NCBI RefSeq assembly: GCF_003853705.1
Contig: NZ_QTQI01000016.1
Span: 1 to 64,000, forward strand
Length of the DNA: 64,000 nucleotides
From: Burkholderia sp. Bp8992
Lineage (GTDB): Bacteria > Pseudomonadota > Gammaproteobacteria > Burkholderiales > Burkholderiaceae
Direction: 5' to 3'
Shown here: positions 1-64,000 of the stretch, piece by piece
How positions within the stretch are numbered: the first letter of the stretch is position 1
How the letters are laid out: each line of letters begins with the position of its first letter
Notes under the pieces: model-generated
Seen by the model: only the letters and a program-made list of their open reading frames with translations
Told to the model about the DNA's origin: nothing
Database searches by the model: none
Program-made: the position numbers and the translations under genes

Positions 1-299
1 TCCGCAATTCAAGTCTGCGGACGCAATCGTGGATCGATTCGGCAGCGCTGCCTAGGTGCGGAGAATTTCGCGCTTACAATTGACCGCTGGTGTGCTGTTC
101 AAGAAAAAGGTGATCGTGGCACGGTTGACTGGCGGAGCGTTCCATTGCGTCAGATACGGAACGCGTTGGGTTTTATCTGATCACTGGGCGTGATGCCGAC
201 GCCAAGCCAGTGTAGTGGAAAATATACGTAGGCGAGATGCTTCACATGCGCCTAAATATGCATCGAGCGGAGGCGAAGACTTCCGCGTTTCGGGGCGGA
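1..299. other. left-edge sequence without a recognised gene
   Basis: No gene is recognisable here. A short open stretch on the plus strand runs from the window edge to a TAG at about 53-55. It could be the tail of a gene outside the window, but it is too short to identify. The rest shows no coherent reading frame and adjoins the broken edge of an IS3-family element. Confidence 0.4.
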
Positions 300-301
300 C
301 A

Positions 302-334
302 GACGTCGCGATGTGCGTCGATGAACGCGGTCAT
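302..334 (-). pseudogene. start of IS3-family orfB, truncated
   Basis: The frame begins ATG at 334, overlapping the orfA stop, and reads [11 protein letters not shown]. In IS3-family OrfB proteins this is followed by the conserved YGVEPIC segment. Here the sequence switches at once to unrelated DNA. Everything after about codon 11 is absent, so this is a remnant without catalytic residues. Confidence 0.75.
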
Positions 335-678
335 GGCTTCGATCGGCGGTCGAGCTCCGCCTGGGCGAAATACGCCGACGCCTTGCGCAGAATCTCGTTG
401 GCCGTGCGTAATTCACGGACCTCCCGCTCGAGTTCCTTCAGGCGTGCCAACTCGGCAGTCGCCACGCCCGGGCGCTGGTCGCTGTCGCGCTCGGCCTGGT
501 TGACCCACTTATGCAGCGTCTCGCGCGACATCCCCATCTTCGCGGCAATCGAGCGCAGCGCCGCCCCCTGCGTGCCGTACTCGTGCTGGTGCTCAAGAAC
601 CATCCGGACTGCTCGTTCCTGCACTTCATCCGAATACCGCGTCCCGGTGGGCTTTCTTACTTTGCTTTCGTTTTCCAT
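331..678 (-). CDS. IS3-family transposase OrfA
   Basis: This 115-residue protein has the usual OrfA layout. An N-terminal helix-turn-helix of the transposase_8 (HTH_Tnp_1) type comes first, with [13 protein letters not shown] and [14 protein letters not shown]-terminal leucine-zipper-like helix follows, with [19 protein letters not shown]. In this family OrfA binds the terminal repeats and is fused to OrfB by programmed frameshifting to make the active transposase. Here OrfB is cut off after about eleven codons, so OrfA can at most bind repeats. The OrfA stop and the OrfB start overlap as ATGA at 334-331. Length and motif order are normal for the family, so this half is intact. Confidence 0.88.
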
Positions 679-709
679 ACTTCAAATCTCCCATCACAGC
701 CAAGATCCG

Positions 710-737
710 AAGTCTCCTACATTCCCGGGGCGGTTCA
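710..737 (-). repeat. terminal inverted repeat of the IS3-family element
   Basis: Read on the minus strand from 737 inward, the sequence is TGAACCGCCCCGGGAATG and then TAGGAGACT. It lies about 30 bp upstream of orfA, where the left terminus of IS3-family elements is expected. The matching right terminus is not in the window because the element is truncated near 300. Confidence 0.7.
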
Positions 738-844
738 ATCTCGCGCTCCGATACGCCCTGGGCTTTGAGCACATGGATTTGCATCCACTGTTCCTTCCGG
801 AGCATCGCCAGCCTTTGCGCGCAAAAGGCTGACTGTACTGAAAG

Positions 845-894
845 GTGGCTCAGATTTACTTCGCGCGAAGTGGCTCATTATTACTTTGCGCCCA
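845..894. repeat. tandem 25-bp repeats resembling an IS21-family end
   Basis: Two adjacent 25-bp units, at 845-869 and 870-894, both begin GTGGCTCA and contain TTACTT and GCGC. Repeated GTGGCTCA-type motifs inside the terminus are typical of IS21-family elements. No istA or istB gene is present, so this would be only an end left after deletion. The family assignment rests on motif resemblance alone. Confidence 0.4.
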
Positions 895-968
895 ACAGGC
901 CGTCTCGCTTCTGGCCAACTACCAGTTTGCTTTGAAGAACCTGTTTTGCTGTCATTGAGGTCTGAGTG

Positions 969-990
969 TAGGTGTCCACGCGGACACCTA
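969..990. other. perfect 9-bp inverted repeat beyond the MFS gene
   Basis: TAGGTGTCC (969-977) and GGACACCTA (982-990) form a perfect hairpin with a 4-nt loop. It lies about 120 bp beyond the stop codon of the minus-strand MFS gene that ends the left operon. No T-run follows on the minus strand, so it is not a classic intrinsic terminator. It might still act as a 3' stabilising hairpin. Confidence 0.35.
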
Positions 991-1112
991 GCTTCTGACC
1001 TCCTGACCTTCACGTGAAGGACGTCATTTATCGATCGCATACATACAACTCCGCCCCGCAGCGCTCCCGTCCGGTACAGGTTCGCACGGAACCGCATGCG
1101 ACCGCATTCCCG

Positions 1113-2342
1113 TCACGACTCCGGCTTGGCGAGTCGCGGCTCCAGTTCCGGCTGATCCCTCGTGGACTCGATGCGCCAAAACCCGCCGAAGCGCAGCAGT
1201 GCCAAAACAACCGCAAACACCGTTGCCCCGGTCCCGAACATGATCCAGCGATTGGGCAACGCGGACAGGGTCGAGACGATCAACCCGCCAATCGGAAATC
1301 CGAGCAGCGAGATAACCATAACAATGGACGCCGCACTAGCGAATCCTTCTGGCGGCAAGAGGTTGTTCCGGAGGGTTCTCGACCACACGGAAAACGGTAG
1401 TGAAATGGCCATGGTCAACGCGCTGACCGCGAAGAAAAATACGCCGGACACCACTATCTGCGCCATCAGGAACATGGGGATCAGGAGCACTGACGCTCGC
1501 CCCAGCAACTTCATCCTGCCGGCAAGCGCGGGACGACTGTAAGCGAGATGAAACAAACCGGATAGCACCGCGCCCGATGTAAACAGCAACGCAACATCGC
1601 GCTTGCCGAGGCCATACTCACCGATCACGATATCCGGGATCAGCGTGATTAACACCGCCAGCACCGTGTTGATAAGGAGCATGCACAGCGCGAGGGTGAC
1701 TAGCCGCTGGTTTCGGACGAGCCGGTCCGCCAGAATCCTGAACGGTACCCGTTCCCCCCGCTCTACATCGGAAGCCGCCGCTTTCGGAATCACCGCGTAG
1801 AACAGGAAGGCGAGGCACGCGAACAGCAGCGCATAGAGCAGAAAGAACTGCTGCACGCTGAACGCTGCGATGACCGAAACGCCGATCAGCGGCGCGGCAA
1901 TCTGATTGACCTGCTGCGATACGGAGAAGAACGAGTAATAACTGCTGACCTGCGCATTCGGCACTCGGGACGCGACATACTTCTCGAAGCTCAGATACGC
2001 CACGATGTTCGCGGCGGAAGCCAGCGCGGCAAACAGCAGCATCAGTGCGATGTTCGGCAGCACGCCGGTTAGCAGCACCAACATCAGCGCGACGACCGCC
2101 CTGAGAATCGATGGGTGGAAAAAGCAGGCGCGGCACCCGAACCTGTCCACGAGCCAGCCCGCGATGGGCAACAACAGAATCGTCGGTAACCACTCAAGCA
2201 CGACGATCATCCCCAGCATCTGCTTGCTGCCTGTCAGTTGGTACACATAAAGCGGCAGGACGAACAGTGCTAGCCGCTCCAGAAACGTCTGTAGAAGAAC
2301 GACGCCCTTCAGCCCGATCAGCTTATCGATCAATTGAATCAC
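1113..2342 (-). CDS. MFS exporter of the biosynthetic cluster
   Basis: This 409-residue protein is strongly hydrophobic, with about twelve predicted membrane segments. It fits the major facilitator superfamily and most resembles the drug and siderophore exporter branch. It would sit in the inner membrane and probably exports the product of the adjacent pathway. The gene is last in the leftward operon. Its GTG start at 2342 lies inside the 3' end of the carbamoyltransferase gene (20-nt overlap), which indicates translational coupling. No other MFS gene is in the cluster; a second transporter, of EamA type, lies in the divergent operon. The substrate is inferred from context only. Confidence 0.85.
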   Translation of the reverse strand: MIQLIDKLIGLKGVVLLQTFLERLALFVLPLYVYQLTGSKQMLGMIVVLEWLPTILLLPIAGWLVDRFGCRACFFHPSILRAVVALMLVLLTGVLPNIALMLLFAALASAANIVAYLSFEKYVASRVPNAQVSSYYSFFSVSQQVNQIAAPLIGVSVIAAFSVQQFFLLYALLFACLAFLFYAVIPKAAASDVERGERVPFRILADRLVRNQRLVTLALCMLLINTVLAVLITLIPDIVIGEYGLGKRDVALLFTSGAVLSGLFHLAYSRPALAGRMKLLGRASVLLIPMFLMAQIVVSGVFFFAVSALTMAISLPFSVWSRTLRNNLLPPEGFASAASIVMVISLLGFPIGGLIVSTLSALPNRWIMFGTGATVFAVVLALLRFGGFWRIESTRDQPELEPRLAKPES

Positions 2343-4104
2343 TCCCTCTTCTGATCACGTAGTTTCCGATGTACAGCGCGTCCAGATTGGCTGTGAAGAG
2401 CGTCGCAATCGCATCTCTCGCGGTGCGAACGATGGGTTGCCCTTTGATATTGAACGACGTATTCAATACCACCGGCATCGACGTGAGCCGTTGCACCTCG
2501 TCCAGCAGCGCCCAGTATTTTTCGGATTTCTCGCGGTTGACTGTCTGCACGCGAGCGGTTCCATCGATATGCGTAATAGCGGGAAGAGACGCGACCCACT
2601 CCTTTCGAACCGGAATCGTATATAGCATATGCGGCGACTCGAAATTATCCGGCAGTTCGAAGTAGATATTCGCGCACTCGTATTTCACCGACGGCGCGAA
2701 AGGGCGAAATTCCTCGCGCTTCTTGATGCGTGCATTAACCCGCTCTTTCATGTCCGGCGCGCCCGGATTGGCCAAGATGCTGCGATTTCCCAATGCGCGC
2801 TGACCGAATTCCATGCGGCCTTGCACCCATGCAATGATGTTGTTGTCCTTGATATCGCCGGCTGCGGCCTCAAGCAAAGCCGTGTCATCCAGTTTTTGGA
2901 CATCGATGCTGGATCCGAATTCGCTGATGGACGCCCTAATCTCATCTTCGTCGATTTCATGCCCCCAGTACGGCAGGTCATTGGCCAGAAAGCTGGCACG
3001 TTTCCCGTTCGATTTCTCGACATGAAGCAGCATTGCGGCGCCGACGGCAGTGCCACCATCGTCCGCCGCAGGCGGGATGAAGATCTGCTTGAACAGCCCG
3101 CTGCGCAGCAGCTTACCATTGGCCGTGCAATTCAACGCCACCCCGCCCGCAAAACAGATATTCTCGGCACCCGTTTGCTCTTTCCAATGGCGGATCACAT
3201 GGAACAGCGCTTCTTCAATGCGTTGCTGTAACGCCGCCGCGAAGTCCCGATGGGCCTGCGTAATGGCCTCGCCAGCCTCGCGTGCCTTGATCACGTGTTC
3301 ATCCAGCCAGCGCCGGAAGCCCCGGCCGGTCTGTCGCTCCAGTTCGTTGACGTTGCGCTCGAAAGCTCGGACCACGACAGTTCCGCCGTCGGACAGTTCG
3401 ACCATGTCCTGGAAGGCGCGTCTGAACACTTCGGGATCGCCGTAAGGCGCCAGCCCCATAATCTTGTATTCGTCGGAGTTCACCCAGAAGCCCAAATGTG
3501 CCGTGATCTGAGAATACAGAATGCCCAGCGAACTGAGCGTGCCCTGTTGATGCAGCAGATTCAGCGCATGACCATGCCCCTCGTAGACCGAAATGGCGGT
3601 CATCTCGCCCAGACCGTCGGCGACAATCACTAGCGACCGTTCGAATCCGGACGGATAGAATGCCATCGCAGCATGCGCTAGATGATGATTGCAGGGTGCA
3701 TACAGTGTGTCGACATTGTCGAGCGAGAAGTGCTCCCTCCAGAGATCGGCCTGAATCTTCGGTGCCAGCACCTGATCGTAGTACCGGGAATTGCGCTCAC
3801 CGAGGTTGAACAGCTTCTGATAGGCCTGATAGTCGAAGCTGTGGGTGATCGCATCGAGGTCGGATGCGACGATCCCGGCCACATCCAGGCAGTACTGGAT
3901 CGCGTGGCGCGGAAAGTCGGACGTAAATTTTTCGCCGGTGAATCGTTCCTCAGCTGCTGCTGCAACGATCTCCCCATCGATCATCAGACAGACCGACGAA
4001 TCCATCCCCTGACACATCGCATATTCGTTTTCTGTCAGGCCGTCAAAAGCCTCGCGGCGATAACGCACGGATCCGTTTAGGCCGTTGTAACCCAGTATTT
4101 TCAC
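2323..4104 (-). CDS. O-carbamoyltransferase (NodU/CmcH/TobZ family)
   Basis: The 593-residue protein matches the two-domain carbamoyltransferase family. These enzymes make carbamoyl-AMP from carbamoyl phosphate and ATP and pass the carbamoyl group to a hydroxyl. The N-terminal Kae1-like domain carries the metal-binding HHLAHAA motif around residue 139. It also has a nucleotide-binding FAGGVALN segment and PPAADDGG. The C-terminal YrdC-like half carries GRMEFGQRALGNRSI, the family hallmark. Start codon is GTG at 4104 with GAGG just upstream, overlapping the end of the aldo/keto reductase gene, 8 nt away. The acceptor is probably a hydroxyl made by the neighbouring beta-hydroxylase or by reductive release from the A-T-R NRPS. 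Confidence 0.92.
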   Translation of the reverse strand: MKILGYNGLNGSVRYRREAFDGLTENEYAMCQGMDSSVCLMIDGEIVAAAAEERFTGEKFTSDFPRHAIQYCLDVAGIVASDLDAITHSFDYQAYQKLFNLGERNSRYYDQVLAPKIQADLWREHFSLDNVDTLYAPCNHHLAHAAMAFYPSGFERSLVIVADGLGEMTAISVYEGHGHALNLLHQQGTLSSLGILYSQITAHLGFWVNSDEYKIMGLAPYGDPEVFRRAFQDMVELSDGGTVVVRAFERNVNELERQTGRGFRRWLDEHVIKAREAGEAITQAHRDFAAALQQRIEEALFHVIRHWKEQTGAENICFAGGVALNCTANGKLLRSGLFKQIFIPPAADDGGTAVGAAMLLHVEKSNGKRASFLANDLPYWGHEIDEDEIRASISEFGSSIDVQKLDDTALLEAAAGDIKDNNIIAWVQGRMEFGQRALGNRSILANPGAPDMKERVNARIKKREEFRPFAPSVKYECANIYFELPDNFESPHMLYTIPVRKEWVASLPAITHIDGTARVQTVNREKSEKYWALLDEVQRLTSMPVVLNTSFNIKGQPIVRTARDAIATLFTANLDALYIGNYVIRRGSDSIDR

Positions 4105-4111
4105 GAAGACC

Positions 4112-5164
4112 TCAGTTGCTCAGTTGAAATTCCTGCATGTCGACTTCGGGATATCGCTCACCGAATCGAGGCTGCAGCTTGATGAGTGCGTCGAACTGCG
4201 CGAATACCGCATCCGCCGCCGCACCGAAGCGAATGTTCGACTTCAGATGTCCGGGATTTGACGTACCGATCACCGGGTGAATGTATTGCTGCCGGTTCTG
4301 GGACACCCACCTTATCCAGCCCAACGCCGCCTGATTCAACGTCATGCCGGTCGCCTTGCACGCGGTCTCCAGCTGCCCGACGGCACGCCTGACGGCTTCA
4401 AGGCTGCCGCCCTGATAGCGCGGAATCCCGCTTCGACAATCTTCCTCGCCGATGTGCTGCGTCGCGCCGGAAAGGAAGCCTCGCGAGAGCGGGCTGTACG
4501 CATAGAAACGCACACCCCTTTCGCGGCAGGCGTTAAATACACCGTCGTTCAGGGGAGTTGCCCGAAGCATCGAGAATTCGGATTGCACCGCATCCAGTCG
4601 GCAGACGCCGGCACTGAGATCCGTCAGGATGCGGTCCGCCTCCATGATCGTGCCGGCATCCACCTCGGACAGACCGATATGACGGATTTTCCCCGCGCGC
4701 TTCAAGCCGGCCAGCGCTTCGAGCGACGCCTTCAAATGCGCGCGCCCGACATCCAGCCGATGCAAGTAGAAGAGATCCAGATAGTCGGTCTGCAGCGCGT
4801 CAAGCGACGCTTCGCACGACGACACGATGTATTCGGGCGAGTTGTCGACGACCCGGCCCCAACCGCCGCTCGTTAGCCGGATGCCGCACTTGCTGGCGAT
4901 GAAAACGCCTGCACGGTCAACCCGAAGCTGACGGAGATGCTGGCCCAGTAACTGCTCTGAGGTAGGACCGCTGTCCGCCGGCGCATAGCAGTCGGCGGTA
5001 TCGAACTGATTAATTCCGGCGTCAAGCGCGGCCTGAACGACGAGCGCGCTGCTATCCGTGGACCGTCGGCCGTAAACCGGCGCCGACCAGTTCATGGTCC
5101 CCACGCACAGATCATGTACATCCCTGCCGGACGCGGTGGTCAAGACTCGCTGCGGTTCATGCAT
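4112..5164 (-). CDS. aldo/keto reductase
   Basis: This 350-residue NAD(P)H-dependent oxidoreductase has an AKR TIM barrel. The Asp and Tyr of the active site are in the FDTADCYAP segment near residue 58, the Lys is in FIASKCG, and the His is in FYLHRLD. Length is normal for the family. In context it is a good candidate to reduce the aldehyde released by the A-T-R NRPS to an alcohol, which the next enzyme in the operon could carbamoylate. Its ATG start at 5164 overlaps the stop of the CmlA-like gene by 8 nt. A role in reducing another ketone of the pathway is equally possible. Confidence 0.88.
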   Translation of the reverse strand: MHEPQRVLTTASGRDVHDLCVGTMNWSAPVYGRRSTDSSALVVQAALDAGINQFDTADCYAPADSGPTSEQLLGQHLRQLRVDRAGVFIASKCGIRLTSGGWGRVVDNSPEYIVSSCEASLDALQTDYLDLFYLHRLDVGRAHLKASLEALAGLKRAGKIRHIGLSEVDAGTIMEADRILTDLSAGVCRLDAVQSEFSMLRATPLNDGVFNACRERGVRFYAYSPLSRGFLSGATQHIGEEDCRSGIPRYQGGSLEAVRRAVGQLETACKATGMTLNQAALGWIRWVSQNRQQYIHPVIGTSNPGHLKSNIRFGAAADAVFAQFDALIKLQPRFGERYPEVDMQEFQLSN

Positions 5165-6785
5165 GAGCCATCTCCTCTAGATGCCTGGTGCCGTTCAGCA
5201 CGGCGACGCGCTTGTGCATCCGGTCGCATGAGTCGACAAATATATCGATCTCATCCTGGATTTTTGTATCGCCATCTGCTTCGACAGCCATGATTGGCGC
5301 GAGCCACGGCTCTCTGCCCAACGCATACACGAAGACCATTGAGGGCCGAAATGCACTGACCAGTTCGGACGCGCGGCGCGAACACGATCCGTTTAGGCGC
5401 CGCGTTTCCGCATGCACGCGCCCAGTCTGGCGCGCCATCATCGGCCCGTACAACCAAGTGAAAGGCGCGCCTTTTGATTCCATGCCAATAAACATGATGT
5501 CGATATCGCGCTCCGCGAGCTTCGCTATCTGCTCGAGATGGCGCGTGTTATCGAAACGCGCGTCGGCTACGAACAGATATCCGCTATACGCAGTTGAAAC
5601 GACGAACATCGCCTTCGAGGTGACGTTCAACTCGCCATGTTCACCCTGGAACGGAAGCGCCTGAACGGAGACCGTCTCGCCGATCGGAAACGTCTGGAAG
5701 CTCTTCAACTCCACGACGTTCTCGAATCCTATGGATCGCAGCACCATGTATGGCGAAGGGTCGAGCAGTGTCGAGCCGGCGCAGCTGGGAACGAGAATCC
5801 TCGTGACTCGGTGCCGGATGTTGAGCAGGGTTTCGATGCAGAAGTGATCGATGTGCAGATGTGTGATCAGCACCGCATCGATTTTTTCCGGCAGATCCGC
5901 GATCGTCAGCCGCGCTTCGTCCTTACGCGTCGCATAGCTGATGAACGGGTCGACCAGCACGCTTAGGCCGCCAGAGCGGACGAGAACGCAAGCGTGGCCG
6001 AAATAGTCCACTTCGTCGCGATCTGTCCGCGCCACGTCGATCCTGGACCGGAGCGGCTCGCGCGTGAACAGTGCCAGGAAGTCAGCCGTGCGCGCGTCGT
6101 CGACGCCCAGCGCTGCGCAAAGCGAGTGCACTTCGGTCTCGTCGATGCCGCGCGATCGGGAGGCAAGCAGGCGTTGCACCCCCTCGTCGTCGAAGCCTCG
6201 CTGAATCGAAAATGTGTTCGGCCCGGCGAGCCTGGGCGTACTCAGTGCGAAGTCCTTTTCATCGGGGTCGCCCTCGTAGATCAGGAACGACTGCAGCGAC
6301 CGGTCGAAATACCGGCTCCGATAAAGCATCGGTTCATTGATGCTGAAATGCGCGCGGTTCCATGCGTCGTAGCTCAACTCGACGCAGGCGGCGAGGTCGT
6401 CCGGCAGCGCGGCCAGATAGTGGGTCAGCGAGGAGCCCGTTTCATCGGCCAACGTTTCGCCCAGCCGGTCGAAAGCGTCGGCCAACTGAAACAGCGGCAG
6501 CAGTTGTCCAGTCAGTTCGTCATACAGGCGCCTTGCCGACTCAACCTTATCGTGGTGAAGCGTCAGGAATGGCCCGCCCTTCAACCGTGGGTCGCTGACC
6601 GCCTTCACGTGCGTCTGCGGCGCATCGACAAACGACTTGAGTAACTTTTCCACCAGCCGCCTCAGTAGCATGGCAGCGGAGGCGGGCTGGAACAGGTACG
6701 GGGAGGCGCGGTATCGAGCTATCAGCGGCTCAACGATCACCTCGGATTTCAGATATAGCCGCTCAGGCCTGCTCACGGTGCTCAC
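5157..6785 (-). CDS. CmlA-type diiron beta-hydroxylase with metallo-beta-lactamase fold
   Basis: The 542-residue protein resembles CmlA of chloramphenicol biosynthesis along its whole length. CmlA is the diiron oxygenase that beta-hydroxylates an amino acid while it is tethered to an NRPS carrier. The N-terminal third is the CmlA-specific docking and dimer domain, with LYLKSEVIVEPLI at the start and LYRSRYFDRSLQS further on. The C-terminal metallo-beta-lactamase fold has the metal-binding HLHIDH at residues 309-314, a Glu in GEHGEL at about 382, and an Asp in ADAR at about 408. The GMESKGAPFTWLYGP segment is also shared with CmlA. A plain hydrolase is unlikely given the N-terminal domain and the A-T-R NRPS nearby, which matches the CmlP arrangement. 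The start is GTG at 6785, or possibly GTG at 6776; the gene overlaps the preceding one by 23 nt. Confidence 0.88.
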   Translation of the reverse strand: MSTVSRPERLYLKSEVIVEPLIARYRASPYLFQPASAAMLLRRLVEKLLKSFVDAPQTHVKAVSDPRLKGGPFLTLHHDKVESARRLYDELTGQLLPLFQLADAFDRLGETLADETGSSLTHYLAALPDDLAACVELSYDAWNRAHFSINEPMLYRSRYFDRSLQSFLIYEGDPDEKDFALSTPRLAGPNTFSIQRGFDDEGVQRLLASRSRGIDETEVHSLCAALGVDDARTADFLALFTREPLRSRIDVARTDRDEVDYFGHACVLVRSGGLSVLVDPFISYATRKDEARLTIADLPEKIDAVLITHLHIDHFCIETLLNIRHRVTRILVPSCAGSTLLDPSPYMVLRSIGFENVVELKSFQTFPIGETVSVQALPFQGEHGELNVTSKAMFVVSTAYSGYLFVADARFDNTRHLEQIAKLAERDIDIMFIGMESKGAPFTWLYGPMMARQTGRVHAETRRLNGSCSRRASELVSAFRPSMVFVYALGREPWLAPIMAVEADGDTKIQDEIDIFVDSCDRMHKRVAVLNGTRHLEEMAHA

Positions 6786-7773
6786 CCTCTTTCTGGATCA
6801 CGTAGAATTGCACGACGGAGCCATCCTCGACTGTGGCCACGCAGGAATGTACGCGACAGCCCTCGCCAAGCAGTTCCGACCTATTAAGCAGAACCGGCGT
6901 GTGGCCGAACAGAACGGCATATCCCCCGTCCTTCAGGCAGCGCATCACCGACCGGAACAGATCCAGCGCCTTTGAACGTGACACCACTTCGGCATTCAGG
7001 AAGCGGAAGAAGATCAGATCGACAGACTTTTCCGCGGGCTTCGGATGCAACGAATCCCCCACGTGGAGTTCATCGGCCTTGCCCTCGGCAAACCTGATCA
7101 TGTCGGCGCTGATGTCCTGTCCGATCGTATAGATGCCGGGATGCGCCTGCTTCAATTCGAACAGAAATTGCCCCGTCGAGCAGGCAGGGTCGTACACCAC
7201 GAGATTTCGGGTGTTGAGGTTATTCAGGAAACAGGCGGACAACCGACGCAAGTAGATCTCGCCCAGCCCCAACAGGTGCGCGCGATGCTCATCGATGTGC
7301 CAGCCGTTGCCCGGAGTGTTGATCTCGACCTTGTCCGCGCCGACCAGTTGGACAAAGGGATAATGAATCTCCGCCGTCGCCGACGCCTTCAGCGAGGCGA
7401 GCACCGCCTCGATCCCGCGTTTTTCCATCTCCGTATAAAATACCTCGACGCCTTCTTGCGAGGTCTGAAAGTACTCGAGTCTGCCGAGGATCATCTCGCT
7501 AGAAATCTTTGAGCAAAAAAACCCCGGCGACCCGTGCTTCGTGACGATATCGGACAGGATCTTCGATCCAACGAACGACTGTTCGCCGGTCTTGACGATG
7601 AAAAAGCGGTGCGGCTGACCGTCCCACCGTTCGTTGGCGGAGCGAATCGCGCCTGGGTGGTAATCGCCAGCTTCGAATTTCCTGACCCGCGCCTCCCGCT
7701 CCTGATATTCGTGACGGTAGATCTCCGGAGAAACCTTGATTGCCTCGTCCCAAATGTCTACGAATTTATGCAT
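6763..7773 (-). CDS. SAM-dependent transferase, probably a methyltransferase
   Basis: The 336-residue protein has a class I SAM-binding core in its second half. Motif I is YDPACSTGQFL, followed by the acidic end of beta-2 in GQDIS and a VDLIFFRF segment. The N-terminal 180 residues are not a standard domain and may bind the acceptor. It could methylate an N or O position in the pathway. The PACSTGQ motif and long N-terminus also fit 3-amino-3-carboxypropyl transferases of the isonocardicin-synthase type, so transfer of a homoserine-like unit from SAM is an alternative I cannot exclude. The gene lies between the NRPS (20-nt gap) and the beta-hydroxylase (23-nt overlap). Confidence 0.75.
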   Translation of the reverse strand: MHKFVDIWDEAIKVSPEIYRHEYQEREARVRKFEAGDYHPGAIRSANERWDGQPHRFFIVKTGEQSFVGSKILSDIVTKHGSPGFFCSKISSEMILGRLEYFQTSQEGVEVFYTEMEKRGIEAVLASLKASATAEIHYPFVQLVGADKVEINTPGNGWHIDEHRAHLLGLGEIYLRRLSACFLNNLNTRNLVVYDPACSTGQFLFELKQAHPGIYTIGQDISADMIRFAEGKADELHVGDSLHPKPAEKSVDLIFFRFLNAEVVSRSKALDLFRSVMRCLKDGGYAVLFGHTPVLLNRSELLGEGCRVHSCVATVEDGSVVQFYVIQKEGEHREQA

Positions 7774-7793
7774 TTTCAGTCCCGGTAACTTGA

Positions 7794-10529
7794 CTAGACC
7801 AGTACATCTTCAAGGTAAGCGATCATCACTTCGGCCGAACGATGCGACGACTTGGCGGTCTCATAGAACCGTTTCAGCGAATCGGTCTTTGTGCGGGATC
7901 CCGGCGCGACGGGCAGATAGTCGAACGTGGCCTGGTTGTAGATGGAGCTAAATGGCGCAAGTGGACACTCGGGCCGATTGCTGAACCAGGCGCGCAAGTT
8001 CTGGCCGAACTCCTCGGGATCCGCGCTGGAAACAGGCGATGACGTGAGATTTGCTGCGTGCAGCAAGACCTCGTCGAACGACACGGTTTCGCTGGAGTTC
8101 ACTTCGATGAACGAACCCCAGAGCGCCGGGTAACGCATCACTTCATCAATCATTTCGGCCACGAAACCTGCGGAAACCGCATCGATATCGCCGACCCCGA
8201 CCGGGAACTGGCCCATCTCGAGGCATTGCCTGATTCGCGCGGTCATGTGATCCCGATCTGCCCGCTGCCGCGACTTTTCCCCCACGACGAGCGGCAGGCT
8301 CAGTACCTTCGTATCGAGCGCGCCGGAGGCGCCGCGCACCAGTTCCTGCGCCATCCACTTGGAAATGTCATACGCGCTTTGTGCGCGCTTCGGATCGTCC
8401 TGGGCACTGCTGGAACCCAGATAGATGAACTGGGTGCATGCCGCCAGCAGCGCGGAGTGCAGCAGGAGCGAAGTCGCTTTGACGTTCGGCGCGAACAACG
8501 TGGCAAGCGGATAGACATGGTTCACCTCGGCCGCCGCGTGGATCACGTGGGTAACAGCATGGTCGCGCAGCAGCCGGGTGCCCTGCTCGAGAGACAGGCT
8601 GTTCAGATCGACCTCCACGCATTCGCTTGCGCCCAGTTCTACGAGTTCGGCGGCCGTGCGCGGATTACGGGTGGCGGCAATTACGCGGACCCCGCCGTTG
8701 CGCGCCAGATGAGCCAGGACTTCGCGACCGATGATGCCCGTTCCGCCCGTCAGGAAAACGGTGACGGCAGGTGACCGAGGCGGGTCGAGGCGGGCGCCTA
8801 GTTCCGATGCAGCGGCCCGAATGGTGGCCAGATGCACGTCGAACTCCATGAACGCTTGCTCAAGCCCGTTCGAGGACGCTGCTAGGGGCGCACCGATCTG
8901 CGCGGACAAGCCGGCAATCGTAGGCGTATCGAGAAACTTGTCGAGATCCAACTCCTTGCCGACCCGGCCTTCAAAGGCCACCATCAGTTCCGTGATCAGC
9001 AGCGAGTCGCCACCATTTTCAAAGAAGTCCTGATGTTCCGACAAGGCTCGGCCCAGCACCTTCGCGAAAATCTCCGCCGCCATGCCAATGCCCTCCGCGA
9101 CGCCGGAAGCAACAGTTGGTGTCAGGCTCCTGCGGTCGATCTTCCCTGCCGCGTTCAGAGGCATCCGCTCGTACTTCACGTAGTGTCGGGGCAACGCGTG
9201 CCTTGGCAAGCTTTCCTTCAGTACAGTACGAACGCGCGTATCCGGGAGGCTTCCTTCGTAGTGCAGGCAAAGTCCGTCGTCCTCGACGGTCAGGGTCGCC
9301 AGATCGATGCCGGTGATCTTCGTCACTAGGGCCTCGATCCCACGGAGGTGAAGTTGCTGCCCTCGTACCTTGACCTTGGCGTCGCTACGCCCCAGCAGCA
9401 GCAATTCGCCCTTCTCGTTGATTTGCCCCAGGTCTCCCGTGTTGAACACTAGTTCTCCCTGGCTGTTGCGGAAATAACCCTGTTCCGGATTCGTCGTGAC
9501 GACCTGTCCGACGTAGCCCGCGCCCACGCCCAGCCCGCTGATCACCACGAGCCCGCTGCTGCCCGCGGGCAGGGCTTCGCCCGCCGGATCGGCGATGTAG
9601 GCTCGGAGACGACCAAGGGGCTCGCCCACGTTGTTGTCCGCGATGCGGCCGATCTGCTTTGTGTGTGTGCAGACCGTCGCTTCACAGGGCCCGTATGCAT
9701 TGATCACGGCCACGTGATCCGGGATGCCGCTCAGGAGATTCTGCGGAATCGGCTCCCCGGCAAGCACCAGCGTCTCCAGCTTGCCGAGGGATTCGGGATC
9801 GAGCCGCACCGCGACGGACGGCGTCAGCGTCAGGTGGCTCAGGTTCCCGATATCGCGCTTCAGGCTCTGGACAAGCGCATTGTCTCGCGCGTCTAGAATG
9901 AACAACGTGCAGCCGTTGAACAGGCTCACGAAGATCTCAGAGAAGATTGCGTCGAAGCTAACGGATGATGCGAGGCCCACCACCGCGCCCGGTCGCAGCC
10001 CGAACCGAATCCCCTGCTCATGAATCAGATTCGCCAGCCCCTGCCGGGTGATTCTGGAAAACTTCGGTTCGCCCGTGGAACCGGAGCTTCTCGCGAGATA
10101 CGCGATGTCTTGCCAGTCGGTGCAGGCAAACTGTGTGTGGGTATCGAACCGACAAGCGCTCGCGACTGAGACCGCCTCCGTTTCTCCATCGCCGGCCAGC
10201 GACACGGTCAGGAACGGCTTGAGGCGCTCGCGATCGCGCGCCAGCACCGACTCCGTCTCATGAGGGTTGGTCACGAAAAACGGCACGCGCATAGACAGGC
10301 ACGCGACCGCCAAAACGACCAACTGATACGACCTCGGCAAGCACAATTCGACCACGTGCTGCGCTCCGGCGCCCCACTCCCGAAGCAGATGTTCGGCCTC
10401 CTCTTGCCACTGACGGAACAGCGCGCGGTCAACGTGGTGCTGCCGGTTCACCAGGACCGGATACTCGGGATGACAGGCAAAGATCTCGAACAGGGAGGAT
10501 TCGAGGCAAGGAATCGTTTGTTCACGCAT
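7794..10529 (-). CDS. NRPS module A-T-R with reductive release domain
   Basis: The 911-residue protein has three domains. The adenylation domain spans about 1-480, with SSGSTGEPK, AYGPCEATV, NTGDLG, the GRSDAKVKVRG segment and LNAAGKIDR. The carrier domain has NGGDSLL with the phosphopantetheine Ser near 509. The NAD(P)-dependent thioester reductase domain spans about 590-911, with TGGTGIIG and a YDISK catalytic pair. The A4 core SFDAIFSEIF keeps the Asp that binds an alpha-amino group, so the substrate is probably an alpha-amino acid. There is no condensation domain. The enzyme would load one amino acid, hold it for beta-hydroxylation and release it as an aldehyde or alcohol. This is the architecture of CmlP. 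The ATG start overlaps the ATP-grasp stop by 8 nt. Confidence 0.92.
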   Translation of the reverse strand: MREQTIPCLESSLFEIFACHPEYPVLVNRQHHVDRALFRQWQEEAEHLLREWGAGAQHVVELCLPRSYQLVVLAVACLSMRVPFFVTNPHETESVLARDRERLKPFLTVSLAGDGETEAVSVASACRFDTHTQFACTDWQDIAYLARSSGSTGEPKFSRITRQGLANLIHEQGIRFGLRPGAVVGLASSVSFDAIFSEIFVSLFNGCTLFILDARDNALVQSLKRDIGNLSHLTLTPSVAVRLDPESLGKLETLVLAGEPIPQNLLSGIPDHVAVINAYGPCEATVCTHTKQIGRIADNNVGEPLGRLRAYIADPAGEALPAGSSGLVVISGLGVGAGYVGQVVTTNPEQGYFRNSQGELVFNTGDLGQINEKGELLLLGRSDAKVKVRGQQLHLRGIEALVTKITGIDLATLTVEDDGLCLHYEGSLPDTRVRTVLKESLPRHALPRHYVKYERMPLNAAGKIDRRSLTPTVASGVAEGIGMAAEIFAKVLGRALSEHQDFFENGGDSLLITELMVAFEGRVGKELDLDKFLDTPTIAGLSAQIGAPLAASSNGLEQAFMEFDVHLATIRAAASELGARLDPPRSPAVTVFLTGGTGIIGREVLAHLARNGGVRVIAATRNPRTAAELVELGASECVEVDLNSLSLEQGTRLLRDHAVTHVIHAAAEVNHVYPLATLFAPNVKATSLLLHSALLAACTQFIYLGSSSAQDDPKRAQSAYDISKWMAQELVRGASGALDTKVLSLPLVVGEKSRQRADRDHMTARIRQCLEMGQFPVGVGDIDAVSAGFVAEMIDEVMRYPALWGSFIEVNSSETVSFDEVLLHAANLTSSPVSSADPEEFGQNLRAWFSNRPECPLAPFSSIYNQATFDYLPVAPGSRTKTDSLKRFYETAKSSHRSAEVMIAYLEDVLV

Positions 10530-11787
10530 CGCCGATCACTCCGACTTCAATCGAGTACGCGCGAATGATGGATCGAGCATCCGCTTGCGCCTGTTCCGCG
10601 CTCGCATTGCACAGGATGAATTTTCCGGAGGCGGGAAACGGCATCGCCGCAACATTGAGCTTCGCACCGACACCCGGGGTGTCGTGATGCAGAACGGAAT
10701 CGGGCAGCAGGCCCAGACCGTTGACTTTTTCGACCTCGCACGGCTTCGTCGTCGGCAGTGCGATATAAACATAGGTGCCGACTTTTCCCGTATCGATCGA
10801 GCGGGCGGGACCCGCATACTGGGAGGCCTGCCCTAGGTCGACCCGGATCGACTCGGCCACGATGTCGAAATCGAACACCTTCTTCAGGGTCGGAGAAACA
10901 CCAGCGCCGCCGAACCGGTTGCCGATCTCCAAAAACACCAGGTCGTCATCCGGCGTGCAAAACACCTCGCCGTGAAACACGCCGCGCTCCAGTCCGAGTT
11001 CGCGAATCACGTCCAACCCCAGCGCCTGTACGCGCGCGAACAGGCTCGGATCGTCGATGGTATAGGAGACCAGATGTTGTCCCTCGTGCACAACCTCGAA
11101 GCAACCGTGGAAATACTCTGAGACGCTGAAAAACCTGAATGCGCCGTTCTCGTACAAACCATCGAAATGCAGCAGCCGGCCTTCGATGAACTCTTCAGCC
11201 TCCACTTCGCTCACGTCGTCCAGCTCGCGCAGATAGTCGACACATGACGCCGCATCCGTGAAGACGCGAATCCCCTGCGCCGCCGCCTGCGACTTTGGTT
11301 TGACGATGACCTTGGCGCTGCGCGCGAACAGCTCATCGACCTTCCCTGTGATATCCGCTTCGTCGCTGAACGCGACGAACCACGGATAGCGAATGTCCGA
11401 GTTCCGCAGCGCGGATTTCATGATGACCTTGTCGCGGAACCGCTCGGCAATGAGCGGCGTCGTGCCGGCAAGTCCATAACGTTCGCGGAGTTTCGCAGCG
11501 GGCAACGTCACGTGTTCGAACATGCCCACGATTGCAGTCGGCTTGCCGAACGCCGCCGACAGTTCATCGGCGAGCGACTCGATCTGATCCATCGCATTGT
11601 GGTACTCGTTCAGGTTGAGATTGTGCGCAACCTTCAGTTCCTTCACCGCGGCGAACTTTGTCAGTTCATCCGGATACAGCTCAAGGAGCTTGCTGTGGAT
11701 GATCACCGTCACGTTGGCGTGCTCGAAGTCGATGAAGCTCTTGAACGCCGGATGAAATCCAATATGCAGAATATGCTTTTTCATCAC
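10522..11787 (-). CDS. ATP-grasp carboxylate-amine ligase
   Basis: This 421-residue ATP-grasp enzyme resembles the L-amino-acid ligase group (BacD-like) and carbamoyl-phosphate-synthase-like ligases. The ATP-binding lysines are in KVIVKPKSQAAAQG. The metal-binding Glu and Asn residues are in FLEIGNRFGGAGVSP. Such enzymes activate a carboxylate as an acyl phosphate and join it to an amine, typically making a dipeptide. In this cluster it would supply an amide bond outside the NRPS, perhaps linking the products of the two arms. Start is GTG at 11787 or the adjacent ATG at 11784, with GAGGAGA upstream. It lies 9 nt after the dioxygenase gene and overlaps the NRPS gene by 8 nt. Confidence 0.87.
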   Translation of the reverse strand: MMKKHILHIGFHPAFKSFIDFEHANVTVIIHSKLLELYPDELTKFAAVKELKVAHNLNLNEYHNAMDQIESLADELSAAFGKPTAIVGMFEHVTLPAAKLRERYGLAGTTPLIAERFRDKVIMKSALRNSDIRYPWFVAFSDEADITGKVDELFARSAKVIVKPKSQAAAQGIRVFTDAASCVDYLRELDDVSEVEAEEFIEGRLLHFDGLYENGAFRFFSVSEYFHGCFEVVHEGQHLVSYTIDDPSLFARVQALGLDVIRELGLERGVFHGEVFCTPDDDLVFLEIGNRFGGAGVSPTLKKVFDFDIVAESIRVDLGQASQYAGPARSIDTGKVGTYVYIALPTTKPCEVEKVNGLGLLPDSVLHHDTPGVGAKLNVAAMPFPASGKFILCNASAEQAQADARSIIRAYSIEVGVIGDA

Positions 11788-11796
11788 CGTCTCTCC

Positions 11797-12651
11797 TCAA
11801 ACCTCGACGCCGCGCAACGAAATGCGGTGCATCTTCCGCTCCTGCGGGAAATAGTCAGAGATCGCGTAGTGCTGCGTGGCCAGGTTGTCCCAAATGGCGA
11901 TATCTCCTTGTTCCCACGTGTGCCGCACCTGGAACTCCGGTTTGCTTACCCAGCGGTACACCTCTTCAAGAATGGCTCGGGATTCGTCCAGGGCCATTTC
12001 ATCGATATGCGTGGTGCTGACGCGATTCACGAACACCGTGGTTCGCCCGGTCTTGGGATGCGTCATGAAGATCGGATGCCGGATCGCGGGAAACCTTCTT
12101 TGCGCCTCGGCGAGCGCCGCGTGGTTATCTTTGAAAATGCCGCGATAGATCTGGGTGAAATCGTGAAAAGCCGCACGGCCTTCGCAGCGGCTTTTCAGCG
12201 CGACTGGCATGTCGTCGAATGCGCGGGTCGTGGATGCCCAGAGGGTGTCGCCGCCATACGCAGGCACCTCAACCGCCTGCAGAATCGATCCGAAAGACGG
12301 GTTGGCCAGCCAGTTTAGGTCGCTGTGCCACTCGTTCAGATTGCCCTTGTTGTTCTTGCCGTGGTAAATGCCGGTGATTTCCGGAAAGCCCTCGTACGGC
12401 TGAAAAGGGCTGATGCCGGGAACGATCGGATCCTCCGTCGAGGAAAAAGGATGAACCAGGCTCCCCCAGAACCTCTCCGAGAAGGTTCGGTACGCCTGAG
12501 GTCCGAGCACGTTGCAGCCCTTGATGAAGATGACTTCGTGTTCAAGCAGCAGATTCCGGAGTGCCGCGATTTCGCCGTCGGATGCCGCCTCCACATCAAA
12601 CCCATGGATTTCCGCACCAAATCCGTCACGCCGCTTCTTCGTTGCTATCAC
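11797..12651 (-). CDS. TauD/TfdA-family Fe(II)/2-oxoglutarate dioxygenase
   Basis: The 284-residue protein has the complete iron site of the TauD family: His109 and Asp111 in EWHSDLNW and His261 in TQHYAISDY. The 2-oxoglutarate-binding Arg residues lie in QERKMHRIS near residues 272-276. It would hydroxylate, desaturate or otherwise oxidise an unactivated carbon of a pathway intermediate. It is the first gene of the leftward operon and starts at GTG 12651, with AGGAG 8 nt upstream. The promoter must lie in the AT-rich spacer to its right. The precise substrate cannot be read from the sequence. Confidence 0.9.
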   Translation of the reverse strand: MIATKKRRDGFGAEIHGFDVEAASDGEIAALRNLLLEHEVIFIKGCNVLGPQAYRTFSERFWGSLVHPFSSTEDPIVPGISPFQPYEGFPEITGIYHGKNNKGNLNEWHSDLNWLANPSFGSILQAVEVPAYGGDTLWASTTRAFDDMPVALKSRCEGRAAFHDFTQIYRGIFKDNHAALAEAQRRFPAIRHPIFMTHPKTGRTTVFVNRVSTTHIDEMALDESRAILEEVYRWVSKPEFQVRHTWEQGDIAIWDNLATQHYAISDYFPQERKMHRISLRGVEV

Positions 12652-12692
12652 TATGGACTCCTAATTTAATGATTGGTGTTTCTATTGTTATA

Positions 12693-12713
12693 TCAATCAG
12701 AGAAGGTCAATCA
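12693..12713 (-). promoter_or_regulatory. direct repeat TGATTGA upstream of the dioxygenase gene
   Basis: On the minus strand the heptamer TGATTGA occurs twice with a 14-bp period, at 12713-12707 and 12699-12693. This is 42-62 bp upstream of the GTG start of the leftward operon, and TTGACC overlaps the first copy. The position suits a promoter or activator site, but no well-spaced minus 10 and minus 35 pair is evident. Confidence 0.3.
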
Positions 12714-13289
12714 CTAGAACACTGCGCATGACGTATCGGCGGCCGCTCTTATCCACTCTGGCTCAAGAGCGCTGTCCGGCCTTGCACCAGCCGCAGCGCC
12801 CATCCCACGTCTCGCTCGATCGCGAGCAGCGTGGCGAGTCCAGGGCCACCTTCCGGCTTCGTCACTTACTGTTCATATCTAGACATATCGCCGACCACAA
12901 CGTGCCAGCACTAGCGGGAAATTCTTCTCGACATGGACCCGGTCTTGCGAGAACGGGAAGAACCTAGCGCTCACACTTGCGTATTGCATGGCGTGTTGAT
13001 AATTGCTCAAGAAAAGAAAATTGGTACTCGACTAGTTATTATTCTGCATGGAGACTTTTCATTAAAAATTCGTCCCGGTAGGCATAGGTGATTTAATCGG
13101 GACCTTCATGGGAAAATCACGAATGCACGATAATTCTCCCTCCCTAAAGATCTGGGGCAGGGTCAAAAAGCCATCCAAGAATTTTAAATCCACGAAATTT
13201 ACATTGTAAATACGGAAATATTACAAATTCATTTTGTGATCGTTTCAGACAGAGAATGATGCTGATATTAGGCGAAAATATCCGGATCC

Positions 13290-13311
13290 GGCGCCATCTT
13301 AAATTGGCGCC
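13290..13311. other. hairpin in the divergent control region
   Basis: GGCGCCA (13290-13296) and TGGCGCC (13305-13311) form a 7-bp inverted repeat with an 8-nt AT-rich loop. No T-run follows, so an operator or cruciform is more likely than a terminator. The site lies far from both operon starts. Confidence 0.3.
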
Positions 13312-14520
13312 ATTAACCCCGCCTACCTAACGAGGCGATGCGTAGCAAGCAACGATTGGACGATACATTAAAAAAAACGGCAACGTCAAACTTTTTTTGA
13401 TGAGATTGGTTGGCCAATCCAAACCCTGAGCTGCCATAGGATTGTCATCAAATGCACCGACCAAGGATTCCAAAGTTTCGATTTATGCAATGATGTGTTT
13501 CCTTTCTCGCTTTGCCCGAAAAGCGCCGCCAGGTACACCGTCACTGTCCCTTCGCCTCGCGACCCGCAGGCCCGGCTGCGTATGGCACCGGCATCGGGCA
13601 CATGGCCTCCCGGATTGATATCGAAAACGTCAACTTTCAATTGTTTAAGTTCGTTATTTTCAACAATGAAACAATGAGTTGAATGATTGCGCCATTGTGA
13701 ATTGATTGAGTGCAATCTCCATGCGTGCCTTTCATCAGGTATCAAATTCATTGTCAGAAAAATAAAAATTGACTCGATCGTTTCGAATCGATAGCATCGA
13801 TCCGACTCATGAACGGACAAGCAAAAATCAGCTGCGACCGCACTTAAATTACGTGCGGCCGGTTTCATTCATGCCCGGCGACTTACGTTATACGTGCCGG
13901 TGCTAGCCGCCGATATGGGATATTTCATTTCGGGTATTTATCGAAATGCGCCAGGTCGATCCGTAACGATGTCGACGCACAACGCTTATGATCACGACAC
14001 TAAGCAAACTCTGTCCCGCTTGTAGCACATGGTTTTCAGGGAGAGGGCGTTTCCTTTTCGTCGCAATTCTGCCGCGGCCGAGTTTCCAGCATCGACTCCG
14101 ATTCGTCAGCTGCCGCTTCGAACAGGCATCAGTGCCACACATTGGATATTTCGCATTCCTCGGTGAGACAGCAAAAGCCGATTGTTGATCCCCGTGGCCC
14201 CGGCCGAATACGCAGATCGATGCATTCGCCTGTCAGGCGCGTGGTCATGGCGCATTCGCCATCGCGTGCACAGGAATTCGCCATTGCTCCGACATGCCGT
14301 GCTTCGTGATGCTTTCTAGCCGGGCAAACATGCGTCAACCATCAGACGAACGATCTTTTCAACGCTTCCCGTGCCGACTGGAAAAACGACGGTGCGACAG
14401 TCGAAATCAGCATGTAGCGCAACTGCGAGCCGCTTCATACGCGTGCGCCACAGCCCGTTTCGCCCTCGATTCATTGCGCTGCGACGCGGAATCGCCAACT
14501 CTACATTTCATCGATCTCTC

Positions 14521-15759
14521 ATGTACACCGAGGCTCTTTCGATATCCGTCAAGCGCAGCAATCCCGATGCACCGTCGATCGTACGCGGTGCTGGTTGCCA
14601 TCTGTTCGACGAGGCCGGGCGCAGCTATCTCGATATGTCCGGCGGCAGCGGCGCGGCCAACCTGGGCTATTCGCGGCCGGAAGTGATCGACGCGATCCAG
14701 CGCCAGGCCGAGTGCCTGATTCATACTGGCTGGAATATCGACAACCCGCAGCGCCACGAGATGATCCGCAAGCTCGCGCACCTGCTGCCGTATGAGAGTG
14801 CGTCCGTGATGGGAGGCGTGACCGGCGCCGAAGGTATCGAGATTGCCGCGAAAATAGCCCGCGCCCGAACCGGCCGCGACAAGATTCTCTATTTCGGCAA
14901 CGCATTCCACGGCAAGACGCAAGGCGCGCTGTCGGTCACGTCAAATCCCGCCTTCCGCACGCACCTTGCCGCCACGCTGCGCGACAATCCGCGCTTCGCG
15001 CTGGACGATACCTACGAGGGTGGTCCGCAGGATTTCGATCGCTGGACTATGGCGTTCCGGCATCACCTGGGCGCGCTGAAGACGGGAGGTGAATTGCCGG
15101 CGGCGATCCTTGTCGAGCCGATCCAGGCCGCGGAAGGCATTCACCCGGTACCCGAACCAGTCCTCGAAGCAATCCTCGCCGCCGGCCGCGAATTCGACGT
15201 GGTCACGATCTTCGACGAGATCTACACGGGCTTCGGCCGCACCGGCACACCGTTCGCGAGCCATATCGACCTGAAGCCGGACATGATCGTGATCGGCAAA
15301 GCGCTCGGCAACGGACTGCCGGTGTCCGCCGTCGCGGGCGCGCCCGACCTCGTCGACGGACTCGGCTATGCGGAGCACTCGTCGACCTTCACGTTCAGCC
15401 CGCTGGTGTGCGCCGTGGCCTCGCGCGTGCTAGATATTTACTTGACTGAAAAGCCGTGGGAGCACGCGACGGAAATGGGCGCATACCTCACCGGCCGTCT
15501 ACGCGAAGTCGCCGCCGCTGACGCCCGCGTGAGCCGGATCCGGGGGCGTGGCCTGATGCTGGCATTCGATGTCGTGGACGAAGCAGCGGCAAGCCCGGTC
15601 ATCGGTCCGTTGCGCGCGAAGCTCGAACAAGCAGGCGTGATCGTCCGTACCGGTGGGCTGCGGGCATCGACCGTGAAGATTACCCCGCCGCTCGTGATTG
15701 GCAAATGTGAGGCTGATGCCTTTATCGCCATCCTGTGCGGCGCGCTGGCCACGCTCTAA
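14521..15759 (+). CDS. class III PLP-dependent aminotransferase
   Basis: From ATG 14521 the protein has 412 residues, normal for the 4-aminobutyrate/ornithine aminotransferase family. The conserved DEIYTGFGRTG segment is present, and the Schiff-base lysine is in IGKALGNGLPVSAV. These enzymes usually act on amines away from the alpha carbon, with a ketone or aldehyde partner. It is the first gene of the rightward operon. Together with the EPSP-synthase-like enzyme and dehydrogenase downstream, it could aminate a ring ketone, though supplying another amino building block is possible. The frame is open further upstream to 14371, but that extension has no family similarity and no good ribosome binding site; nor is the site before 14521 strong. 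Confidence 0.87.
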   Translation: MYTEALSISVKRSNPDAPSIVRGAGCHLFDEAGRSYLDMSGGSGAANLGYSRPEVIDAIQRQAECLIHTGWNIDNPQRHEMIRKLAHLLPYESASVMGGVTGAEGIEIAAKIARARTGRDKILYFGNAFHGKTQGALSVTSNPAFRTHLAATLRDNPRFALDDTYEGGPQDFDRWTMAFRHHLGALKTGGELPAAILVEPIQAAEGIHPVPEPVLEAILAAGREFDVVTIFDEIYTGFGRTGTPFASHIDLKPDMIVIGKALGNGLPVSAVAGAPDLVDGLGYAEHSSTFTFSPLVCAVASRVLDIYLTEKPWEHATEMGAYLTGRLREVAAADARVSRIRGRGLMLAFDVVDEAAASPVIGPLRAKLEQAGVIVRTGGLRASTVKITPPLVIGKCEADAFIAILCGALATL

Positions 15760-15819
15760 GCGGCCCCTCCCTCTCTTAGCGCGCGTCGGTCGCGTCCAAC
15801 GTTGAATGACGGAGTCATC

Positions 15820-18720
15820 GTGTTCAGGCATTTGAATTCGGCGCATCACGAAACGGATCCGGTCGTCGTCATCGACGACGCACGCCACTACCGGCGTTCC
15901 GAACTGTTGTCGATCGTCGCGCGCGTGAAAGCCGGGCTCGACGCTCGGCCCAGCGCGCGGGACGCCATCCTAGTCTACGGCTCGCATGGTTGCGCGGCGT
16001 ATGCGGCTCTGATCGCCGCGCTGGCGACCTCGGCGCGCGTTGTGCTGCTGGATCAGGCCACGCCGCTCGCGCCGCTGGCTCCGGTCCTGCGCACGCTGGA
16101 TGTGCGCACGGTGCTAAACGCGAGCCCACTCGCAGACGTCGAATTGGCCGGCGCGGACACGCTGAATGTCGATTCGTACTTCTCCGGTCCGTCGCCCACC
16201 GACGCGCAGCCGCTCGAACTGAGCTGCGGCGAATACGTGATCTTTACCAGCGGCACCTCGGGCGAACCGAAGGCGATCGTCCAGTCGATGGCGGCGCTCG
16301 ACGCGCACATCCGAAATTACGCACTCTACCTCGGCGCGGCGCCGGGTGACCGCGTACTGCAACTGGCGTCGTGCGCGTGGGATGCGGGCCTGATGGATGT
16401 GTTCCTGTGCCTGCTGCATGGCGGCGTGCTGTGTACGATCAACCCGCGGCAGCATGACCTAGACGCGGTGCGCGACTTCATCGACGCGCACGACATCGAT
16501 ACGCTACACATGACCGTGCCGTACTTTCGCCGCATGTATGCGGAGCGTGCCGCAGGGCCCATGGCGCGCAAGCTCGTGATTGGCGGCGAGTTGATCTACG
16601 GCGGCGATCTCGAACGCTTCAACGCGGCCTTTCCGCACGACGCGGAACTGTTCAACGCTTACGGTCCGACTGAATGCACGGTCGCGCTGTACGCTCGGCA
16701 CTGCAACGGGCCATTTGCGATGGAGCGCAACTGGCCGCTGTCGCGCGGCGTCGACGGCGTGACCGTCGCGCTGCTCGACGGAGGCCGCGTCGTGACGGAG
16801 CCGCACGCCATCGGCGAACTCGTGATCATGTCGGACTGGGTTGCCCGTCGGATGAATCCGGCATCCGGCGCGATCGAGGCGCTGACAACAGTGCACGATG
16901 GTCTTGCCACGCCGTGCTATGCGACCGGCGACCTCGCCTATCATGCCCCGCAGGGCGGTATCGTCATCACCGGGCGAAACGACTCGGTTATCAAGGTCAA
17001 TGGCCAGAAAGTCAGCCTGCACGAGGTTGAAGCTGCGCTGCGCACCACGCCCGGCGTCCGGGACGTCTGCGTGTTGACCGACGACGTGCAAGGCGAAGCC
17101 GCCGTCCTCGCGGCGATCGTCCCGGCTGGGGCCGAATGGGATCCCGTCGCCGTGCGCCGCAATTTGGCCGCGCGTCTGCCGCTGCATAAGGTCCCACGGC
17201 ATTTCCTATCACTGCCGGCGCTGCCGCTCAACAAGAACAACAAGGTCGATCGCACGGTGCTGCGCACGCTGTTCCGAGCCGAGCCGTCCGCCGCGCCGTC
17301 TGGTCACATCCTGCTGCGCGAAGTGGTGGCGTCGCTCGGCACAGCGTCGGCCGATGACACACTCAGTTACGTCGACAACGGCGGCGATTCGTTGCGCGCG
17401 CTGCAGGTCGTCGCCAGCCTGAAGCGTCAGGGGTACGGGCTCGATCTGTTGGCGCTGCTGTCCGACACACCGCTTCGCGCGCTGTCCCTGAGCGCCGCGC
17501 CGGCCGGCCGCAAGCGCGTATCGGCGCGACCGCTACAACGGTCCGCGATGCCGGTGAAGCGCTTCCTCGAAACGCGGGGCATCCCCGATCTCGACGCTTG
17601 GTGCCAGTCTTTCGTGCTCGAATACCGTGGTGCGGCCAGCGTCGCCGACGCCACCGCGCAGCTAAACGCCGTGCTCGAACGCCATTGCCAAAGCTGGTCC
17701 GGCTGGCATCCGGACGCACGGTACCCCGAACATGTGTCGATCGAGGATGCGGTCCGCGCGAGCGAAGCAAGGATCTCGCTCGTCGCGCGCACGCGGCTCG
17801 CGTGCGCCGTCGCCCGCGCGGAGGGTGTGCTCCACTTCATCGTGTCGTGCCACCAGTTTCACGTCGACCGCTATTCGTGGATCCTGCTGCTGTCGGAATT
17901 GGATCAGGTCGCGATCCGGGGCGTCGACGCGCTCGCCGCTTGGGACTCTCCCCGGTACGCCGAAGAATGGGAAGCGCATTATGCGCTTCGGCTCGCGTCC
18001 GAACGAGACGATGCGTTCTGGCGCGCGCTGCCGTGGGGCCGCTGCGCTTCGCGCGCACAGGCGACCATGCCGTTTCCCGCGCGCGACCAGTTCAGACGCA
18101 CGGCAGTCCGCGTAGCCAGCAGTGATCTGCCCGGGTTCGATGGTGGCCTGTCAGTGCTAGGCAATGCTTTGTTGGCAAGCCTGATGATCGCGCTGGCCGA
18201 GCAAAGCGGAAACGTCACGCAGAAAATCCATGTGCTCGATCACGGACGCCATCTCGGGGGCGCAGACTTTCCCGTCGACGGGGTGTTCGGCTGGCTAACA
18301 CTGATTTTCCCTGTAGTGCTGGAGATCGACCGGGCTCACCCGTCCGCCGTATTGCGCAACGTCGAGGCCTACCTCGCACGCGTCAAGCCGTTCGCGCATT
18401 CGTTCGGCAACGCGTTCTTCGGCGACCCGCAAACCGCGCGCGGCGGCCTCTATGATTGCGACGTCAGCTTCAATTTCCTCGGCGACATCGAGATCTCGTC
18501 GAGCAGCACGTGGCGCGTCAGTCCAGCTTCGATGCGGACCATGCACGGCGCGCAGAGCCATCATCTGGAGATTACCGGCTACCGCGCGGCGGGTGACCTG
18601 CATCTGAGCCTCGACCACGATCCCGCGGTGTTCGACGCAGCCGAGATCGACCGGCTCGGGCGCGCGCTTCTCGCCGCGCTGATGCAAATGGCAGCGCTCG
18701 CAGCGGCGGATGCGACATGA
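15820..18720 (+). CDS. NRPS A-T module with degenerate epimerization-type domain
   Basis: The 966-residue protein begins with an adenylation domain of about 500 residues, with FTSGTSGEPK, NAYGPTECT, ATGDLA and LNKNNKVDR. A carrier domain has DNGGDSL with Ser near 524. The C-terminal 380 residues resemble an epimerization domain: a FNFLGD motif is present, and HQFHVDRYSW at about 678 replaces the canonical HHxxxDGxSW. The second, catalytic His is thus Gln and the Gly is Arg, so normal epimerization or condensation is doubtful. The A4 region keeps the substrate Asp (WDAGLMD). The layout A-T-E, without C, is that of an initiation module such as GrsA. I chose GTG 15820 because GGAG lies 5 nt upstream; TTG 15802 is the alternative. 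Confidence 0.85.
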   Translation: MFRHLNSAHHETDPVVVIDDARHYRRSELLSIVARVKAGLDARPSARDAILVYGSHGCAAYAALIAALATSARVVLLDQATPLAPLAPVLRTLDVRTVLNASPLADVELAGADTLNVDSYFSGPSPTDAQPLELSCGEYVIFTSGTSGEPKAIVQSMAALDAHIRNYALYLGAAPGDRVLQLASCAWDAGLMDVFLCLLHGGVLCTINPRQHDLDAVRDFIDAHDIDTLHMTVPYFRRMYAERAAGPMARKLVIGGELIYGGDLERFNAAFPHDAELFNAYGPTECTVALYARHCNGPFAMERNWPLSRGVDGVTVALLDGGRVVTEPHAIGELVIMSDWVARRMNPASGAIEALTTVHDGLATPCYATGDLAYHAPQGGIVITGRNDSVIKVNGQKVSLHEVEAALRTTPGVRDVCVLTDDVQGEAAVLAAIVPAGAEWDPVAVRRNLAARLPLHKVPRHFLSLPALPLNKNNKVDRTVLRTLFRAEPSAAPSGHILLREVVASLGTASADDTLSYVDNGGDSLRALQVVASLKRQGYGLDLLALLSDTPLRALSLSAAPAGRKRVSARPLQRSAMPVKRFLETRGIPDLDAWCQSFVLEYRGAASVADATAQLNAVLERHCQSWSGWHPDARYPEHVSIEDAVRASEARISLVARTRLACAVARAEGVLHFIVSCHQFHVDRYSWILLLSELDQVAIRGVDALAAWDSPRYAEEWEAHYALRLASERDDAFWRALPWGRCASRAQATMPFPARDQFRRTAVRVASSDLPGFDGGLSVLGNALLASLMIALAEQSGNVTQKIHVLDHGRHLGGADFPVDGVFGWLTLIFPVVLEIDRAHPSAVLRNVEAYLARVKPFAHSFGNAFFGDPQTARGGLYDCDVSFNFLGDIEISSSSTWRVSPASMRTMHGAQSHHLEITGYRAAGDLHLSLDHDPAVFDAAEIDRLGRALLAALMQMAALAAADAT

Positions 18721-19652
18721 CGGCCCACTCCGCCTCCGAAGCGCGGCCGGACACCCGCGCGACCCTGCTGCTGTTCGCGACCTGCGTAATCATCTGGTCG
18801 ACGAACTGGTTCCCGATCACGATGCAGGTTCGCGAGACGCCCGTGCTAGCTTCGCTGTTCTGGCGTTTCCTGCTGGCCGCTCTCACGCTGCGCGCGTGCA
18901 CGTCGGTCCTCAGCCGCGATGGTTTGCCCAGCGCGCGTGTCCCCTACAGGCTGCTCGTGGCGATCGGTGTGACGTACTTCTTCGGCGGCATTGGCCTGAC
19001 CTACGTGGCGTCGAAAGATCTGACCAGCGCGTATGTCGCCTGTCTGAGTACGCTCGTCATCTTCTTCGCGATCGCAATCAAGCGGTTCGCCTACGGTACG
19101 CGCATCCTGCCCAGCAACGTGGCCGGCGCGCTGTTGTCAACCGCTGGGGTGCTTGTCTACGGCGGCGCCGGCATGGCTTCCACATCGTGGTGGGGTATCG
19201 CGGTTGCGGGGGCTGCGTTCGCGCTGATTGCGATCGGCTCGGTCTTGTCGGAACACGCGCAAAAGCGCTACGGCGCGACCTCGATCCAAATCAACACCAC
19301 CGCGATCAGTTGGGCGTGCGCGCTGTATTTCCTACTGGCGCTCGCGACCGGCACTTCGCTGCGAGTGCCCGTGACCGCCATGTACCTGCTGCCGCTGCTG
19401 TATCTCGGCATCGTCTGCTCCGCGCTGGTCTTCGTGCTCTACATCGCGCTGATCGGGCGAATCGGCGCGGAGTACGCGGGCTACATCAGCTTCATCTACC
19501 CGTTCGGCGCCGGTTACCTGTCCGTGCTCGTCGGGGAGTCCAGACTTTCATACCGCGCAGTGGGCGGCGGCGTGCTCATGGTCGCGGGATGTTTGATTGC
19601 AGCCCGTTACACGCGCATCGCCTCCCTGCGCGCCGGGGCCAACAAGGGGTGA
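18717..19652 (+). CDS. EamA/DMT-family transporter
   Basis: The 311-residue membrane protein has about ten predicted helices in two EamA repeats, as in drug/metabolite transporters of the RhaT/YdcZ type. It starts at ATG 18717, overlapping the NRPS stop as ATGA, so it is translationally coupled to the pathway. It is the second exporter candidate of the cluster, after the MFS protein in the left operon. Members of this family export amino acids and small metabolites, so it may remove a toxic intermediate or the final amino-acid-like product. The direction of transport is inferred. Confidence 0.87.
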   Translation: MTAHSASEARPDTRATLLLFATCVIIWSTNWFPITMQVRETPVLASLFWRFLLAALTLRACTSVLSRDGLPSARVPYRLLVAIGVTYFFGGIGLTYVASKDLTSAYVACLSTLVIFFAIAIKRFAYGTRILPSNVAGALLSTAGVLVYGGAGMASTSWWGIAVAGAAFALIAIGSVLSEHAQKRYGATSIQINTTAISWACALYFLLALATGTSLRVPVTAMYLLPLLYLGIVCSALVFVLYIALIGRIGAEYAGYISFIYPFGAGYLSVLVGESRLSYRAVGGGVLMVAGCLIAARYTRIASLRAGANKG

Positions 19653-19658
19653 CGTAAC

Positions 19659-20135
19659 ATGCTTCCGTTTGACATTCGACCGGCCACGGAATCCGACGCT
19701 GAACGGATCTTCGACACTCACCGAAATTCCGTAGTCAAGCTGTGCCCCGCGAGTTACTCGGCGGAGCAGATCCGCTGCTGGCTCGAAGGACGCAGCGCAG
19801 CGATGTATGTCAAGCCGATTCGCCAAGGCGACCTCTGGGTGGCGGACGACGGCGTCCTGCTCGGCTTCGCCGAAGTGGCAGGTGACGAACTGACCAAGCT
19901 GTTCGTGCGCGGCGACCACTCGCGTGCCGGGGTAGGCACAGCGCTACTGAACCGTGCGATCGCCGAGATCGCGGCGCGCGGCCATTCGCGCGTGTATCTC
20001 GAGGCGACCACGAATGCCTGTCCGTTCTATGTGCGACATGGCTTCACCGTGATCGGGTATGGCCACTTTTCCCACGGCGGCAGTGCCGTGCCGCTCGAAA
20101 TCACACACATGGAGAAAACCGGCCCCTTCACATGA
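19659..20135 (+). CDS. GNAT-family N-acetyltransferase
   Basis: The 158-residue protein has the GNAT fold. The acetyl-CoA-binding loop is seen as VRGDHSRAGVGTALL, and the C-terminal YLEATTNACPFYVRHGF segment is typical. It lies 6 nt after the EamA gene and overlaps the next start as ATGA. It may acetylate a free amine of the product or an intermediate, either as a structural step or as self-protection, which is common for amino-acid antimetabolites. The sequence alone does not separate these options. Confidence 0.85.
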   Translation: MLPFDIRPATESDAERIFDTHRNSVVKLCPASYSAEQIRCWLEGRSAAMYVKPIRQGDLWVADDGVLLGFAEVAGDELTKLFVRGDHSRAGVGTALLNRAIAEIAARGHSRVYLEATTNACPFYVRHGFTVIGYGHFSHGGSAVPLEITHMEKTGPFT

Positions 20136-21493
20136 CACAACGCCCGGAGCCGTCCGCCTATCGTTCCCGCGCCTTACGCCACCCGGCGCACGCTCGGCAC
20201 GGGCGGCTGTCCGGCGTCGCCCCGATCCCCATGGTCCTTCCCGATTGCCGGATATCTACCATGTCCATAGCCAAGCTGAAACAGGAAGTTCTTGATCCGG
20301 CGCTTTGCGCCGGTTGCGGCGCATGTGGTCTTGTCTGTCCGAAGCAGTTGATCCGCTTCGACAAAGACCGGATCACGCCGGTCCTCGACTTCCATACCGA
20401 CGCGTGCGCAACATGTGACGCCCCGTGCCATGCGGTTTGCCCGGGCGCCGACCCGGCCACCGACGCCTCCGAAGAGCAATTGTTCGGTCGGCGGCGCACG
20501 GTCGACGAACGCTGGCTCGGTATCATCGGCAGCGTGTTGGGCGCATCCTCCACCTCCGAGGAGATACGTTCGCGCTCGGCGTCGGGCGGCGCGGCGACCG
20601 CGCTGCTGCTCGAAAGTCGCCGCTATCTAGACGTGAAGCACGTGTTGTCGATGGGCCGCGACGCGGCGGAAGGCTGGCGCGCAGCGCCTGTCGTGTCGAA
20701 CGAGACGGCGCGCATCATTGGCAACGCACAGTCCACCTATCAGATGGCGCCGTACCTCGTGGCGCTACGCACGGTATACGAAGCGACGCCCGACGACAAT
20801 GTCGCGGTGGTCGGGCTCGCCTGTCACATCCAGGCGCTGCGCAAGCTGCAGCGGCTCGATTCCGCGCTCGGTCAATGGGCACGCGAGCGCATCGTGCTGC
20901 TGATCGAGACGGCCTGTTCGTCAAACACTCTGCCTGCTGGCACGTCTGGCATCGTGTCCGACGTGCTGCGCCTGAAGCTCGATGAGGTCGTCGACGTCAA
21001 GTATCGGGAAGGCTCGTATCCGGGCAACTTCCAGACTCGCACGCGCGACGGCCGCGCGCATGTCGTCCAGTTCTGGGAGATTCTCGGCAAGCTTAAGGAG
21101 AACAAGACACACCGCTGCTTGACCTGCGGCGACTGGATGAGCGGGCTCGCTGACATCAGCGTGTCGGACGGCGACCCGAACATCTTTGATGCTAGCGTCA
21201 ATGGCGCGACGGTCGCCAAGCACGCGCGGCTGATCGTGCGCACTCCGCTGGGTGGCGCGCTGATCGAGCACGCGGTCGAGCAGGGTGCGCTGGAGCGCTG
21301 GGCGATCGACATGTCCGGTTTCAACCTGGGCCTCGAGCGCAAGCGGAACCGCCGCCGCCACTACGAGCTTAGCGTGCTGCCGATCCCGAAGGGACCAGGC
21401 GCCGGCGATGCGTTCGACCGCGACAGCCTGCGTTCGGATGACGAACTGATCAACCCGGCCACCTACAAACGTCGACACAATGATCCAGTATGA
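20132..21493 (+). CDS. ferredoxin-domain FrhB-type reductase (HCAR/BciB-like)
   Basis: Starting from ATG 20261, an N-terminal two-cluster ferredoxin domain has cysteines at 16, 19, 22 and 26 and at 49, 52, 56 and 60. It is followed by the FrhB/FdhB N and C domains of the coenzyme F420 hydrogenase beta-subunit family. Relatives such as 7-hydroxymethyl-chlorophyll reductase and the BciB vinyl reductase use flavin and iron-sulfur clusters to reduce conjugated double bonds with electrons from ferredoxin. Here it probably reduces an unsaturated ring intermediate. The frame opens at ATG 20132, overlapping the GNAT stop as ATGA. The 43 extra residues this would add resemble no domain, so ATG 20261 is an equally good start. 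Confidence 0.82.
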   Translation: MTQRPEPSAYRSRALRHPAHARHGRLSGVAPIPMVLPDCRISTMSIAKLKQEVLDPALCAGCGACGLVCPKQLIRFDKDRITPVLDFHTDACATCDAPCHAVCPGADPATDASEEQLFGRRRTVDERWLGIIGSVLGASSTSEEIRSRSASGGAATALLLESRRYLDVKHVLSMGRDAAEGWRAAPVVSNETARIIGNAQSTYQMAPYLVALRTVYEATPDDNVAVVGLACHIQALRKLQRLDSALGQWARERIVLLIETACSSNTLPAGTSGIVSDVLRLKLDEVVDVKYREGSYPGNFQTRTRDGRAHVVQFWEILGKLKENKTHRCLTCGDWMSGLADISVSDGDPNIFDASVNGATVAKHARLIVRTPLGGALIEHAVEQGALERWAIDMSGFNLGLERKRNRRRHYELSVLPIPKGPGAGDAFDRDSLRSDDELINPATYKRRHNDPV

Positions 21494-22826
21494 AAACGAA
21501 GCGGTCAGTGGCGGCATCGCCGCCGATGCCGCCGGCTGGCGTGCGATCGACGCGCTGATCCCGCCGGACAAATCGATCAGCCACCGCGCGCTGCTGTTCG
21601 CCGCGCTCGCGCCGGAATCGGTCGCCATCCGGGGACTCAATTGCGGCAAGGCCGTCACGCTGCTGCTCGATGCGTTGCGCCAGTTGGGCGTCGACATCGC
21701 GTTCGATCCCGGCGCGCGCCGGGCGCGCGTGAACGGCTCGCTGCGCGACGCGGACTTTGCACCAGACACGACGGTCTATCTCGGACCGTCGAGCGCGGCC
21801 GCGCGTCTGCTGATGGGCGCGCTTACCGGGCTTGGCAAGCGTTGCATCGTGGATGGTGACGCCACCCTGCGCGCTCGACCGTTCGACTGGATCGTCGAGC
21901 CGCTGACGGAGATGGGTGGGCGCTTCGAATACCTCGGCGAACCCGGCGCGTTACCCATTCGCATACACGCGTCCGAGTTCACCGGTGGTCGCGTCGAAAC
22001 CCGGATTGGCAGCGCGCAGGCGGTGTCCGCTGCGCTGTTCGCCGGCATCGCCGGACGGCGCACGGTTCGGGTCCGCTACCCCGTGCGTGCGCGCGACCAC
22101 ACGCAGGTGATGGCCGGGAGTTTCGGCGACGATGTGTCGGAAGCCGACAACGAGGTCTCCTATTCGCCGGGCGAGTTCGCCGTGCCCGCCGAACTCGCCG
22201 TCCCGAAGGATCCGTCAGCGCTCGCCTATCCGGCTGCGCTGTTCCTATTGCGTCACCGGAACGATGCGGACACAACCGTCACATTTACTAGTGTGTGTCT
22301 GAATCCGACCCGGCTGGGTTTCTTCGACTGGCTCGCGCAATGCGGCTTCGACGTGCGCACCCGTGAGACCGGGCGCTCGCTCGGCGAGGCCGTCGGCGAC
22401 GTGGTTCTGCGCGGCGGCGGCGACGCCCGCGCGACGGATCTTGGATCGAAGGAGCGCTTCCACGCGATGATCGACGAAGTGCCGCTGGCGGCGGCGATCG
22501 GTTGCGTGCTGCCTGGCAACGCCGTGTTCCGCGATCTGTTTGAACTGACGTTCAAGGAAAGCGACCGCATCGCCGCAACACAAGCGATGCTTGCCACTCT
22601 CGGGCTGCGCGTCGACATCGACGGCTACGATATGCACGTGTACGGCGGCCAGACGCCGCGCCCCGGACCGGTGGTGCCGTCGTTCGGCGACCATCGTTTG
22701 TCGATGACTGCCCAAGTGCTGTTGAGCGCGCATGCGCTTGCGGCGGAGATCGAGGAAGGCCGCTGCTATCGCACCTCGTTTCCGGAATTCGGCGATTGCC
22801 TGCGGGTTCTTAAGGAGACTGCATGA
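21480..22826 (+). CDS. EPSP-synthase (AroA)-like enzyme with altered active-site loop
   Basis: The 448-residue protein is colinear with EPSP synthase. It keeps PDKSISHR (29-36), RARP, NPTRLG, the catalytic IDE (331-333), KESDR (359-363) and DHR (404-406). The hallmark LGNAGTA loop, which contacts phosphoenolpyruvate and phosphate, is instead LGPSSAA at 101-107, so Asn, Gly and Thr are all lost. The C-terminal Lys that contacts phosphoenolpyruvate is replaced in RTSFPEF. Normal enolpyruvyl transfer is therefore unlikely. The surviving acid-base residues would suit a dehydration or elimination on a shikimate-like ring. The gene lies in a biosynthetic operon between two redox enzymes, overlapping the reductase gene by 14 nt and the dehydrogenase gene as ATGA. 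It is not the housekeeping aroA. Confidence 0.88.
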   Translation: MIQYENEAVSGGIAADAAGWRAIDALIPPDKSISHRALLFAALAPESVAIRGLNCGKAVTLLLDALRQLGVDIAFDPGARRARVNGSLRDADFAPDTTVYLGPSSAAARLLMGALTGLGKRCIVDGDATLRARPFDWIVEPLTEMGGRFEYLGEPGALPIRIHASEFTGGRVETRIGSAQAVSAALFAGIAGRRTVRVRYPVRARDHTQVMAGSFGDDVSEADNEVSYSPGEFAVPAELAVPKDPSALAYPAALFLLRHRNDADTTVTFTSVCLNPTRLGFFDWLAQCGFDVRTRETGRSLGEAVGDVVLRGGGDARATDLGSKERFHAMIDEVPLAAAIGCVLPGNAVFRDLFELTFKESDRIAATQAMLATLGLRVDIDGYDMHVYGGQTPRPGPVVPSFGDHRLSMTAQVLLSAHALAAEIEEGRCYRTSFPEFGDCLRVLKETA

Positions 22827-23845
22827 CCCACGCGCACTATACGCTGCTAGCAGACGGCTCTCGCGGGGTCCGGCTGCACCGCGAGAACCTGCAGCCGCTG
22901 CGCGACACGGAGGCGCTTGTCCGCGTCACGCATTCGCTCGTGAGCCCGGGAACGGAGCGGCACTATATTGCCCAACTGCGCGAACAGGGCGGCCAGCTGC
23001 CTCTCGGTTATTGCGTGATCGGCGAGGTGGTCGCGGCCGGCGCTGCCGTGCACGACGCGCGGCCCGGCGAGCGCGTCGTCGCAATGGGCTGGCAGATCGC
23101 CACGCACTCGGACTACGTTGTTGTGCCGCGCAACCTGCTGTGCCGGGCAGACAACGCGCTGCCCGCCCGGCACGCGATCCTCGCAGCGATTGGTGCAACT
23201 GCCGTGCACGCGGCGGACCGGGCCGCACTCGGCAGGGGCGACCGTGTGCTGGTTGTCGGTGTCGGGCTGGTAGGCATCCTGATGGCGATCGTCGCATCGG
23301 CGGCGGGCGCCACGGTCGCCGCGGCGGACCGGGATCGCGCCGCGCTTGAACGGGCCGCCGCGTGGACTCCGTTCGAGCTCCCGGATTCACCGCCGGCGCA
23401 GGGTAGCTGCTTCGACCGGATCTTCATCTGCGTCGATGCTGACCTCACGCCACTCTTTCCGCGCCTCGCGCCGCTGCTCGACCAGTTCGGCCGGCATCGT
23501 AGCCGGCCGAAGCTGGTCAATGTTGGACGCGTGACCGGTCGGATCGACCTGTCGCCCGCGCTCGGTAACCTGGATATCGTCAACGTGTCGCGCTGCGGTG
23601 CGGGCTACCGCAACGATGCGTATCATCACGGTCTTGCTGAGGTACCACTCGTGGACGGCGAAGCGCACGTCGACCGGAATCTCGCCCGCTGCATGGCAAT
23701 ACTGACGCAGGCCCCCGCACAGCTCGCCCGTCTGGTCTATCGCGAGTACTCGGTCGACGACGCGCTGTCCGCGTACAACTCGGTCGAATTCTTCCCCCCA
23801 GGCGTCAACCTTATCACGCACTACACGGGAGACGCCGCACCGTGA
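22823..23845 (+). CDS. MDR-family dehydrogenase, BchC-like
   Basis: The 340-residue medium-chain dehydrogenase/reductase has a GroES-like N-terminus with LVSPGTERH. Its Rossmann motif is VGVGLVG near residue 150. The classic catalytic Cys and the structural zinc cysteines are not evident. It most resembles the BchC-like branch of zinc-type dehydrogenases that lack the structural zinc loop. It would oxidise a ring hydroxyl to a ketone or perform the reverse, using NAD(P). ATG 22823 overlaps the AroA-like stop and GTG 23842 of the next gene overlaps its own stop, so it is embedded in the same translational unit as the AroA-like enzyme and the NRPS. Confidence 0.8.
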   Translation: MTHAHYTLLADGSRGVRLHRENLQPLRDTEALVRVTHSLVSPGTERHYIAQLREQGGQLPLGYCVIGEVVAAGAAVHDARPGERVVAMGWQIATHSDYVVVPRNLLCRADNALPARHAILAAIGATAVHAADRAALGRGDRVLVVGVGLVGILMAIVASAAGATVAAADRDRAALERAAAWTPFELPDSPPAQGSCFDRIFICVDADLTPLFPRLAPLLDQFGRHRSRPKLVNVGRVTGRIDLSPALGNLDIVNVSRCGAGYRNDAYHHGLAEVPLVDGEAHVDRNLARCMAILTQAPAQLARLVYREYSVDDALSAYNSVEFFPPGVNLITHYTGDAAP

Positions 23846-25653
23846 CGGACGCCACGATCCCCGGCCTCCTCGCGCAAGTATTCCAGCGAGAGGCAGACCG
23901 CGAAGCGCTGTGGTCCGCCGCAGGCACGCTGCGCTATCGCGAATTGGACATACTGTCGGCCACGATTGCAGCCCGTCTCCGGCGCGCGGGCATTGGTCCC
24001 GGCAAGGTCGTCGGCCTTGACCTGCCGCGCTCGATCCGACAAGTCGTGTTTCTCGTCGGCATCGTGCGCGCGGGCGCGGCGTTCTGCTATCTCGATTCCC
24101 GACATCCTGACACGTGGAATCGCAGCATAGTCGAGCGCATCGGCATCCGGCACCTCGTGTCGCAAGCCACCCCCGGCTACGCGCGCGGCATCACAGCGCT
24201 CGCTCCGGATGTATTGCTGCAGCCCCTGTCAGACCCCGTCCCGCCGGCGTCGCCCGCATGCTCAGCCGACGACTGGCTGTACGTCAACTTTTCAAGTGGC
24301 ACCACCGGCGCGCCGAAGATCATTCCCTGCACGCATCGAGGCGTGTTGAACTTCTGTCACGACGCCCCGCATCTCCCGCCGCTCGGTCCCGGCACGCGGC
24401 TCGCCTACAGTTCGCCGCTGACGTTCGATGCGTCGCAGTTCGAGATCTGGGCGGCGCTGCTCAACGGTGGCGGTCTGATCGTCAACGACGATTCGCCGGT
24501 CACGGCGGGCTTGCTGAGCCATTGGGTTCGGCGTGCATCGCTAACTACCCTGTGGCTTACGACCTCGCTGTTCAACACGCTGGCCGACGTCGCACCGCGC
24601 TGCTTCAATGGCATCCGCGATCTGATCGTGGGTGGCGAGGAACTGTCGCCTCGTCATGTGGCGCGCATCTATGCGGAGAACGCGTCAATCACGATCCACA
24701 ACGGTTACGGTCCGACCGAGAACACGATCATGACGTGCGTCTTCCAGATCCCACGCGACTTCTCGTTCCCGGACAAGATTCCGCTCGGCCGCCCCGTGCG
24801 CGGACATGAGCTGCGCGTGCTCGACGCTAGCGGCGCGCCGTGCGCCGACGGCGAGATCGGTGAGTTGGCCATGTCCGGCCCAGGCCTGTCGCCCGGCTAC
24901 ATCGGTGACGACGCGCTAACGCACAAGCGGTTCCGCTACCTCGAAATCGACGGTGAGCGCGTGCGTCACTATTTGAGCGGCGATATGGTATCGCGTGACG
25001 TCGCCGGGCTTTATCACTATCACGGACGCGCCGACGATCAGCTCAAAATCCGCGGCAACCGCGTCGCGTTGTCCGACATCACGCTCGCCTACTCGTCGTG
25101 CGAGGGGCTGCGGGAATGTGTGGCGCTGGCGGTTAGGGGCGCGGGCGGCGCGTGGATCGGATTGACGTACGTGCCGGACGGTGACGATCCCGGCACGGCC
25201 ATCCTCGCGGCGTTCGGGAACGCGCGACTGCCGGCGTTCATGGTGCCGGCACGTTTCATGGCGCAGGATGAGCTGCCGTTGCGCGAAAACGGCAAATTGG
25301 ATGTCGTGCTGCTGCGCGCACGGTTCGAGGCGCTCGAACGCGAGGTCCGCGACGCAGTGACCGGCGACGCGGACACGTCGCTCGACGTGTTGCGGCGTCT
25401 GCTCCGCCTGCCCCGGCTGGGAATTGACGACGACTACTTCGACGCGGGCGGGGATTCACTGGGCGCGATCAGTATCGTGAGCGCGATCAACCGGCTCACG
25501 GGTGATGACAGTTTCAGCGTCGCGGACTTCTATGCGACCCCCACACTGAGCGCGCTGAGCGCGTATCTCCAGCAAGCTGGGGTCGTCGTGGAGGCGCGCG
25601 CATCCGAACCTGGGGCGGAGCCCGGGGAATACCATGTGTTTAAAATCTCATGA
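23842..25653 (+). CDS. NRPS A-T didomain
   Basis: The 603-residue protein has an adenylation domain with NFSSGTTGAPK, TFDASQFEIW, GYGPTENTI, SGDMV and the LRENGKLD segment. A carrier domain follows, with DAGGDSLGA and Ser near 539. The Asp in TFDAS indicates an alpha-amino acid substrate. No condensation or termination domain is attached; these are encoded by the next two genes. The start is GTG 23842, overlapping the upstream stop as GTGA. It probably loads the second building block, to be joined with the one on the A-T-E-like protein. Confidence 0.9.
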   Translation: MTDATIPGLLAQVFQREADREALWSAAGTLRYRELDILSATIAARLRRAGIGPGKVVGLDLPRSIRQVVFLVGIVRAGAAFCYLDSRHPDTWNRSIVERIGIRHLVSQATPGYARGITALAPDVLLQPLSDPVPPASPACSADDWLYVNFSSGTTGAPKIIPCTHRGVLNFCHDAPHLPPLGPGTRLAYSSPLTFDASQFEIWAALLNGGGLIVNDDSPVTAGLLSHWVRRASLTTLWLTTSLFNTLADVAPRCFNGIRDLIVGGEELSPRHVARIYAENASITIHNGYGPTENTIMTCVFQIPRDFSFPDKIPLGRPVRGHELRVLDASGAPCADGEIGELAMSGPGLSPGYIGDDALTHKRFRYLEIDGERVRHYLSGDMVSRDVAGLYHYHGRADDQLKIRGNRVALSDITLAYSSCEGLRECVALAVRGAGGAWIGLTYVPDGDDPGTAILAAFGNARLPAFMVPARFMAQDELPLRENGKLDVVLLRARFEALEREVRDAVTGDADTSLDVLRRLLRLPRLGIDDDYFDAGGDSLGAISIVSAINRLTGDDSFSVADFYATPTLSALSAYLQQAGVVVEARASEPGAEPGEYHVFKIS

Positions 25654-26983
25654 AAACGGAACGTCGAGCGTGGCGGCACATCCTCCTTTCCTGACGGTCG
25701 AGACGATTGCCGGACGCTACGCGGCGATCCATGGCGAGTACCACGCGGCGGCTGCGTTTGCGGCGTCGAACCGCGCTTGGCTGCGGGACAGTCCGGTGCT
25801 AGATTTCGTGCCGCTGAATAAGGCGCAGTGCTCGATGGTGTATCCGGAGCTGCTCCACGGCAACCGCACGGCGAACAATGTCACGTATCTTTTCACGCCG
25901 GACGGCGAGGCCGCGAGGCCCGGGACCCTATCGCGGCTGTGCACGGGCCTGGCCGCCCGCTTTCCAATCCTCGCCTGTCGCATCACTAATGACGCGGGCG
26001 TCTACGGCTTCGATCTTGCGGACATCCATCCACCGGAAGACTGGCCCTGGCCCGAGCATCCGGCATTCGACAGCGAGGCAGCCTGCAGCAGGTATTTCCT
26101 GCGGGCTGACCTGTCGCTCTTCGATGATCCTCTGTTCCGGCCGTTCACCTGCACGATTCGCGGCGAACCCCGCACCGGGGTGCTGCTGCACCATATCGTC
26201 GGTGACCACGTCGGGCAGATCGAATTGCTGCGGGCGCTGCGGGGGGCGCCGGCGGCGTCCGGGGATTTAGCGGAGCCCACGGAGCACACCGCCGATCTGG
26301 AATTCATCTTGACGAACCTCGCGCTCGCCGACGAGCACGAACGCGATGCGGATGCGTGCCTGCCCCACTGGTCCGATCTGAAAGCGCGGATCGCGGCGGC
26401 GCGGCAGTCGTCCGGGTCGGACTTCCCTTCGGCGGGCGCGACGGTCACTTGGCACCGGCAACGCATCACCGGCACGTCGCTCATGCCGGCCGGCGCGCAC
26501 AGGCAAGCCCTGTTGCTGGCGCGCTTTAAGCGTGCGCTGACGGCCGCGTTCGGCGTGTCGCAACCGCTCGTGCACGCGCTGTTCTCGATGCGCAAATCGC
26601 GGCGAGGGACTGGCTTCAGCACCTACGTGCTGCCGCTCTTGCTCGACCACGCGCACTTCGGTGAGCATTCCGATCCCGCGCGCGCGACCGGCTATCTGCT
26701 GGCCACGCGCGCCCACGGGGCGATCGGCGCGGAAGCTGCGCTCGCGGCTGCCGGATTGCGAGCGCATGAGGTTCGCGTGCTGTTCAACCTGGTGGATATG
26801 CGCAACGATGACGACCAGGGTTTTAGCGGGCTTGTCGACGAGACCGTGCCGTCTGAATCATGCAAGAGCGATCTCGACCTGACGCTGCTGTGCACGCGCG
26901 ACGCGGTCGACATCGTGGTGACCTCGCGTTTCGAACCGGCGCGAGTGGCTGCGTTCGCGCGGGCTTTCGTGGAGGACGCGTGA
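25634..26983 (+). CDS. stand-alone NRPS condensation domain
   Basis: The 449-residue protein is a free-standing condensation-type acyltransferase. The catalytic motif reads HHIVGDH (His186, His187, Asp191). The second His is kept, so it is probably active, while the usual final Gly is His. GFSTYVLPLLLDH in the C-terminal half matches the family bridge region. It probably joins the aminoacyl units carried by the A-T-E-like and A-T proteins. ATG 25634 overlaps the upstream gene by 20 nt and has GGGGAA about 5 nt before it; GTG 25670 is a less likely alternative. A role as a release or ester-forming enzyme is also possible for a free C domain. Confidence 0.82.
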   Translation: MCLKSHENGTSSVAAHPPFLTVETIAGRYAAIHGEYHAAAAFAASNRAWLRDSPVLDFVPLNKAQCSMVYPELLHGNRTANNVTYLFTPDGEAARPGTLSRLCTGLAARFPILACRITNDAGVYGFDLADIHPPEDWPWPEHPAFDSEAACSRYFLRADLSLFDDPLFRPFTCTIRGEPRTGVLLHHIVGDHVGQIELLRALRGAPAASGDLAEPTEHTADLEFILTNLALADEHERDADACLPHWSDLKARIAAARQSSGSDFPSAGATVTWHRQRITGTSLMPAGAHRQALLLARFKRALTAAFGVSQPLVHALFSMRKSRRGTGFSTYVLPLLLDHAHFGEHSDPARATGYLLATRAHGAIGAEAALAAAGLRAHEVRVLFNLVDMRNDDDQGFSGLVDETVPSESCKSDLDLTLLCTRDAVDIVVTSRFEPARVAAFARAFVEDA

Positions 26984-27711
26984 CTAAGGCGCGCCTGCTG
27001 TTTCTGCCTGATTTCGTCGGCTATCCGATCTGTTATTTCGATCTGGAGAAAAAGCTGGCCGGGACGGTCGACGCGCATCTGATCGACTACAACGCGTTCT
27101 GGCCATACGACAGCGTGGACGAACTCGCGGCCGCAATTGTCGAGTCGGTGGTAGGGGAGCACTATCACGCGGTGGCCGGTTACTCGTTCGGCGCGCATGT
27201 GGCTGTCCGGGTCGCGAACGTGCTGTATGCGCGCGGGACGGTGTCGCATCTGCATCTGATCGATCCACCTGTGCTCGCGGAGGTCGGCGCAATTGCCCAC
27301 GACGTCGAGGCCCAGCTCAAGCGCGATGCGCGGTATCGCTATGTGTTCGATCTTGCCGAGTGCGAATTGACGGATCTGGATCTCGTGTTCCGGAACGTCC
27401 GCCTGCTCGACGCATTGCCCAAGCGCTATCCGGCTACGCTGCCGTGCTCGTTGTACGTGGCTGGCGACGACCAGCGTTACATCGCGTGTGCCGACCAGTT
27501 CGCTGGTGACGGCGTGCCGATCACGCAGTTCGCGATCGCAGGAACGAATCATCGGGAGATCCTGCAATGCGCGTCGCTTGCGAGAGCGCTGGCGACGACG
27601 CATGATGCCGAGACGGCGCGTCAGGCCCGGCCCGATTCGGCCCACCCCGAAGACATGCGAGGCCTGCATAAATATCAAAATAATAGAGGGATGTATGAAG
27701 CATTGGATTGA
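26980..27711 (+). CDS. alpha/beta-hydrolase thioesterase
   Basis: The 243-residue protein has the thioesterase fold. The nucleophile motif is GYSFG with Ser69, a late Asp lies in VAGDDQRY, and the catalytic His is in GTNHREIL. It resembles the thioesterase domain found at the end of NRPS assembly lines, here as a separate protein. It would release the peptide from the last carrier by hydrolysis or cyclisation, or serve as an editing enzyme. The start is GTG 26980, overlapping the condensation-domain stop as GTGA. An upstream in-frame ATG at 26860 lies inside the condensation gene and is unlikely. Confidence 0.85.
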   Translation: MTKARLLFLPDFVGYPICYFDLEKKLAGTVDAHLIDYNAFWPYDSVDELAAAIVESVVGEHYHAVAGYSFGAHVAVRVANVLYARGTVSHLHLIDPPVLAEVGAIAHDVEAQLKRDARYRYVFDLAECELTDLDLVFRNVRLLDALPKRYPATLPCSLYVAGDDQRYIACADQFAGDGVPITQFAIAGTNHREILQCASLARALATTHDAETARQARPDSAHPEDMRGLHKYQNNRGMYEALD

Positions 27712-28777
27712 TGCAGTACGCGGGGTACTGCGACGCCCGGAGGTTCGGCTTGTAGTCGCGTTTTCCGGATTGGCGTTGGCGACGAGAATTGTCACCTATG
27801 GCTGGGGAGTCACGCTTGTAGGCACGGCATTGTTCAGTTTTATGTTGTGGGAGCTGTTCGTGGAGTGGCGACGATTCCTGCCGCCTTTTCGCAGGATGAT
27901 GTTGAAGCGTGTAATGCGCATCATGAAAGCGCTACGGCCGCTGCGTAAGCTTCCCCCCGACGTCCCGGTCCTGTACGGCGCTGTCATGATGTACATGATT
28001 GCTCGTCTGATCCTGGCCACCCTGCATTGGATGCCCTTGTTCGGTTCCATGTACGAGATGTTCTGCATCGGTGTGGTGACCTCGATTGCGGCACTTCGGC
28101 ACGCACATCTGATACTTGCCCGGATTGCGAAGTGGTCGTGGGGAAAGACGCTCGGAAAAGCGTTGTATGCGCTGTCGACTGCGGTATGTATCGCAGTCGG
28201 AGCTGCGCAAGCAATACGTACGACGCGACTGTTGACCCACGCAGATGCGAAGTACTTTCCGAGCTTCGTTGGTCTTCTGTCGTCCTGGTATGTAGTTCTG
28301 AACTTTGTCCGTTGCGCTGCAATTTTCCTTGCCGTGTGTGGCGCAATACTTATTCTGATCAACCTGCCGTCGCTCTTGTTGCGATCCGTGCGAGCCTGGT
28401 TCAAGTTCCTCCCGAAGGAGAGGACGAACACGGTATTCATTTGGTGGCGAAGAGTGCGCTTCGGGCGCCGCGGCGATCCGGCACTGCAAGGTCGTTACTT
28501 GCGCGACATTATTGAGCTTTTTACCCCGATGGCATTACTCGGTCTCGCGACGGTGATCGTCGCTGCACCAGAGTCGATAGCAGGCGCACGGGCTACTGCA
28601 ATAATCCTCAACCAGACGCTATTTGCTATGGAGTACACCGCTGATGGCGGTTGTCCGGCAGTCGGCAACCTGCCGACCGTGCATCTTGATCGGGATTTTG
28701 TGTCGACGGGGGTGTTGGTAGGGAACCGGCTGATTACAATGCGGCAAGAGTGTCACGGCCCCGAGAAAGCCAAGTAG
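27695..28777 (+). CDS. multi-pass membrane protein of unknown function at the operon end
   Basis: The 360-residue protein has several hydrophobic segments (about residues 18-50, 90-110, 120-135, 160-180, 195-240 and 285-305) with Arg/Lys-rich loops between them. A soluble C-terminal tail of about 60 residues contains three cysteines. I do not recognise the family. ATG 27695 overlaps the thioesterase gene by 17 nt, so it is cotranscribed with the pathway, although its GC content is lower than that of the genes before it. Transport, membrane anchoring of the enzymes or producer immunity are possible roles, none shown by the sequence. Confidence 0.7.
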   Translation: MKHWIDAVRGVLRRPEVRLVVAFSGLALATRIVTYGWGVTLVGTALFSFMLWELFVEWRRFLPPFRRMMLKRVMRIMKALRPLRKLPPDVPVLYGAVMMYMIARLILATLHWMPLFGSMYEMFCIGVVTSIAALRHAHLILARIAKWSWGKTLGKALYALSTAVCIAVGAAQAIRTTRLLTHADAKYFPSFVGLLSSWYVVLNFVRCAAIFLAVCGAILILINLPSLLLRSVRAWFKFLPKERTNTVFIWWRRVRFGRRGDPALQGRYLRDIIELFTPMALLGLATVIVAAPESIAGARATAIILNQTLFAMEYTADGGCPAVGNLPTVHLDRDFVSTGVLVGNRLITMRQECHGPEKAK

Positions 28778-28943
28778 CGACTGGCGCTGAAGGCCTTGGG
28801 GAAAGACGGTGACTATGGAGCGGAAAACCTGGCCGTGCCGGATGCGGATGTCGGAGTTCGAGCCCAGGATGGGATTACCCGCCAGCGCAATCTACGCAAG
28901 TGTGCGATTTACCCAAGGGTCGTAGATTGAGCTGGAGCGGAGA

Positions 28944-29237
28944 TCATTCCTGAATCAGGAAGCGATCGCGATTCTTGGCATCCTTGATCCATGCCGGCGC
29001 ACGGCCTCGGCCTGACCAGGATACGCCGGTCTTGGGGTCTCGATACTTCGCATCGACGGCTGCTTTTGCGGTGCGGCCGCCTCGTTGCTTGCCGAAGATG
29101 TCCTTCTCGGTAATCCCATACTCTGCAACCTTGGCGCGGATGTCTTCTACGACAGTCTGGAATTCTGCGATACGGGCTGCCTCAGTTTGTTCTGCGAGGG
29201 CGTCCATCCTAGCTTTCAGTTCTTTGTAAGTTGCCAT
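28944..29237 (-). CDS. H-NS-like histone-family nucleoid protein
   Basis: The 97-residue protein has the H-NS/BpH3 layout: an N-terminal coiled coil (MATYKELKARMDALAEQTEA onward), a linker, and a C-terminal DNA-binding domain with the AT-hook-like SGRGRAPAW. Such proteins bind AT-rich DNA in the minor groove and silence acquired genes. The ATG at 29237 follows GGAGGAGGAAGC, a very strong ribosome binding site. The frame stays open upstream to 29546, but that part is unrelated. It lies just beyond the biosynthetic operon in lower-GC DNA, so it is a candidate local silencer of the cluster. Burkholderia carry many such paralogues. Confidence 0.92.
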   Translation of the reverse strand: MATYKELKARMDALAEQTEAARIAEFQTVVEDIRAKVAEYGITEKDIFGKQRGGRTAKAAVDAKYRDPKTGVSWSGRGRAPAWIKDAKNRDRFLIQE

Positions 29238-29965
29238 GCTTCCTCCTCCGCTTATGTTGCCGACGTGATAACGGTTTTGATATGAGGGAAATGAATACGC
29301 AAGATACGGAATGCGTAGCGCTATCGTACAAAGCGTATCTACTCCGAAACGCGGCAAAGCCTGCAGGCAGCAGAGCTGAGGCACCCTGAGCCTCGGCATT
29401 GATACAGCATCCGAATAGCGTGCCCATGCGAGCGCCATATCGCTATCGGTCGCATGGAGGCCAGCTTGTTGGAGGCAGTCTCGTATCCTGGCCAGATGCT
29501 CAGGAAATTCTTGAGCTACCAGGGCCTGTTCGCTCTTGCGCAACATCTTTGCCTCCTCGCGATGATGCGAACCTTATGCATGGTAGTCCATGATTGCGAC
29601 GTGTTCCACTGTCCGGTCCGGCCTGCCGCCATCAGTTGAATCGTAGTGCGTTCGTCCTGCGCCGCGCTGAATTACCCGTAAGCTCCGGATTACGCGCTTG
29701 CGAGCAGTCTTGAGATTCGATCGACGCCCTTACGCGTGTTAAGGTAGACGACTGACGTAAGGGCTTGTCAGTATCCAGATGGCAAATTGCGATTGCCTCA
29801 TGCCGGACTGAGTCGTTCATTCAAGAGGATGCCCTGATCTGCCAATTTTAGCTGGTAACAGTGAAAAGTGGCTGGCCACTACCGATCGCGGATTCAACCA
29901 ATAGATGCAACAGCGAACTGGGTTCAAGCCAATTTCTGATATTCGGCGCAGTGCACCTTACGGCG
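29238..29965. other. low-GC gap between the H-NS-like gene and a hypothetical gene
   Basis: No complete gene is supported. A minus-strand stretch from 29546 to about 29405 encodes MLRKSEQALVAQEF and, further on, DSDMALAWARYSDA. This has the composition of a small acidic Burkholderia protein but runs into unrelated sequence. It may be the broken start of a small gene. The rest (29560-29965) shows only short unconvincing frames and no terminator-like hairpin that I could identify. Confidence 0.4.
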
Positions 29966-30679
29966 TCAGTAGCTAAAGACCCGTTGAGGAATCTCTTTCT
30001 CCTGCAGAACGGCCTTTGCCTCGGGCGATTGGATAATGGAAGGTGAGAATTCGATTATCATAATACGTCTGTCATTCTTCGTGAGGCCTCCAGCCTGACT
30101 CGGTGTAGGGTCGTTGACCCCTTTTGGTGCGAGTACCATGTTGATTGCCGTTGAATAAGTACCCTCGTTACTGGGAAGAAGTGGTGTCAACTTCGTCAAG
30201 TAATTAAGAATGAAATTGCGTACATCAATGTGAGCCAGACCGCCAGGCGGCAATGCGTTCGTCAGATCGAGCCGAGTAGCGTAGTAAGGAAGCGAATCAA
30301 TTCGACTCGCCGGATCCGAGAGTGAGTAAGTGAGTCCACCGATGCCGATTACTTCAATTTCCAACGCGTCGACGGGCTTTTTCCCGGCGTTCTCGACCGT
30401 GACGATCGTCTTTAGATCTTCCTTGAGACCCTTCGCATCAGTAAAGTCAAACTTGAAGGTGGCACTGCCATCTGTCTCTGCGAACTCAACTATTGCCGGT
30501 TCGCGCGCGACGCCCAGCGATATATCATTTGCCTGACGCGCGGTCTTCAACGCTTCAGTCGCGATGCTGTTGGTCGTATTTACACCAGTGGTGGCGGTGT
30601 ACAACGCAACCCCGCTGATGATCAGACTGGTTGTCGCTGCCAATGCGGAAACCATTTCCCAGGTTACCTTCAAAGTCAT
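29966..30679 (-). CDS. hypothetical membrane-anchored protein
   Basis: From ATG 30679 the protein has 237 residues. It opens with one predicted membrane segment (about residues 8-28, MVSALAATTSLIISGVALY) and continues as a soluble domain of about 200 residues rich in beta-strand-like stretches. No family is recognised. The frame is open to 30997, but the upstream part reads as noncoding and an AGGAAT element precedes ATG 30679. The low GC and lack of a partner gene fit an accessory gene. Location is probably the inner membrane with the domain facing the periplasm, inferred from the N-terminal anchor. Confidence 0.6.
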   Translation of the reverse strand: MTLKVTWEMVSALAATTSLIISGVALYTATTGVNTTNSIATEALKTARQANDISLGVAREPAIVEFAETDGSATFKFDFTDAKGLKEDLKTIVTVENAGKKPVDALEIEVIGIGGLTYSLSDPASRIDSLPYYATRLDLTNALPPGGLAHIDVRNFILNYLTKLTPLLPSNEGTYSTAINMVLAPKGVNDPTPSQAGGLTKNDRRIMIIEFSPSIIQSPEAKAVLQEKEIPQRVFSY

Positions 30680-31204
30680 AGGATATTCCTGCAAATTGAG
30701 TTTCGAGAATCGGACCGGGAGGGTGAAGCGAGAAGAAACCCGCTCAATCGGTCGTGTATGCGAGCGTATCTCAGCGCGCCTCAAATGGCTACAATTCCGT
30801 TGAAATTTAATCAAAATCTGTCGTTGCTCTACTCGCGCTGAGCATGCTTTTGTCAACGCATCTGCGATGCGATGTCGAATGATCGCGCCGATATCTGCCA
30901 GAAACAGGCGCCTATCACGACGCAGTCCCAATTGTGTGCCACATCCGATATGGGAGCGAGAAAAACCGTTCGTGGTGCGTGCGAATCCAAAATGCACAAT
31001 TTTTGAGTGAACATACGGTTAAGCGAGCGAGAAAAAGAAAATGCCCGTGGATCGAGCGGGCATTTGAAGAGGCGGGGCAGGAAACTTACCGCGGACCACG
31101 TCCAGACTAGTAAGCCCCGCTCCCTGTTTTCTGTCGCTGAACATAGGTCAGCTTTAATCTGAGAGTAGCCGCTATTTTTCAGACCCGCAACAGTGCTTCT
31201 CGCC
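30680..31204. other. intergenic region with hairpins
   Basis: No gene is supported. It contains the minus-strand terminator at 31035-31065 and a second long-range inverted repeat, GCGGGGC at 31072-31078 with GCCCCGC at 31114-31120 (35-nt separation). Part of it may be the promoter of the hypothetical gene at 29966-30679. Confidence 0.4.
31035..31065 (-). terminator. intrinsic terminator after the antitoxin-like gene
   Basis: AAATGCCCG (31039-31047) and CGGGCATTT (31057-31065) form a perfect 9-bp stem with a 9-nt loop. On the minus strand the stem is followed by TCTTTTTCTC. It would end transcription of the antitoxin-like gene that stops at 31205. Confidence 0.7.
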
Positions 31205-31609
31205 TTACCCCGCTGCACCTGCCTCGAGCGAAACGACGTAGCGAAGTACGTCGTCAACGCGTCCTTCCGACACTAGCTGTTCAGCAGTCTTGTAGTCGAA
31301 AGCAGGCAACGGTTCATTGCGATACCAGAAGAGTGTGCGCTGTATGTCCCCGGAGATATCGTTTGCAGCCCGGATGATCCGGATCGCTTCCCGAAGATAC
31401 TTTTGCACACTTTCGGAGCCAGCCAAACGGCTCACCGTATTGCGATGCACATGGGCCAGCCTTGCGAGTGTTTGCATATCGATATGCAGGGCGGCCGCGA
31501 AGCGTCGCGCCGAGACGATTGGCGCGACGCTTTCCGAGTCCCTCAAAGATGCCATGAACAGGTCGAAATCGAGGGGCGGCGTCGAGTTTGGGGCTAGATC
31601 GTGGTTCAT
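31205..31609 (-). CDS. Xre/MbcA/ParS-type antitoxin-like protein, no toxin partner visible
   Basis: The 134-residue protein has an N-terminal helix-turn-helix (RRFAAALHIDMQTLARLAHV). Its C-terminal toxin-binding domain is of the DUF2384 type, with NEPLPAFDYKTAEQLVSEG and a final VDDVLRYVVSLEAG. In type II modules of this kind the antitoxin represses its operon and neutralises a RES-domain toxin encoded directly beside it. Here no RES gene follows; a terminator lies about 140 bp downstream and the upstream DNA is repeat-rich debris. It is therefore an orphan, either a solitary regulator or the remains of a module. The start is ATG 31609. Confidence 0.8.
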   Translation of the reverse strand: MNHDLAPNSTPPLDFDLFMASLRDSESVAPIVSARRFAAALHIDMQTLARLAHVHRNTVSRLAGSESVQKYLREAIRIIRAANDISGDIQRTLFWYRNEPLPAFDYKTAEQLVSEGRVDDVLRYVVSLEAGAAG

Positions 31610-31758
31610 GGCAGATTACCCGAAGCACACTATCTGCACATTTATAGCACAAAGAGTACCGACTGCACTGGTCGCCGAAACCCTTATCCATGGCGCTCTT
31701 GGTCGCCAAGGTCGGTCGAGACACCTTCGCAGGGCCGCGACATTCCCAAGGACGACTT

Positions 31759-31831
31759 TTCTGAGAATTCCCGGGGCCACGGACATCATTTCTGAGACGA
31801 GAGGCATGTAGATTTCTCAAAAAAGATGTCC
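31759..31831. repeat. palindromic repeat, copy A
   Basis: This 73-bp element matches a second copy at 41188-41260 over its full length. Its core is an imperfect palindrome: GGACATCATTTCTGAGA at the left and TTTCTC followed by AAAGATGTCC at the right, around the spacer CGAGAGGCATGTAGA. Both copies lie outside intact genes. The form suits a miniature transposable element or REP-like sequence. Confidence 0.65.
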
Positions 31832-31865
31832 AAGTCCTTGATCTGTCTAGGGGGCCAAAGACACT

Positions 31866-31901
31866 TTTTCTGAGAGCCCACAACTGTTGGCTCTCAGAAA
31901 A
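31866..31901. repeat. perfect 13-bp palindrome at the broken end of tetR
   Basis: TTTTCTGAGAGCC (31866-31878) and GGCTCTCAGAAAA (31889-31901) are exact inverted repeats with a 10-nt loop. The TTTTCTGAGA arm is shared with palindromic repeat copies A and B. The tetR reading frame loses family similarity exactly where this element begins, so it probably marks an insertion or deletion junction. Confidence 0.65.
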
Positions 31902-31906
31902 GGTGC

Positions 31907-32223
31907 CTGCGATGCGGTCCAGGGCATCCGCGAACGCCTCGAACACGATTTCCAAAACCGCAGCATGAATCGCTCCTTTCGATTCGACGTGGTTATAGAA
32001 CGAGCCGAACCCCAACGTCCGCGGCGTCCGTCATTTCATTGATCGCGACGCCTTCCATCCCCTTTTGTGCCATGAGCACAAAGGCGACATCCAGCAGGCG
32101 CGCCTGCGTCTCGCGCTTTCGGCGCGCGCCTCGAGGCTCGCGAACCTCGGGGCTCGACGGCGCTTGCTCGTTCGAGATGGCCGGCGGAGGTGTTCTGCTG
32201 CGACCGGAGGAAGCGTTGGGCAT
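31907..32223 (-). pseudogene. broken TetR-family regulator
   Basis: The minus-strand frame from 32223 encodes a TetR N-terminus: RKRETQARLLDVAFVLM, then GMEGVAINEMTDAADVG. A frameshift in the GGGG run near 32012-32015 moves the continuation GFGSFYNHVESKGAIHAA into another frame. The ligand domain stops after DALDRIAG at about 31907, where a palindromic repeat begins. The gene is thus both frameshifted and truncated. It stands divergent to the aromatic catabolic operon, which it presumably once repressed. Confidence 0.82.
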
Positions 32224-32254
32224 CGGCGTGCGCCTGGGTTCGGTGTTTGAGTAT

Positions 32255-32304
32255 ACGTTCGAACGTCAAAATTGACAAAAACATCAAGTATGATTTTAAT
32301 GTCA
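32255..32304 (+). promoter_or_regulatory. palindromic operator upstream of the catabolic operon
   Basis: A 32-bp imperfect palindrome occupies 32273-32304. The left arm TGACAAAAACATCA and right arm TGATTTTAATGTCA match at 11 of 14 positions around AGTA. A 12-bp perfect palindrome, ACGTTCGAACGT, lies at 32255-32266. The same 32-bp element recurs at 39271-39302. Its place between the divergent tetR remnant and the catabolic operon suits the operator of a TetR-type repressor. Confidence 0.65.
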
Positions 32305-32350
32305 CCAAGGCGGCCTGCAGTGGCCAGTCTCAAGAATTGGAGACAGAACG

Positions 32351-34048
32351 GTGACGGAGACAAAACTGACGTACGAGTCGGGCGTCCATGACAGCAACGA
32401 CAACGCGGGCTGCGCCGGCGGCCGCGACTTGCCGTCGGATGTAGACGTGCTTGTCGTGGGCTGCGGCCCCGTCGGCGCGGCGGTCGGCGCGCTTCTTGGC
32501 CGGGAAGGCGTGCGCGTGCTGGTCGTCGACAGGGCGGCGGAGATCTTCATGGCGCCGCGTGCGATCGCGCTCGACAACGACGCGCTTCGCATCCTGCAGT
32601 ACGTCGGGGTGAACGAAGCCGATCTCGATACGGTGGCGATTCCGTACGTCCGGATGCGCTCGCCCTGGTTCGGCGAGTTCGGGCGCATCAATACGCTCGG
32701 AAGCATCGATGGCCATCCAAAGCTCGTGACGTTCTATCAACCGGACCTCGAGCGATGCTTGCGTGCGCGACTGACCGCGCACCGCACCGCCCGAATGGCG
32801 CTCGGTGTGACGCTCGTCTCGCTCGACGAGAACGCCGATCACGTCGCCGCCACGCTCGACAGCGGGCAGGGCGCGCGGCACGTCGTGCGCGCCCGCTACG
32901 TCGTCGGTGCCGACGGTGCCAGCTCGATCGTGCGCCAGTTGATCGGACAGGATTTCAAGGGCAAGACGTTCGCGGAAGACTGGCTGATCGTCGACGCGCG
33001 AAACGTGCGTCGACCCATCGACCATGTCGAGTTCATCTGTGACCACCGGCGGCCGACGCCTCATATGACTGCCCCCGGTGGGCGCGAGCGTTGGGAGTTC
33101 ATGCTCCACCCCGACGAGACGCGAGAGGAGATGGAATCCGACGAACGCATCCGCGAACTGCTCGCGCCGTGGGGCGGCATCAAGGACATGGTGATCGAAC
33201 GCAAGGCCGTGTACCGATTTCATGCCCGAACCGTCACGACGTTCAGCAAGGGACGCGTCTTTCTCGCAGGCGACGCCGCCCATATCACGCCGCCGTTCGT
33301 CGGCCAGGGGCTCGTCGCCGGTCTGCGTGATGCCGCGAATCTCGGCTGGAAACTGGCGTGGGTCGTCAAAGGCTACGCAACCCCGAAAATTCTCGAGTCC
33401 TACGATCGGGAACGCCGACCTCACGCCAAGGCGATGATCGGCGTCGCGAAATTCATGGGGAAACTCGTGATGCCGCGCAATGCCGGGATCGCGTTGTTCA
33501 CGCATGGCCTGATGCGATTGACGCGGCTCGTTCCGCCGCTACGGAATCACTTCGACGAACTCGGCATCAAGCCGAAGAATGCATTCCGGAGAGGTCTGTT
33601 CGTCCCCGGCCATTCGTCCACGCGGCTCGTGCGCGGAGCAGCCCTTCCGCAGGGATGGCTGCGCAAGCACGATGGGGCGATCCGCCTGAGCGACGACGTG
33701 TTCGGTAGCGGTCTCGCGTTGATCGGATTCGGACGGGATCCGGGCGTCGAGCTCGACGCCGGCGCGCGAGCCGCGCTGATTGCGGCGGGCGGCATCGTGG
33801 TGCAGGTCGTGCACCGCGGGCAGCGCCTTCATCGCATCGAGAACGACGGATGGGAGGACCTGAACGGTACGTTCATGCCGGGTGTCGTGCGGTTTGGCTG
33901 GGCGGCCGTGATTCGGCCGGACAAAACGGTCCTGCACGAGGGCCCGGTGGCCGACTCGACCCGCCTCGTTCTCGAATCCCTGCAATTGCTTGGTGCGCGC
34001 ACCACCTTGTCGCCGCTAGCCGGTCACATTGCCCAGCCGACTGCCTGA
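32351..34048 (+). CDS. FAD-dependent aromatic hydroxylase, MhpA-like
   Basis: The 565-residue protein belongs to the group A flavin monooxygenases, near 3-(3-hydroxyphenyl)propionate hydroxylase MhpA and PheA/TfdB-type phenol hydroxylases. The N-terminal dinucleotide fold is VVGCGPVGAAVG. A second FAD motif reads GRVFLAGDAAHITPP near residue 303. A thioredoxin-like C-terminal domain follows. It would insert an ortho hydroxyl into a phenolic acid using NAD(P)H and O2, giving a catechol for the next enzyme. The start is GTG 32351, about 46 bp after a palindromic operator. It heads a four-gene catabolic operon. Confidence 0.9.
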   Translation: MTETKLTYESGVHDSNDNAGCAGGRDLPSDVDVLVVGCGPVGAAVGALLGREGVRVLVVDRAAEIFMAPRAIALDNDALRILQYVGVNEADLDTVAIPYVRMRSPWFGEFGRINTLGSIDGHPKLVTFYQPDLERCLRARLTAHRTARMALGVTLVSLDENADHVAATLDSGQGARHVVRARYVVGADGASSIVRQLIGQDFKGKTFAEDWLIVDARNVRRPIDHVEFICDHRRPTPHMTAPGGRERWEFMLHPDETREEMESDERIRELLAPWGGIKDMVIERKAVYRFHARTVTTFSKGRVFLAGDAAHITPPFVGQGLVAGLRDAANLGWKLAWVVKGYATPKILESYDRERRPHAKAMIGVAKFMGKLVMPRNAGIALFTHGLMRLTRLVPPLRNHFDELGIKPKNAFRRGLFVPGHSSTRLVRGAALPQGWLRKHDGAIRLSDDVFGSGLALIGFGRDPGVELDAGARAALIAAGGIVVQVVHRGQRLHRIENDGWEDLNGTFMPGVVRFGWAAVIRPDKTVLHEGPVADSTRLVLESLQLLGARTTLSPLAGHIAQPTA

Positions 34049-34056
34049 GGCCCCCC

Positions 34057-35127
34057 ATGAAGCTCATGACTGCACAACCCGCACGAAATCCCCGGCCGAC
34101 GACGAAGGCCCGGGCGCTTTCCTATTTGATGTTCGAGCGTCCCGATCTGGAACGGGCCGAACGATTTCTCAACGATTTCGGTTTGCGAACGGTATCCCGT
34201 GACGGCGAATATCTGTTCCTCCGCGGCACGGCCGGCACACCGTTCTGCTACGTCGTCCGGCGGGCCGAAAAAAACCGCTTCGTCGGCTTCGGGCTTGAAG
34301 TTGACGACATCGACGCACTGCGCAAGCTTGCCCATGTACCGGGCGCGTCGAACGTGGAGCCGTCACCGTGGCCCGGCGGCGGGCATCGCGTCACGCTGGT
34401 CGATCCATCGGGTTTTCGTGTCGACGCAGTCGCGGGACAAGCACGTGCCGGCGCCCTGCCGCACCGGTCGGCGTTGCCGTTCAACTCGCCCGATGCCGTC
34501 GTTCGTGTGAACGATACCCAGCGTCCGCCGCTGGAGGCGCCGGAAGTGATTCGCCTCGGTCATGTCGTGCTCGAACTCGCCGATTTCCAGGCGACCTGCG
34601 CGTGGTACACGTCTCACTTCGGCTTCATCCCGAGCGACGTTCAGGTGTTGCCGGATGGATCGCCCGCCGTCGCGTTCCTGCGACTCGATCGCGGGGCGAC
34701 ACCCGCGGATCACCATACCCTGGCATTGGCACAGGGATTCGCGGCGCTGTACAGCCACTCGGCATTCGAGCTGGTCGACGCGGACGCCGTGGGGATCGGG
34801 CAGCGTGTGCTGAGCGAAAAAGGATGGAGGCACGCATGGGGGATCGGTCGTCACATTCTCGGCAGCCAGGTCTTCGACTATTGGCAGGACCCTTGGGGCG
34901 ACAAGCACGAACACTATTGCGACGGGGACATGTTCACGGCAGACGTGGCGACGGGCATCCACGAAGTCAGCCGTGAAGCGATGTCGCAGTGGGGCCCCCG
35001 GATGCCGCGCAGCTTCACCAAACCGAAGATCACCGCGGCAAGCATCGCAGCGCTCATCCGAAACCTCCGGGCCAGTCCGGACGTCACGTTCGCGAAGCTG
35101 CGCACGCTCGCGAAGCTGTTTGCGTGA
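34057..35127 (+). CDS. two-domain VOC extradiol-type dioxygenase
   Basis: From ATG 34057 the protein has 356 residues and two vicinal-oxygen-chelate domains, as in catechol 2,3-dioxygenase and 2,3-dihydroxybiphenyl dioxygenase. The catalytic second domain has an iron-ligand His in RLGHVVLEL, a His in TPADHHTLAL and a Glu in DKHEHYCDGD. It would cleave the catechol made by the preceding hydroxylase next to its hydroxyls. It lies 8 nt after that gene. A glyoxalase-type role is possible but much less likely given the operon. Confidence 0.86.
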   Translation: MKLMTAQPARNPRPTTKARALSYLMFERPDLERAERFLNDFGLRTVSRDGEYLFLRGTAGTPFCYVVRRAEKNRFVGFGLEVDDIDALRKLAHVPGASNVEPSPWPGGGHRVTLVDPSGFRVDAVAGQARAGALPHRSALPFNSPDAVVRVNDTQRPPLEAPEVIRLGHVVLELADFQATCAWYTSHFGFIPSDVQVLPDGSPAVAFLRLDRGATPADHHTLALAQGFAALYSHSAFELVDADAVGIGQRVLSEKGWRHAWGIGRHILGSQVFDYWQDPWGDKHEHYCDGDMFTADVATGIHEVSREAMSQWGPRMPRSFTKPKITAASIAALIRNLRASPDVTFAKLRTLAKLFA

Positions 35128-35163
35128 CCTTCATCTTCACTCAGACCTGTTCGAGGCATCTTC

Positions 35164-36120
35164 ATGGCATTGCACGTCTTGCACTACCGGCATCAGGGGC
35201 GCGCCCAATGGGGCGTGGTGACGAATGGCCGGATCACGCCGATACCGGGCGACTACCCGACGACCGGCGAATTCGTGCGAGCGCATCGGATCGATGAACT
35301 CGCCGCGCTCGGCGGAGAAACGATTCCCGAGTCGGATGTCGAGTGGCTGTCGCCGGTCACGCGCAATCAACAGTTCGTTTGCCAGGGCGCCAACTATCGC
35401 CAGCACATGATCGAGTCCGGCATGAATCCGGACGCCAAGTCATTCAACATGATCTTCACGAAGGCGACCAGCTGCATCGTCGCCGCCGATTCCGACGTCC
35501 TCCGGCCGCACCATGTGCAGTTTCTGGACTACGAGATCGAACTGGGGCTCGTGCTTCGCCGCGATATCACGTCCCGGCAAGCCATCACGGACACGAACCT
35601 GCACGAGTACGTGGCCGGCCTCGTGATCGTCAACGACTATTCCGCACGCGATATCCAGATTCCCCAAATGCAGTTCTACAAGGGGAAGAGCTATCGAACG
35701 TTCGGACCGGTAGGGCCGTATCTGTGCCTGCTGGAGGCAAGCGATATCGCGCGGCTGCGCGCGCTGACACTGACATTGACCGTGAACGGTGAAGTGCGGC
35801 AGAGCGATTCGACCGGGAATCTCGTGTACGGTCCGGCCGAAACGCTCACCGAACTGTCGGGCGTTCAGGATCTGAGCGCCGGCGACTTGCTTGCAACGGG
35901 CACGCCGTCCGGATGCGCACTCAGCATTCCATCGCCGGCGAAGCAACGGATTGCCGCGTTGCTGCCCGAGCACATGACGTGGCGGATCTTCGCGAAGGTT
36001 CAGGCCGCGCGCCCGCAGTACCTGAAGGCCGGGGATCTGGTCGAATCACGCATCCGGAGCAAGGACGGGGCGATCGACCTCGGTGTGCAACGCAACCGAA
36101 TCGTGGACGAGCTCGCATGA
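35164..36120 (+). CDS. fumarylacetoacetate-hydrolase-family protein
   Basis: The 318-residue protein has the FAH fold. Metal-ligand acidic residues are in DYEIELGLVL, with the further segments VNDYSARDIQ and KGKSYRTFGPVGPYL. Family members hydrolyse C-C bonds of diketo acids or act as hydratases or decarboxylases in meta-cleavage pathways. It would process the ring-cleavage product of the upstream dioxygenase. The next gene starts within its stop codon as ATGA at 36117, showing operon structure. Confidence 0.88.
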   Translation: MALHVLHYRHQGRAQWGVVTNGRITPIPGDYPTTGEFVRAHRIDELAALGGETIPESDVEWLSPVTRNQQFVCQGANYRQHMIESGMNPDAKSFNMIFTKATSCIVAADSDVLRPHHVQFLDYEIELGLVLRRDITSRQAITDTNLHEYVAGLVIVNDYSARDIQIPQMQFYKGKSYRTFGPVGPYLCLLEASDIARLRALTLTLTVNGEVRQSDSTGNLVYGPAETLTELSGVQDLSAGDLLATGTPSGCALSIPSPAKQRIAALLPEHMTWRIFAKVQAARPQYLKAGDLVESRIRSKDGAIDLGVQRNRIVDELA

Positions 36121-38078
36121 ACGCCATCGCAACCGAAGCGGACGTGCTGCGGATCGAAAACCAGGGGCCGCCCGCCGACCTCCCGGCCAGCACCTACGAG
36201 ATGATCGGCCGTGGTGCGGCGATCGACCCGAGCGCGCCGGCCTTGTCATTTTTCCTGCGCGCCGACGATCATCGCAAGCCATTGCGCTGGACCTATTCGG
36301 AGCTCCTGCGAGATATAAATCGGACTGCGAACATGTTTTCGCGCCTCGGCATCGATCGCCACTCGGTGGTCGCCTACGTGCTGCCGAACTTGCCGGAGAC
36401 GCATTTCGTCATCTGGGGAGGCGAAGCGGCCGGGATCGTATGCGCGATCAATCCGTTGCTGGAGGGGCCGGCAATCGCATCGCTGCTCAAGGCTGCAAAC
36501 GCGAAAGTGCTGGTGACGCTGGCACCCTTTCCGGGAACGGATATCTGGTCGAAGGTCCAGCCCGTCCTGAGCCAGGTGCCGTCGCTGCGAAGCCTCGTCC
36601 TGGTCGACCTGGCCGGGCGTGTGCAGGGATGGCGCCGAATGGCGGCACGCGTGATGCAGCGTCGCGAATGCAAACGGTTGCACGGGCGCGCGGGTGTGCG
36701 CGGCGCCGTTCCGCGCCACATCGCGATCCACGATTTCGACGATGCGATGTCGCGTGAATCCGGCGATTCGCTGCTGATCCCACGGCGTTTCGAAGCCGAC
36801 GACGTATCGTCCTACTTCTGCACGGGCGGCACGACGGGTTTGCCGAAAATCGCGATTCGCCGGCACGGCAACGAGGTGGCCAATGCCTGGAGCGTCGGGC
36901 AGGTCGTCGGTGCCGGGATGGGCCCGGGGAAGACCGTTTTCTGCGGACTCCCGCTGTTCCATGTCAATGCGGTGCTGGCAACCGGCCTGGTACCGTTCTC
37001 GCGAGGCGCACATGTGGTGCTGGGTACGCCGCAGGGCTATCGCGGCGACGGCGTCGTCAAACGATTCTGGGAAATCGTCGAGCAACACAGGATCAATTTC
37101 TTCAGCGCGGTGCCGACCTTGTATTCGGCGTTGCTCGACGTGCCCGTCGACGGCTGGAATATCGACTCGCTCGAATATGGGCTCTGCGGCGCCGCGCCGA
37201 TGCCCGTGGAAGTATTCCGCACGTTCCAGGATCGCACCGGGGTCCGGATCCTCGAAGGTTACGGGCTCACCGAGGGCGCATGCGTCAGCAGTGTCAATCC
37301 GCCGGGCGGCGAACGGCGCCTCGGTTCGATCGGTTTGCGCATCCCCGGCCAGATGATGAAGGCGGTGATACTCGACGACGCCGGCCGCTACGTGCGCGAT
37401 TGCGTCGAGAACGAAGTCGGCCTGCTGACGATTTCCGGGCCGAACGTTTTCGCGGGCTATCTTCAGGAAGACCAGAACAAGAGCCTGTGGCTCGATCTTG
37501 GCGACGGCCGGCAGTGGCTCAACACCGGCGATCTCGCGCGACGCGATGCGCAGGGCTACTTCTGGCTCACGGGCCGCCGCAAGGAGCTCATCATCCGGGG
37601 CGGTCACAACATCGATCCGGCGACGATCGAAGAACCGCTGCATCGCCACCCGGCCGTGCAGATCGCTGCGGCAATCGGACGTCCCGACGTGCATGCAGGC
37701 GAGCTGCCGGTCGCCTACGTGCAGTTGAAAGCTGGCGCAACTGCAACGGAGACGGAGCTCGACACATTCATACGCAGCTCGATCGGCGAGCGTGCTGCGA
37801 TACCGAAGCGGATTCATATCATCGATGCGATGCCGCTCACGGCGGTCGGCAAGATCTTCAAGCCCGAACTCAAACGACGGGAGACGCTCGACGCGCTGAT
37901 CGCTGCGCTGAAGGATGCCGGCGTCGAGGGTGCCCGAGTGAGCATGGCGGACGACCCGTCGCGCGGGCTCGCCTTGCATGTGGCGCTGAGCGATCACGCA
38001 CAGACAGCGAAGACCAATGCGGTGATGGGCCGCTTCCCGTTTGCCTTTTCAACTTCGGTCGAACCCGAACATCAGTGA
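36117..38078 (+). CDS. AMP-forming acyl-CoA ligase
   Basis: The 653-residue adenylate-forming enzyme has CTGGTTGLPK (P-loop-like A3 motif), GYGLTEGAC, NTGDLARRD, the GRRKELIIRGGHN hinge and the late catalytic Lys in AVGKIFKPEL. It would convert an acid to its CoA thioester with ATP. In this operon it either activates an aromatic acid before hydroxylation or an aliphatic acid after ring cleavage. The C-terminus extends about 70 residues past the usual end. The start at 36117 overlaps the preceding stop as ATGA; an ATG-less reading further upstream lies inside the previous gene and is rejected. Confidence 0.9.
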   Translation: MNAIATEADVLRIENQGPPADLPASTYEMIGRGAAIDPSAPALSFFLRADDHRKPLRWTYSELLRDINRTANMFSRLGIDRHSVVAYVLPNLPETHFVIWGGEAAGIVCAINPLLEGPAIASLLKAANAKVLVTLAPFPGTDIWSKVQPVLSQVPSLRSLVLVDLAGRVQGWRRMAARVMQRRECKRLHGRAGVRGAVPRHIAIHDFDDAMSRESGDSLLIPRRFEADDVSSYFCTGGTTGLPKIAIRRHGNEVANAWSVGQVVGAGMGPGKTVFCGLPLFHVNAVLATGLVPFSRGAHVVLGTPQGYRGDGVVKRFWEIVEQHRINFFSAVPTLYSALLDVPVDGWNIDSLEYGLCGAAPMPVEVFRTFQDRTGVRILEGYGLTEGACVSSVNPPGGERRLGSIGLRIPGQMMKAVILDDAGRYVRDCVENEVGLLTISGPNVFAGYLQEDQNKSLWLDLGDGRQWLNTGDLARRDAQGYFWLTGRRKELIIRGGHNIDPATIEEPLHRHPAVQIAAAIGRPDVHAGELPVAYVQLKAGATATETELDTFIRSSIGERAAIPKRIHIIDAMPLTAVGKIFKPELKRRETLDALIAALKDAGVEGARVSMADDPSRGLALHVALSDHAQTAKTNAVMGRFPFAFSTSVEPEHQ

Positions 38079-38171
38079 TTGCCGATTCTCGGAATGTTTT
38101 AAGTTGAAGTAGGCAAATAATTTTGGAATCCGAAGTTAAAGAAATGAGGTTTTGATTGACGAGGAAGAACC

Positions 38172-38188
38172 CGACGCTTTGAGCGTCG
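38172..38188 (+). terminator. weak hairpin after the catabolic operon
   Basis: CGACGCT (38172-38178) and AGCGTCG (38182-38188) form a 7-bp stem with a 3-nt loop between the ligase and OmpW genes. No proper T-run follows, so termination here would be weak or factor-dependent. Confidence 0.3.
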
Positions 38189-38291
38189 TGCTTCATACGC
38201 GCAGGAACAGCCCGCGAGCCACGCCTGGCGCACGGGGATGAAGGCAGGTTTCACGATTCTTGAACACCGACACCAAAATCTGGAGACAATC

Positions 38292-39017
38292 ATGAAACGA
38301 ATCAGCGCAGGAATCGTCGTACTGGTCGCGGCCATCTCTGGCGCGCATGCGCAATCAGCCGGTCAGTGGGTAGTCAATGCCGGCTGGTCCCACTTTGCGC
38401 CGCAGGGGTCGGCGGATCCGCTGACCGTCAATGCGCTCGGCCAGTCGCAAGTGATGACCGGCAGCGGTGCGGACATCGCAAGCGGTGATACGTTCGGACT
38501 TACCGCGACCTACTTCGTGACCGATCACATCGCGGCGACGACGGTCATGGGTTTTCCGCCGACATGGCACTTGAGCGGCTCAGGTACGCTCAGCGGTTTC
38601 GGTGAACTGGGGACCGCTCGGGCCTGGAGTCCCGCGATCATCTTCAACTACTACTTCGGCGAGCCGAATGCGCGGTTCAGGCCGTATCTGGGCGCCGGTG
38701 TCACCTATACGTGGTTCAGCAACGTCAAGCTCAGCAATCCCGTTTCCACCGGGCAGATCTTTTTTTCGCCAACTGTCGGTACGGCGCTCGAGGGACCGAC
38801 ATCCGTGTCACTCAGGAAATCCTTTGCGCCCGTCGTCAACGGCGGCCTGACCTACAACATCGATTCTCACTGGTCGATCAACGCGTCGGTAGCGTATTCG
38901 TGGGTATCGACGCGCGCGACGCTGACTACCCGGTCATCCGTCGGCACGGTCACGAGCACCACCAAGTTCCGGGTCAACCCGATCGTGACGTTCCTTTCGG
39001 TCGGATACCGCTTCTGA
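38292..39017 (+). CDS. OmpW-family outer membrane protein
   Basis: The 241-residue protein has a signal peptide (MKRISAGIVVLVAAISGAHA) and an eight-strand OmpW beta-barrel ending in YRF, with the C-terminal Phe needed for outer membrane assembly. GEPNARFRPYLGAGVTYTWF is typical of the family. OmpW porins carry small hydrophobic molecules across the outer membrane, so it may take up the aromatic substrate of the operon just upstream. ATG 38292 follows GGAGA; a short in-frame extension to 38238 would bury the signal peptide and is rejected. Confidence 0.93.
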   Translation: MKRISAGIVVLVAAISGAHAQSAGQWVVNAGWSHFAPQGSADPLTVNALGQSQVMTGSGADIASGDTFGLTATYFVTDHIAATTVMGFPPTWHLSGSGTLSGFGELGTARAWSPAIIFNYYFGEPNARFRPYLGAGVTYTWFSNVKLSNPVSTGQIFFSPTVGTALEGPTSVSLRKSFAPVVNGGLTYNIDSHWSINASVAYSWVSTRATLTTRSSVGTVTSTTKFRVNPIVTFLSVGYRF

Positions 39018-39441
39018 ACCGCATCGACCAGGACACGGCGCACGCATGTTTCTGCCGGCGCTCGAGTGCGCCGTGACGATCGCCGTCGAGCCTCGGCGGC
39101 GATCGGTTCGTTCGCGGACGTTTTCGTGATCCTTGCTTGCAACGTGCGCCGAGTACGGTCGGAACATGAAGGACTGCTAAACCGAACGAAGAATATGACC
39201 AACGTGGTGCGGATGATGAATGTGACATCGACGCGACGAAACGCTCGAGCACGTGCTCGACTAATTCAAATGACAAAAATATCAATAATGAATTTAATGT
39301 CACGCAATGTCGTGCCCAGCCTCTACGAGGGGCACTGGGTTACCGGTCCAGGCGTCGAGGGTTGCTTGATTCCTGTGGAGCGAACTTGCAGCGGAGGCGT
39401 TCCGAACCGTTTCACGCTGGCGTTACCCCCGGGAGGGAGAT
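39018..39441. other. intergenic region with a copy of the palindromic operator
   Basis: No gene is supported. Hairpin-forming GC-rich sequence follows the OmpW stop. An AT-rich stretch at 39261-39302 carries the second copy of the 32-bp operator. The remaining 140 bp lead to the DUF2844 gene. Confidence 0.5.
39245..39302 (+). promoter_or_regulatory. second copy of the palindromic operator
   Basis: At 39271-39302 the arms TGACAAAAATATCA and TGAATTTAATGTCA flank ATAA and match the copy at 32273-32304 closely. A perfect 16-bp palindrome, TCGAGCACGTGCTCGA, precedes it at 39245-39260, as a palindrome also precedes the first copy. The downstream gene is the DUF2844 gene at 39442. A shared regulator for both loci is inferred. 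Confidence 0.6.
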
Positions 39442-39930
39442 TTGAAGTCGATTCGCTGTATATACGCCGCGCTCATCGCGGGATTGGCAATGCCACATGC
39501 ACATGCCGAACTGGGCGGCGCACCGATATCGCTGTCCGCCGCCGATCATGCCGCGAAAGTGCGTGTGATGCGGCCTGCGAATCGAGCGGCCGCTGGCCTC
39601 GCGGCGAATCCAGCCGCTTACATCATCCGTGAATCCACGCTCGAATCTGGAACCGTGATTCGCGAATACACGTCGGGCGACGGAATCGTCTTCGGCATAG
39701 CGTGGCAAGGGCCGACGATCCCCGATCTCGCGTCGCTGCTCGGCGGTTATCTTCGCGACTACAGCGCAGGCGTGGAAGCGGCGCATGCACTGCGTGGCTG
39801 GCGTACGCCGGTATCCGTTTCGACGAGCAAGCTCGTGATCAGGACAGGAGGACACATGGGGGCCTTTTCCGGACAAGCCTGGTTGCCGCCTGCGCTTCCG
39901 TCCGGGCTGACCGGCAACGATATCCTGTAA
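39442..39930 (+). CDS. DUF2844-family exported protein
   Basis: The 162-residue protein has an N-terminal signal peptide (cleavage near AHAELGG) and a small beta-rich domain with YTSGDGIVFGIAWQGPTIPDL, characteristic of DUF2844. Its function is unknown. It is followed after 5 nt by a DUF3443 gene, the usual partner of this family in Burkholderia, so the two probably work together in the cell envelope. The start is TTG 39442, chosen because GGGAGGGAGA lies immediately upstream. Confidence 0.85.
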   Translation: MKSIRCIYAALIAGLAMPHAHAELGGAPISLSAADHAAKVRVMRPANRAAAGLAANPAAYIIRESTLESGTVIREYTSGDGIVFGIAWQGPTIPDLASLLGGYLRDYSAGVEAAHALRGWRTPVSVSTSKLVIRTGGHMGAFSGQAWLPPALPSGLTGNDIL

Positions 39931-39935
39931 CTCCC

Positions 39936-41183
39936 ATGAAAATGATCATGAGCATTTTTCGTACTGTCGTACGATGGTTCAGCATAGACAGCCTGATGAT
40001 CGTCTCGACAGCTTTCCTCGTTGCGTGCGGCGGCGGCGATTCAGGTTCCGGCGAAACGGGTGTCAGCAGTTCCGGGACATCGGACGGCAACACCGGGAAT
40101 ACCGCCATCATCACGGTCGCGCGAGGTGTTGCACGCGTCATCAACATTCCGACCGTCAACATCAAGATTTGCGCGCCCGGGACGTCACGCTGCCAGGTTG
40201 TGTCCAATGTGCTCGTCGACACTGCATCATATGGCTTGCGGATCGCACGTGATGCAATTCCAGGCGTCGTCGACAGCCTGCCTAAAACGACCACAAGCGA
40301 CGGATCGACACTTTCCGAATGCGGCCAGTTCGTTTCGAGCTACACGTGGGGCACGGTTCGAACGATTGACCTTTCCATCGGCGATGAACGTGCGAGCTCC
40401 TTGCCGGTGCAGATCATCGGCGATCTCGGAACGGACAACGTGCCGAGTTCCTGTACAAACGGGAATAAAGCGGTGAGCTCGGCCACTGGTCTGGGTGCAA
40501 ACGGCATTCTTGGAATTGGTCCGGCGCCCTATGATTGCGGCGCAACCTGTGTGAAGGTCGCATCTTTGAGCAACTACTACTCGTGCGCGGACGGAAACGC
40601 GAGCTGCGTACAAGTCACCGTCCCGCTATCGCAGCAGATCAGCAATCCTGTCGGTCAGTTTGCCGCGGACAACAACGGCGTGATCGTGAAAATGCCGCAG
40701 ATTTCGGCAGACGGTCAGGAAAGCGCGACGGGCTCGTTGATCTTTGGCATCGGCACTCGAGGCAACAATGCATTCGGTGCCACCACGAAGCTGGTGTCGA
40801 CGACGACGGGCGATGTGCCGGGGGCGTTTCTTTCCAGAAAGGTCACCGCGTTCTTCGATACTGGATCAAACGCGAATTTCTTCGAGGACTCGTCGCAGAT
40901 TACGTGTTCAAAGAACACGCAATTCTATTGCCCGTCAACGACGACCACCTATGCCGCAACGCTGGTTGGGCTCGACGGCACAGTGAGCATGATTTCCATG
41001 CCCGTTGCGAATGCGGATACGTTGTTCTCGAGAAGTTCGACCTATGCATTCAATGACGTCGCGGGCCACTTCGGATCGTCCCCCTGGCTCGATCTCGGAC
41101 TGCCATACTTTTTCGGTCGGACGATCTATTTTGGCCTCGATCGTTCGGCGACAGGCGGGTCCGCGCCTTACATCGCATACTGA
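39936..41183 (+). CDS. DUF3443-family lipoprotein
   Basis: From ATG 39936 the protein has 415 residues. It begins with a lipoprotein signal (lipobox FLVAC before GGGDSGSGE). The body has a pepsin/retropepsin-like feel, with LVDTASYGLRI and FFDTGSNANFF resembling two DTG-type aspartic motifs, although proteolysis is not established for DUF3443. It is probably anchored in a membrane facing the periplasm. It is paired with the DUF2844 gene 5 nt upstream. Confidence 0.85.
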   Translation: MKMIMSIFRTVVRWFSIDSLMIVSTAFLVACGGGDSGSGETGVSSSGTSDGNTGNTAIITVARGVARVINIPTVNIKICAPGTSRCQVVSNVLVDTASYGLRIARDAIPGVVDSLPKTTTSDGSTLSECGQFVSSYTWGTVRTIDLSIGDERASSLPVQIIGDLGTDNVPSSCTNGNKAVSSATGLGANGILGIGPAPYDCGATCVKVASLSNYYSCADGNASCVQVTVPLSQQISNPVGQFAADNNGVIVKMPQISADGQESATGSLIFGIGTRGNNAFGATTKLVSTTTGDVPGAFLSRKVTAFFDTGSNANFFEDSSQITCSKNTQFYCPSTTTTYAATLVGLDGTVSMISMPVANADTLFSRSSTYAFNDVAGHFGSSPWLDLGLPYFFGRTIYFGLDRSATGGSAPYIAY

Positions 41184-41187
41184 TGCT

Positions 41188-41260
41188 TCCGAGAATTTTC
41201 GCGGCCGGGAACATCTTTTCCGAGACGAGTGGCATGGGGCTTTCTCGGAAAAGATATCCG
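41188..41260. repeat. palindromic repeat, copy B
   Basis: This 73-bp element is the counterpart of copy A at 31759-31831. The arms are AACATCTTTTCCGAGA and TCTCGGAAAAGATATCC, around CGAGTGGCATGGGGCT. It begins 5 bp after the DUF3443 stop and lies between convergent genes, so it might also act as a bidirectional terminator. The near-identical layout of the two copies indicates a repeat family. Confidence 0.65.
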
Positions 41261-41292
41261 AAATCTTGACGACCGTTCGTCCCTTCGACGTA

Positions 41293-42411
41293 TCAATCCG
41301 TGCGCTTCTGTTGCGGGAGCACCCAAAGCATCCGTCCGACCGCTTCGGCCTGGTTCCGCGAATGGGTCTTTTCATAGATCGCCCGCAATTGGGTGCGCAC
41401 CGTCGCCAGCGACACACCCGCGCTCGCAGCACATTCATCAGGCGTCTTGCCATTGATCAACGCCTCGGCCACCGCCGCTTCGGCGCTCGACAAGCCGAAC
41501 GACTGCCGCAACTGTTGTGCGACGACGAGCGGGGCGGCGCTGCGTCGCCTGACCGTGATCAGCATCGTCGCATCGCCGAACGTCGCATGGAGCGCCTGTC
41601 CGGACAGCGCCGCGATGCCGAGAAAAACTTCATGCGCCGCCACCAGCGTGCCGGAAAGCGCAAGGCACTCGCTCTTGCGGGTCTTCGCGACACGCGTCAA
41701 CGCTGCCTTGAGTGCATCGTTCTGCGGCGCGCTCGTCGCGCTCAGGTATCCGTTCTCGAGCCTGAGGCAGGTGGTGGCGCGCAGCATCGACTCTGCCGCC
41801 CGGTTGACGAAGACGACGCGCGCGTGCCTGTCCAGCGCAAAGACGGAAAGGCCCAACTCCTCCATCAGTTCGGTGCCGAGGGTGGCGTCGCGATGCAGCA
41901 CGCGCGCGTCTCGCCACAGGTTGATCGAGCGTTGCAGATGCCCGGCCATACCGGTCAGGGTCGCGCGTTCTTCCGGCGAATACGGCGCGCGGCCGCGCGC
42001 TCGCAGTAACCCGAGAAGAATGTTGTCGCTGCCGGGGCGCGCGAAGCGGATCCCCATCAGGTAGCGAAATCCCGACGGAATCTGAAAGTCCTGGAAGAAC
42101 TCGCTGCGTTCGACGTCGCGGTCGGTGAGGTGATCCTGGCAGCAAACGAATTCGCCGAGCCGTGCGTTCTCGACGAAGCCGCGGCGCGGATCGAGCGCAC
42201 CGTAATACTGGTCGTAAAGGGCGATGATCTCGTCGAACTCCGCGCGCGGCGAATAGATCGAGAATTGCGGGGCATTGCGCGCGGCGTCCCAACTGAACAT
42301 GTGAAAGACGTTTGCGCCGAGCGATTCGGAGACCCGATGAAAAACTTCGAGAAAACCGTCCGGCTGCAGCGCGGCCTCATAGAGGTCCCCGATGAGTTGG
42401 TCCCGTTCCAT
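41293..42411 (-). CDS. LuxR-family transcriptional regulator
   Basis: The 372-residue protein ends in a LuxR-type helix-turn-helix: FGLSSAEAAVAEALINGKTP, DECAASAGVSLATVRTQLRAIY, then EKTHSRNQAEAV. The N-terminal 300 residues look like a PAS-type sensory region (LSVFALDRHARVVFVNRAAESML near residue 190) rather than an acyl-homoserine-lactone domain. Its ligand is unknown. It is convergent with the DUF3443 gene and divergent from the lipoprotein gene at 42649, which is one possible target. The ATG at 42411 follows a GGGGGAAGC-type site. Confidence 0.88.
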   Translation of the reverse strand: MERDQLIGDLYEAALQPDGFLEVFHRVSESLGANVFHMFSWDAARNAPQFSIYSPRAEFDEIIALYDQYYGALDPRRGFVENARLGEFVCCQDHLTDRDVERSEFFQDFQIPSGFRYLMGIRFARPGSDNILLGLLRARGRAPYSPEERATLTGMAGHLQRSINLWRDARVLHRDATLGTELMEELGLSVFALDRHARVVFVNRAAESMLRATTCLRLENGYLSATSAPQNDALKAALTRVAKTRKSECLALSGTLVAAHEVFLGIAALSGQALHATFGDATMLITVRRRSAAPLVVAQQLRQSFGLSSAEAAVAEALINGKTPDECAASAGVSLATVRTQLRAIYEKTHSRNQAEAVGRMLWVLPQQKRTD

Positions 42412-42648
42412 GCTTCCCCCGTCGCTTCGCGATCTTCGTATGTGGTTTTTGTCTGACGATATTGCTTCGAATACCGTATTTTTTTCAGGCTAACACAGGT
42501 TGTTTGCGTTTCACCCCGTGTTATTTCCCGATTTTCATCCACCTGAATGATGATCGCGAAAATCGGCTTTGCGAGAATCCTCGCCATCCAGCGTGCATGA
42601 GCGGTGCATATGACACGCATTAACCAGAAGGATGTCGGGGGAAACGCA

Positions 42649-44730
42649 ATGAAACTCACGCCTGTCGTATCCGGTATTGCAGCGCTCGTCCTGTCGGCTT
42701 GCGGCGGTAGCGACAGTTCTTCGCCGCCGCCCGGGCAACCTGCGGCTCAGACGGTCAGCGGGGTCGCGGCGGCCGGCGCGGCGATGCAGGCCGCCACCGT
42801 GAAACTGGTCGATGCGACCGGCAAGACGGTCGACTGCCCGGCCGACGCGTCAACCGGCGCGTTTCATTGCGCAGTGTCCGGCCTGAGCGCGCCTTTTGCG
42901 TTGTCCGCATACGGCAACGTCGCCGATTCGCAGGCCACGCTGATCGCGCTCAGCGCCACGGCCGGCACGCAGACGATCAACATCACGCCGATCACGAACG
43001 CGATCGCCGCCACGATCGTCGGCGACAATCCGACGAAGCTGCTGACCGACACCGGTTTGCTGAAAAGCAAGGTCACGGGCCAGGCTGTTGCCGGCACGGT
43101 GCAGGCTTATTCGACGGCGCTGGCCGACCTGCTGGCCGCCACCGGCAATACGGGCGTCGACCTGATTTCTGGCCCGCTGACAGCCGGTGCACCGGGGCTC
43201 GACCGGTTGCTGGACCAGGTGAAGATCAACGTGCTGCCGGACGGCGGCGTGCAGATCAGCTCGGTGGCGGGCGCGTCCAGCGATACGCCGGTGCAGCTTC
43301 AGCTCGCGCCCGGCGTCGCGCCGCAGGCGAGCGACAAGGCCAGCCTGCCGGCTGCCGCGACGATCAATGGCACGGTCGTGTCGAACCTGCCGAGCGCCAG
43401 TGATCTGGCGGCATTGCAGCGTGCGCTCAACCAGTGTTTCGCCGGTTCGACGGGCGCCGCGCGCACGGGTGGCAGCGTATCGGCGTGCGGCCAGATCTTC
43501 GTCGACGATGTCGCGTCCGGCGCGCTGAATGCAGGCGTGCCCGCCGCGTATCTGAACAACGGGATGTCGGTCGACCGGGAATTCGGTGCGCCGGCCGGCG
43601 GCACGCCGGGCATCGTGGCCGACGATGCGATGAACAACGCCAGCTTCAGCTTGCCGGAAGTCATCCGCGTCGTCGCCAGCGACACGATGTGGGTCAAGCT
43701 CGCGTGGACGCGCAGCGACGGCATTCGCGACGGCATGCAGCAACATGTGCAGCTCGCGGTGCGGCCGGGCAGTCTCGCAAACGGCGATACCGGCTGGCGC
43801 GTGGTCGGCAATCAGCGCGCGGTATTGAGCAAGGTCAACGCGAACGCGCAAAAGTGGGACTGGTTGAATCCGGCCAATCCGTCGACGGGCACCGACGCGT
43901 TCGTCGATTCGCTGAACCTGCAGGTGGGTGCCGTCGACGCGGCTGGCACCGCGGTGGACTTCGCGATCGTCAACGGCCCCGGCTTGCGCAACGGCGTGTT
44001 CCTCCAGCCGTCGAGCGGCACCTGCGACACGCTGAATATCCGTGCGCAGATTGCAAGCGGGCAGACGCCGGCGCAGCTCGCCGCACTGGCGAAGAGTGCG
44101 CAGTGTCGCAACAACTTCCGCCTGGCCGGCGTCGCGCAGGACCCGGCGAACCAGGGCCTGTTCACGTGGCCCGGCGACGCGCCGCGCAACAACACCGCGT
44201 GGGCGAAGCCGCAGCTGAGCGCCGCCGAGCTGGCCGACATCAAGCCATTCAGCGCTTATACGATCGACGTCTACCAGAACGGCAACACATCGACGCCGGC
44301 CAGGCACTACACGGTGCGGGTGCGTACGCCGTCGCCGTCGCCCGATGCGCTGCGCCAGTACGCGTGGCACGATCTCGCGCAGTCCACGCGCGACAAGCTG
44401 ACGCCGGGCGCCGCCGGCACGTTCGCGGGCGGCGCGACCTTCCCGCTGGGCTGGACGTCGAAAGCGGGGCTGCCGTTCGTCAAGCGCGGCAACGTGCAGA
44501 TTCGCGCAACCGCGACCGGGCAGACAGTCGCGACGTTCGTCAACGGTACTGCGTCGGCGCCGCCGGTCCAGCCGGGTGCGGCGGTGACGCTCAACGTGCC
44601 GGGCGATCAGGGCGTCGCGTTCCCGTCGGTGGCCGGCTGGGCCGGCGCCACGGACTTCTCGTTCGTGAGCCTGACCTGGTCCGATTCGATCGACACGGTC
44701 TTCACCGAGTCCTTCGAGTACGACCGGTAA
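42649..44730 (+). CDS. large secreted lipoprotein of unknown function
   Basis: From ATG 42649, after GGGGGA, the protein has 693 residues. A lipoprotein signal ends at LVLSAC. It is followed by a Ser/Pro-rich linker and a short beta domain resembling carboxypeptidase-regulatory folds (VSGVAAAGAAMQAATVKLVD). The remainder is Ala/Gly-rich and ends in VFTESFEYDR, which recalls the short FE-containing C-terminal tags of some surface proteins. No catalytic motif was seen. It is divergent from the LuxR regulator gene. Confidence 0.7.
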   Translation: MKLTPVVSGIAALVLSACGGSDSSSPPPGQPAAQTVSGVAAAGAAMQAATVKLVDATGKTVDCPADASTGAFHCAVSGLSAPFALSAYGNVADSQATLIALSATAGTQTINITPITNAIAATIVGDNPTKLLTDTGLLKSKVTGQAVAGTVQAYSTALADLLAATGNTGVDLISGPLTAGAPGLDRLLDQVKINVLPDGGVQISSVAGASSDTPVQLQLAPGVAPQASDKASLPAAATINGTVVSNLPSASDLAALQRALNQCFAGSTGAARTGGSVSACGQIFVDDVASGALNAGVPAAYLNNGMSVDREFGAPAGGTPGIVADDAMNNASFSLPEVIRVVASDTMWVKLAWTRSDGIRDGMQQHVQLAVRPGSLANGDTGWRVVGNQRAVLSKVNANAQKWDWLNPANPSTGTDAFVDSLNLQVGAVDAAGTAVDFAIVNGPGLRNGVFLQPSSGTCDTLNIRAQIASGQTPAQLAALAKSAQCRNNFRLAGVAQDPANQGLFTWPGDAPRNNTAWAKPQLSAAELADIKPFSAYTIDVYQNGNTSTPARHYTVRVRTPSPSPDALRQYAWHDLAQSTRDKLTPGAAGTFAGGATFPLGWTSKAGLPFVKRGNVQIRATATGQTVATFVNGTASAPPVQPGAAVTLNVPGDQGVAFPSVAGWAGATDFSFVSLTWSDSIDTVFTESFEYDR

Positions 44731-45006
44731 CGAACAGCCGGGCCGATGCGTCCGGCGAACACGCGGCCGGCGGGAGGATTCACGATCCCGTCGGCGCGTT
44801 CCCGCGCGCCGGCCCGGCGTGACGGGAAGGCCCATCCGTGTGCACGCATGGCATGGACGGGTATCGAGAGGTCGGCGGATGAGTCGCGTTCCGGCGCATG
44901 CACCGGCGACGATGCGCGCTACCGGGACGCCGCCACCCGCGCCTCCCAACACTTGAACCCGAGCCTCACGGCCCCGCCCGCGACGTATCGCGATTCGAAC
45001 CGATGA
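44731..45006. other. intergenic region with a duplicated gene tail
   Basis: This stretch carries no complete gene. Its right half, from about 44836, resembles 46453-46580, the 3' end and downstream flank of the polysaccharide deacetylase gene. The left part after the lipoprotein stop shows nothing recognisable. Confidence 0.6.
44925..45003 (-). pseudogene. duplicated 3' remnant of a polysaccharide deacetylase gene
   Basis: On the minus strand this reads YVAGGAVRLGFKCWEARV and ends at a stop, AASR*. The deacetylase gene at 46517-47245 ends VAGGVGAVRLWFKCLKARAC. DNA identity is high around ACACTTGAAC and AGCCTCACGGCCCC in both copies. The similarity extends into the downstream flank (GGACGGG near 44860 and 46475). 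The remnant lies on the other side of the threonyl-tRNA synthetase unit, which is thus bounded by direct repeats. Confidence 0.75.
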
Positions 45007-45035
45007 TTGACAGCTCGCACGAGGTTGACTAGATT
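45007..45035 (+). promoter_or_regulatory. sigma-70 promoter of the thrS-like unit
   Basis: TTGACA (45007-45012) and TAGATT (45030-45035) are separated by exactly 17 bp, a near-consensus housekeeping promoter. Transcription would start at about 45042, at or next to the ATG of the leader peptide, so the leader may be translated from a leaderless message. Confidence 0.75.
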
Positions 45036-45041
45036 CACCCC

Positions 45042-45122
45042 ATGAACGCACGTTTCGTCACGACCACCACGACCACCACCACGACCGCCAACGGCGGGCC
45101 GGGGGGAGGTTGCACGTCGTAG
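45042..45122 (+). CDS. threonine-rich attenuator leader peptide
   Basis: This 26-codon frame reads MNARFV, nine consecutive threonine codons (45060-45086), then ANGGPGGGCTS and TAG. A run of codons for one amino acid directly before an intrinsic terminator and a gene for the matching tRNA synthetase is the classic design of ribosome-mediated attenuation. When charged threonyl-tRNA is scarce the ribosome stalls on the Thr run. Just downstream, CGGCGGG at 45092-45098 is perfectly complementary to CCCGCCG at 45150-45156 in the terminator stem, so it can act as the antiterminator. Confidence 0.85.
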   Translation: MNARFVTTTTTTTTTANGGPGGGCTS

Positions 45123-45146
45123 GCCAGTGCGTCACATCATCCCAGG

Positions 45147-45176
45147 AGCCCCGCCGGAAACGGACGGGGCTTTTTT
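45147..45176 (+). terminator. attenuator terminator before the thrS-like gene
   Basis: AGCCCCGCCG (45147-45156) pairs with CGGACGGGGCT (45161-45171) around a GAAA loop with one bulged A, followed by six Ts. It lies between the threonine leader peptide and the synthetase gene, 41 bp before the start codon. Leader segment 45092-45098 can pair with its left arm instead, which would allow read-through. Confidence 0.9.
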
Positions 45177-45217
45177 CATGCTCCGTTCGACCAGCACCCA
45201 CGTCAACGGAGATCGTG

Positions 45218-46438
45218 ATGGAAGAGTTCGACCATCGAGTGCTCGGCAGCAGACTCGATCTGTTTCACCAGCAGGATGAAAGCCCGGGCGCCATTTTCTG
45301 GCACCCGCGCGGCATGGTCCTATACCGGGTCGTCGAGGAATACATTCGCGTCCGGATGCGGCAAGCCGGCTTCGCCGAAGTCAGGACACCTCAGATTGTG
45401 TCGCGCGACCTGTGGGAGCAGAGCGGTCATTGGGAGAAGTTCGGGCGGAACATGTTTTCGCTCGAGAGCGACAGCAAGCCGTACTGCCTGAAGCCGATGA
45501 GCTGTCCGGGCCATGTACAGCTCTTCAGGAAAGGCGTTCGTTCGTATCGCGAGCTGCCGGTCCGCTACGCGGAATTCGGCGCGGTGCACCGTGCGGAGCC
45601 GTCGGGCGCGCTGCACGGGCTCATGCGTGCACGCGCATTCACGCAGGACGATGCGCACGTGATGTGCATGCCCGATCAGGTCGAGGTCGAAGTCGCGCGA
45701 TTCTGCGTGCTGCTGAAGACGATCTACGCGGATTTCGGGTTCGACGGATTCGACGTGGCGCTGTCGACGAGGCCGGCGGTTCGCGCGGGCGACGATGCGG
45801 TGTGGGATCGCGCGGAAGCCATGCTGGCGTCCGCCGCGCGCGCGGCAGGGCTGGATTTCGCGCTGCTGCCGGGAGAAGGGGCGTTCTACGGCCCCAAACT
45901 CGAGTTTCATCTGCTCGACCGCCAGAGGCGGAAGTGGCAGTGCGGGACGATCCAGCTCGACTTCGTGTTGCCGGAGCGGCTCGGCGCAACCTATGTTGCG
46001 GAGGACGGCGCACGCGCGACGCCCGTCATGCTGCATCACGCGGTGCTCGGGAGCCTCGAACGGTTCATCGGCATCCTGCTCGAGCATTACGAGGGCTGGT
46101 TGCCGACGTGGCTGGCGCCCGACCAGATCGTCGTCGCGAACATCGGAGAAAGCGATCGCGCGTTTGCCGACGACACGGCGTTCGCTTTCGAAGCGGTCGG
46201 CTGCAGGGTGTTGCGGGACTTTCGTTCCGAGCGCCTGCCGCGCAAGATCTTCGATGCGCGGGAACTGGCCGCGCCGATCGTCGCGGTGGCCGGACGGAAG
46301 GAGGCGCTGGCGGGCGAGGTGTCGCTGCGGATGAGGGACGGGGAGCAGCATGTGCTGTCGATCGACGCCGCGCTCGCGTACTTGAAGCAGCAGGCACATG
46401 CGCCATCGGCGACGCACGTGTTTCGCTCGCGGGTTTGA
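45218..46438 (+). CDS. short threonyl-tRNA synthetase lacking editing domains
   Basis: From ATG 45218 (GGAG 6 nt upstream) the protein has 406 residues, compared with about 640 for bacterial ThrRS. It contains only the class II catalytic core and the C-terminal anticodon-binding domain. Zinc ligands are visible as Cys in PMSCPGH, His in FTQDDAHVM and His in MLHHAVLGSLERF. Motif 2 is RARAFTQDD. The N-terminal TGS and editing domains, which remove Ser-tRNA(Thr), are absent from the gene and its upstream sequence. It probably charges tRNA(Thr) as a second, threonine-regulated enzyme. Such extra copies can confer resistance to ThrRS inhibitors or serve under threonine or zinc stress. Which applies here is not shown. 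Confidence 0.88.
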   Translation: MEEFDHRVLGSRLDLFHQQDESPGAIFWHPRGMVLYRVVEEYIRVRMRQAGFAEVRTPQIVSRDLWEQSGHWEKFGRNMFSLESDSKPYCLKPMSCPGHVQLFRKGVRSYRELPVRYAEFGAVHRAEPSGALHGLMRARAFTQDDAHVMCMPDQVEVEVARFCVLLKTIYADFGFDGFDVALSTRPAVRAGDDAVWDRAEAMLASAARAAGLDFALLPGEGAFYGPKLEFHLLDRQRRKWQCGTIQLDFVLPERLGATYVAEDGARATPVMLHHAVLGSLERFIGILLEHYEGWLPTWLAPDQIVVANIGESDRAFADDTAFAFEAVGCRVLRDFRSERLPRKIFDARELAAPIVAVAGRKEALAGEVSLRMRDGEQHVLSIDAALAYLKQQAHAPSATHVFRSRV

Positions 46439-46516
46439 TCCGGCGGCAGGCTCGTCCGTGTGAGCGTTCCGCATGGACGGGCCGCATATCGATGCGGGGC
46501 CGGCGAAGGTGCCGTG

Positions 46517-47245
46517 CTACCCGCATGCCCGCGCCTTCAAACACTTGAACCACAGCCTCACGGCCCCGACTCCGCCCGCGACCGGAATCCGCGGCAGCAG
46601 GAACGGATCGTCGGCCGCACCGGCACACCCGCGTCGGGTCGTCGTTGCATTGCCGTAACCGGCAGCGATGACCTGATCGCGCACGCGCGCATCCAGATCG
46701 CCGTACGGATAGCAGAACGACTCGACGCAACGGCCGCTCAGCATTTCGAGTTTCCGCTTCGATTCGGTCAGCTGAAAGTCCGCTACGGGTGCCGACACAT
46801 ACGACAGCGCGACATGATCGAGCGTATGCGAGCCGATTTCATGGCCGTGATCGCGCCACACGAGCATGTCCTTGCATGTCATCAGCGGTGAGCGCGCGGT
46901 ATCGGCTGCCGCATCCCAGTCGTTCTCGCCGCCGAAGCGGCCGGCGACGAAATAGCAGGTCGCGGTGAAGCCGAGTTCGTCCAGCACGGGCATCGCGTGG
47001 GTCAGTACGTTGAGAAAGCCGTCGTCGAACGAAATGCCGAAGACCTTCCCGCTGCGCTCGCCGCGCAGATACGGCTGCAGCTCGCGCACGCTCAATCCGC
47101 GGTAGCCGAGCCGCTTGAACAGTGTCATCTGGCGGCGGAACGCGTCGGGCGCGACGCTCAGGCTGCGCAGCCGGTCGGGCCACGGCGGTAGCGGACGCAC
47201 CTGGTGATACATCAGGATCGGATGGCGCGTGGCGGACAGAAACAT
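46517..47245 (-). CDS. NodB-type polysaccharide deacetylase
   Basis: The 242-residue protein has the NodB homology fold: SFDDGF with the catalytic and metal Asp residues, GSHTLDH with two metal-ligand His residues, and the CYPYGDLD segment. It would remove N- or O-acetyl groups from a surface or cell-wall glycan. It is last in a three-gene minus-strand operon after a glycosyltransferase and a small unknown protein, which supports a role in lipopolysaccharide or exopolysaccharide modification. No signal peptide is evident, so it may act on a cytoplasmic lipid-linked precursor. A duplicated remnant of its 3' end lies at about 44925-45003. Confidence 0.9.
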   Translation of the reverse strand: MFLSATRHPILMYHQVRPLPPWPDRLRSLSVAPDAFRRQMTLFKRLGYRGLSVRELQPYLRGERSGKVFGISFDDGFLNVLTHAMPVLDELGFTATCYFVAGRFGGENDWDAAADTARSPLMTCKDMLVWRDHGHEIGSHTLDHVALSYVSAPVADFQLTESKRKLEMLSGRCVESFCYPYGDLDARVRDQVIAAGYGNATTTRRGCAGAADDPFLLPRIPVAGGVGAVRLWFKCLKARACG

Positions 47246-47269
47246 CGAAGGACCGTGAGAAGGGCGGGG

Positions 47270-47836
47270 TTACGCGGCCTTGCGGAAGATCCGCAGGGTC
47301 TTGAAGTCGCCGACCTCGACGAAATCGGCGTTCGCCGCCCATTGCGCGATGATCGGCTCGGCCTTCCGGTACGCCGACGAGCCCTTGTAGAACAGCAGGT
47401 GGCCGTTGGCTGCGGTATGGCGTGCGAACAGGTCGAGCACCTCTTCGTCGGTCTTCGCGCCATAGCGGCTGTTCGACTCGTCGCGGAACTCGCACAGATG
47501 GAACAGCGTGACGACGTCGAACGCCGGCAGCAGGCCCGAATTGCTCGTATAGATGTCGCCGAAATACGCGAGGTAGGTCTTGCTGACCTCCGGTTGCCGC
47601 GTGACGAGATCGACATACGACTTGTATTCCTTCGGCGACGCCGTCACGCCGAAGACGGTGTTGTTCAGGTGCGGCCGCGCGCATTCCACGCCGACGTGGT
47701 GATGACCGCCGGTGCCGAAGTGATAGATGCGCACGCCCCTGAGACGGACGGATTCCAGCCATTCGACGAAGTGCACATCGCACGGACATTCCTGTGTCCG
47801 CAAGTCCCAGTACTTCTTCCAGATATTCATGGCCAT
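47270..47836 (-). CDS. unknown protein, possibly SAM-methyltransferase-like
   Basis: From ATG 47836 the protein has 188 residues. It contains RIYHFGTGGHHHVG, which could be a degenerate SAM-binding loop, and FDVVTLFHLCEF, in the position of methyltransferase motif II/III. Family membership is not certain. Its start overlaps the stop of the glycosyltransferase gene as TGATG, showing coupling, and the deacetylase gene follows after 24 nt. A role in the same glycan pathway is inferred. A longer reading from 47863 is possible but would extend into the upstream gene. Confidence 0.7.
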   Translation of the reverse strand: MAMNIWKKYWDLRTQECPCDVHFVEWLESVRLRGVRIYHFGTGGHHHVGVECARPHLNNTVFGVTASPKEYKSYVDLVTRQPEVSKTYLAYFGDIYTSNSGLLPAFDVVTLFHLCEFRDESNSRYGAKTDEEVLDLFARHTAANGHLLFYKGSSAYRKAEPIIAQWAANADFVEVGDFKTLRIFRKAA

Positions 47837-48984
47837 CAAACGGACCTCATGGATGTCACCCAACGGTAGGGGTTGTGTCGAATCGATTTCTGATAGACGG
47901 ACAACGTCGCGTCGACGAAGGTGTCGAACGAGAACTCGCGCTTGCCCTTCAGCCGCGCGCTGCGGCCCATCGAACGGACGCAGCCGGGTTCACGCACGAT
48001 CGCGCGCAGGATGGCTTCGATCGCTTCGGGCTCGCGCGGCGGAACGACCCAGCCGTCCACGCCCGGCTCGACGTTCTCGGGCAGCCCGCCCACGCGCGTG
48101 ACGATCGCGGGGCAGCCGAGCGACATCGCTTCGCGGCACGCGTACGACAGGCTCTCGTGGTACGACAGCACGAACGACACGTCGATGATCGAGAACGGCG
48201 CCCGTACGTCGTCGAGGCGCCCGGTGAACGCGGTGCGCGACGCCATGCCGTGCCGCGCGATCTGTTCGCGCTGCTCGCGGGACGGCTCCGCGCCGACCAG
48301 CAGCACGCGAAACCGCTCGCGCTCGCTTTCGGACAGGCGGCCCAGCGCCGCGATCAGGTCCATCCAGCCTTTCTCCGGCGCGGTGCCGGCGCTGCTGCCC
48401 AGCACGATCGCGTCTGCGCCGGACGGCCCGAACAGCGCGATCTTGCGGCGGCGGATTTCGTCGCCGGCCAGTCGTTCGGCGGCCGGCCGGCGCACGCCGT
48501 GTTTCACGACCGTCACGTTTCCGTAGGGCGAGCGCAGCGCGAGCATGCTCGCGACATAGTCGCTGACCGCGATGGTGTGGTCGGTGGCGAGCCGCGCGCG
48601 CAGCAGGTTGCCGAAGCTGTCGGCGCGATAGGTGTTGTGCTTGGTGAGCACGACCGCGGGCCGGTATCGGCACCCGAGCAGCGCGAGCATCACCTGCCGG
48701 TGATCGGCGGACCCGTTCACATGGATGACATCGAAGCGCTCGGCGACGACCCGCCGGCGCAGCCGGACGATTTCCTGGCACAGCCGGTTCCAGCGCGGCT
48801 TGAATTCCATGTCGAAGATTGCCACGTCGGGGCTGTCCTTCAACAGGCGCGACAGGCGGCTTCCCTCCGGCGACGCGACGGTCACGCGGTGACGCCGGCT
48901 CATCGCGGCGGCGAGATCGCGAACGTAGGTATCCTGGCCGCCGCCGTAGTCGCCGTGGAAGTTGGTATACAGAATGTTCATCAC
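47836..48984 (-). CDS. GT4-family glycosyltransferase
   Basis: The 382-residue protein has the GT-B fold. The N-terminal domain opens with NILYTNFHGDYGGGQDTYV. The C-terminal donor-binding domain carries SYHESLSYACREAMSLGCP with the EX7E-type acidic pair, then VGGLPENVEPGVDGWVVPP. It would transfer a sugar from a nucleotide donor to a lipid-linked or lipopolysaccharide acceptor in the cytoplasm. It is the first gene of the three-gene minus-strand operon. The start is GTG 48984 or the adjacent ATG 48981. Confidence 0.92.
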   Translation of the reverse strand: MMNILYTNFHGDYGGGQDTYVRDLAAAMSRRHRVTVASPEGSRLSRLLKDSPDVAIFDMEFKPRWNRLCQEIVRLRRRVVAERFDVIHVNGSADHRQVMLALLGCRYRPAVVLTKHNTYRADSFGNLLRARLATDHTIAVSDYVASMLALRSPYGNVTVVKHGVRRPAAERLAGDEIRRRKIALFGPSGADAIVLGSSAGTAPEKGWMDLIAALGRLSESERERFRVLLVGAEPSREQREQIARHGMASRTAFTGRLDDVRAPFSIIDVSFVLSYHESLSYACREAMSLGCPAIVTRVGGLPENVEPGVDGWVVPPREPEAIEAILRAIVREPGCVRSMGRSARLKGKREFSFDTFVDATLSVYQKSIRHNPYRWVTSMRSV

Positions 48985-49529
48985 GATGCCGCTTTTCCTC
49001 GATCATTCATCAAGAGGACTGCTTATGAAATGAATGGCTCAACCCGTCGGGAGCAATGACTCGGACACGGTGCCGCGTTGCCGGCCGCAATCGCGCATCG
49101 ACGCCCGGGCGTGGCGTCAACGCGAATCATTTCCAAATATTACATATCGATTACGTATCGTAGTGTCGAGGTCTGCGCATCTTTGTGAGAATGTGTCGCG
49201 ATCGCTGGACCGTGTGTTGCCGCCGGATCTGCTCCCAGCCGCCGCCCCCCGCTTCATCCGCAGCCGTCCCCACGCATCCGGCCCCATAAACAGCGCGCCG
49301 GATCGCAACAAAACCCGCCCGTCTGACGACATCTGGACGCAAATCAAGCGCCGCCGCTTTCAGATTTGAAAGCATGGACGCCATTTGCGTTAGAATGCCC
49401 CCCCTGTACGCCGAGGCGACCGCCAAACGCGGACTTGCCGCCCGCGCGGCGACATGGGTTCCGATTCGCAGCCGGACGCGAATGATTTGCCAGCCGTTAG
49501 AAACATACGCTTTGTGATTTGGATTACTA
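48985..49529. other. divergent intergenic region
   Basis: No gene is supported here. The left part must hold the promoter of the glycosyltransferase operon; an AT-rich stretch lies at about 49130-49160. The right part holds a candidate promoter for the symporter gene. Open frames across it show no family similarity. Confidence 0.5.
49366..49396 (+). promoter_or_regulatory. candidate promoter of the symporter gene
   Basis: TTGAAA (49366-49371) and TAGAAT (49391-49396) are separated by 19 bp, slightly longer than ideal. They lie about 135 bp upstream of the symporter ATG, leaving a long 5' leader in which no riboswitch was recognised. Confidence 0.4.
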
Positions 49530-50828
49530 ATGAAGAAGAAGCACAACATTACCAAGTACATCGTCGTCGCGATGATGCTTGGTATCGCCGTGGGTTACGC
49601 ATGTCATAGCGCGTTTCCCGACCCGAAAATGGCGAAGGAAGTCGCCGGTTACGTGTCGTTGCTGTCTGATGTATTCCTGCGATTGATCAAGATGATCATC
49701 GCGCCGCTGGTATTCGCGACGCTGACCGTCGGCATCGCGCAAATGGGTGACGGCAGTGCGGTGGGCCGCGTGGGCGTCAAGGCGTTCGGCTGGTTCTTCA
49801 TCGCGTCGTTCACGTCGCTGCTGCTCGGTCTGCTGACCGCGACGATCCTGCAGCCGGGCAGCCACCTGAGCCTGCCGCTGCCGCCTTCCGATGCGGCCCT
49901 CAACCTGAAGACGGGCGCCTTCACGCTGAAGGACTTCGTGGTCCACCTGGTGCCGAAATCGATCGCCGAGGCGATGGCGAACAACGAAATCCTGCAGATC
50001 GTCGTGTTCTCGATCTTCTTCGGCACCGCGCTGTCCGCGCTCGGCGATGCAGGCAAGCGCCTGACCGGCGTGATCGAGGATCTCGCGCAGGTAATGCTGA
50101 AGGTGACGGGCGCGGTGATGTGGTTTGCGCCGATCGCGGTGTTCGCGGCGCTCGCGTCGACGATCACGACCGAAGGGCTCGGCATCCTGCTGACGTTCGC
50201 GAAGTTCATGGCGAGCTTCTACCTGGCGCTCGCGCTGCTGTGGGGCGTGCTGACGCTCGCCGGCGTGACGTTCCTCGGCAAGCGTGCGTTCACGCTGATC
50301 CGGCTGATTCGCGAGCCGTTCCTGCTGTCGTTCGCGACGGCGAGCTCGGAGGCCGCGTATCCGAAGCTGCTGGACGCGCTCGACCGCTTCGGCGTGAATC
50401 GCAAGATCTCGAGTTTCGTGCTGCCGATCGGTTACTCGTTCAACCTCGACGGCTCGATGATGTACTGCACGTTCGCGGTGCTGTTCATCGCGCAGGTGTA
50501 CGGCATCCATCTGCCGCTCGGCACGCAGATCACGATGCTGCTGATGCTGATGGTGACGTCGAAGGGGATGGCCGGCGTGCCGCGCGCGTCGCTGGTCGTG
50601 ATCGCGGCGACGCTGAACCAGTTCAACATGCCGGAAGCCGGGCTGCTGCTGATCATGGGTGTCGACATGTTCCTCGACATGGGACGCTCGGCCACCAACG
50701 CGGTCGGCAACTCGATTGCGGCCGCGGTGGTCGCGAAGTGGGAAGGGCAGCTCGGTGATCCGCGCGACGACAACGAGTCGGACGGCGGCGTGGTGGCCGA
50801 CGTGAAAGTACGGGAGACATCGGCATGA
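49530..50828 (+). CDS. dicarboxylate/amino acid:cation symporter (DAACS family)
   Basis: The 432-residue membrane protein matches the GltP/DctA family. The TASSEAAYPKLLDALDRFG re-entrant region with its serine-rich start is present, followed by GYSFNLDGSMMY and the MGVDMFLDMGRSATN segment that binds substrate and cation. It would import C4-dicarboxylates or acidic amino acids with protons or sodium. It is monocistronic: a perfect 15-bp hairpin terminator follows about 50 bp after the stop. Confidence 0.93.
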   Translation: MKKKHNITKYIVVAMMLGIAVGYACHSAFPDPKMAKEVAGYVSLLSDVFLRLIKMIIAPLVFATLTVGIAQMGDGSAVGRVGVKAFGWFFIASFTSLLLGLLTATILQPGSHLSLPLPPSDAALNLKTGAFTLKDFVVHLVPKSIAEAMANNEILQIVVFSIFFGTALSALGDAGKRLTGVIEDLAQVMLKVTGAVMWFAPIAVFAALASTITTEGLGILLTFAKFMASFYLALALLWGVLTLAGVTFLGKRAFTLIRLIREPFLLSFATASSEAAYPKLLDALDRFGVNRKISSFVLPIGYSFNLDGSMMYCTFAVLFIAQVYGIHLPLGTQITMLLMLMVTSKGMAGVPRASLVVIAATLNQFNMPEAGLLLIMGVDMFLDMGRSATNAVGNSIAAAVVAKWEGQLGDPRDDNESDGGVVADVKVRETSA

Positions 50829-51294
50829 TGCGCGGCAACGCGGCGACGCGTTGCCTCTGCCGTAGTCGATGACGATCGCCGGCCTGGATTCGCTACGGAT
50901 CCAGGCCGGCGATTTGTCTTGTGCAGTGACTTTTCCTCTCATTCGGCGGCTTTTTCCGATTCCCCGGTAAAAGCGGGTGCCGTTTCAATCTGTCGTCGCG
51001 GGACAAGCGGCGATATTCCCGCAGGCGAGCGCCTGATTTTCTCCATTCCCGTTCCGGTGCGTAAGTGAACATTCACTGTCGCGCAGTCGCGCTTGCCGCA
51101 AGCGTGAGCGGGTCGCAATTTTTTTCGATTTATATGACGTTATTCTCGCCCTGCTCATTATCGAAGGCATGCCGTACGTAATACCGACTGCGCCAGATGA
51201 TTCGGGGGAAGAATTTACGCAATTGCGAATTTCAAGCCCTCTGGCCGGCCGGTCCCTCATGTGAATGTCTGCATCATTCAGGAGAGCATCCGTC
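50829..51294. other. intergenic region after the symporter
   Basis: This region contains the terminator at 50875-50918 and the upstream region of the secreted NHL-type protein, with an AT-richer stretch at 51115-51160 that may hold its promoter. No gene is supported. Confidence 0.5.
50875..50918 (+). terminator. intrinsic terminator of the symporter gene
   Basis: A perfect 15-bp stem pairs ATCGCCGGCCTGGAT (50875-50889) with its inverse at 50899-50913 around a 9-nt loop. It is followed by TTGTCTTGTG, a moderate T-rich tail. It is placed 47 bp after the stop codon. Confidence 0.8.
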
Positions 51295-53229
51295 ATGGTC
51301 GCCGGAAAACGAATCCAGGCTGCGCTTGTCGCCGCAGCGATCGCCGCGCTTGCGCCGGCCGCGCACGCCGGCAATACCACCGACTGGCTGGCGAACACGT
51401 ACGGCACGCTCGCGGCGCACGTCGGCAACGTCGCACGTGCGATGTGGGTCGCGCCCGAAGGCGTGATCTACACGGCGTCGATGTGGGACGAGGATGAAGG
51501 CGGCGTCGCGATCTACCAGAACGGCAAGAGCGTCGGCTCGATCGGCACGCATTCGGAATTCCAGGGCAGCGCGATCACCGGCAACGCAACCTCGCTGTTC
51601 GTCGCGCTGCAGCCCGGCAAGACGTACGGCAGCGGCGCGGTGGGGCGCTACAACCGCGCGACGAAGTACCGCGACCGCGTGATCCAGATCAGCGCGGCAA
51701 CCAACCAGCCGCGCATCGACGTCGTCACCGGGCTCGCGACGGCCGGTTCGCTGCTCTACGCCAGCGACTTCTACGGCAATCGCGTGCGCGTATTCACCAC
51801 CGACGGCGTGTGGCAGCGCGACATCAACGTGTCGGCGCCGGGCGCGCTCGCGGTGGACGGTGCGGGCAACGTGTGGGTCGCGCAGAAGAGCGCGGGCGCG
51901 ATCGTCGGCTTCAGCCCGGCGGGCGCGCTGCTGAACACGATCCGGATGCCGGCCGGCTCGCAGCCGTCGGCGCTGTATTTCGATGCGGCGGCCGCGCAGC
52001 TGCTGGTGGGCGACGAAGGCCCCGACCAGAACATCAAGCGCTATACGGTGGCGGGCCGGCCGGCACTGGCGGGCACGTTCGGCGTGCGCGGCGGCTATCT
52101 CGACACGACGACGGGCATCAAGGGGCAGGTCGGCGCGCAGCGCTTCACGCGCATCGCCGGGATCGGCAAGGACACCGGCGGCAACCTTTACGTGCTCAAC
52201 AATCCATGGGGCGGCAGCTGGGATCTCGGCCGCAACGGCGCGACCGACATTCATGCGTACAGCAGCACCGGAAGCCTGCGCTATACGCTGCAGTCGCTGA
52301 ACTTCGAAGGCATCGCCGCGCCGGACCCGGTCACGGACGGCGCGCTGTTCTATGGCGGCACACACGTGTACAGCGGCACCGCGGGCGGCAAGTTCGTCGC
52401 GAACACCGTCGACCCGTTCGCGTATCCGGCGGACCCGCGCATCAACATGAGCGATACGCAGCGCGACGAACACTTCGGGCTGCTCACGTCGGTGGGCGCG
52501 AACCGGATCCTCGTCGCGGCCGGCCAGAATCCGCCGGTGTTCTACTTCTTCCATTTCAACGCGGCGAACGGCTATATCGCGATTCCGGACGGCTCGATTC
52601 CGGGCGCCGCGTTCAACACGACGCAGCGCGTGACGAGCGGCTTCAGCCTCGACAGCAAGGGCGGCGTGTGGGCCGGCCTCGACAAGACCGGCGCGATCAC
52701 ACATTACCCGCTGACCGGCTTCGACGCGAACGGCAAGCCGTCGTGGGGGCCGGGCGTCGCGACGCGCATTCCGGCCAGCATCCTGCCGCTGACGCGCATC
52801 GTCTATCTCGCGGATAGCGACACGATGGTGCTCGCGCAGGGGGCCGTCGGCAGCAACGACTGGACGTCGATCGGCACGCGCATCGAGGTGTATCACGGCT
52901 GGAGCGCAGGCAACACGACGAAGCCCGATCCGGTGATCACGCTGCCGCACAGCGGCGCGAAATCGATCGACGCGGTCGGCAACCATCTGTTCGTCGGCTA
53001 CTGGTTCAGCAGCAGCGGGCCGCTGTGGCCGAACGTCGACGCGTTCAACCTCACCACCGGCAACCTGGATACCACGCTGGTCAATGCGAGCCCCGCGACC
53101 GTCGATACCAGCAGCGCGATCGACGCGATGTACAGCATCCGCGCGTATCGCCGGTCGAACGGCGAGTACGTGGTGATGAAGAACAACGTGAAGGGCAACA
53201 GTATCACCGTGTACCGCTGGACGCCTTGA
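51295..53229 (+). CDS. secreted beta-propeller protein with NHL-like repeats
   Basis: From ATG 51295, with AGGAGAG 8 nt upstream, the protein has 644 residues. It has a signal peptide ending at AAHAGNTT. The body has repeated blades such as LAVDGAGNVWVAQKSAGAIVG and IAGIGKDTGGNLYVLNNP, typical of NHL/SMP-30-like six-bladed propellers. No catalytic residues could be assigned. It is probably periplasmic or extracellular. It is followed by a perfect hairpin and then an independent PPIase gene. Confidence 0.8.
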   Translation: MVAGKRIQAALVAAAIAALAPAAHAGNTTDWLANTYGTLAAHVGNVARAMWVAPEGVIYTASMWDEDEGGVAIYQNGKSVGSIGTHSEFQGSAITGNATSLFVALQPGKTYGSGAVGRYNRATKYRDRVIQISAATNQPRIDVVTGLATAGSLLYASDFYGNRVRVFTTDGVWQRDINVSAPGALAVDGAGNVWVAQKSAGAIVGFSPAGALLNTIRMPAGSQPSALYFDAAAAQLLVGDEGPDQNIKRYTVAGRPALAGTFGVRGGYLDTTTGIKGQVGAQRFTRIAGIGKDTGGNLYVLNNPWGGSWDLGRNGATDIHAYSSTGSLRYTLQSLNFEGIAAPDPVTDGALFYGGTHVYSGTAGGKFVANTVDPFAYPADPRINMSDTQRDEHFGLLTSVGANRILVAAGQNPPVFYFFHFNAANGYIAIPDGSIPGAAFNTTQRVTSGFSLDSKGGVWAGLDKTGAITHYPLTGFDANGKPSWGPGVATRIPASILPLTRIVYLADSDTMVLAQGAVGSNDWTSIGTRIEVYHGWSAGNTTKPDPVITLPHSGAKSIDAVGNHLFVGYWFSSSGPLWPNVDAFNLTTGNLDTTLVNASPATVDTSSAIDAMYSIRAYRRSNGEYVVMKNNVKGNSITVYRWTP

Positions 53230-53239
53230 GCGGCTGAAC

Positions 53240-53267
53240 GTGCGGCCGCTTCGGGCAGCGGCCGCAC
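53240..53267 (+). terminator. hairpin after the NHL-repeat gene
   Basis: GTGCGGCCGCT (53240-53250) and AGCGGCCGCAC (53257-53267) form a perfect 11-bp GC-rich stem with a 6-nt loop, 10 bp after the stop. There is no T-run, so it is a candidate terminator or an mRNA-stabilising hairpin. Confidence 0.5.
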
Positions 53268-53504
53268 TCGCGAAGTGAGGAACGCAATCGGCGCGTTTTC
53301 GCGGGATTGCCGCACAACACGCATGCAATGAACGGCGCGCACACTGTGCGTCGTGCCGCGTTGCGCGGCGCTTCCCAACCTCCCGACGCGGAAATGCGGT
53401 TCCGTGCACAATGGCAGCGGCACATGCGGACGCTGCGTGTGCGTGCACGATGAACCGGCGCGGCCGTCCCTGCCGTGCTTCTTACGCTCGAAGCGACGAA
53501 AACG

Positions 53505-54335
53505 ATGAAGATGAAGACGACACCGAACCGCCTGTTGCTGATTGCCGCGCTGGCCGGCGCATTGAGCGGTGCTGTTCACGCGCAGACGGCAGCGACCGTG
53601 GCGACCGTCAACGGCACGCCGATCACGCAGGCCGACGTCGATACGCTGCTGCGCGCGTCCGGGCAGCCCGACTCGCCGGAGGTCCGGCAGGCGATCAAGA
53701 ACCAGCTGATTACGCGCGTGCTGGTGCAGCAGGCGGCCGAAAAGGCGAATTACGGCGACAAGCCCGAGGTCAAGGCGGCGGTGCAGCAGGCGAAGGTGAC
53801 GGCCGAGGTGCAGCTGTACCTGCGTGACAACGTGAAGCCCGAACCAGTGACCGACGAACAGGTGAAGGCGCGCTACGACGCACTCGTCGCGACGCTCGGC
53901 AAGAGCGAATACAAGCCGCGCGTGATCGTCGTCAAGGATCCGGTGACGGCCGCGACCGTGCTGAGCGAGCTGAAAGCGGGCAAGTCGTTCGACGGGCTCG
54001 CGCGGCAGTACAGCATGGCGCCGAGCCGCGACAGCGGCGGCGAACTGCCGTGGGTGAGCTTCAACACGCCGGCAGCGGAAGGCAAGACGGGCGGGTTGCC
54101 GCTGCCGGTCGCGCAGGCGCTCGAGAAACTGTCGGTCGGCGCAGCGACGAAGGATTCGATTCCGGTCGACGGCGTGCGGGCGATCGTGAAGCTGGATGCG
54201 AAGCGGCCGACGCAGGTGCCGGGTTTCGAGGCCGCGAAGCCGGCGCTTCAGCAGCAGCTGCAGGCGATCGCGGTGGAAAAGGCGAGCGCGCAGATGATCG
54301 GCAATCTGCTGAAGGACGCGAAGATCACGCAGTAA
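53505..54335 (+). CDS. parvulin-type peptidyl-prolyl isomerase
   Basis: From ATG 53505 the protein has 276 residues. A signal peptide ends at AVHAQ. A SurA/PrsA-like N-terminal helical region follows (VNGTPITQADVDTLLRASGQ). The PpiC rotamase domain has KSFDGLARQYSMAPSRDSGGELPWV. It would catalyse prolyl isomerisation and assist folding of exported proteins in the periplasm. A slightly longer reading from 53475 would put ten residues before the signal peptide and is rejected. Confidence 0.92.
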   Translation: MKMKTTPNRLLLIAALAGALSGAVHAQTAATVATVNGTPITQADVDTLLRASGQPDSPEVRQAIKNQLITRVLVQQAAEKANYGDKPEVKAAVQQAKVTAEVQLYLRDNVKPEPVTDEQVKARYDALVATLGKSEYKPRVIVVKDPVTAATVLSELKAGKSFDGLARQYSMAPSRDSGGELPWVSFNTPAAEGKTGGLPLPVAQALEKLSVGAATKDSIPVDGVRAIVKLDAKRPTQVPGFEAAKPALQQQLQAIAVEKASAQMIGNLLKDAKITQ

Positions 54336-54366
54336 TCGAGAAGCGACGGCGTCGCAACGGCGCGTG

Positions 54367-54804
54367 TCACGCGCGCCAGATCATGCTTGCGCTCGTGTCG
54401 GTTTCCGACGCGAGCCGGAAGCCGAGCCGCTCGTAGAGCCGGCGCGCCGGGTTGCCGTGCAGCACGCTGAGCGAGACCGCCACGTGCTCGCGTGCAGCGT
54501 CGGTCAGCAACGCGTTCAGCACGGCCTCGCCGATGCCGCGGCCCTGGTGCGCGGGGAGGATCTGGATCTGGTGGACGTGCCATTCGCCTGCGGCGCGCGT
54601 CACCTTCAGCAGGCCGATGGCCTCGGCGCCTTCGCAGACGATCATCGCGTCGTCGAAGTGCGCGCGGATGCGCTGGTCGTGCGCGGCGTCGTCGGTCGGC
54701 GCGCCGACGCGCTGCAGGTGCTCGGTCATCGTCAGTCGACGGAGCGTCAACAGGAAGGGGAGATCTTCCCGAGACGCGGCACGCAGATGGGTCGCCGGTT
54801 TCAT
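54367..54804 (-). CDS. GNAT-family N-acetyltransferase
   Basis: This 145-residue GNAT protein has the acetyl-CoA-binding QIQILPAHQGRGIGEAVLN segment and ends NPARRLYERLGFRLASET. The substrate is unknown. It is convergent with the parvulin gene and follows the unknown gene at 54847-55800 by 42 nt on the same strand, so the two may share a transcript. Confidence 0.9.
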   Translation of the reverse strand: MKPATHLRAASREDLPFLLTLRRLTMTEHLQRVGAPTDDAAHDQRIRAHFDDAMIVCEGAEAIGLLKVTRAAGEWHVHQIQILPAHQGRGIGEAVLNALLTDAAREHVAVSLSVLHGNPARRLYERLGFRLASETDTSASMIWRA

Positions 54805-54846
54805 CAGTGATGAGAGGTTGCGTCGGGCGTGAGGCTGCGACGTGGA

Positions 54847-55800
54847 TCACAGGCCCGGCAACTGAATCTGCAGGCCAGCCGCGCGATGTTCGAGGACATC
54901 CGTGACCTCATACTCGGTTTTTGCACCGTCTGAAGTTTGCCACTGCTGCACACGGACATTGCACAAGAGCACGTCCCCCTTGCTGAAACTGATCTGGCTG
55001 TTGTTCACGCGCGACAGGAAGCCGGCATCGGTGATCGTCGCGCGAATCGTCGACGTGCCGTCGTACAGCCGCCACTTGTTGTCGTCCTTGAACGCGAGCG
55101 ACACGATCGAGAACGCCATCTTGCGATGCTCATCGAGCAGGAGCGCATCGGTTGGCTCCGGCGCATGAAACCATGCCATCTCGTTGCGGGCGACCATCTC
55201 GTACACCTCGGTATCGGTGCCGACCGCAAAAATCTCGATGCCTTCGCGCGCGAGCGGCGCGAGCACTTGCGCGGTTGCACGGCGAACGCGGACGTCGCGC
55301 AGCAGCGTGAGAACGGGCAGGTCGATTTCGAGTTCGTCGCCGTCGACGTCCAGCACCGCGGTGCGGTCCTGCATCCGCACGTTCGTGATCTCGCGCCCGC
55401 GCAGCCATTTGAGGACGGCGAAAAGCCCCTTCCTCGCCATGGGTGCCGCGATGCCGAGCGCGGTCAGGATCGTGACCGCATTGGCGAGCGCCGTGCGTTC
55501 GTTGCCGCTCAGCATGTCGCGCATGCGGCCGAGCAGCGAGGTCGCGAGCGTGAAGTCGATGCCGAAGCTGCCGGTCTTGAAGCTGCCGCGCACGTTGACC
55601 TGCGGCCGAACCTGATCGCCGCATAGTGCGCGCGTTGACACGTCGAGCAAATCGCCGAAGGCGAGCAGCGCGGGCGCGAGTTCGCGCACGTCCATCTCGG
55701 ATGACTCGAGCGCGGGCCCGTCGTACGTGACGCGAAATCGGCTCATCGCGTCGAAGGGGCCGAGATCGGCCGGGCCGGTACTGTTTTCATGTGCGGTCAT
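54847..55800 (-). CDS. conserved-looking protein of unknown function
   Basis: The 317-residue soluble protein has no recognised family. Residues about 105-130 form a hydrophobic stretch (TALANAVTILTALGIAAPMA) that could be a membrane-dipping helix, with beta-rich sequence on both sides. The codon use and frame integrity indicate a genuine gene. The C-terminal part (SKGDVLLCNVRVQQWQTSDG) looks like a small beta domain. Confidence 0.65.
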   Translation of the reverse strand: MTAHENSTGPADLGPFDAMSRFRVTYDGPALESSEMDVRELAPALLAFGDLLDVSTRALCGDQVRPQVNVRGSFKTGSFGIDFTLATSLLGRMRDMLSGNERTALANAVTILTALGIAAPMARKGLFAVLKWLRGREITNVRMQDRTAVLDVDGDELEIDLPVLTLLRDVRVRRATAQVLAPLAREGIEIFAVGTDTEVYEMVARNEMAWFHAPEPTDALLLDEHRKMAFSIVSLAFKDDNKWRLYDGTSTIRATITDAGFLSRVNNSQISFSKGDVLLCNVRVQQWQTSDGAKTEYEVTDVLEHRAAGLQIQLPGL

Positions 55801-56101
55801 GTGGAATGCGGGTGTGAGACGTGGACGATACCCGAAACGAACGCTTTCGGATGCCTTTCATCGTAGGGGCGAATGGCCGACCTCGCGCGATTTTGGCCAT
55901 CCGGACAAGACGGCATGCGGACGTGTCCCGATGGCGCCCGGCAAGCCACGAACTTTTCCGATACTTTCCCGGTCACACTCGCCAGCTTGGCGGGAGGCGC
56001 CGGTGCCCCGAACGTGCTGCCGCCTCCCGGTATTCCGCCGTTCAGCTCGCCCGCCTATCATTCGCACATCGCACGCACGGCGTCATACACAGGGATTCTC
56101 G
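55801..56101. other. intergenic region upstream of the MASE1 gene
   Basis: This 300-bp gap separates divergent genes and must hold both promoters. Frames crossing it show no protein similarity, and no strong promoter pair was identified. Confidence 0.4.
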
Positions 56102-57394
56102 ATGGACACCAAACGATCGCGGCCGGGGCTCGTCGCCGCGCTGCTCTGGGCGGCGCTGTATCTCGCAACCGGCTACATCTCGCACGAGTTCAACGGCCCC
56201 GTCCGGCTGACGGGCTACATCTGGCTGCCGGCCGGCGTCACGGTCGGCGCGTTCATGCTGCGGCCGGTGCGCGACTGGCTGACGCTGGCCGGCGCGTTCC
56301 TCGCCGGCCAGCTCGCGCTGACCGCGATCGAACACGGCAGCCTCGTCAACGCGCTGCTGTTCACGATCGACGAGGTCGGCGCGGCCGCGCTCGCGGTCTG
56401 GCTCGTGCAGCGCGTGCGCTTCTCGCTCGAAGGGCTGTATTTCCTGCGCTCGGTGATCCTCGCCGGGCTGATCGCGGGCGTCGTCGGCGCGATCGGCGGC
56501 GCGGCGTGGTACACGACGGTCAAGGGCGCGCCGTTCTTCGACGTGTGGTCGGTGTGGGCCGCGTCCGATTTCGTCGGCGTGCTGCTGGTCACGCCGGTGC
56601 TCGCATCGTGGTCGCGCTTTCGCGCGCATCGCTCGGGCGACCACGAGCGCTTCGACCTGATGCTCGGCATCGTCGCGTTCGTGTTGCTCGCGCTCGTCGC
56701 GCTCGTGATCTTCGACGGCGACACGTCGCGGAAATTCGGCACGGGCGCCGGCTTCGCGCTCACCTACATCCCGCTGTTCCTGACCGTCGCGGTGACGCTG
56801 CTGCTCGGCGGCCGCACGGGGTCGTCGTCGGTGCTGGTGCTCGCGCTGATCGTGATCGCGCAGACCGCGCAGGGCGACGGCCCGTTCTCGTCGTTCCACG
56901 AACACTACGGCAGTGCGCTGCTCGAGGCGCAGCTTTATCTGGCGGTCGCGTCGCTGCTGGTGCTGACGGTCAGCACGCTGAAGACGACGCGCGAACGCGT
57001 GCACGAGCATGCGGCCGTCCTGCAGAACAACATGGAGCTCGCGCTCGCGAGCGCCGGTCAGATCGCGTACGTGCTCGATCCGGAGTCGGGCCGGATCGAC
57101 TGGAGCGGCGACGTCGAGCGCGTGTTCGGCGTCGGCGTCGATGCAGCGCAGATCGCGAGCGTGCCGCTCGTGCTCGAACGCGTGCAGCCGGGCGACCGCG
57201 AAGCGCTGAACGACTACTGGAACGCGGAGATCGCAGGCGAGGATCGCGCATCGCTGTCGCTGCGCATCGTGCTGCGCGACGGCGGTACGCAGACGATCAC
57301 CGACCACGGCGCGCCGCTGCTCGATTCGAACGTCGACGTGACGGTGGTCGCGGGCGTCTGGCAGATCGAGCGCGTGTGGCCGGCGGACGAATGA
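56102..57394 (+). CDS. MASE1-PAS membrane sensor without an output domain
   Basis: From ATG 56102 the protein has 430 residues. The N-terminal 300 residues carry about eight membrane helices of the MASE1 sensor type (TGYIWLPAGVTVGAFM, then WSVWAASDFVGVLLVTPVLA). A short coiled linker and a PAS-like domain follow (LASAGQIAYVLDPESGRIDW onward). MASE1 proteins normally end in a GGDEF, EAL or histidine kinase domain; this one stops after PAS. It might act through a partner protein or be a shortened sensor. The next gene begins 13 nt later. Confidence 0.82.
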   Translation: MDTKRSRPGLVAALLWAALYLATGYISHEFNGPVRLTGYIWLPAGVTVGAFMLRPVRDWLTLAGAFLAGQLALTAIEHGSLVNALLFTIDEVGAAALAVWLVQRVRFSLEGLYFLRSVILAGLIAGVVGAIGGAAWYTTVKGAPFFDVWSVWAASDFVGVLLVTPVLASWSRFRAHRSGDHERFDLMLGIVAFVLLALVALVIFDGDTSRKFGTGAGFALTYIPLFLTVAVTLLLGGRTGSSSVLVLALIVIAQTAQGDGPFSSFHEHYGSALLEAQLYLAVASLLVLTVSTLKTTRERVHEHAAVLQNNMELALASAGQIAYVLDPESGRIDWSGDVERVFGVGVDAAQIASVPLVLERVQPGDREALNDYWNAEIAGEDRASLSLRIVLRDGGTQTITDHGAPLLDSNVDVTVVAGVWQIERVWPADE

Positions 57395-57407
57395 GCGGGC
57401 ACGTGTC

Positions 57408-58223
57408 ATGACAGGCCGCACGTGCGTCCTGCTGATCCACGGGCTCGGCGGCACGCAATACGATCTCGGTTCGCTGCACAAGGCGATGCGGCGCGCGGGT
57501 GCCGACACGCACATGATCACGCTGCCCGGCCACGGCACGCGCCCCGAGGATCTGGTCGGCGTGCGCGCGGAGGCGTGGCTCGACGCGGTGACCGAACAGT
57601 ATCGCGCGCTGGAGCGCGAGTACGACACGCTGCATGTCGCGGGCATGTGCATGGGCTCGCTGGTCGCGCTGCTGCTGTGCCACCGCGTGCAGCATGCGCG
57701 CGGCCGGCTCGCGTTGCTGGCCACGCCGGTGTTCATCGACGGCTGGTCGACGCCGTGGTACCGGTCGCTGCGGCACGTGCTGTACCGCGTGCCGGGTGTC
57801 GCCGAGCGAATGCGCGTGGAGGAGGGCGATCCGTTCGGCATCAAGAACGCGACGATCCGCGCGATCGTGAAGAAGAAGTTCGAGCGCCAGGACAGTTTCC
57901 ACTATGCGTGGGTGCCGCTCGCGTGCGTGCGGCAGGTCGACCGGATGCGCGACTGGGTGCTCGACGCCGCAGCCGGCACACCGTGCCCGACGCTCGTGCT
58001 GCATGCGCGCGAGGACGAACTGACGAGCCTGCGCTCGGCCGATTTCCTGCTGGAGAAGCTGCCCGACGCGCGCGGGATCGTGCTGGAGAACAGCTATCAC
58101 ATGATCTGCGCGGACAACGATCGCGACGACGTCGCGCGGCACGTGCTCGAGTTCTTCGGCTTCGATCCCGTGCATGCGGTGAGCCCGGCGATGGCCCGCA
58201 GGATGAAGCGGCAGGAATCCTGA
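57408..58223 (+). CDS. alpha/beta hydrolase with a predicted Cys nucleophile
   Basis: The 271-residue protein has the alpha/beta hydrolase fold: LLIHGLGG forms the oxyanion region, HAREDELTS carries the Asp and SYHMICADNDRD the His. The nucleophile elbow reads GMCMGS, so the expected GxSxG is GxCxG with Cys. It resembles carboxylesterases and monoglyceride-lipase-like enzymes, but a Cys nucleophile is known in dienelactone hydrolase and PHA synthase. It is probably cytoplasmic. It lies 13 nt after the MASE1 gene, likely the same operon. Confidence 0.85.
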   Translation: MTGRTCVLLIHGLGGTQYDLGSLHKAMRRAGADTHMITLPGHGTRPEDLVGVRAEAWLDAVTEQYRALEREYDTLHVAGMCMGSLVALLLCHRVQHARGRLALLATPVFIDGWSTPWYRSLRHVLYRVPGVAERMRVEEGDPFGIKNATIRAIVKKKFERQDSFHYAWVPLACVRQVDRMRDWVLDAAAGTPCPTLVLHAREDELTSLRSADFLLEKLPDARGIVLENSYHMICADNDRDDVARHVLEFFGFDPVHAVSPAMARRMKRQES

Positions 58224-58230
58224 CGGCGGG

Positions 58231-59253
58231 CTACGCCGCCGCCGGCCGGCGGGCGAGCCGCTCGCGGATCTCCGGTGTCGCCAGGCACGTCGCCAGGGCT
58301 TCGAACCCGGGTGCGCCGGGGTAAGGCGCCACGCGCGCCGGCGGGCTGTGATTGGCCGGGCACAGCAGGAGCGTTTCGTCGGGGCCGACTGCCGCCAGGT
58401 CGAGGATCGCCGACGAGCGCGTGAGCAGGAACAGCGGGCGCATGCCGGCGGCCGCGCATTCACGCAGATGAGCGATCAAGGCCAGCTGCGTGGGCCGGTC
58501 GAGATCCTGTTCGATCATGTCGACGACCTGCGCGCGCGGGCCTTCCGCTTCGAGACTGGCGAGCAGCGCGACCAGCGCGGGCGACGGCGTTGCGCCTTTG
58601 TCGATGAGTGCGGTCAATGTGCGGTCGACGCGCGACTTCAGCGCAGGATCGGCGCGCAATGCCGCGCGTGCTGCCGCACAGTCGTCGTCCAGCCGGTCGA
58701 GTCCCACGAACACGGCGCCGGGCAGCGCGTCGGCCAGCCGAAGCGCCAGCCGCGTCTTGCCGCTTCCCAGCGAGCCGATGATGTAGTTCAGCGGCCGGAT
58801 GTCGCGACACTCGAACCATTCGCCGCCCCACGGCCACGGCAGGTTGAACGCGACACCGGCGTCCGGCTCGTCGAGCAGCCGCGTCAGCTCGCCGTCGGCC
58901 GGCATCCGGCCGCGCGCGAGGCCGGCGCGGATCGCGTGCACGCGGTCGACCTTGCGCACGAGATCCTGAATGCCGTGGTCAAGCGCCGTTTCATGAGCGG
59001 CCAGTGCGTCGTCGAGGCTGCGCGCGTCGCCGTCGAGTACGTTCGCCACCTGGGAGAGGCTGAGGCCGAGCTTGCGCAATGCCGCGATGTCGGCCGCGCG
59101 GGCGAGATCGTCCGGGCCGTACGCGCGGTATCCGGCCGGCGTACGCCCGGGCGTGACGAGGCCGTGCCGCTCGTACAGCCGCAGCGCCTTGATCGAGACG
59201 CCGAGCCGCGCGGCGGCCGCCGATGCGTTCAAACGGGGCGTGGACCTACCCAT
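58231..59253 (-). CDS. MerR-type regulator fused to a P-loop ATPase domain
   Basis: The 340-residue protein starts with a MerR helix-turn-helix (LGVSIKALRLYERHGLVTPG, GYRAYGPDDL) and a dimerisation helix to about residue 120. Instead of a small effector domain it carries a nucleotide-binding domain with a Walker A motif, GSLGSGKT, at residues 160-167. VFVGLDRLDDDCA may be near the Walker B position. The combination suggests ATP-dependent or ligand-gated transcription control. The targets are unknown; it is convergent with the hydrolase gene. Confidence 0.8.
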   Translation of the reverse strand: MGRSTPRLNASAAAARLGVSIKALRLYERHGLVTPGRTPAGYRAYGPDDLARAADIAALRKLGLSLSQVANVLDGDARSLDDALAAHETALDHGIQDLVRKVDRVHAIRAGLARGRMPADGELTRLLDEPDAGVAFNLPWPWGGEWFECRDIRPLNYIIGSLGSGKTRLALRLADALPGAVFVGLDRLDDDCAAARAALRADPALKSRVDRTLTALIDKGATPSPALVALLASLEAEGPRAQVVDMIEQDLDRPTQLALIAHLRECAAAGMRPLFLLTRSSAILDLAAVGPDETLLLCPANHSPPARVAPYPGAPGFEALATCLATPEIRERLARRPAAA

Positions 59254-59335
59254 TCGTCACCTCTTCGCTGTCGATTCGTTGCGGTCAGCATAAAGGCGAT
59301 CCCAAGGGCCGGGTCAAGCGCGATTGCGCGCTCGC

Positions 59336-60802
59336 TCAATCGGCCGCCGCGAATTCCTCCCGCAGCGCGCGATACAGCCGCCGATACCGCGCAAGCCGGC
59401 CGGCCAGCAGGTCGACCGACGCGGAATCGGGCGCGACCGTCTCCGTCACCGGCGGTGCGACGCAGACTTCCGCGAGCGAGTCGTCCGTCGCAGCCAGTCG
59501 CGCGAGCCGCGCGGCGCCGAGTGCCGCGCCGACCGCACCGTCCGCATGGCGCTGCATCGCAAGCCCGGTCGCATTCGCGCACAGCCGCGCCCAGAAAGCG
59601 CTCTTCGATCCGCCGCCGATGAACGACACCGCGTCGAGCGTGGTGCCGGCCGCGCGCAGCGCGTCGTAGCCGTCCGCCATCGCGAACGCGACACCTTCCA
59701 TGACCGCATACGCGAGGTCGTCGGCATCGTGTTCGTTCGACAGTCCGAAGAACACGCCGCGCGCATGCGCATCGTTGTGCGGCGTGCGTTCGCCGCCGAG
59801 ATACGGCAGGAACAGCGGTGCGCGAGCCGGATCGGCGCGTTCAGCGCGCACGGCCAGCACGCCGGGCGTCGTCCCGTGCGCACGCGCGAGCCAGTCGAGG
59901 CTCGCGGCGGCCGACAGGATCACGCTCATCTGGTGCCAGCGCCCTTCGATGCAATGACAGAACGCGTGCACGGCGGCATCCGGATTCGGCGCGAAGCGGT
60001 CGTTGCCGGCGAACAGCACGCCCGACGTGCCGAGCGACAGGAAGCCGCTGCCGGCGCCCGTCACGCCCATGCCGATCGCGGACGCCGCGTTGTCGCCGGC
60101 GCCGCCGGCGATCGTCACGGGCCCCGCGATGCCCCATTCGCGCCGCAGCGTATCGCGCAGCTGCGCGGCGGGCGCATTGCCTTCGACGAGGCGCGGCATC
60201 TGCGCACGCGACAGCTCGGTCGCGGCGAGCATCCGGTCGGACCAGTCGCGGCCTGCGCAGTCGAGCCACAGCGTGCCCGACGCATCGGACAGGTCGGACA
60301 CGAATTCGCCGGACAGGCGCCAGATCAGGTAGTCCTTCGGCAGCAGCACCTTGTGCACCGCGCGGAACACGGCCGGCTCGTATTTCGCGAGCCACAGCAG
60401 CTTCGGCGCGGTGAAACCGGGCATCGCCATGTTGCCGGTGATCGCGCGCGCTTCCGGCACCAGCGCCTCGAGCTCGACGCATTCGTTGCCGGCGCGCGTG
60501 TCGTTCCACAGGATCGCGGGGCGCAGCACCTGGTCCGCGCGGTCGATCAGCGTCGCGCCGTGCATCTGCCCGGACAGCGCGACGCCTTGCAACGCGGCGA
60601 AGCCGGCAGGATGCGCGGCGCGCACCGACACGATCGCATCGAGCATCGCGTGCCACCATGCCTGCGGGCTCTGTTCGGACCAGTGCGGATGCGGGCGGCT
60701 GATCGACAGCGTGGCCGAGCCGGTCGCGAGGGGCACCGAGCGGGAATCGGTGAGGAGAACCTTGACCTCGGACGTGCCGAGATCGATGCCGAGAAATGTC
60801 AC
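59336..60802 (-). CDS. xylB: xylulokinase
   Basis: From GTG 60802 the protein has 488 residues, normal for XylB. The FGGY-kinase motifs are clear: FLGIDLGTSEVKVLL at the N-terminus, LSGQMHGATLID, GGAGDNAASAIGMG and FIGGGSKSAFWARL. It phosphorylates D-xylulose to xylulose 5-phosphate. It is the last gene of the polyol operon, and its start overlaps the AraC stop as GTGA. With the polyol dehydrogenase at the start of the visible operon it forms a route from D-arabitol or xylitol to the pentose phosphate pathway. Confidence 0.94.
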   Translation of the reverse strand: MTFLGIDLGTSEVKVLLTDSRSVPLATGSATLSISRPHPHWSEQSPQAWWHAMLDAIVSVRAAHPAGFAALQGVALSGQMHGATLIDRADQVLRPAILWNDTRAGNECVELEALVPEARAITGNMAMPGFTAPKLLWLAKYEPAVFRAVHKVLLPKDYLIWRLSGEFVSDLSDASGTLWLDCAGRDWSDRMLAATELSRAQMPRLVEGNAPAAQLRDTLRREWGIAGPVTIAGGAGDNAASAIGMGVTGAGSGFLSLGTSGVLFAGNDRFAPNPDAAVHAFCHCIEGRWHQMSVILSAAASLDWLARAHGTTPGVLAVRAERADPARAPLFLPYLGGERTPHNDAHARGVFFGLSNEHDADDLAYAVMEGVAFAMADGYDALRAAGTTLDAVSFIGGGSKSAFWARLCANATGLAMQRHADGAVGAALGAARLARLAATDDSLAEVCVAPPVTETVAPDSASVDLLAGRLARYRRLYRALREEFAAAD

Positions 60803-61734
60803 GTATGAAGCGTCCTGTCTGGGGCGCGCGGCGGCGCGCGTCGCGGGGGCGGCGCGTCGTCGCGGCCATGCGGTTCGTTGAGCCGGTGCAGCGCGCGGAA
60901 CCTCGACGGCGGCACCTGCTTCATCGCGAGAAACTGACGGTTGAAGTTCGACAGGTTGTTGAAGCCAACCCGGTAGCAGATGTCGGTTACCGTCAGGTCG
61001 GAAAACATCAGCAGCTCGCAGGCTTCGTTGATGCGCAGCCGGTTCAGGTAGCGCACGAACGACGAGCCGGTGTGACGCCGGAAGAACCGCGTGAAGGTGC
61101 TGACGCTCATGCCGGCGAACGCGGCGACGTCGGTCTCGCGCAGCATGCCGGGCAGGTTCTGCTGCAGGTACGACAGCACTTGGTTGATGGTCGACGACAT
61201 GTAGTGCTGCGCGTTGCTGCGGTAGCCGGGGCCCGCGAGCACGCGCCGCTCGCGGCACGACGACAGCCGGTCGAACAGCGACATCAGGATCTCGACGCGG
61301 CGGCAGCCGTGCGCGTTCGCGAGTTCGAGCATCAGCGGCGCGACTTCGATGCCCACGCGATCGGGAAACTGCACGCCGCGCGCCGCGTCGTCGATCAGGT
61401 CGATCACCGGCTGCAGCTCGCTGAACGCGCCGACCATCTTCTCGATCGCATCGCGCGAGAACTGCAGCACGACGTCGCGCGACGGCACGCGTTCGCCGTC
61501 GGCGAGCTCGCTGACCCAGTTGTGCGGCAGGTTCGGCCCCGTGACGATCAGGTTGCCGGGGCCGAAATCGCCGATATGGTCGCCGACGAACACCTTGCCG
61601 CGCGACGCCTGGATCAGATGAATTTCGTACTCGGGATGAAAGTGCCACTTCGCGACCGAATGCGGGTAGTCGTGAACCCACGCGCGGAACGACTCGTCGC
61701 GGTGGGTGGGAACGATCTCGAGATCCGGGTTCAT
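60799..61734 (-). CDS. AraC-family transcriptional regulator
   Basis: From ATG 61734 the protein has 311 residues. An N-terminal cupin sensor domain (WHFHPEYEIHLIQASRGK, GDHIGDFGPGNL) is followed by a two-helix-turn-helix AraC DNA-binding domain (ETDVAAFAGMSVSTFTRFFR, DICYRVGFNNLSNFNRQF). It probably senses the polyol or sugar and activates the operon. Its place between the transporter ATPase and the kinase genes is consistent with that. The C-terminus has a Pro/Arg-rich tail beyond the usual end. Confidence 0.92.
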   Translation of the reverse strand: MNPDLEIVPTHRDESFRAWVHDYPHSVAKWHFHPEYEIHLIQASRGKVFVGDHIGDFGPGNLIVTGPNLPHNWVSELADGERVPSRDVVLQFSRDAIEKMVGAFSELQPVIDLIDDAARGVQFPDRVGIEVAPLMLELANAHGCRRVEILMSLFDRLSSCRERRVLAGPGYRSNAQHYMSSTINQVLSYLQQNLPGMLRETDVAAFAGMSVSTFTRFFRRHTGSSFVRYLNRLRINEACELLMFSDLTVTDICYRVGFNNLSNFNRQFLAMKQVPPSRFRALHRLNEPHGRDDAPPPRRAPPRAPDRTLHT

Positions 61735-61763
61735 CGTGTGCTCCGTCGAGGCGTGCCGGCGTG

Positions 61764-62957
<1,194 letters not shown>

Positions 62958-62960
62958 GGC

Positions 62961-63995
62961 TCAATCCATTTCGATCTGAATCTTGACGTCGCTCGGCAGG
63001 CCGCTCGCTGCTTCCTCGAATGCGCGCACGCCTTCGGAAAACGGGAACGTGCGCGAGATGAACGGCCTCACGTCGATCGCGCCGGATGCGATCAGCGCAA
63101 GCGCGCGCGGGAAGATGTTCGCGTAGCGGAACACCGATTCGATGCGGCCTTCCTTCGCCTGCAGCGCGACCACGTCGAGCGGCACCGGCGCGACGGGCAT
63201 GCCGATCAGTACCGCGCAGCCGCCCGGGCACATCAGGTCGACGAGGCCCGCATACGCGTTCGCGCTGCCGCTCGCCTCGAACACGACGTCCGCGCCCCAG
63301 CCGGCGGAGGCTTCGGCCACCGCGTCGGCGAGCGGCCGCGTACGCACGTCGACGGTCGTGACGGCCGGGTTGCCCGCGAACAGCGCGAGCTTGTCGGGCA
63401 CGACGTCGGCGAGGACCACACGCGCGGCGCCGCCCGCGAGCGCGGCGAGCGCCGTCATCGCGCCGATCGTGCCGGCGCCGATCACGACCGCGAGGTCGCC
63501 CGGCTTCATCGCCGCCTTCTTCGCGGCCTGCAGGCCGATCGACAGCGGCTCGACGATCGCGCCTTCGGCGAACGACACGTTGTCGGGCAGCCGATACGTG
63601 AACGCGGCCGGATGCACGACGAACGGCGTCAGGCAGCCGTGGATGGGCGGCGTCGCCCAGAAGCGCACGTCGGGGTCGAGGTTGTAGAGCCCGCGCAGCG
63701 TCGCGGGCGAATCGAGGCGCGGCACGCCCGGCTCCATGCATACGCGGTCGCCGACGCGCAGGTGCGTGACGCCGGCGCCGGTCTCGACGACGGTGCCGGA
63801 TGCTTCATGGCCGAGCACCATCGGCGCGTCGACGCGAAACGGGCCGATGCCGCCGTGCACGTAGTAATGCACGTCGCTGCCGCAGACGCCGACCGTATGC
63901 ACCTTGATCCGGACGTCGCCGGGGCCGACCTGTTGCGGCAGGTCGATGTCGCGCAGCGCGAGCTCGCGCGTGCGTTCGAGGACGAGTGCTTTCAA
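62961..63995 (-). CDS. zinc-dependent polyol dehydrogenase (L-iditol/xylitol dehydrogenase type)
   Basis: The 344-residue MDR enzyme has the zinc-site [14 protein letters not shown] and [13 protein letters not shown]. The Rossmann fold has [14 protein letters not shown]. The structural zinc loop with four Cys is missing, as in the sorbitol dehydrogenase branch. It oxidises a sugar alcohol to the ketose with NAD. With xylulokinase in the same operon, D-arabitol or xylitol is a likely substrate. The best start near the window edge is TTG 63995 (MKALVLE), but the frame remains open to the edge, so the true start could lie outside. Confidence 0.88.
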
Positions 63996-64000
63996 CGTGT

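What the first reader, a model, noticed from the sequence alone, without database searches (positions are those of the whole stretch)
1113..28777. A divergent, possibly undescribed NRPS-based biosynthetic cluster
Two operons face away from a shared 1.9-kb spacer and together hold nineteen genes. One arm has an A-T-R NRPS with a CmlA-type hydroxylase, ATP-grasp ligase, TauD dioxygenase, carbamoyltransferase and exporter. The other has A-T-E-like, A-T, free C and thioesterase proteins plus an AroA-like/FrhB/MDR/aminotransferase set. I do not recall a described pathway with this set. Treating both arms as one pathway is an inference from layout.
Basis: partly seen in the sequence, partly recalled or inferred. 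Interest (0 to 1): 0.88.

Follow-up and report, generated by a model that had tools for sequence, protein, structure and literature searches.

The report
Shared amino-acid cassette in peptide cluster
A Burkholderia gene cluster for a small peptide product contains a set of five genes, also found together in some Streptomyces, that probably turns a shikimate-pathway compound into an unusual amino acid using a remodelled relative of the enzyme hit by glyphosate.

Summary
The genes described are real: two operons (8 and 11 genes) diverge from a 1.7-kb AT-rich spacer, on what looks like an island in a Burkholderia cepacia complex-like replicon. The main new result is in the right arm. Its AroA-like protein, class III aminotransferase, FrhB-type Fe-S flavoprotein, BchC-like dehydrogenase and A-T enzyme recur together in Streptomyces: a 50-52% identical FrhB occurs in 7 of 266 species genomes, in all 7 beside the same neighbours. 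All 8 cassette AroA proteins lack the N-x-G-T loop that 6 of 6 ordinary AroA kept, while retaining the other catalytic blocks. I read this as a cassette that makes and activates a ring-type, shikimate-derived amino acid, joined here with a valine-type unit. The left arm is a chloramphenicol-like module (tyrosine-type A-T-R, CmlA, aldo/keto reductase, carbamoyltransferase, ATP-grasp). It does not travel with the cassette in the Streptomyces stretches read, and its codon usage differs from the right arm's, so 'one pathway' is not supported, though not excluded. No close homologue was found in the 65 Burkholderia species searched with FrhB and CmlA. MIBiG could not be consulted. The product is unknown.

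The parts
1113..2342 (-). L01 MFS exporter
   Evidence: PF07690 E=8e-21
2323..4104 (-). L02 NodU-type O-carbamoyltransferase
   Evidence: PF02543 and PF16861; 32-33% to proteins of two Streptomyces plasmids that sit beside an ATP-grasp homologue
4112..5164 (-). L03 aldo/keto reductase
   Evidence: PF00248 E=3e-54
5157..6785 (-). L04 CmlA-type diiron beta-hydroxylase
   Evidence: PF18456 E=2e-52 plus metallo-lactamase fold; HLHIDH motif at residue 309
6763..7773 (-). L05 SAM methyltransferase with about 180-residue N-terminal extension
   Evidence: PF13649 over residues 192-283
7794..10529 (-). L06 A-T-R NRPS, A code DASTVAAVC (Tyr-like; reading of the code is recalled knowledge)
   Evidence: AMP-binding, PP-binding, NAD_binding_4; thioester-reductase model TIGR01746 83.5 bits, below its cut-off; code (the gappier alignment put His at one position); GxxGxxG and YxxxK
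10522..11787 (-). L07 ATP-grasp amide ligase-like
   Evidence: sub-threshold ATP-grasp in Pfam; PDB L-amino acid ligase 4wd3 E=1e-11; 36% in Streptomyces plasmids
11797..12651 (-). L08 TauD-family Fe/2-oxoglutarate dioxygenase
   Evidence: PF02668 E=7e-54
12652..14370 (.). AT-rich divergent spacer, no conserved gene recognised
   Evidence: GC 0.446 over 13001-14000; no plasmid match; 4 sigma-70-like sites against 2.1 (sd 1.5) in shuffles
14371..15759 (+). R01 class III aminotransferase (cassette gene)
   Evidence: PF00202 E=3e-80; 33-36% in 7 of 7 Streptomyces cassettes
15802..18720 (+). R02 A-T plus E-like domain with HQ in place of HH (A-T part is a cassette gene); A code DAMHVGAVA
   Evidence: 31-33% to cassette A-T in 6 of 6 readable Streptomyces loci; code
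18717..19652 (+). R03 EamA-type exporter
   Evidence: PF00892
19659..20135 (+). R04 GNAT acetyltransferase
   Evidence: PF13673
20132..21493 (+). R05 FrhB-type Fe-S flavoprotein (cassette gene)
   Evidence: PF04432, PF04422, 4Fe-4S; 50-52% identity in 7 Streptomyces, motifs
21480..22826 (+). R06 AroA-like protein with rebuilt PEP loop, PSSAAARLL (cassette gene)
   Evidence: PF00275 E=1e-51; alignment; identities and tree
22823..23845 (+). R07 BchC-like MDR dehydrogenase (cassette gene)
   Evidence: TIGR01202 E=7e-18, below cut-off; 37-39% (45% over a cut-off piece in L058) in 7 of 7 Streptomyces cassettes
23842..25653 (+). R08 A-T, code DAFWIGGIM (valine-like; recalled code)
   Evidence: code
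25634..26983 (+). R09 unassigned, HHIVGDHVG motif; possible stand-alone condensation protein
   Evidence: motif only; no profile support
26980..27711 (+). R10 stand-alone thioesterase
   Evidence: PF00975 38.9 bits against cut-off 26.4; GYSFGAH
27695..28777 (+). R11 membrane protein by appearance of the sequence, no family

Best explanation
The right arm makes a small peptide from a dedicated ring-type amino acid and a valine-like residue. Five enzymes form a transferable building-block cassette. R06, an EPSP-synthase-fold enzyme, acts on shikimate 3-phosphate or a close relative, probably without ordinary enolpyruvyl transfer because its PEP loop is rebuilt. R05 (4Fe-4S/flavin) then reduces or dehydroxylates the ring. 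R07 oxidises a ring hydroxyl to a ketone, R01 transaminates it, and the A-T part of R02 activates the resulting amino acid. R08 activates valine, R09 (if it is a condensation enzyme) joins them and R10 releases or edits the chain. R03 exports and R04 may acetylate. The left arm independently makes a beta-hydroxylated, reductively released aromatic amino acid in the chloramphenicol manner (A-T-R, CmlA, aldo/keto reductase), decorated by methyl and carbamoyl groups and joined to an acid by the ATP-grasp ligase. The two halves may be ligated by L07 or may be two products. Shown: gene identities, conservation of the five-gene cassette, the AroA loop change. Inferred: every reaction and its order, the substrate, the coupling of the arms.
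For: FrhB relatives at E of 9e-121 or better in 7 of 266 Streptomyces genomes; an eighth matches only weakly. AroA-like, class III aminotransferase, FrhB and MDR neighbours in 7 of 7 (MDR cut by the contig end in one), and A-T in the 6 whose contig goes on. The weak FrhB homologue (28%, G1473) has none of these neighbours. AroA loop (P/G)SSAAARLL in 8 of 8 cassette proteins against N[SA]GT in 6 of 6 ordinary AroA, with the DKS, RP, SAQ, RDH/RAH, DE, KE..DR and DHR blocks kept. The window AroA is 38-43% identical to the cassette set and 29-33% to the ordinary set. The A pockets of R02 and the Streptomyces A-T share 5 of 9 residues, or 4 of 9 if one ambiguous column is read a residue later. R08 pairs best with a branched-chain-type A-T-C found in 4 of the 6 Streptomyces loci whose downstream side was read. 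CmlA, A-T-R and Tyr-like code.
Against: R02 and its Streptomyces counterpart differ at 4 or 5 of 9 pocket residues, so the substrates may differ. Gene order is rearranged between window and Streptomyces. In the AroA tree the window protein sits on a long branch between the Streptomyces and the ordinary set (node support 0.994 and 1.000), so the tree alone does not place it in the cassette clade. The AroA-like protein keeps the catalytic acid/base residues, so enolpyruvyl transfer to another acceptor is not ruled out. R09 has no profile support as a C domain. The E-like domain lacks its catalytic His. Two of the 6 Streptomyces loci lack the branched-chain A-T-C. No reference pathway sequence could be tested. 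The arms differ in codon usage, which argues against a single origin.
Confidence: 0.55

Rival explanations
1. AroA-like is a true enolpyruvyl transferase with a new acceptor, and FrhB reduces the enolpyruvyl double bond, a MurA/MurB-like pair that builds a lactyl ether on the building block.
For: Catalytic Lys, Arg, Asp and Glu blocks are conserved; AroA-like and FrhB co-occur in 7 of 7 loci.
Against: The PEP-contacting N-x-G-T loop (role recalled) is replaced in 8 of 8. The solved structures closest to R05 are F420-hydrogenase/dehydrogenase beta-type subunits, not MurB.
Confidence: 0.2
2. The AroA-like protein is a self-resistance copy of EPSP synthase, and the product inhibits the shikimate pathway.
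For: A rebuilt loop at the glyphosate/PEP site could confer insensitivity (site knowledge recalled; loop shown).
Against: It travels with ring-modifying enzymes and a dedicated A-T in a different phylum, which suits a biosynthetic role better.
Confidence: 0.08
3. Both arms form one pathway: L07 ligates the left-arm amino alcohol to the right-arm dipeptide.
For: Divergent layout from one spacer with no recognised gene between; an ATP-grasp ligase would suit such a step.
Against: Streptomyces cassette loci lack left-arm genes in the stretches read, apart from generic A-domain hits and two weak matches. In those 7 genomes the ATP-grasp query finds at best 31-33% identity (best E 2.5e-25), in 5 of 7. 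ATP-grasp and carbamoyltransferase homologues pair up without right-arm genes in two Streptomyces plasmids. Codon usage differs between the arms.
Confidence: 0.35

Closest known systems
Unnamed Streptomyces NRPS-PKS clusters (L053-L059, read here)
   Same: AroA-like, class III aminotransferase, FrhB, MDR and A-T side by side, with the same AroA loop; a branched-chain-type A domain nearby in 4 of 6
   Different: They add a KS-AT-KR-ACP module, C and KAS III-like genes and lack the left arm; the A-T read in L053 has no E-like domain; no R09 match and only one weak R10 match (28%, L083); order AroA-AT3-FrhB-MDR-A-T
Chloramphenicol assembly (CmlP, CmlA; recalled)
   Same: A-T-R enzyme with aromatic code, CmlA hydroxylase, reduction of the released aldehyde
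   Different: No halogenase or PapABC recognised among the 19 genes; carbamoyltransferase, ATP-grasp, TauD and methyltransferase instead; Tyr-like rather than p-aminophenylalanine
Recruited AroA of the Streptomyces arseno-organic cluster (Cruz-Morales 2016; known here only through passages in PMC9231227 and PMC6939163)
   Same: An AroA paralogue recruited into a biosynthetic cluster
   Different: Sequences were not compared; that paper was not held
Shikimate-derived cyclohexanecarboxylate of ansatrienin (passage of PMC8788734) and DHCCA of enacyloxin (recalled)
   Same: Ring carboxylic acid taken from shikimate as a building block
   Different: No amine in those units (recalled); reference enzymes could not be compared
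NikS/polyoxin-type ATP-grasp ligation with carbamoyltransferase (recalled)
   Same: ATP-grasp relative (28% to records named NikS) and carbamoyltransferase
   Different: No nucleoside genes recognised

Membership tests
EPSP synthase (AroA) | EPSP_synthase fold family | tested here: met
   PF00275 176 bits against cut-off 22.8
EPSP synthase (AroA) | Equivalog score TIGR01356 | tested here: not met
   227.9 bits, cut-off 287.25
EPSP synthase (AroA) | N-x-G-T PEP-binding loop | tested here: not met
   PSSA in the window, GSSA in 7 Streptomyces cassette proteins, N[SA]GT in 6 of 6 ordinary AroA
EPSP synthase (AroA) | EPSP formation | not testable with these tools
   needs enzyme assay
Five-gene ring amino acid cassette (defined here) | AroA-like, AT-III, FrhB, MDR and A-T clustered | tested here: met
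   window and 6 of 7 Streptomyces complete, the seventh cut by contig end
Chloramphenicol-type pathway | A-T-R plus CmlA hydroxylase | tested here: met
   R-domain model below cut-off
Chloramphenicol-type pathway | PapABC and halogenase | tested here: not met
   not recognised among the 19 genes; the rest of the window was not annotated gene by gene
NRPS epimerization domain (R02) | HHxxxDxxSW active site | tested here: not met
   HQFHVDRYSW
NRPS condensation domain (R09) | Condensation profile | tested here: not met
   no Pfam hit to E=1; hhalign probability under 1% in three comparisons; HHxxxD motif present
FrhB-type Fe-S flavoprotein | FrhB N and C domains with 4Fe-4S motifs | tested here: met
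Characterised MIBiG cluster | close match | not tested
   MIBiG and antiSMASH not available

The most novel reading that the evidence does not exclude
The cassette defines an unrecognised branch off the shikimate pathway, shared between Burkholderia and Streptomyces. An EPSP-synthase-fold enzyme that no longer uses PEP in the normal way, probably catalysing an elimination on shikimate 3-phosphate, and an Fe-S/flavin FrhB reductase build an amino-cyclohexene or amino-cyclohexane carboxylic acid that a dedicated A-T protein feeds into NRPS and PKS lines.
Probability: 0.33. Interest if true: 0.82.

Novelty: new variant of a known kind. Interest (0 to 1): 0.62.

Why it matters
If the reading is right, it gives a gene signature for a family of peptides and polyketide hybrids carrying a ring amino acid that I found linked to these genes in no paper searched, and shows how a much-studied herbicide-target fold was turned to new chemistry. 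The loop signature (P/G)SSAAARLL beside FrhB should make such clusters easy to find. The Streptomyces holders allow the chemistry to be tested without the Burkholderia strain.

Tried and rejected
Plasmid searches with A-T-R, CmlA, AroA, R09 and MDR gave distant hits or none. The five CmlA-bearing Burkholderia loci that I read in 20-kb stretches hold other NRPS genes and none of the rest of the left arm, except a 27% TauD in two of them, L072 and L073 (ten short stretches). The biotin-antibiotic paper PMC13336041 (outline, abstract and passages seen) looked promising from the search listing but has no F420, shikimate or EPSP content. Pepstatin paper PMC12081711: passages only; discrete NRPS/PKS genes but a different F420 enzyme. 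PMC5270213: one irrelevant passage.

Errors of mine, corrected: the backbone genes were badly chosen ORFs, so the codon comparison rests. The C-domain profile held one wrong-frame row and was redone. My first by-eye reading of pocket position 278 in R02 (notes, printout) is replaced; the column remains uncertain by one residue.

Null results for FrhB in Burkholderiaceae (0 of 269, overlapping the 65) and for ATP-grasp (0 of 398 at E 1e-35) carry the tool's warning that an empty answer without a known positive shows nothing. The FrhB query did work in Streptomyces; the ATP-grasp query was never seen to find a close relative.

Splitting or joining the arms by promoter, repeat or database evidence in the spacer led nowhere.


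Full report
What is there. The window carries two divergent operons at 1113-12651 (minus) and 14371-28777 (plus), 8 and 11 genes, with gaps between -23 and +42 bases inside each. Pfam supports MFS, carbamoyltransferase, aldo/keto reductase, CmlA, methyltransferase, A-T-R and TauD in the left arm. The ATP-grasp assignment is weak in Pfam but backed by solved L-amino acid ligases. In the right arm Pfam supports a class III aminotransferase, A-T with a condensation-superfamily domain, EamA, GNAT, FrhB with 4Fe-4S, EPSP_synthase, a weak MDR and A-T, and a thioesterase once its start is set at 26980. R09 and R11 match no family.

Where it lies. Window 31904-64000 is largely collinear with the second replicon of a Burkholderia cenocepacia strain at 89-94% identity (with a gap at about 41186-46530), and parts also match B. 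arboris. The two operons have no match in the 44-kb stretches of those two replicons that I compared. The left edge carries an IS3-type fragment with an ALIL frameshift pseudoknot, the right edge an H-NS-like gene and GC of 0.51-0.57. I infer an island; its left border lies outside the window, and no tRNA was found in the window. FrhB was not found in any of 65 Burkholderia species genomes at E 1e-15 nor in any of 269 Burkholderiaceae, an overlapping set. CmlA relatives, present in 21 of 65 at E 1e-30, reach only 39% identity.

The cassette. Searching 266 Streptomyces species genomes with the FrhB protein gave 8 with a match at E 1e-15: seven at E of 9e-121 or better (51-52% identity) and one at 2e-21. 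I fetched the surroundings of all eight. In the seven strong ones the AroA-like gene, the class III aminotransferase, FrhB and MDR follow each other (7 of 7; MDR is cut in one by the contig end), then the A-T gene (6 of 6 with contig left). Next come a polyketide synthase (6 of 6; domains KS-AT-KR-ACP scanned in L053, the others 77-95% identical to it), a C-domain gene (6 of 6) and a KAS III-like gene (6 of 6; family scanned in L063 only, the others 40-88% identical to it). A branched-chain-type A-T-C protein follows in 4 of these 6 and was not found in G1357 and G1374. The weak eighth FrhB has none of these neighbours. Identities to the window are 40-43% (AroA-like), 33-36% (aminotransferase), 50-52% (FrhB), 37-39% (MDR; 45% over the cut piece in L058) and 31-33% (A-T). 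Five genes from different families staying together across a phylum boundary is not chance.

The remodelled AroA. In an alignment of the window protein, the seven Streptomyces cassette proteins and six ordinary AroA from plasmid records, all eight cassette proteins replace N-x-G-T by (P/G)-S-S-A, while all six ordinary ones keep N[SA]GT. The blocks DKSxSHR, RP, SAQ, R[DA]H, (I/L/V)DE, KE(S/T)DR and DHR are kept in all 14. In E. coli numbering (recalled) the loop is Asn94-Thr97, which contacts PEP and glyphosate. The window protein is 38-43% identical to the cassette set and 29-33% to the ordinary set. A FastTree of the 14 sequences makes the ordinary set a clade (support 1.000) and the Streptomyces set a clade (0.994), with the window protein on a long branch between them, so the tree alone does not assign it; the loop, the identities and the neighbours do. 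It scores below the curated AroA cut-off (227.9 against 287.25). I take this as a change of chemistry at the PEP side with the shikimate-phosphate side kept. That is inference, not a test.

Other cassette residues. FrhB keeps both ferredoxin cysteine motifs and long invariant blocks such as CGDWMSGLAD and NLGLERKRNRR in 8 of 8. Read by alignment, the A pocket of R02 is D-A-M-H-V-G-A-V-A and that of the L053 A-T D-S-Q-H-A-G-A-C-A; all six Streptomyces A-T proteins agree with each other at the columns printed, where the fourth was taken one residue later. Five of nine are the same, or four of nine with that other column. The shared Asp argues for an amine near the carboxylate (recalled rule). 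R08 (D-A-F-W-I-G-G-I-M) and the Streptomyces A-T-C (D-A-L-W-M-G-G-V-F in two, D-A-L-W-M-G-G-I-F and D-I-L-W-L-G-G-I-L in the others) look valine-like or branched-chain-like (recalled codes). R08 is closer to three of these A-T-C proteins (32-34%, 236-246 bits) than to the cassette A-T (27%, 129 bits), and R02 the reverse (182 against 130-134 bits).

How the right arm may work. Shikimate 3-phosphate or a relative is altered by R06; R05 reduces or dehydroxylates; R07 makes a ketone; R01 aminates; R02 activates; R08 activates valine; R09 may condense; R10 releases; R03 exports; R04 may acetylate. None of these steps has been shown. The E-like domain of R02 has Gln for the catalytic second His, so I do not predict epimerisation; the one Streptomyces cassette A-T that I read through (L053) ends after its T domain.

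The left arm. A-T-R with a Tyr-like code, CmlA with an HxHxDH motif and an aldo/keto reductase would give a beta-hydroxylated aromatic amino alcohol in the manner of chloramphenicol (recalled pathway), then methylation and carbamoylation. ATP-grasp and carbamoyltransferase homologues sit side by side in two Streptomyces plasmids (36% and 32-33%) without other genes of the window; in the one scanned, L008, they lie beside a polyketide synthase.

Unity of the arms. Against it: no left-arm gene lies in the Streptomyces stretches read, apart from generic A-domain hits, one 22.5% aldo/keto reductase match in L064 and one 26% ATP-grasp match about 12 kb from the G1374 cassette's AroA gene. A second aminotransferase match (29%) in L082 and a weak thioesterase match (28%) in L083 were the only further right-arm hits there besides A domains. 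The stretches read run from 9 kb (G1452) to about 60 kb (four genomes). In the seven whole genomes the ATP-grasp query matches in 5 at E 1e-5, best E 2.5e-25 at 31%, highest identity 33%, both on other contigs than the cassette. Codon usage of the arms (8 left, 10 right genes) differs more than in 499 of 500 gene permutations, with mean GC3 0.733 and 0.779 against 0.865 in 14 backbone ORFs that were themselves chosen by high GC3. For it: only the shared spacer and the presence of a ligase. I leave it at about one in three.

Novelty. Recruitment of AroA paralogues into biosynthetic clusters is known in principle (passages in PMC9231227 and PMC6939163), and a shikimate-derived ring acid is known from ansatrienin (passage in PMC8788734). 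Ten searches of the held papers (listings seen) showed none that links AroA-like, FrhB, class III aminotransferase and an A-T enzyme; most subscription papers and MIBiG are outside that library. I therefore file it as a new variant of a known kind: an NRPS cluster with an apparently undescribed building-block cassette.

Noticed in passing
window 282 to about 1043: IS3-family transposase fragment with an ALIL frameshifting pseudoknot (282-376, minus strand) at the left edge of the cluster.
   Followed up: partly
window 28944-29546: H-NS-family DNA-binding protein directly beyond the right arm, in low-GC DNA; could silence the island.
   Followed up: no
window 29966-30997: 343-aa ORF with GC3 0.54 and no family, in the junction between the cluster and the collinear backbone.
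   Followed up: no
window 13386-13868: 160-aa ORF in the divergent spacer with no family; probably not a gene.
   Followed up: partly
L008 15001-18195 and L010 15001-18195: Two Streptomyces plasmids carry an ATP-grasp (36%) and carbamoyltransferase (32-33%) pair resembling left-arm genes; in L008 it lies beside a polyketide synthase and a flavin reductase.
   Followed up: partly
L071 3836-5068: An FrhB-type protein in a Pseudomonas plasmid near dehydrogenase and peptidase genes; in L070 one lies among lipopolysaccharide genes. FrhB proteins seem recruited to varied pathways.
   Followed up: no
L063 11519-12481, L064 8677-9648: Tandem GNAT proteins near two Streptomyces cassettes, which may be self-resistance acetyltransferases; the window also has a single GNAT (R04), not detectably related.
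   Followed up: no
L072 9390-15115 and L073 4915-10378: Two Burkholderia species with a 38-40% CmlA and a 27% TauD near NRPS A domains, in different clusters.
   Followed up: partly
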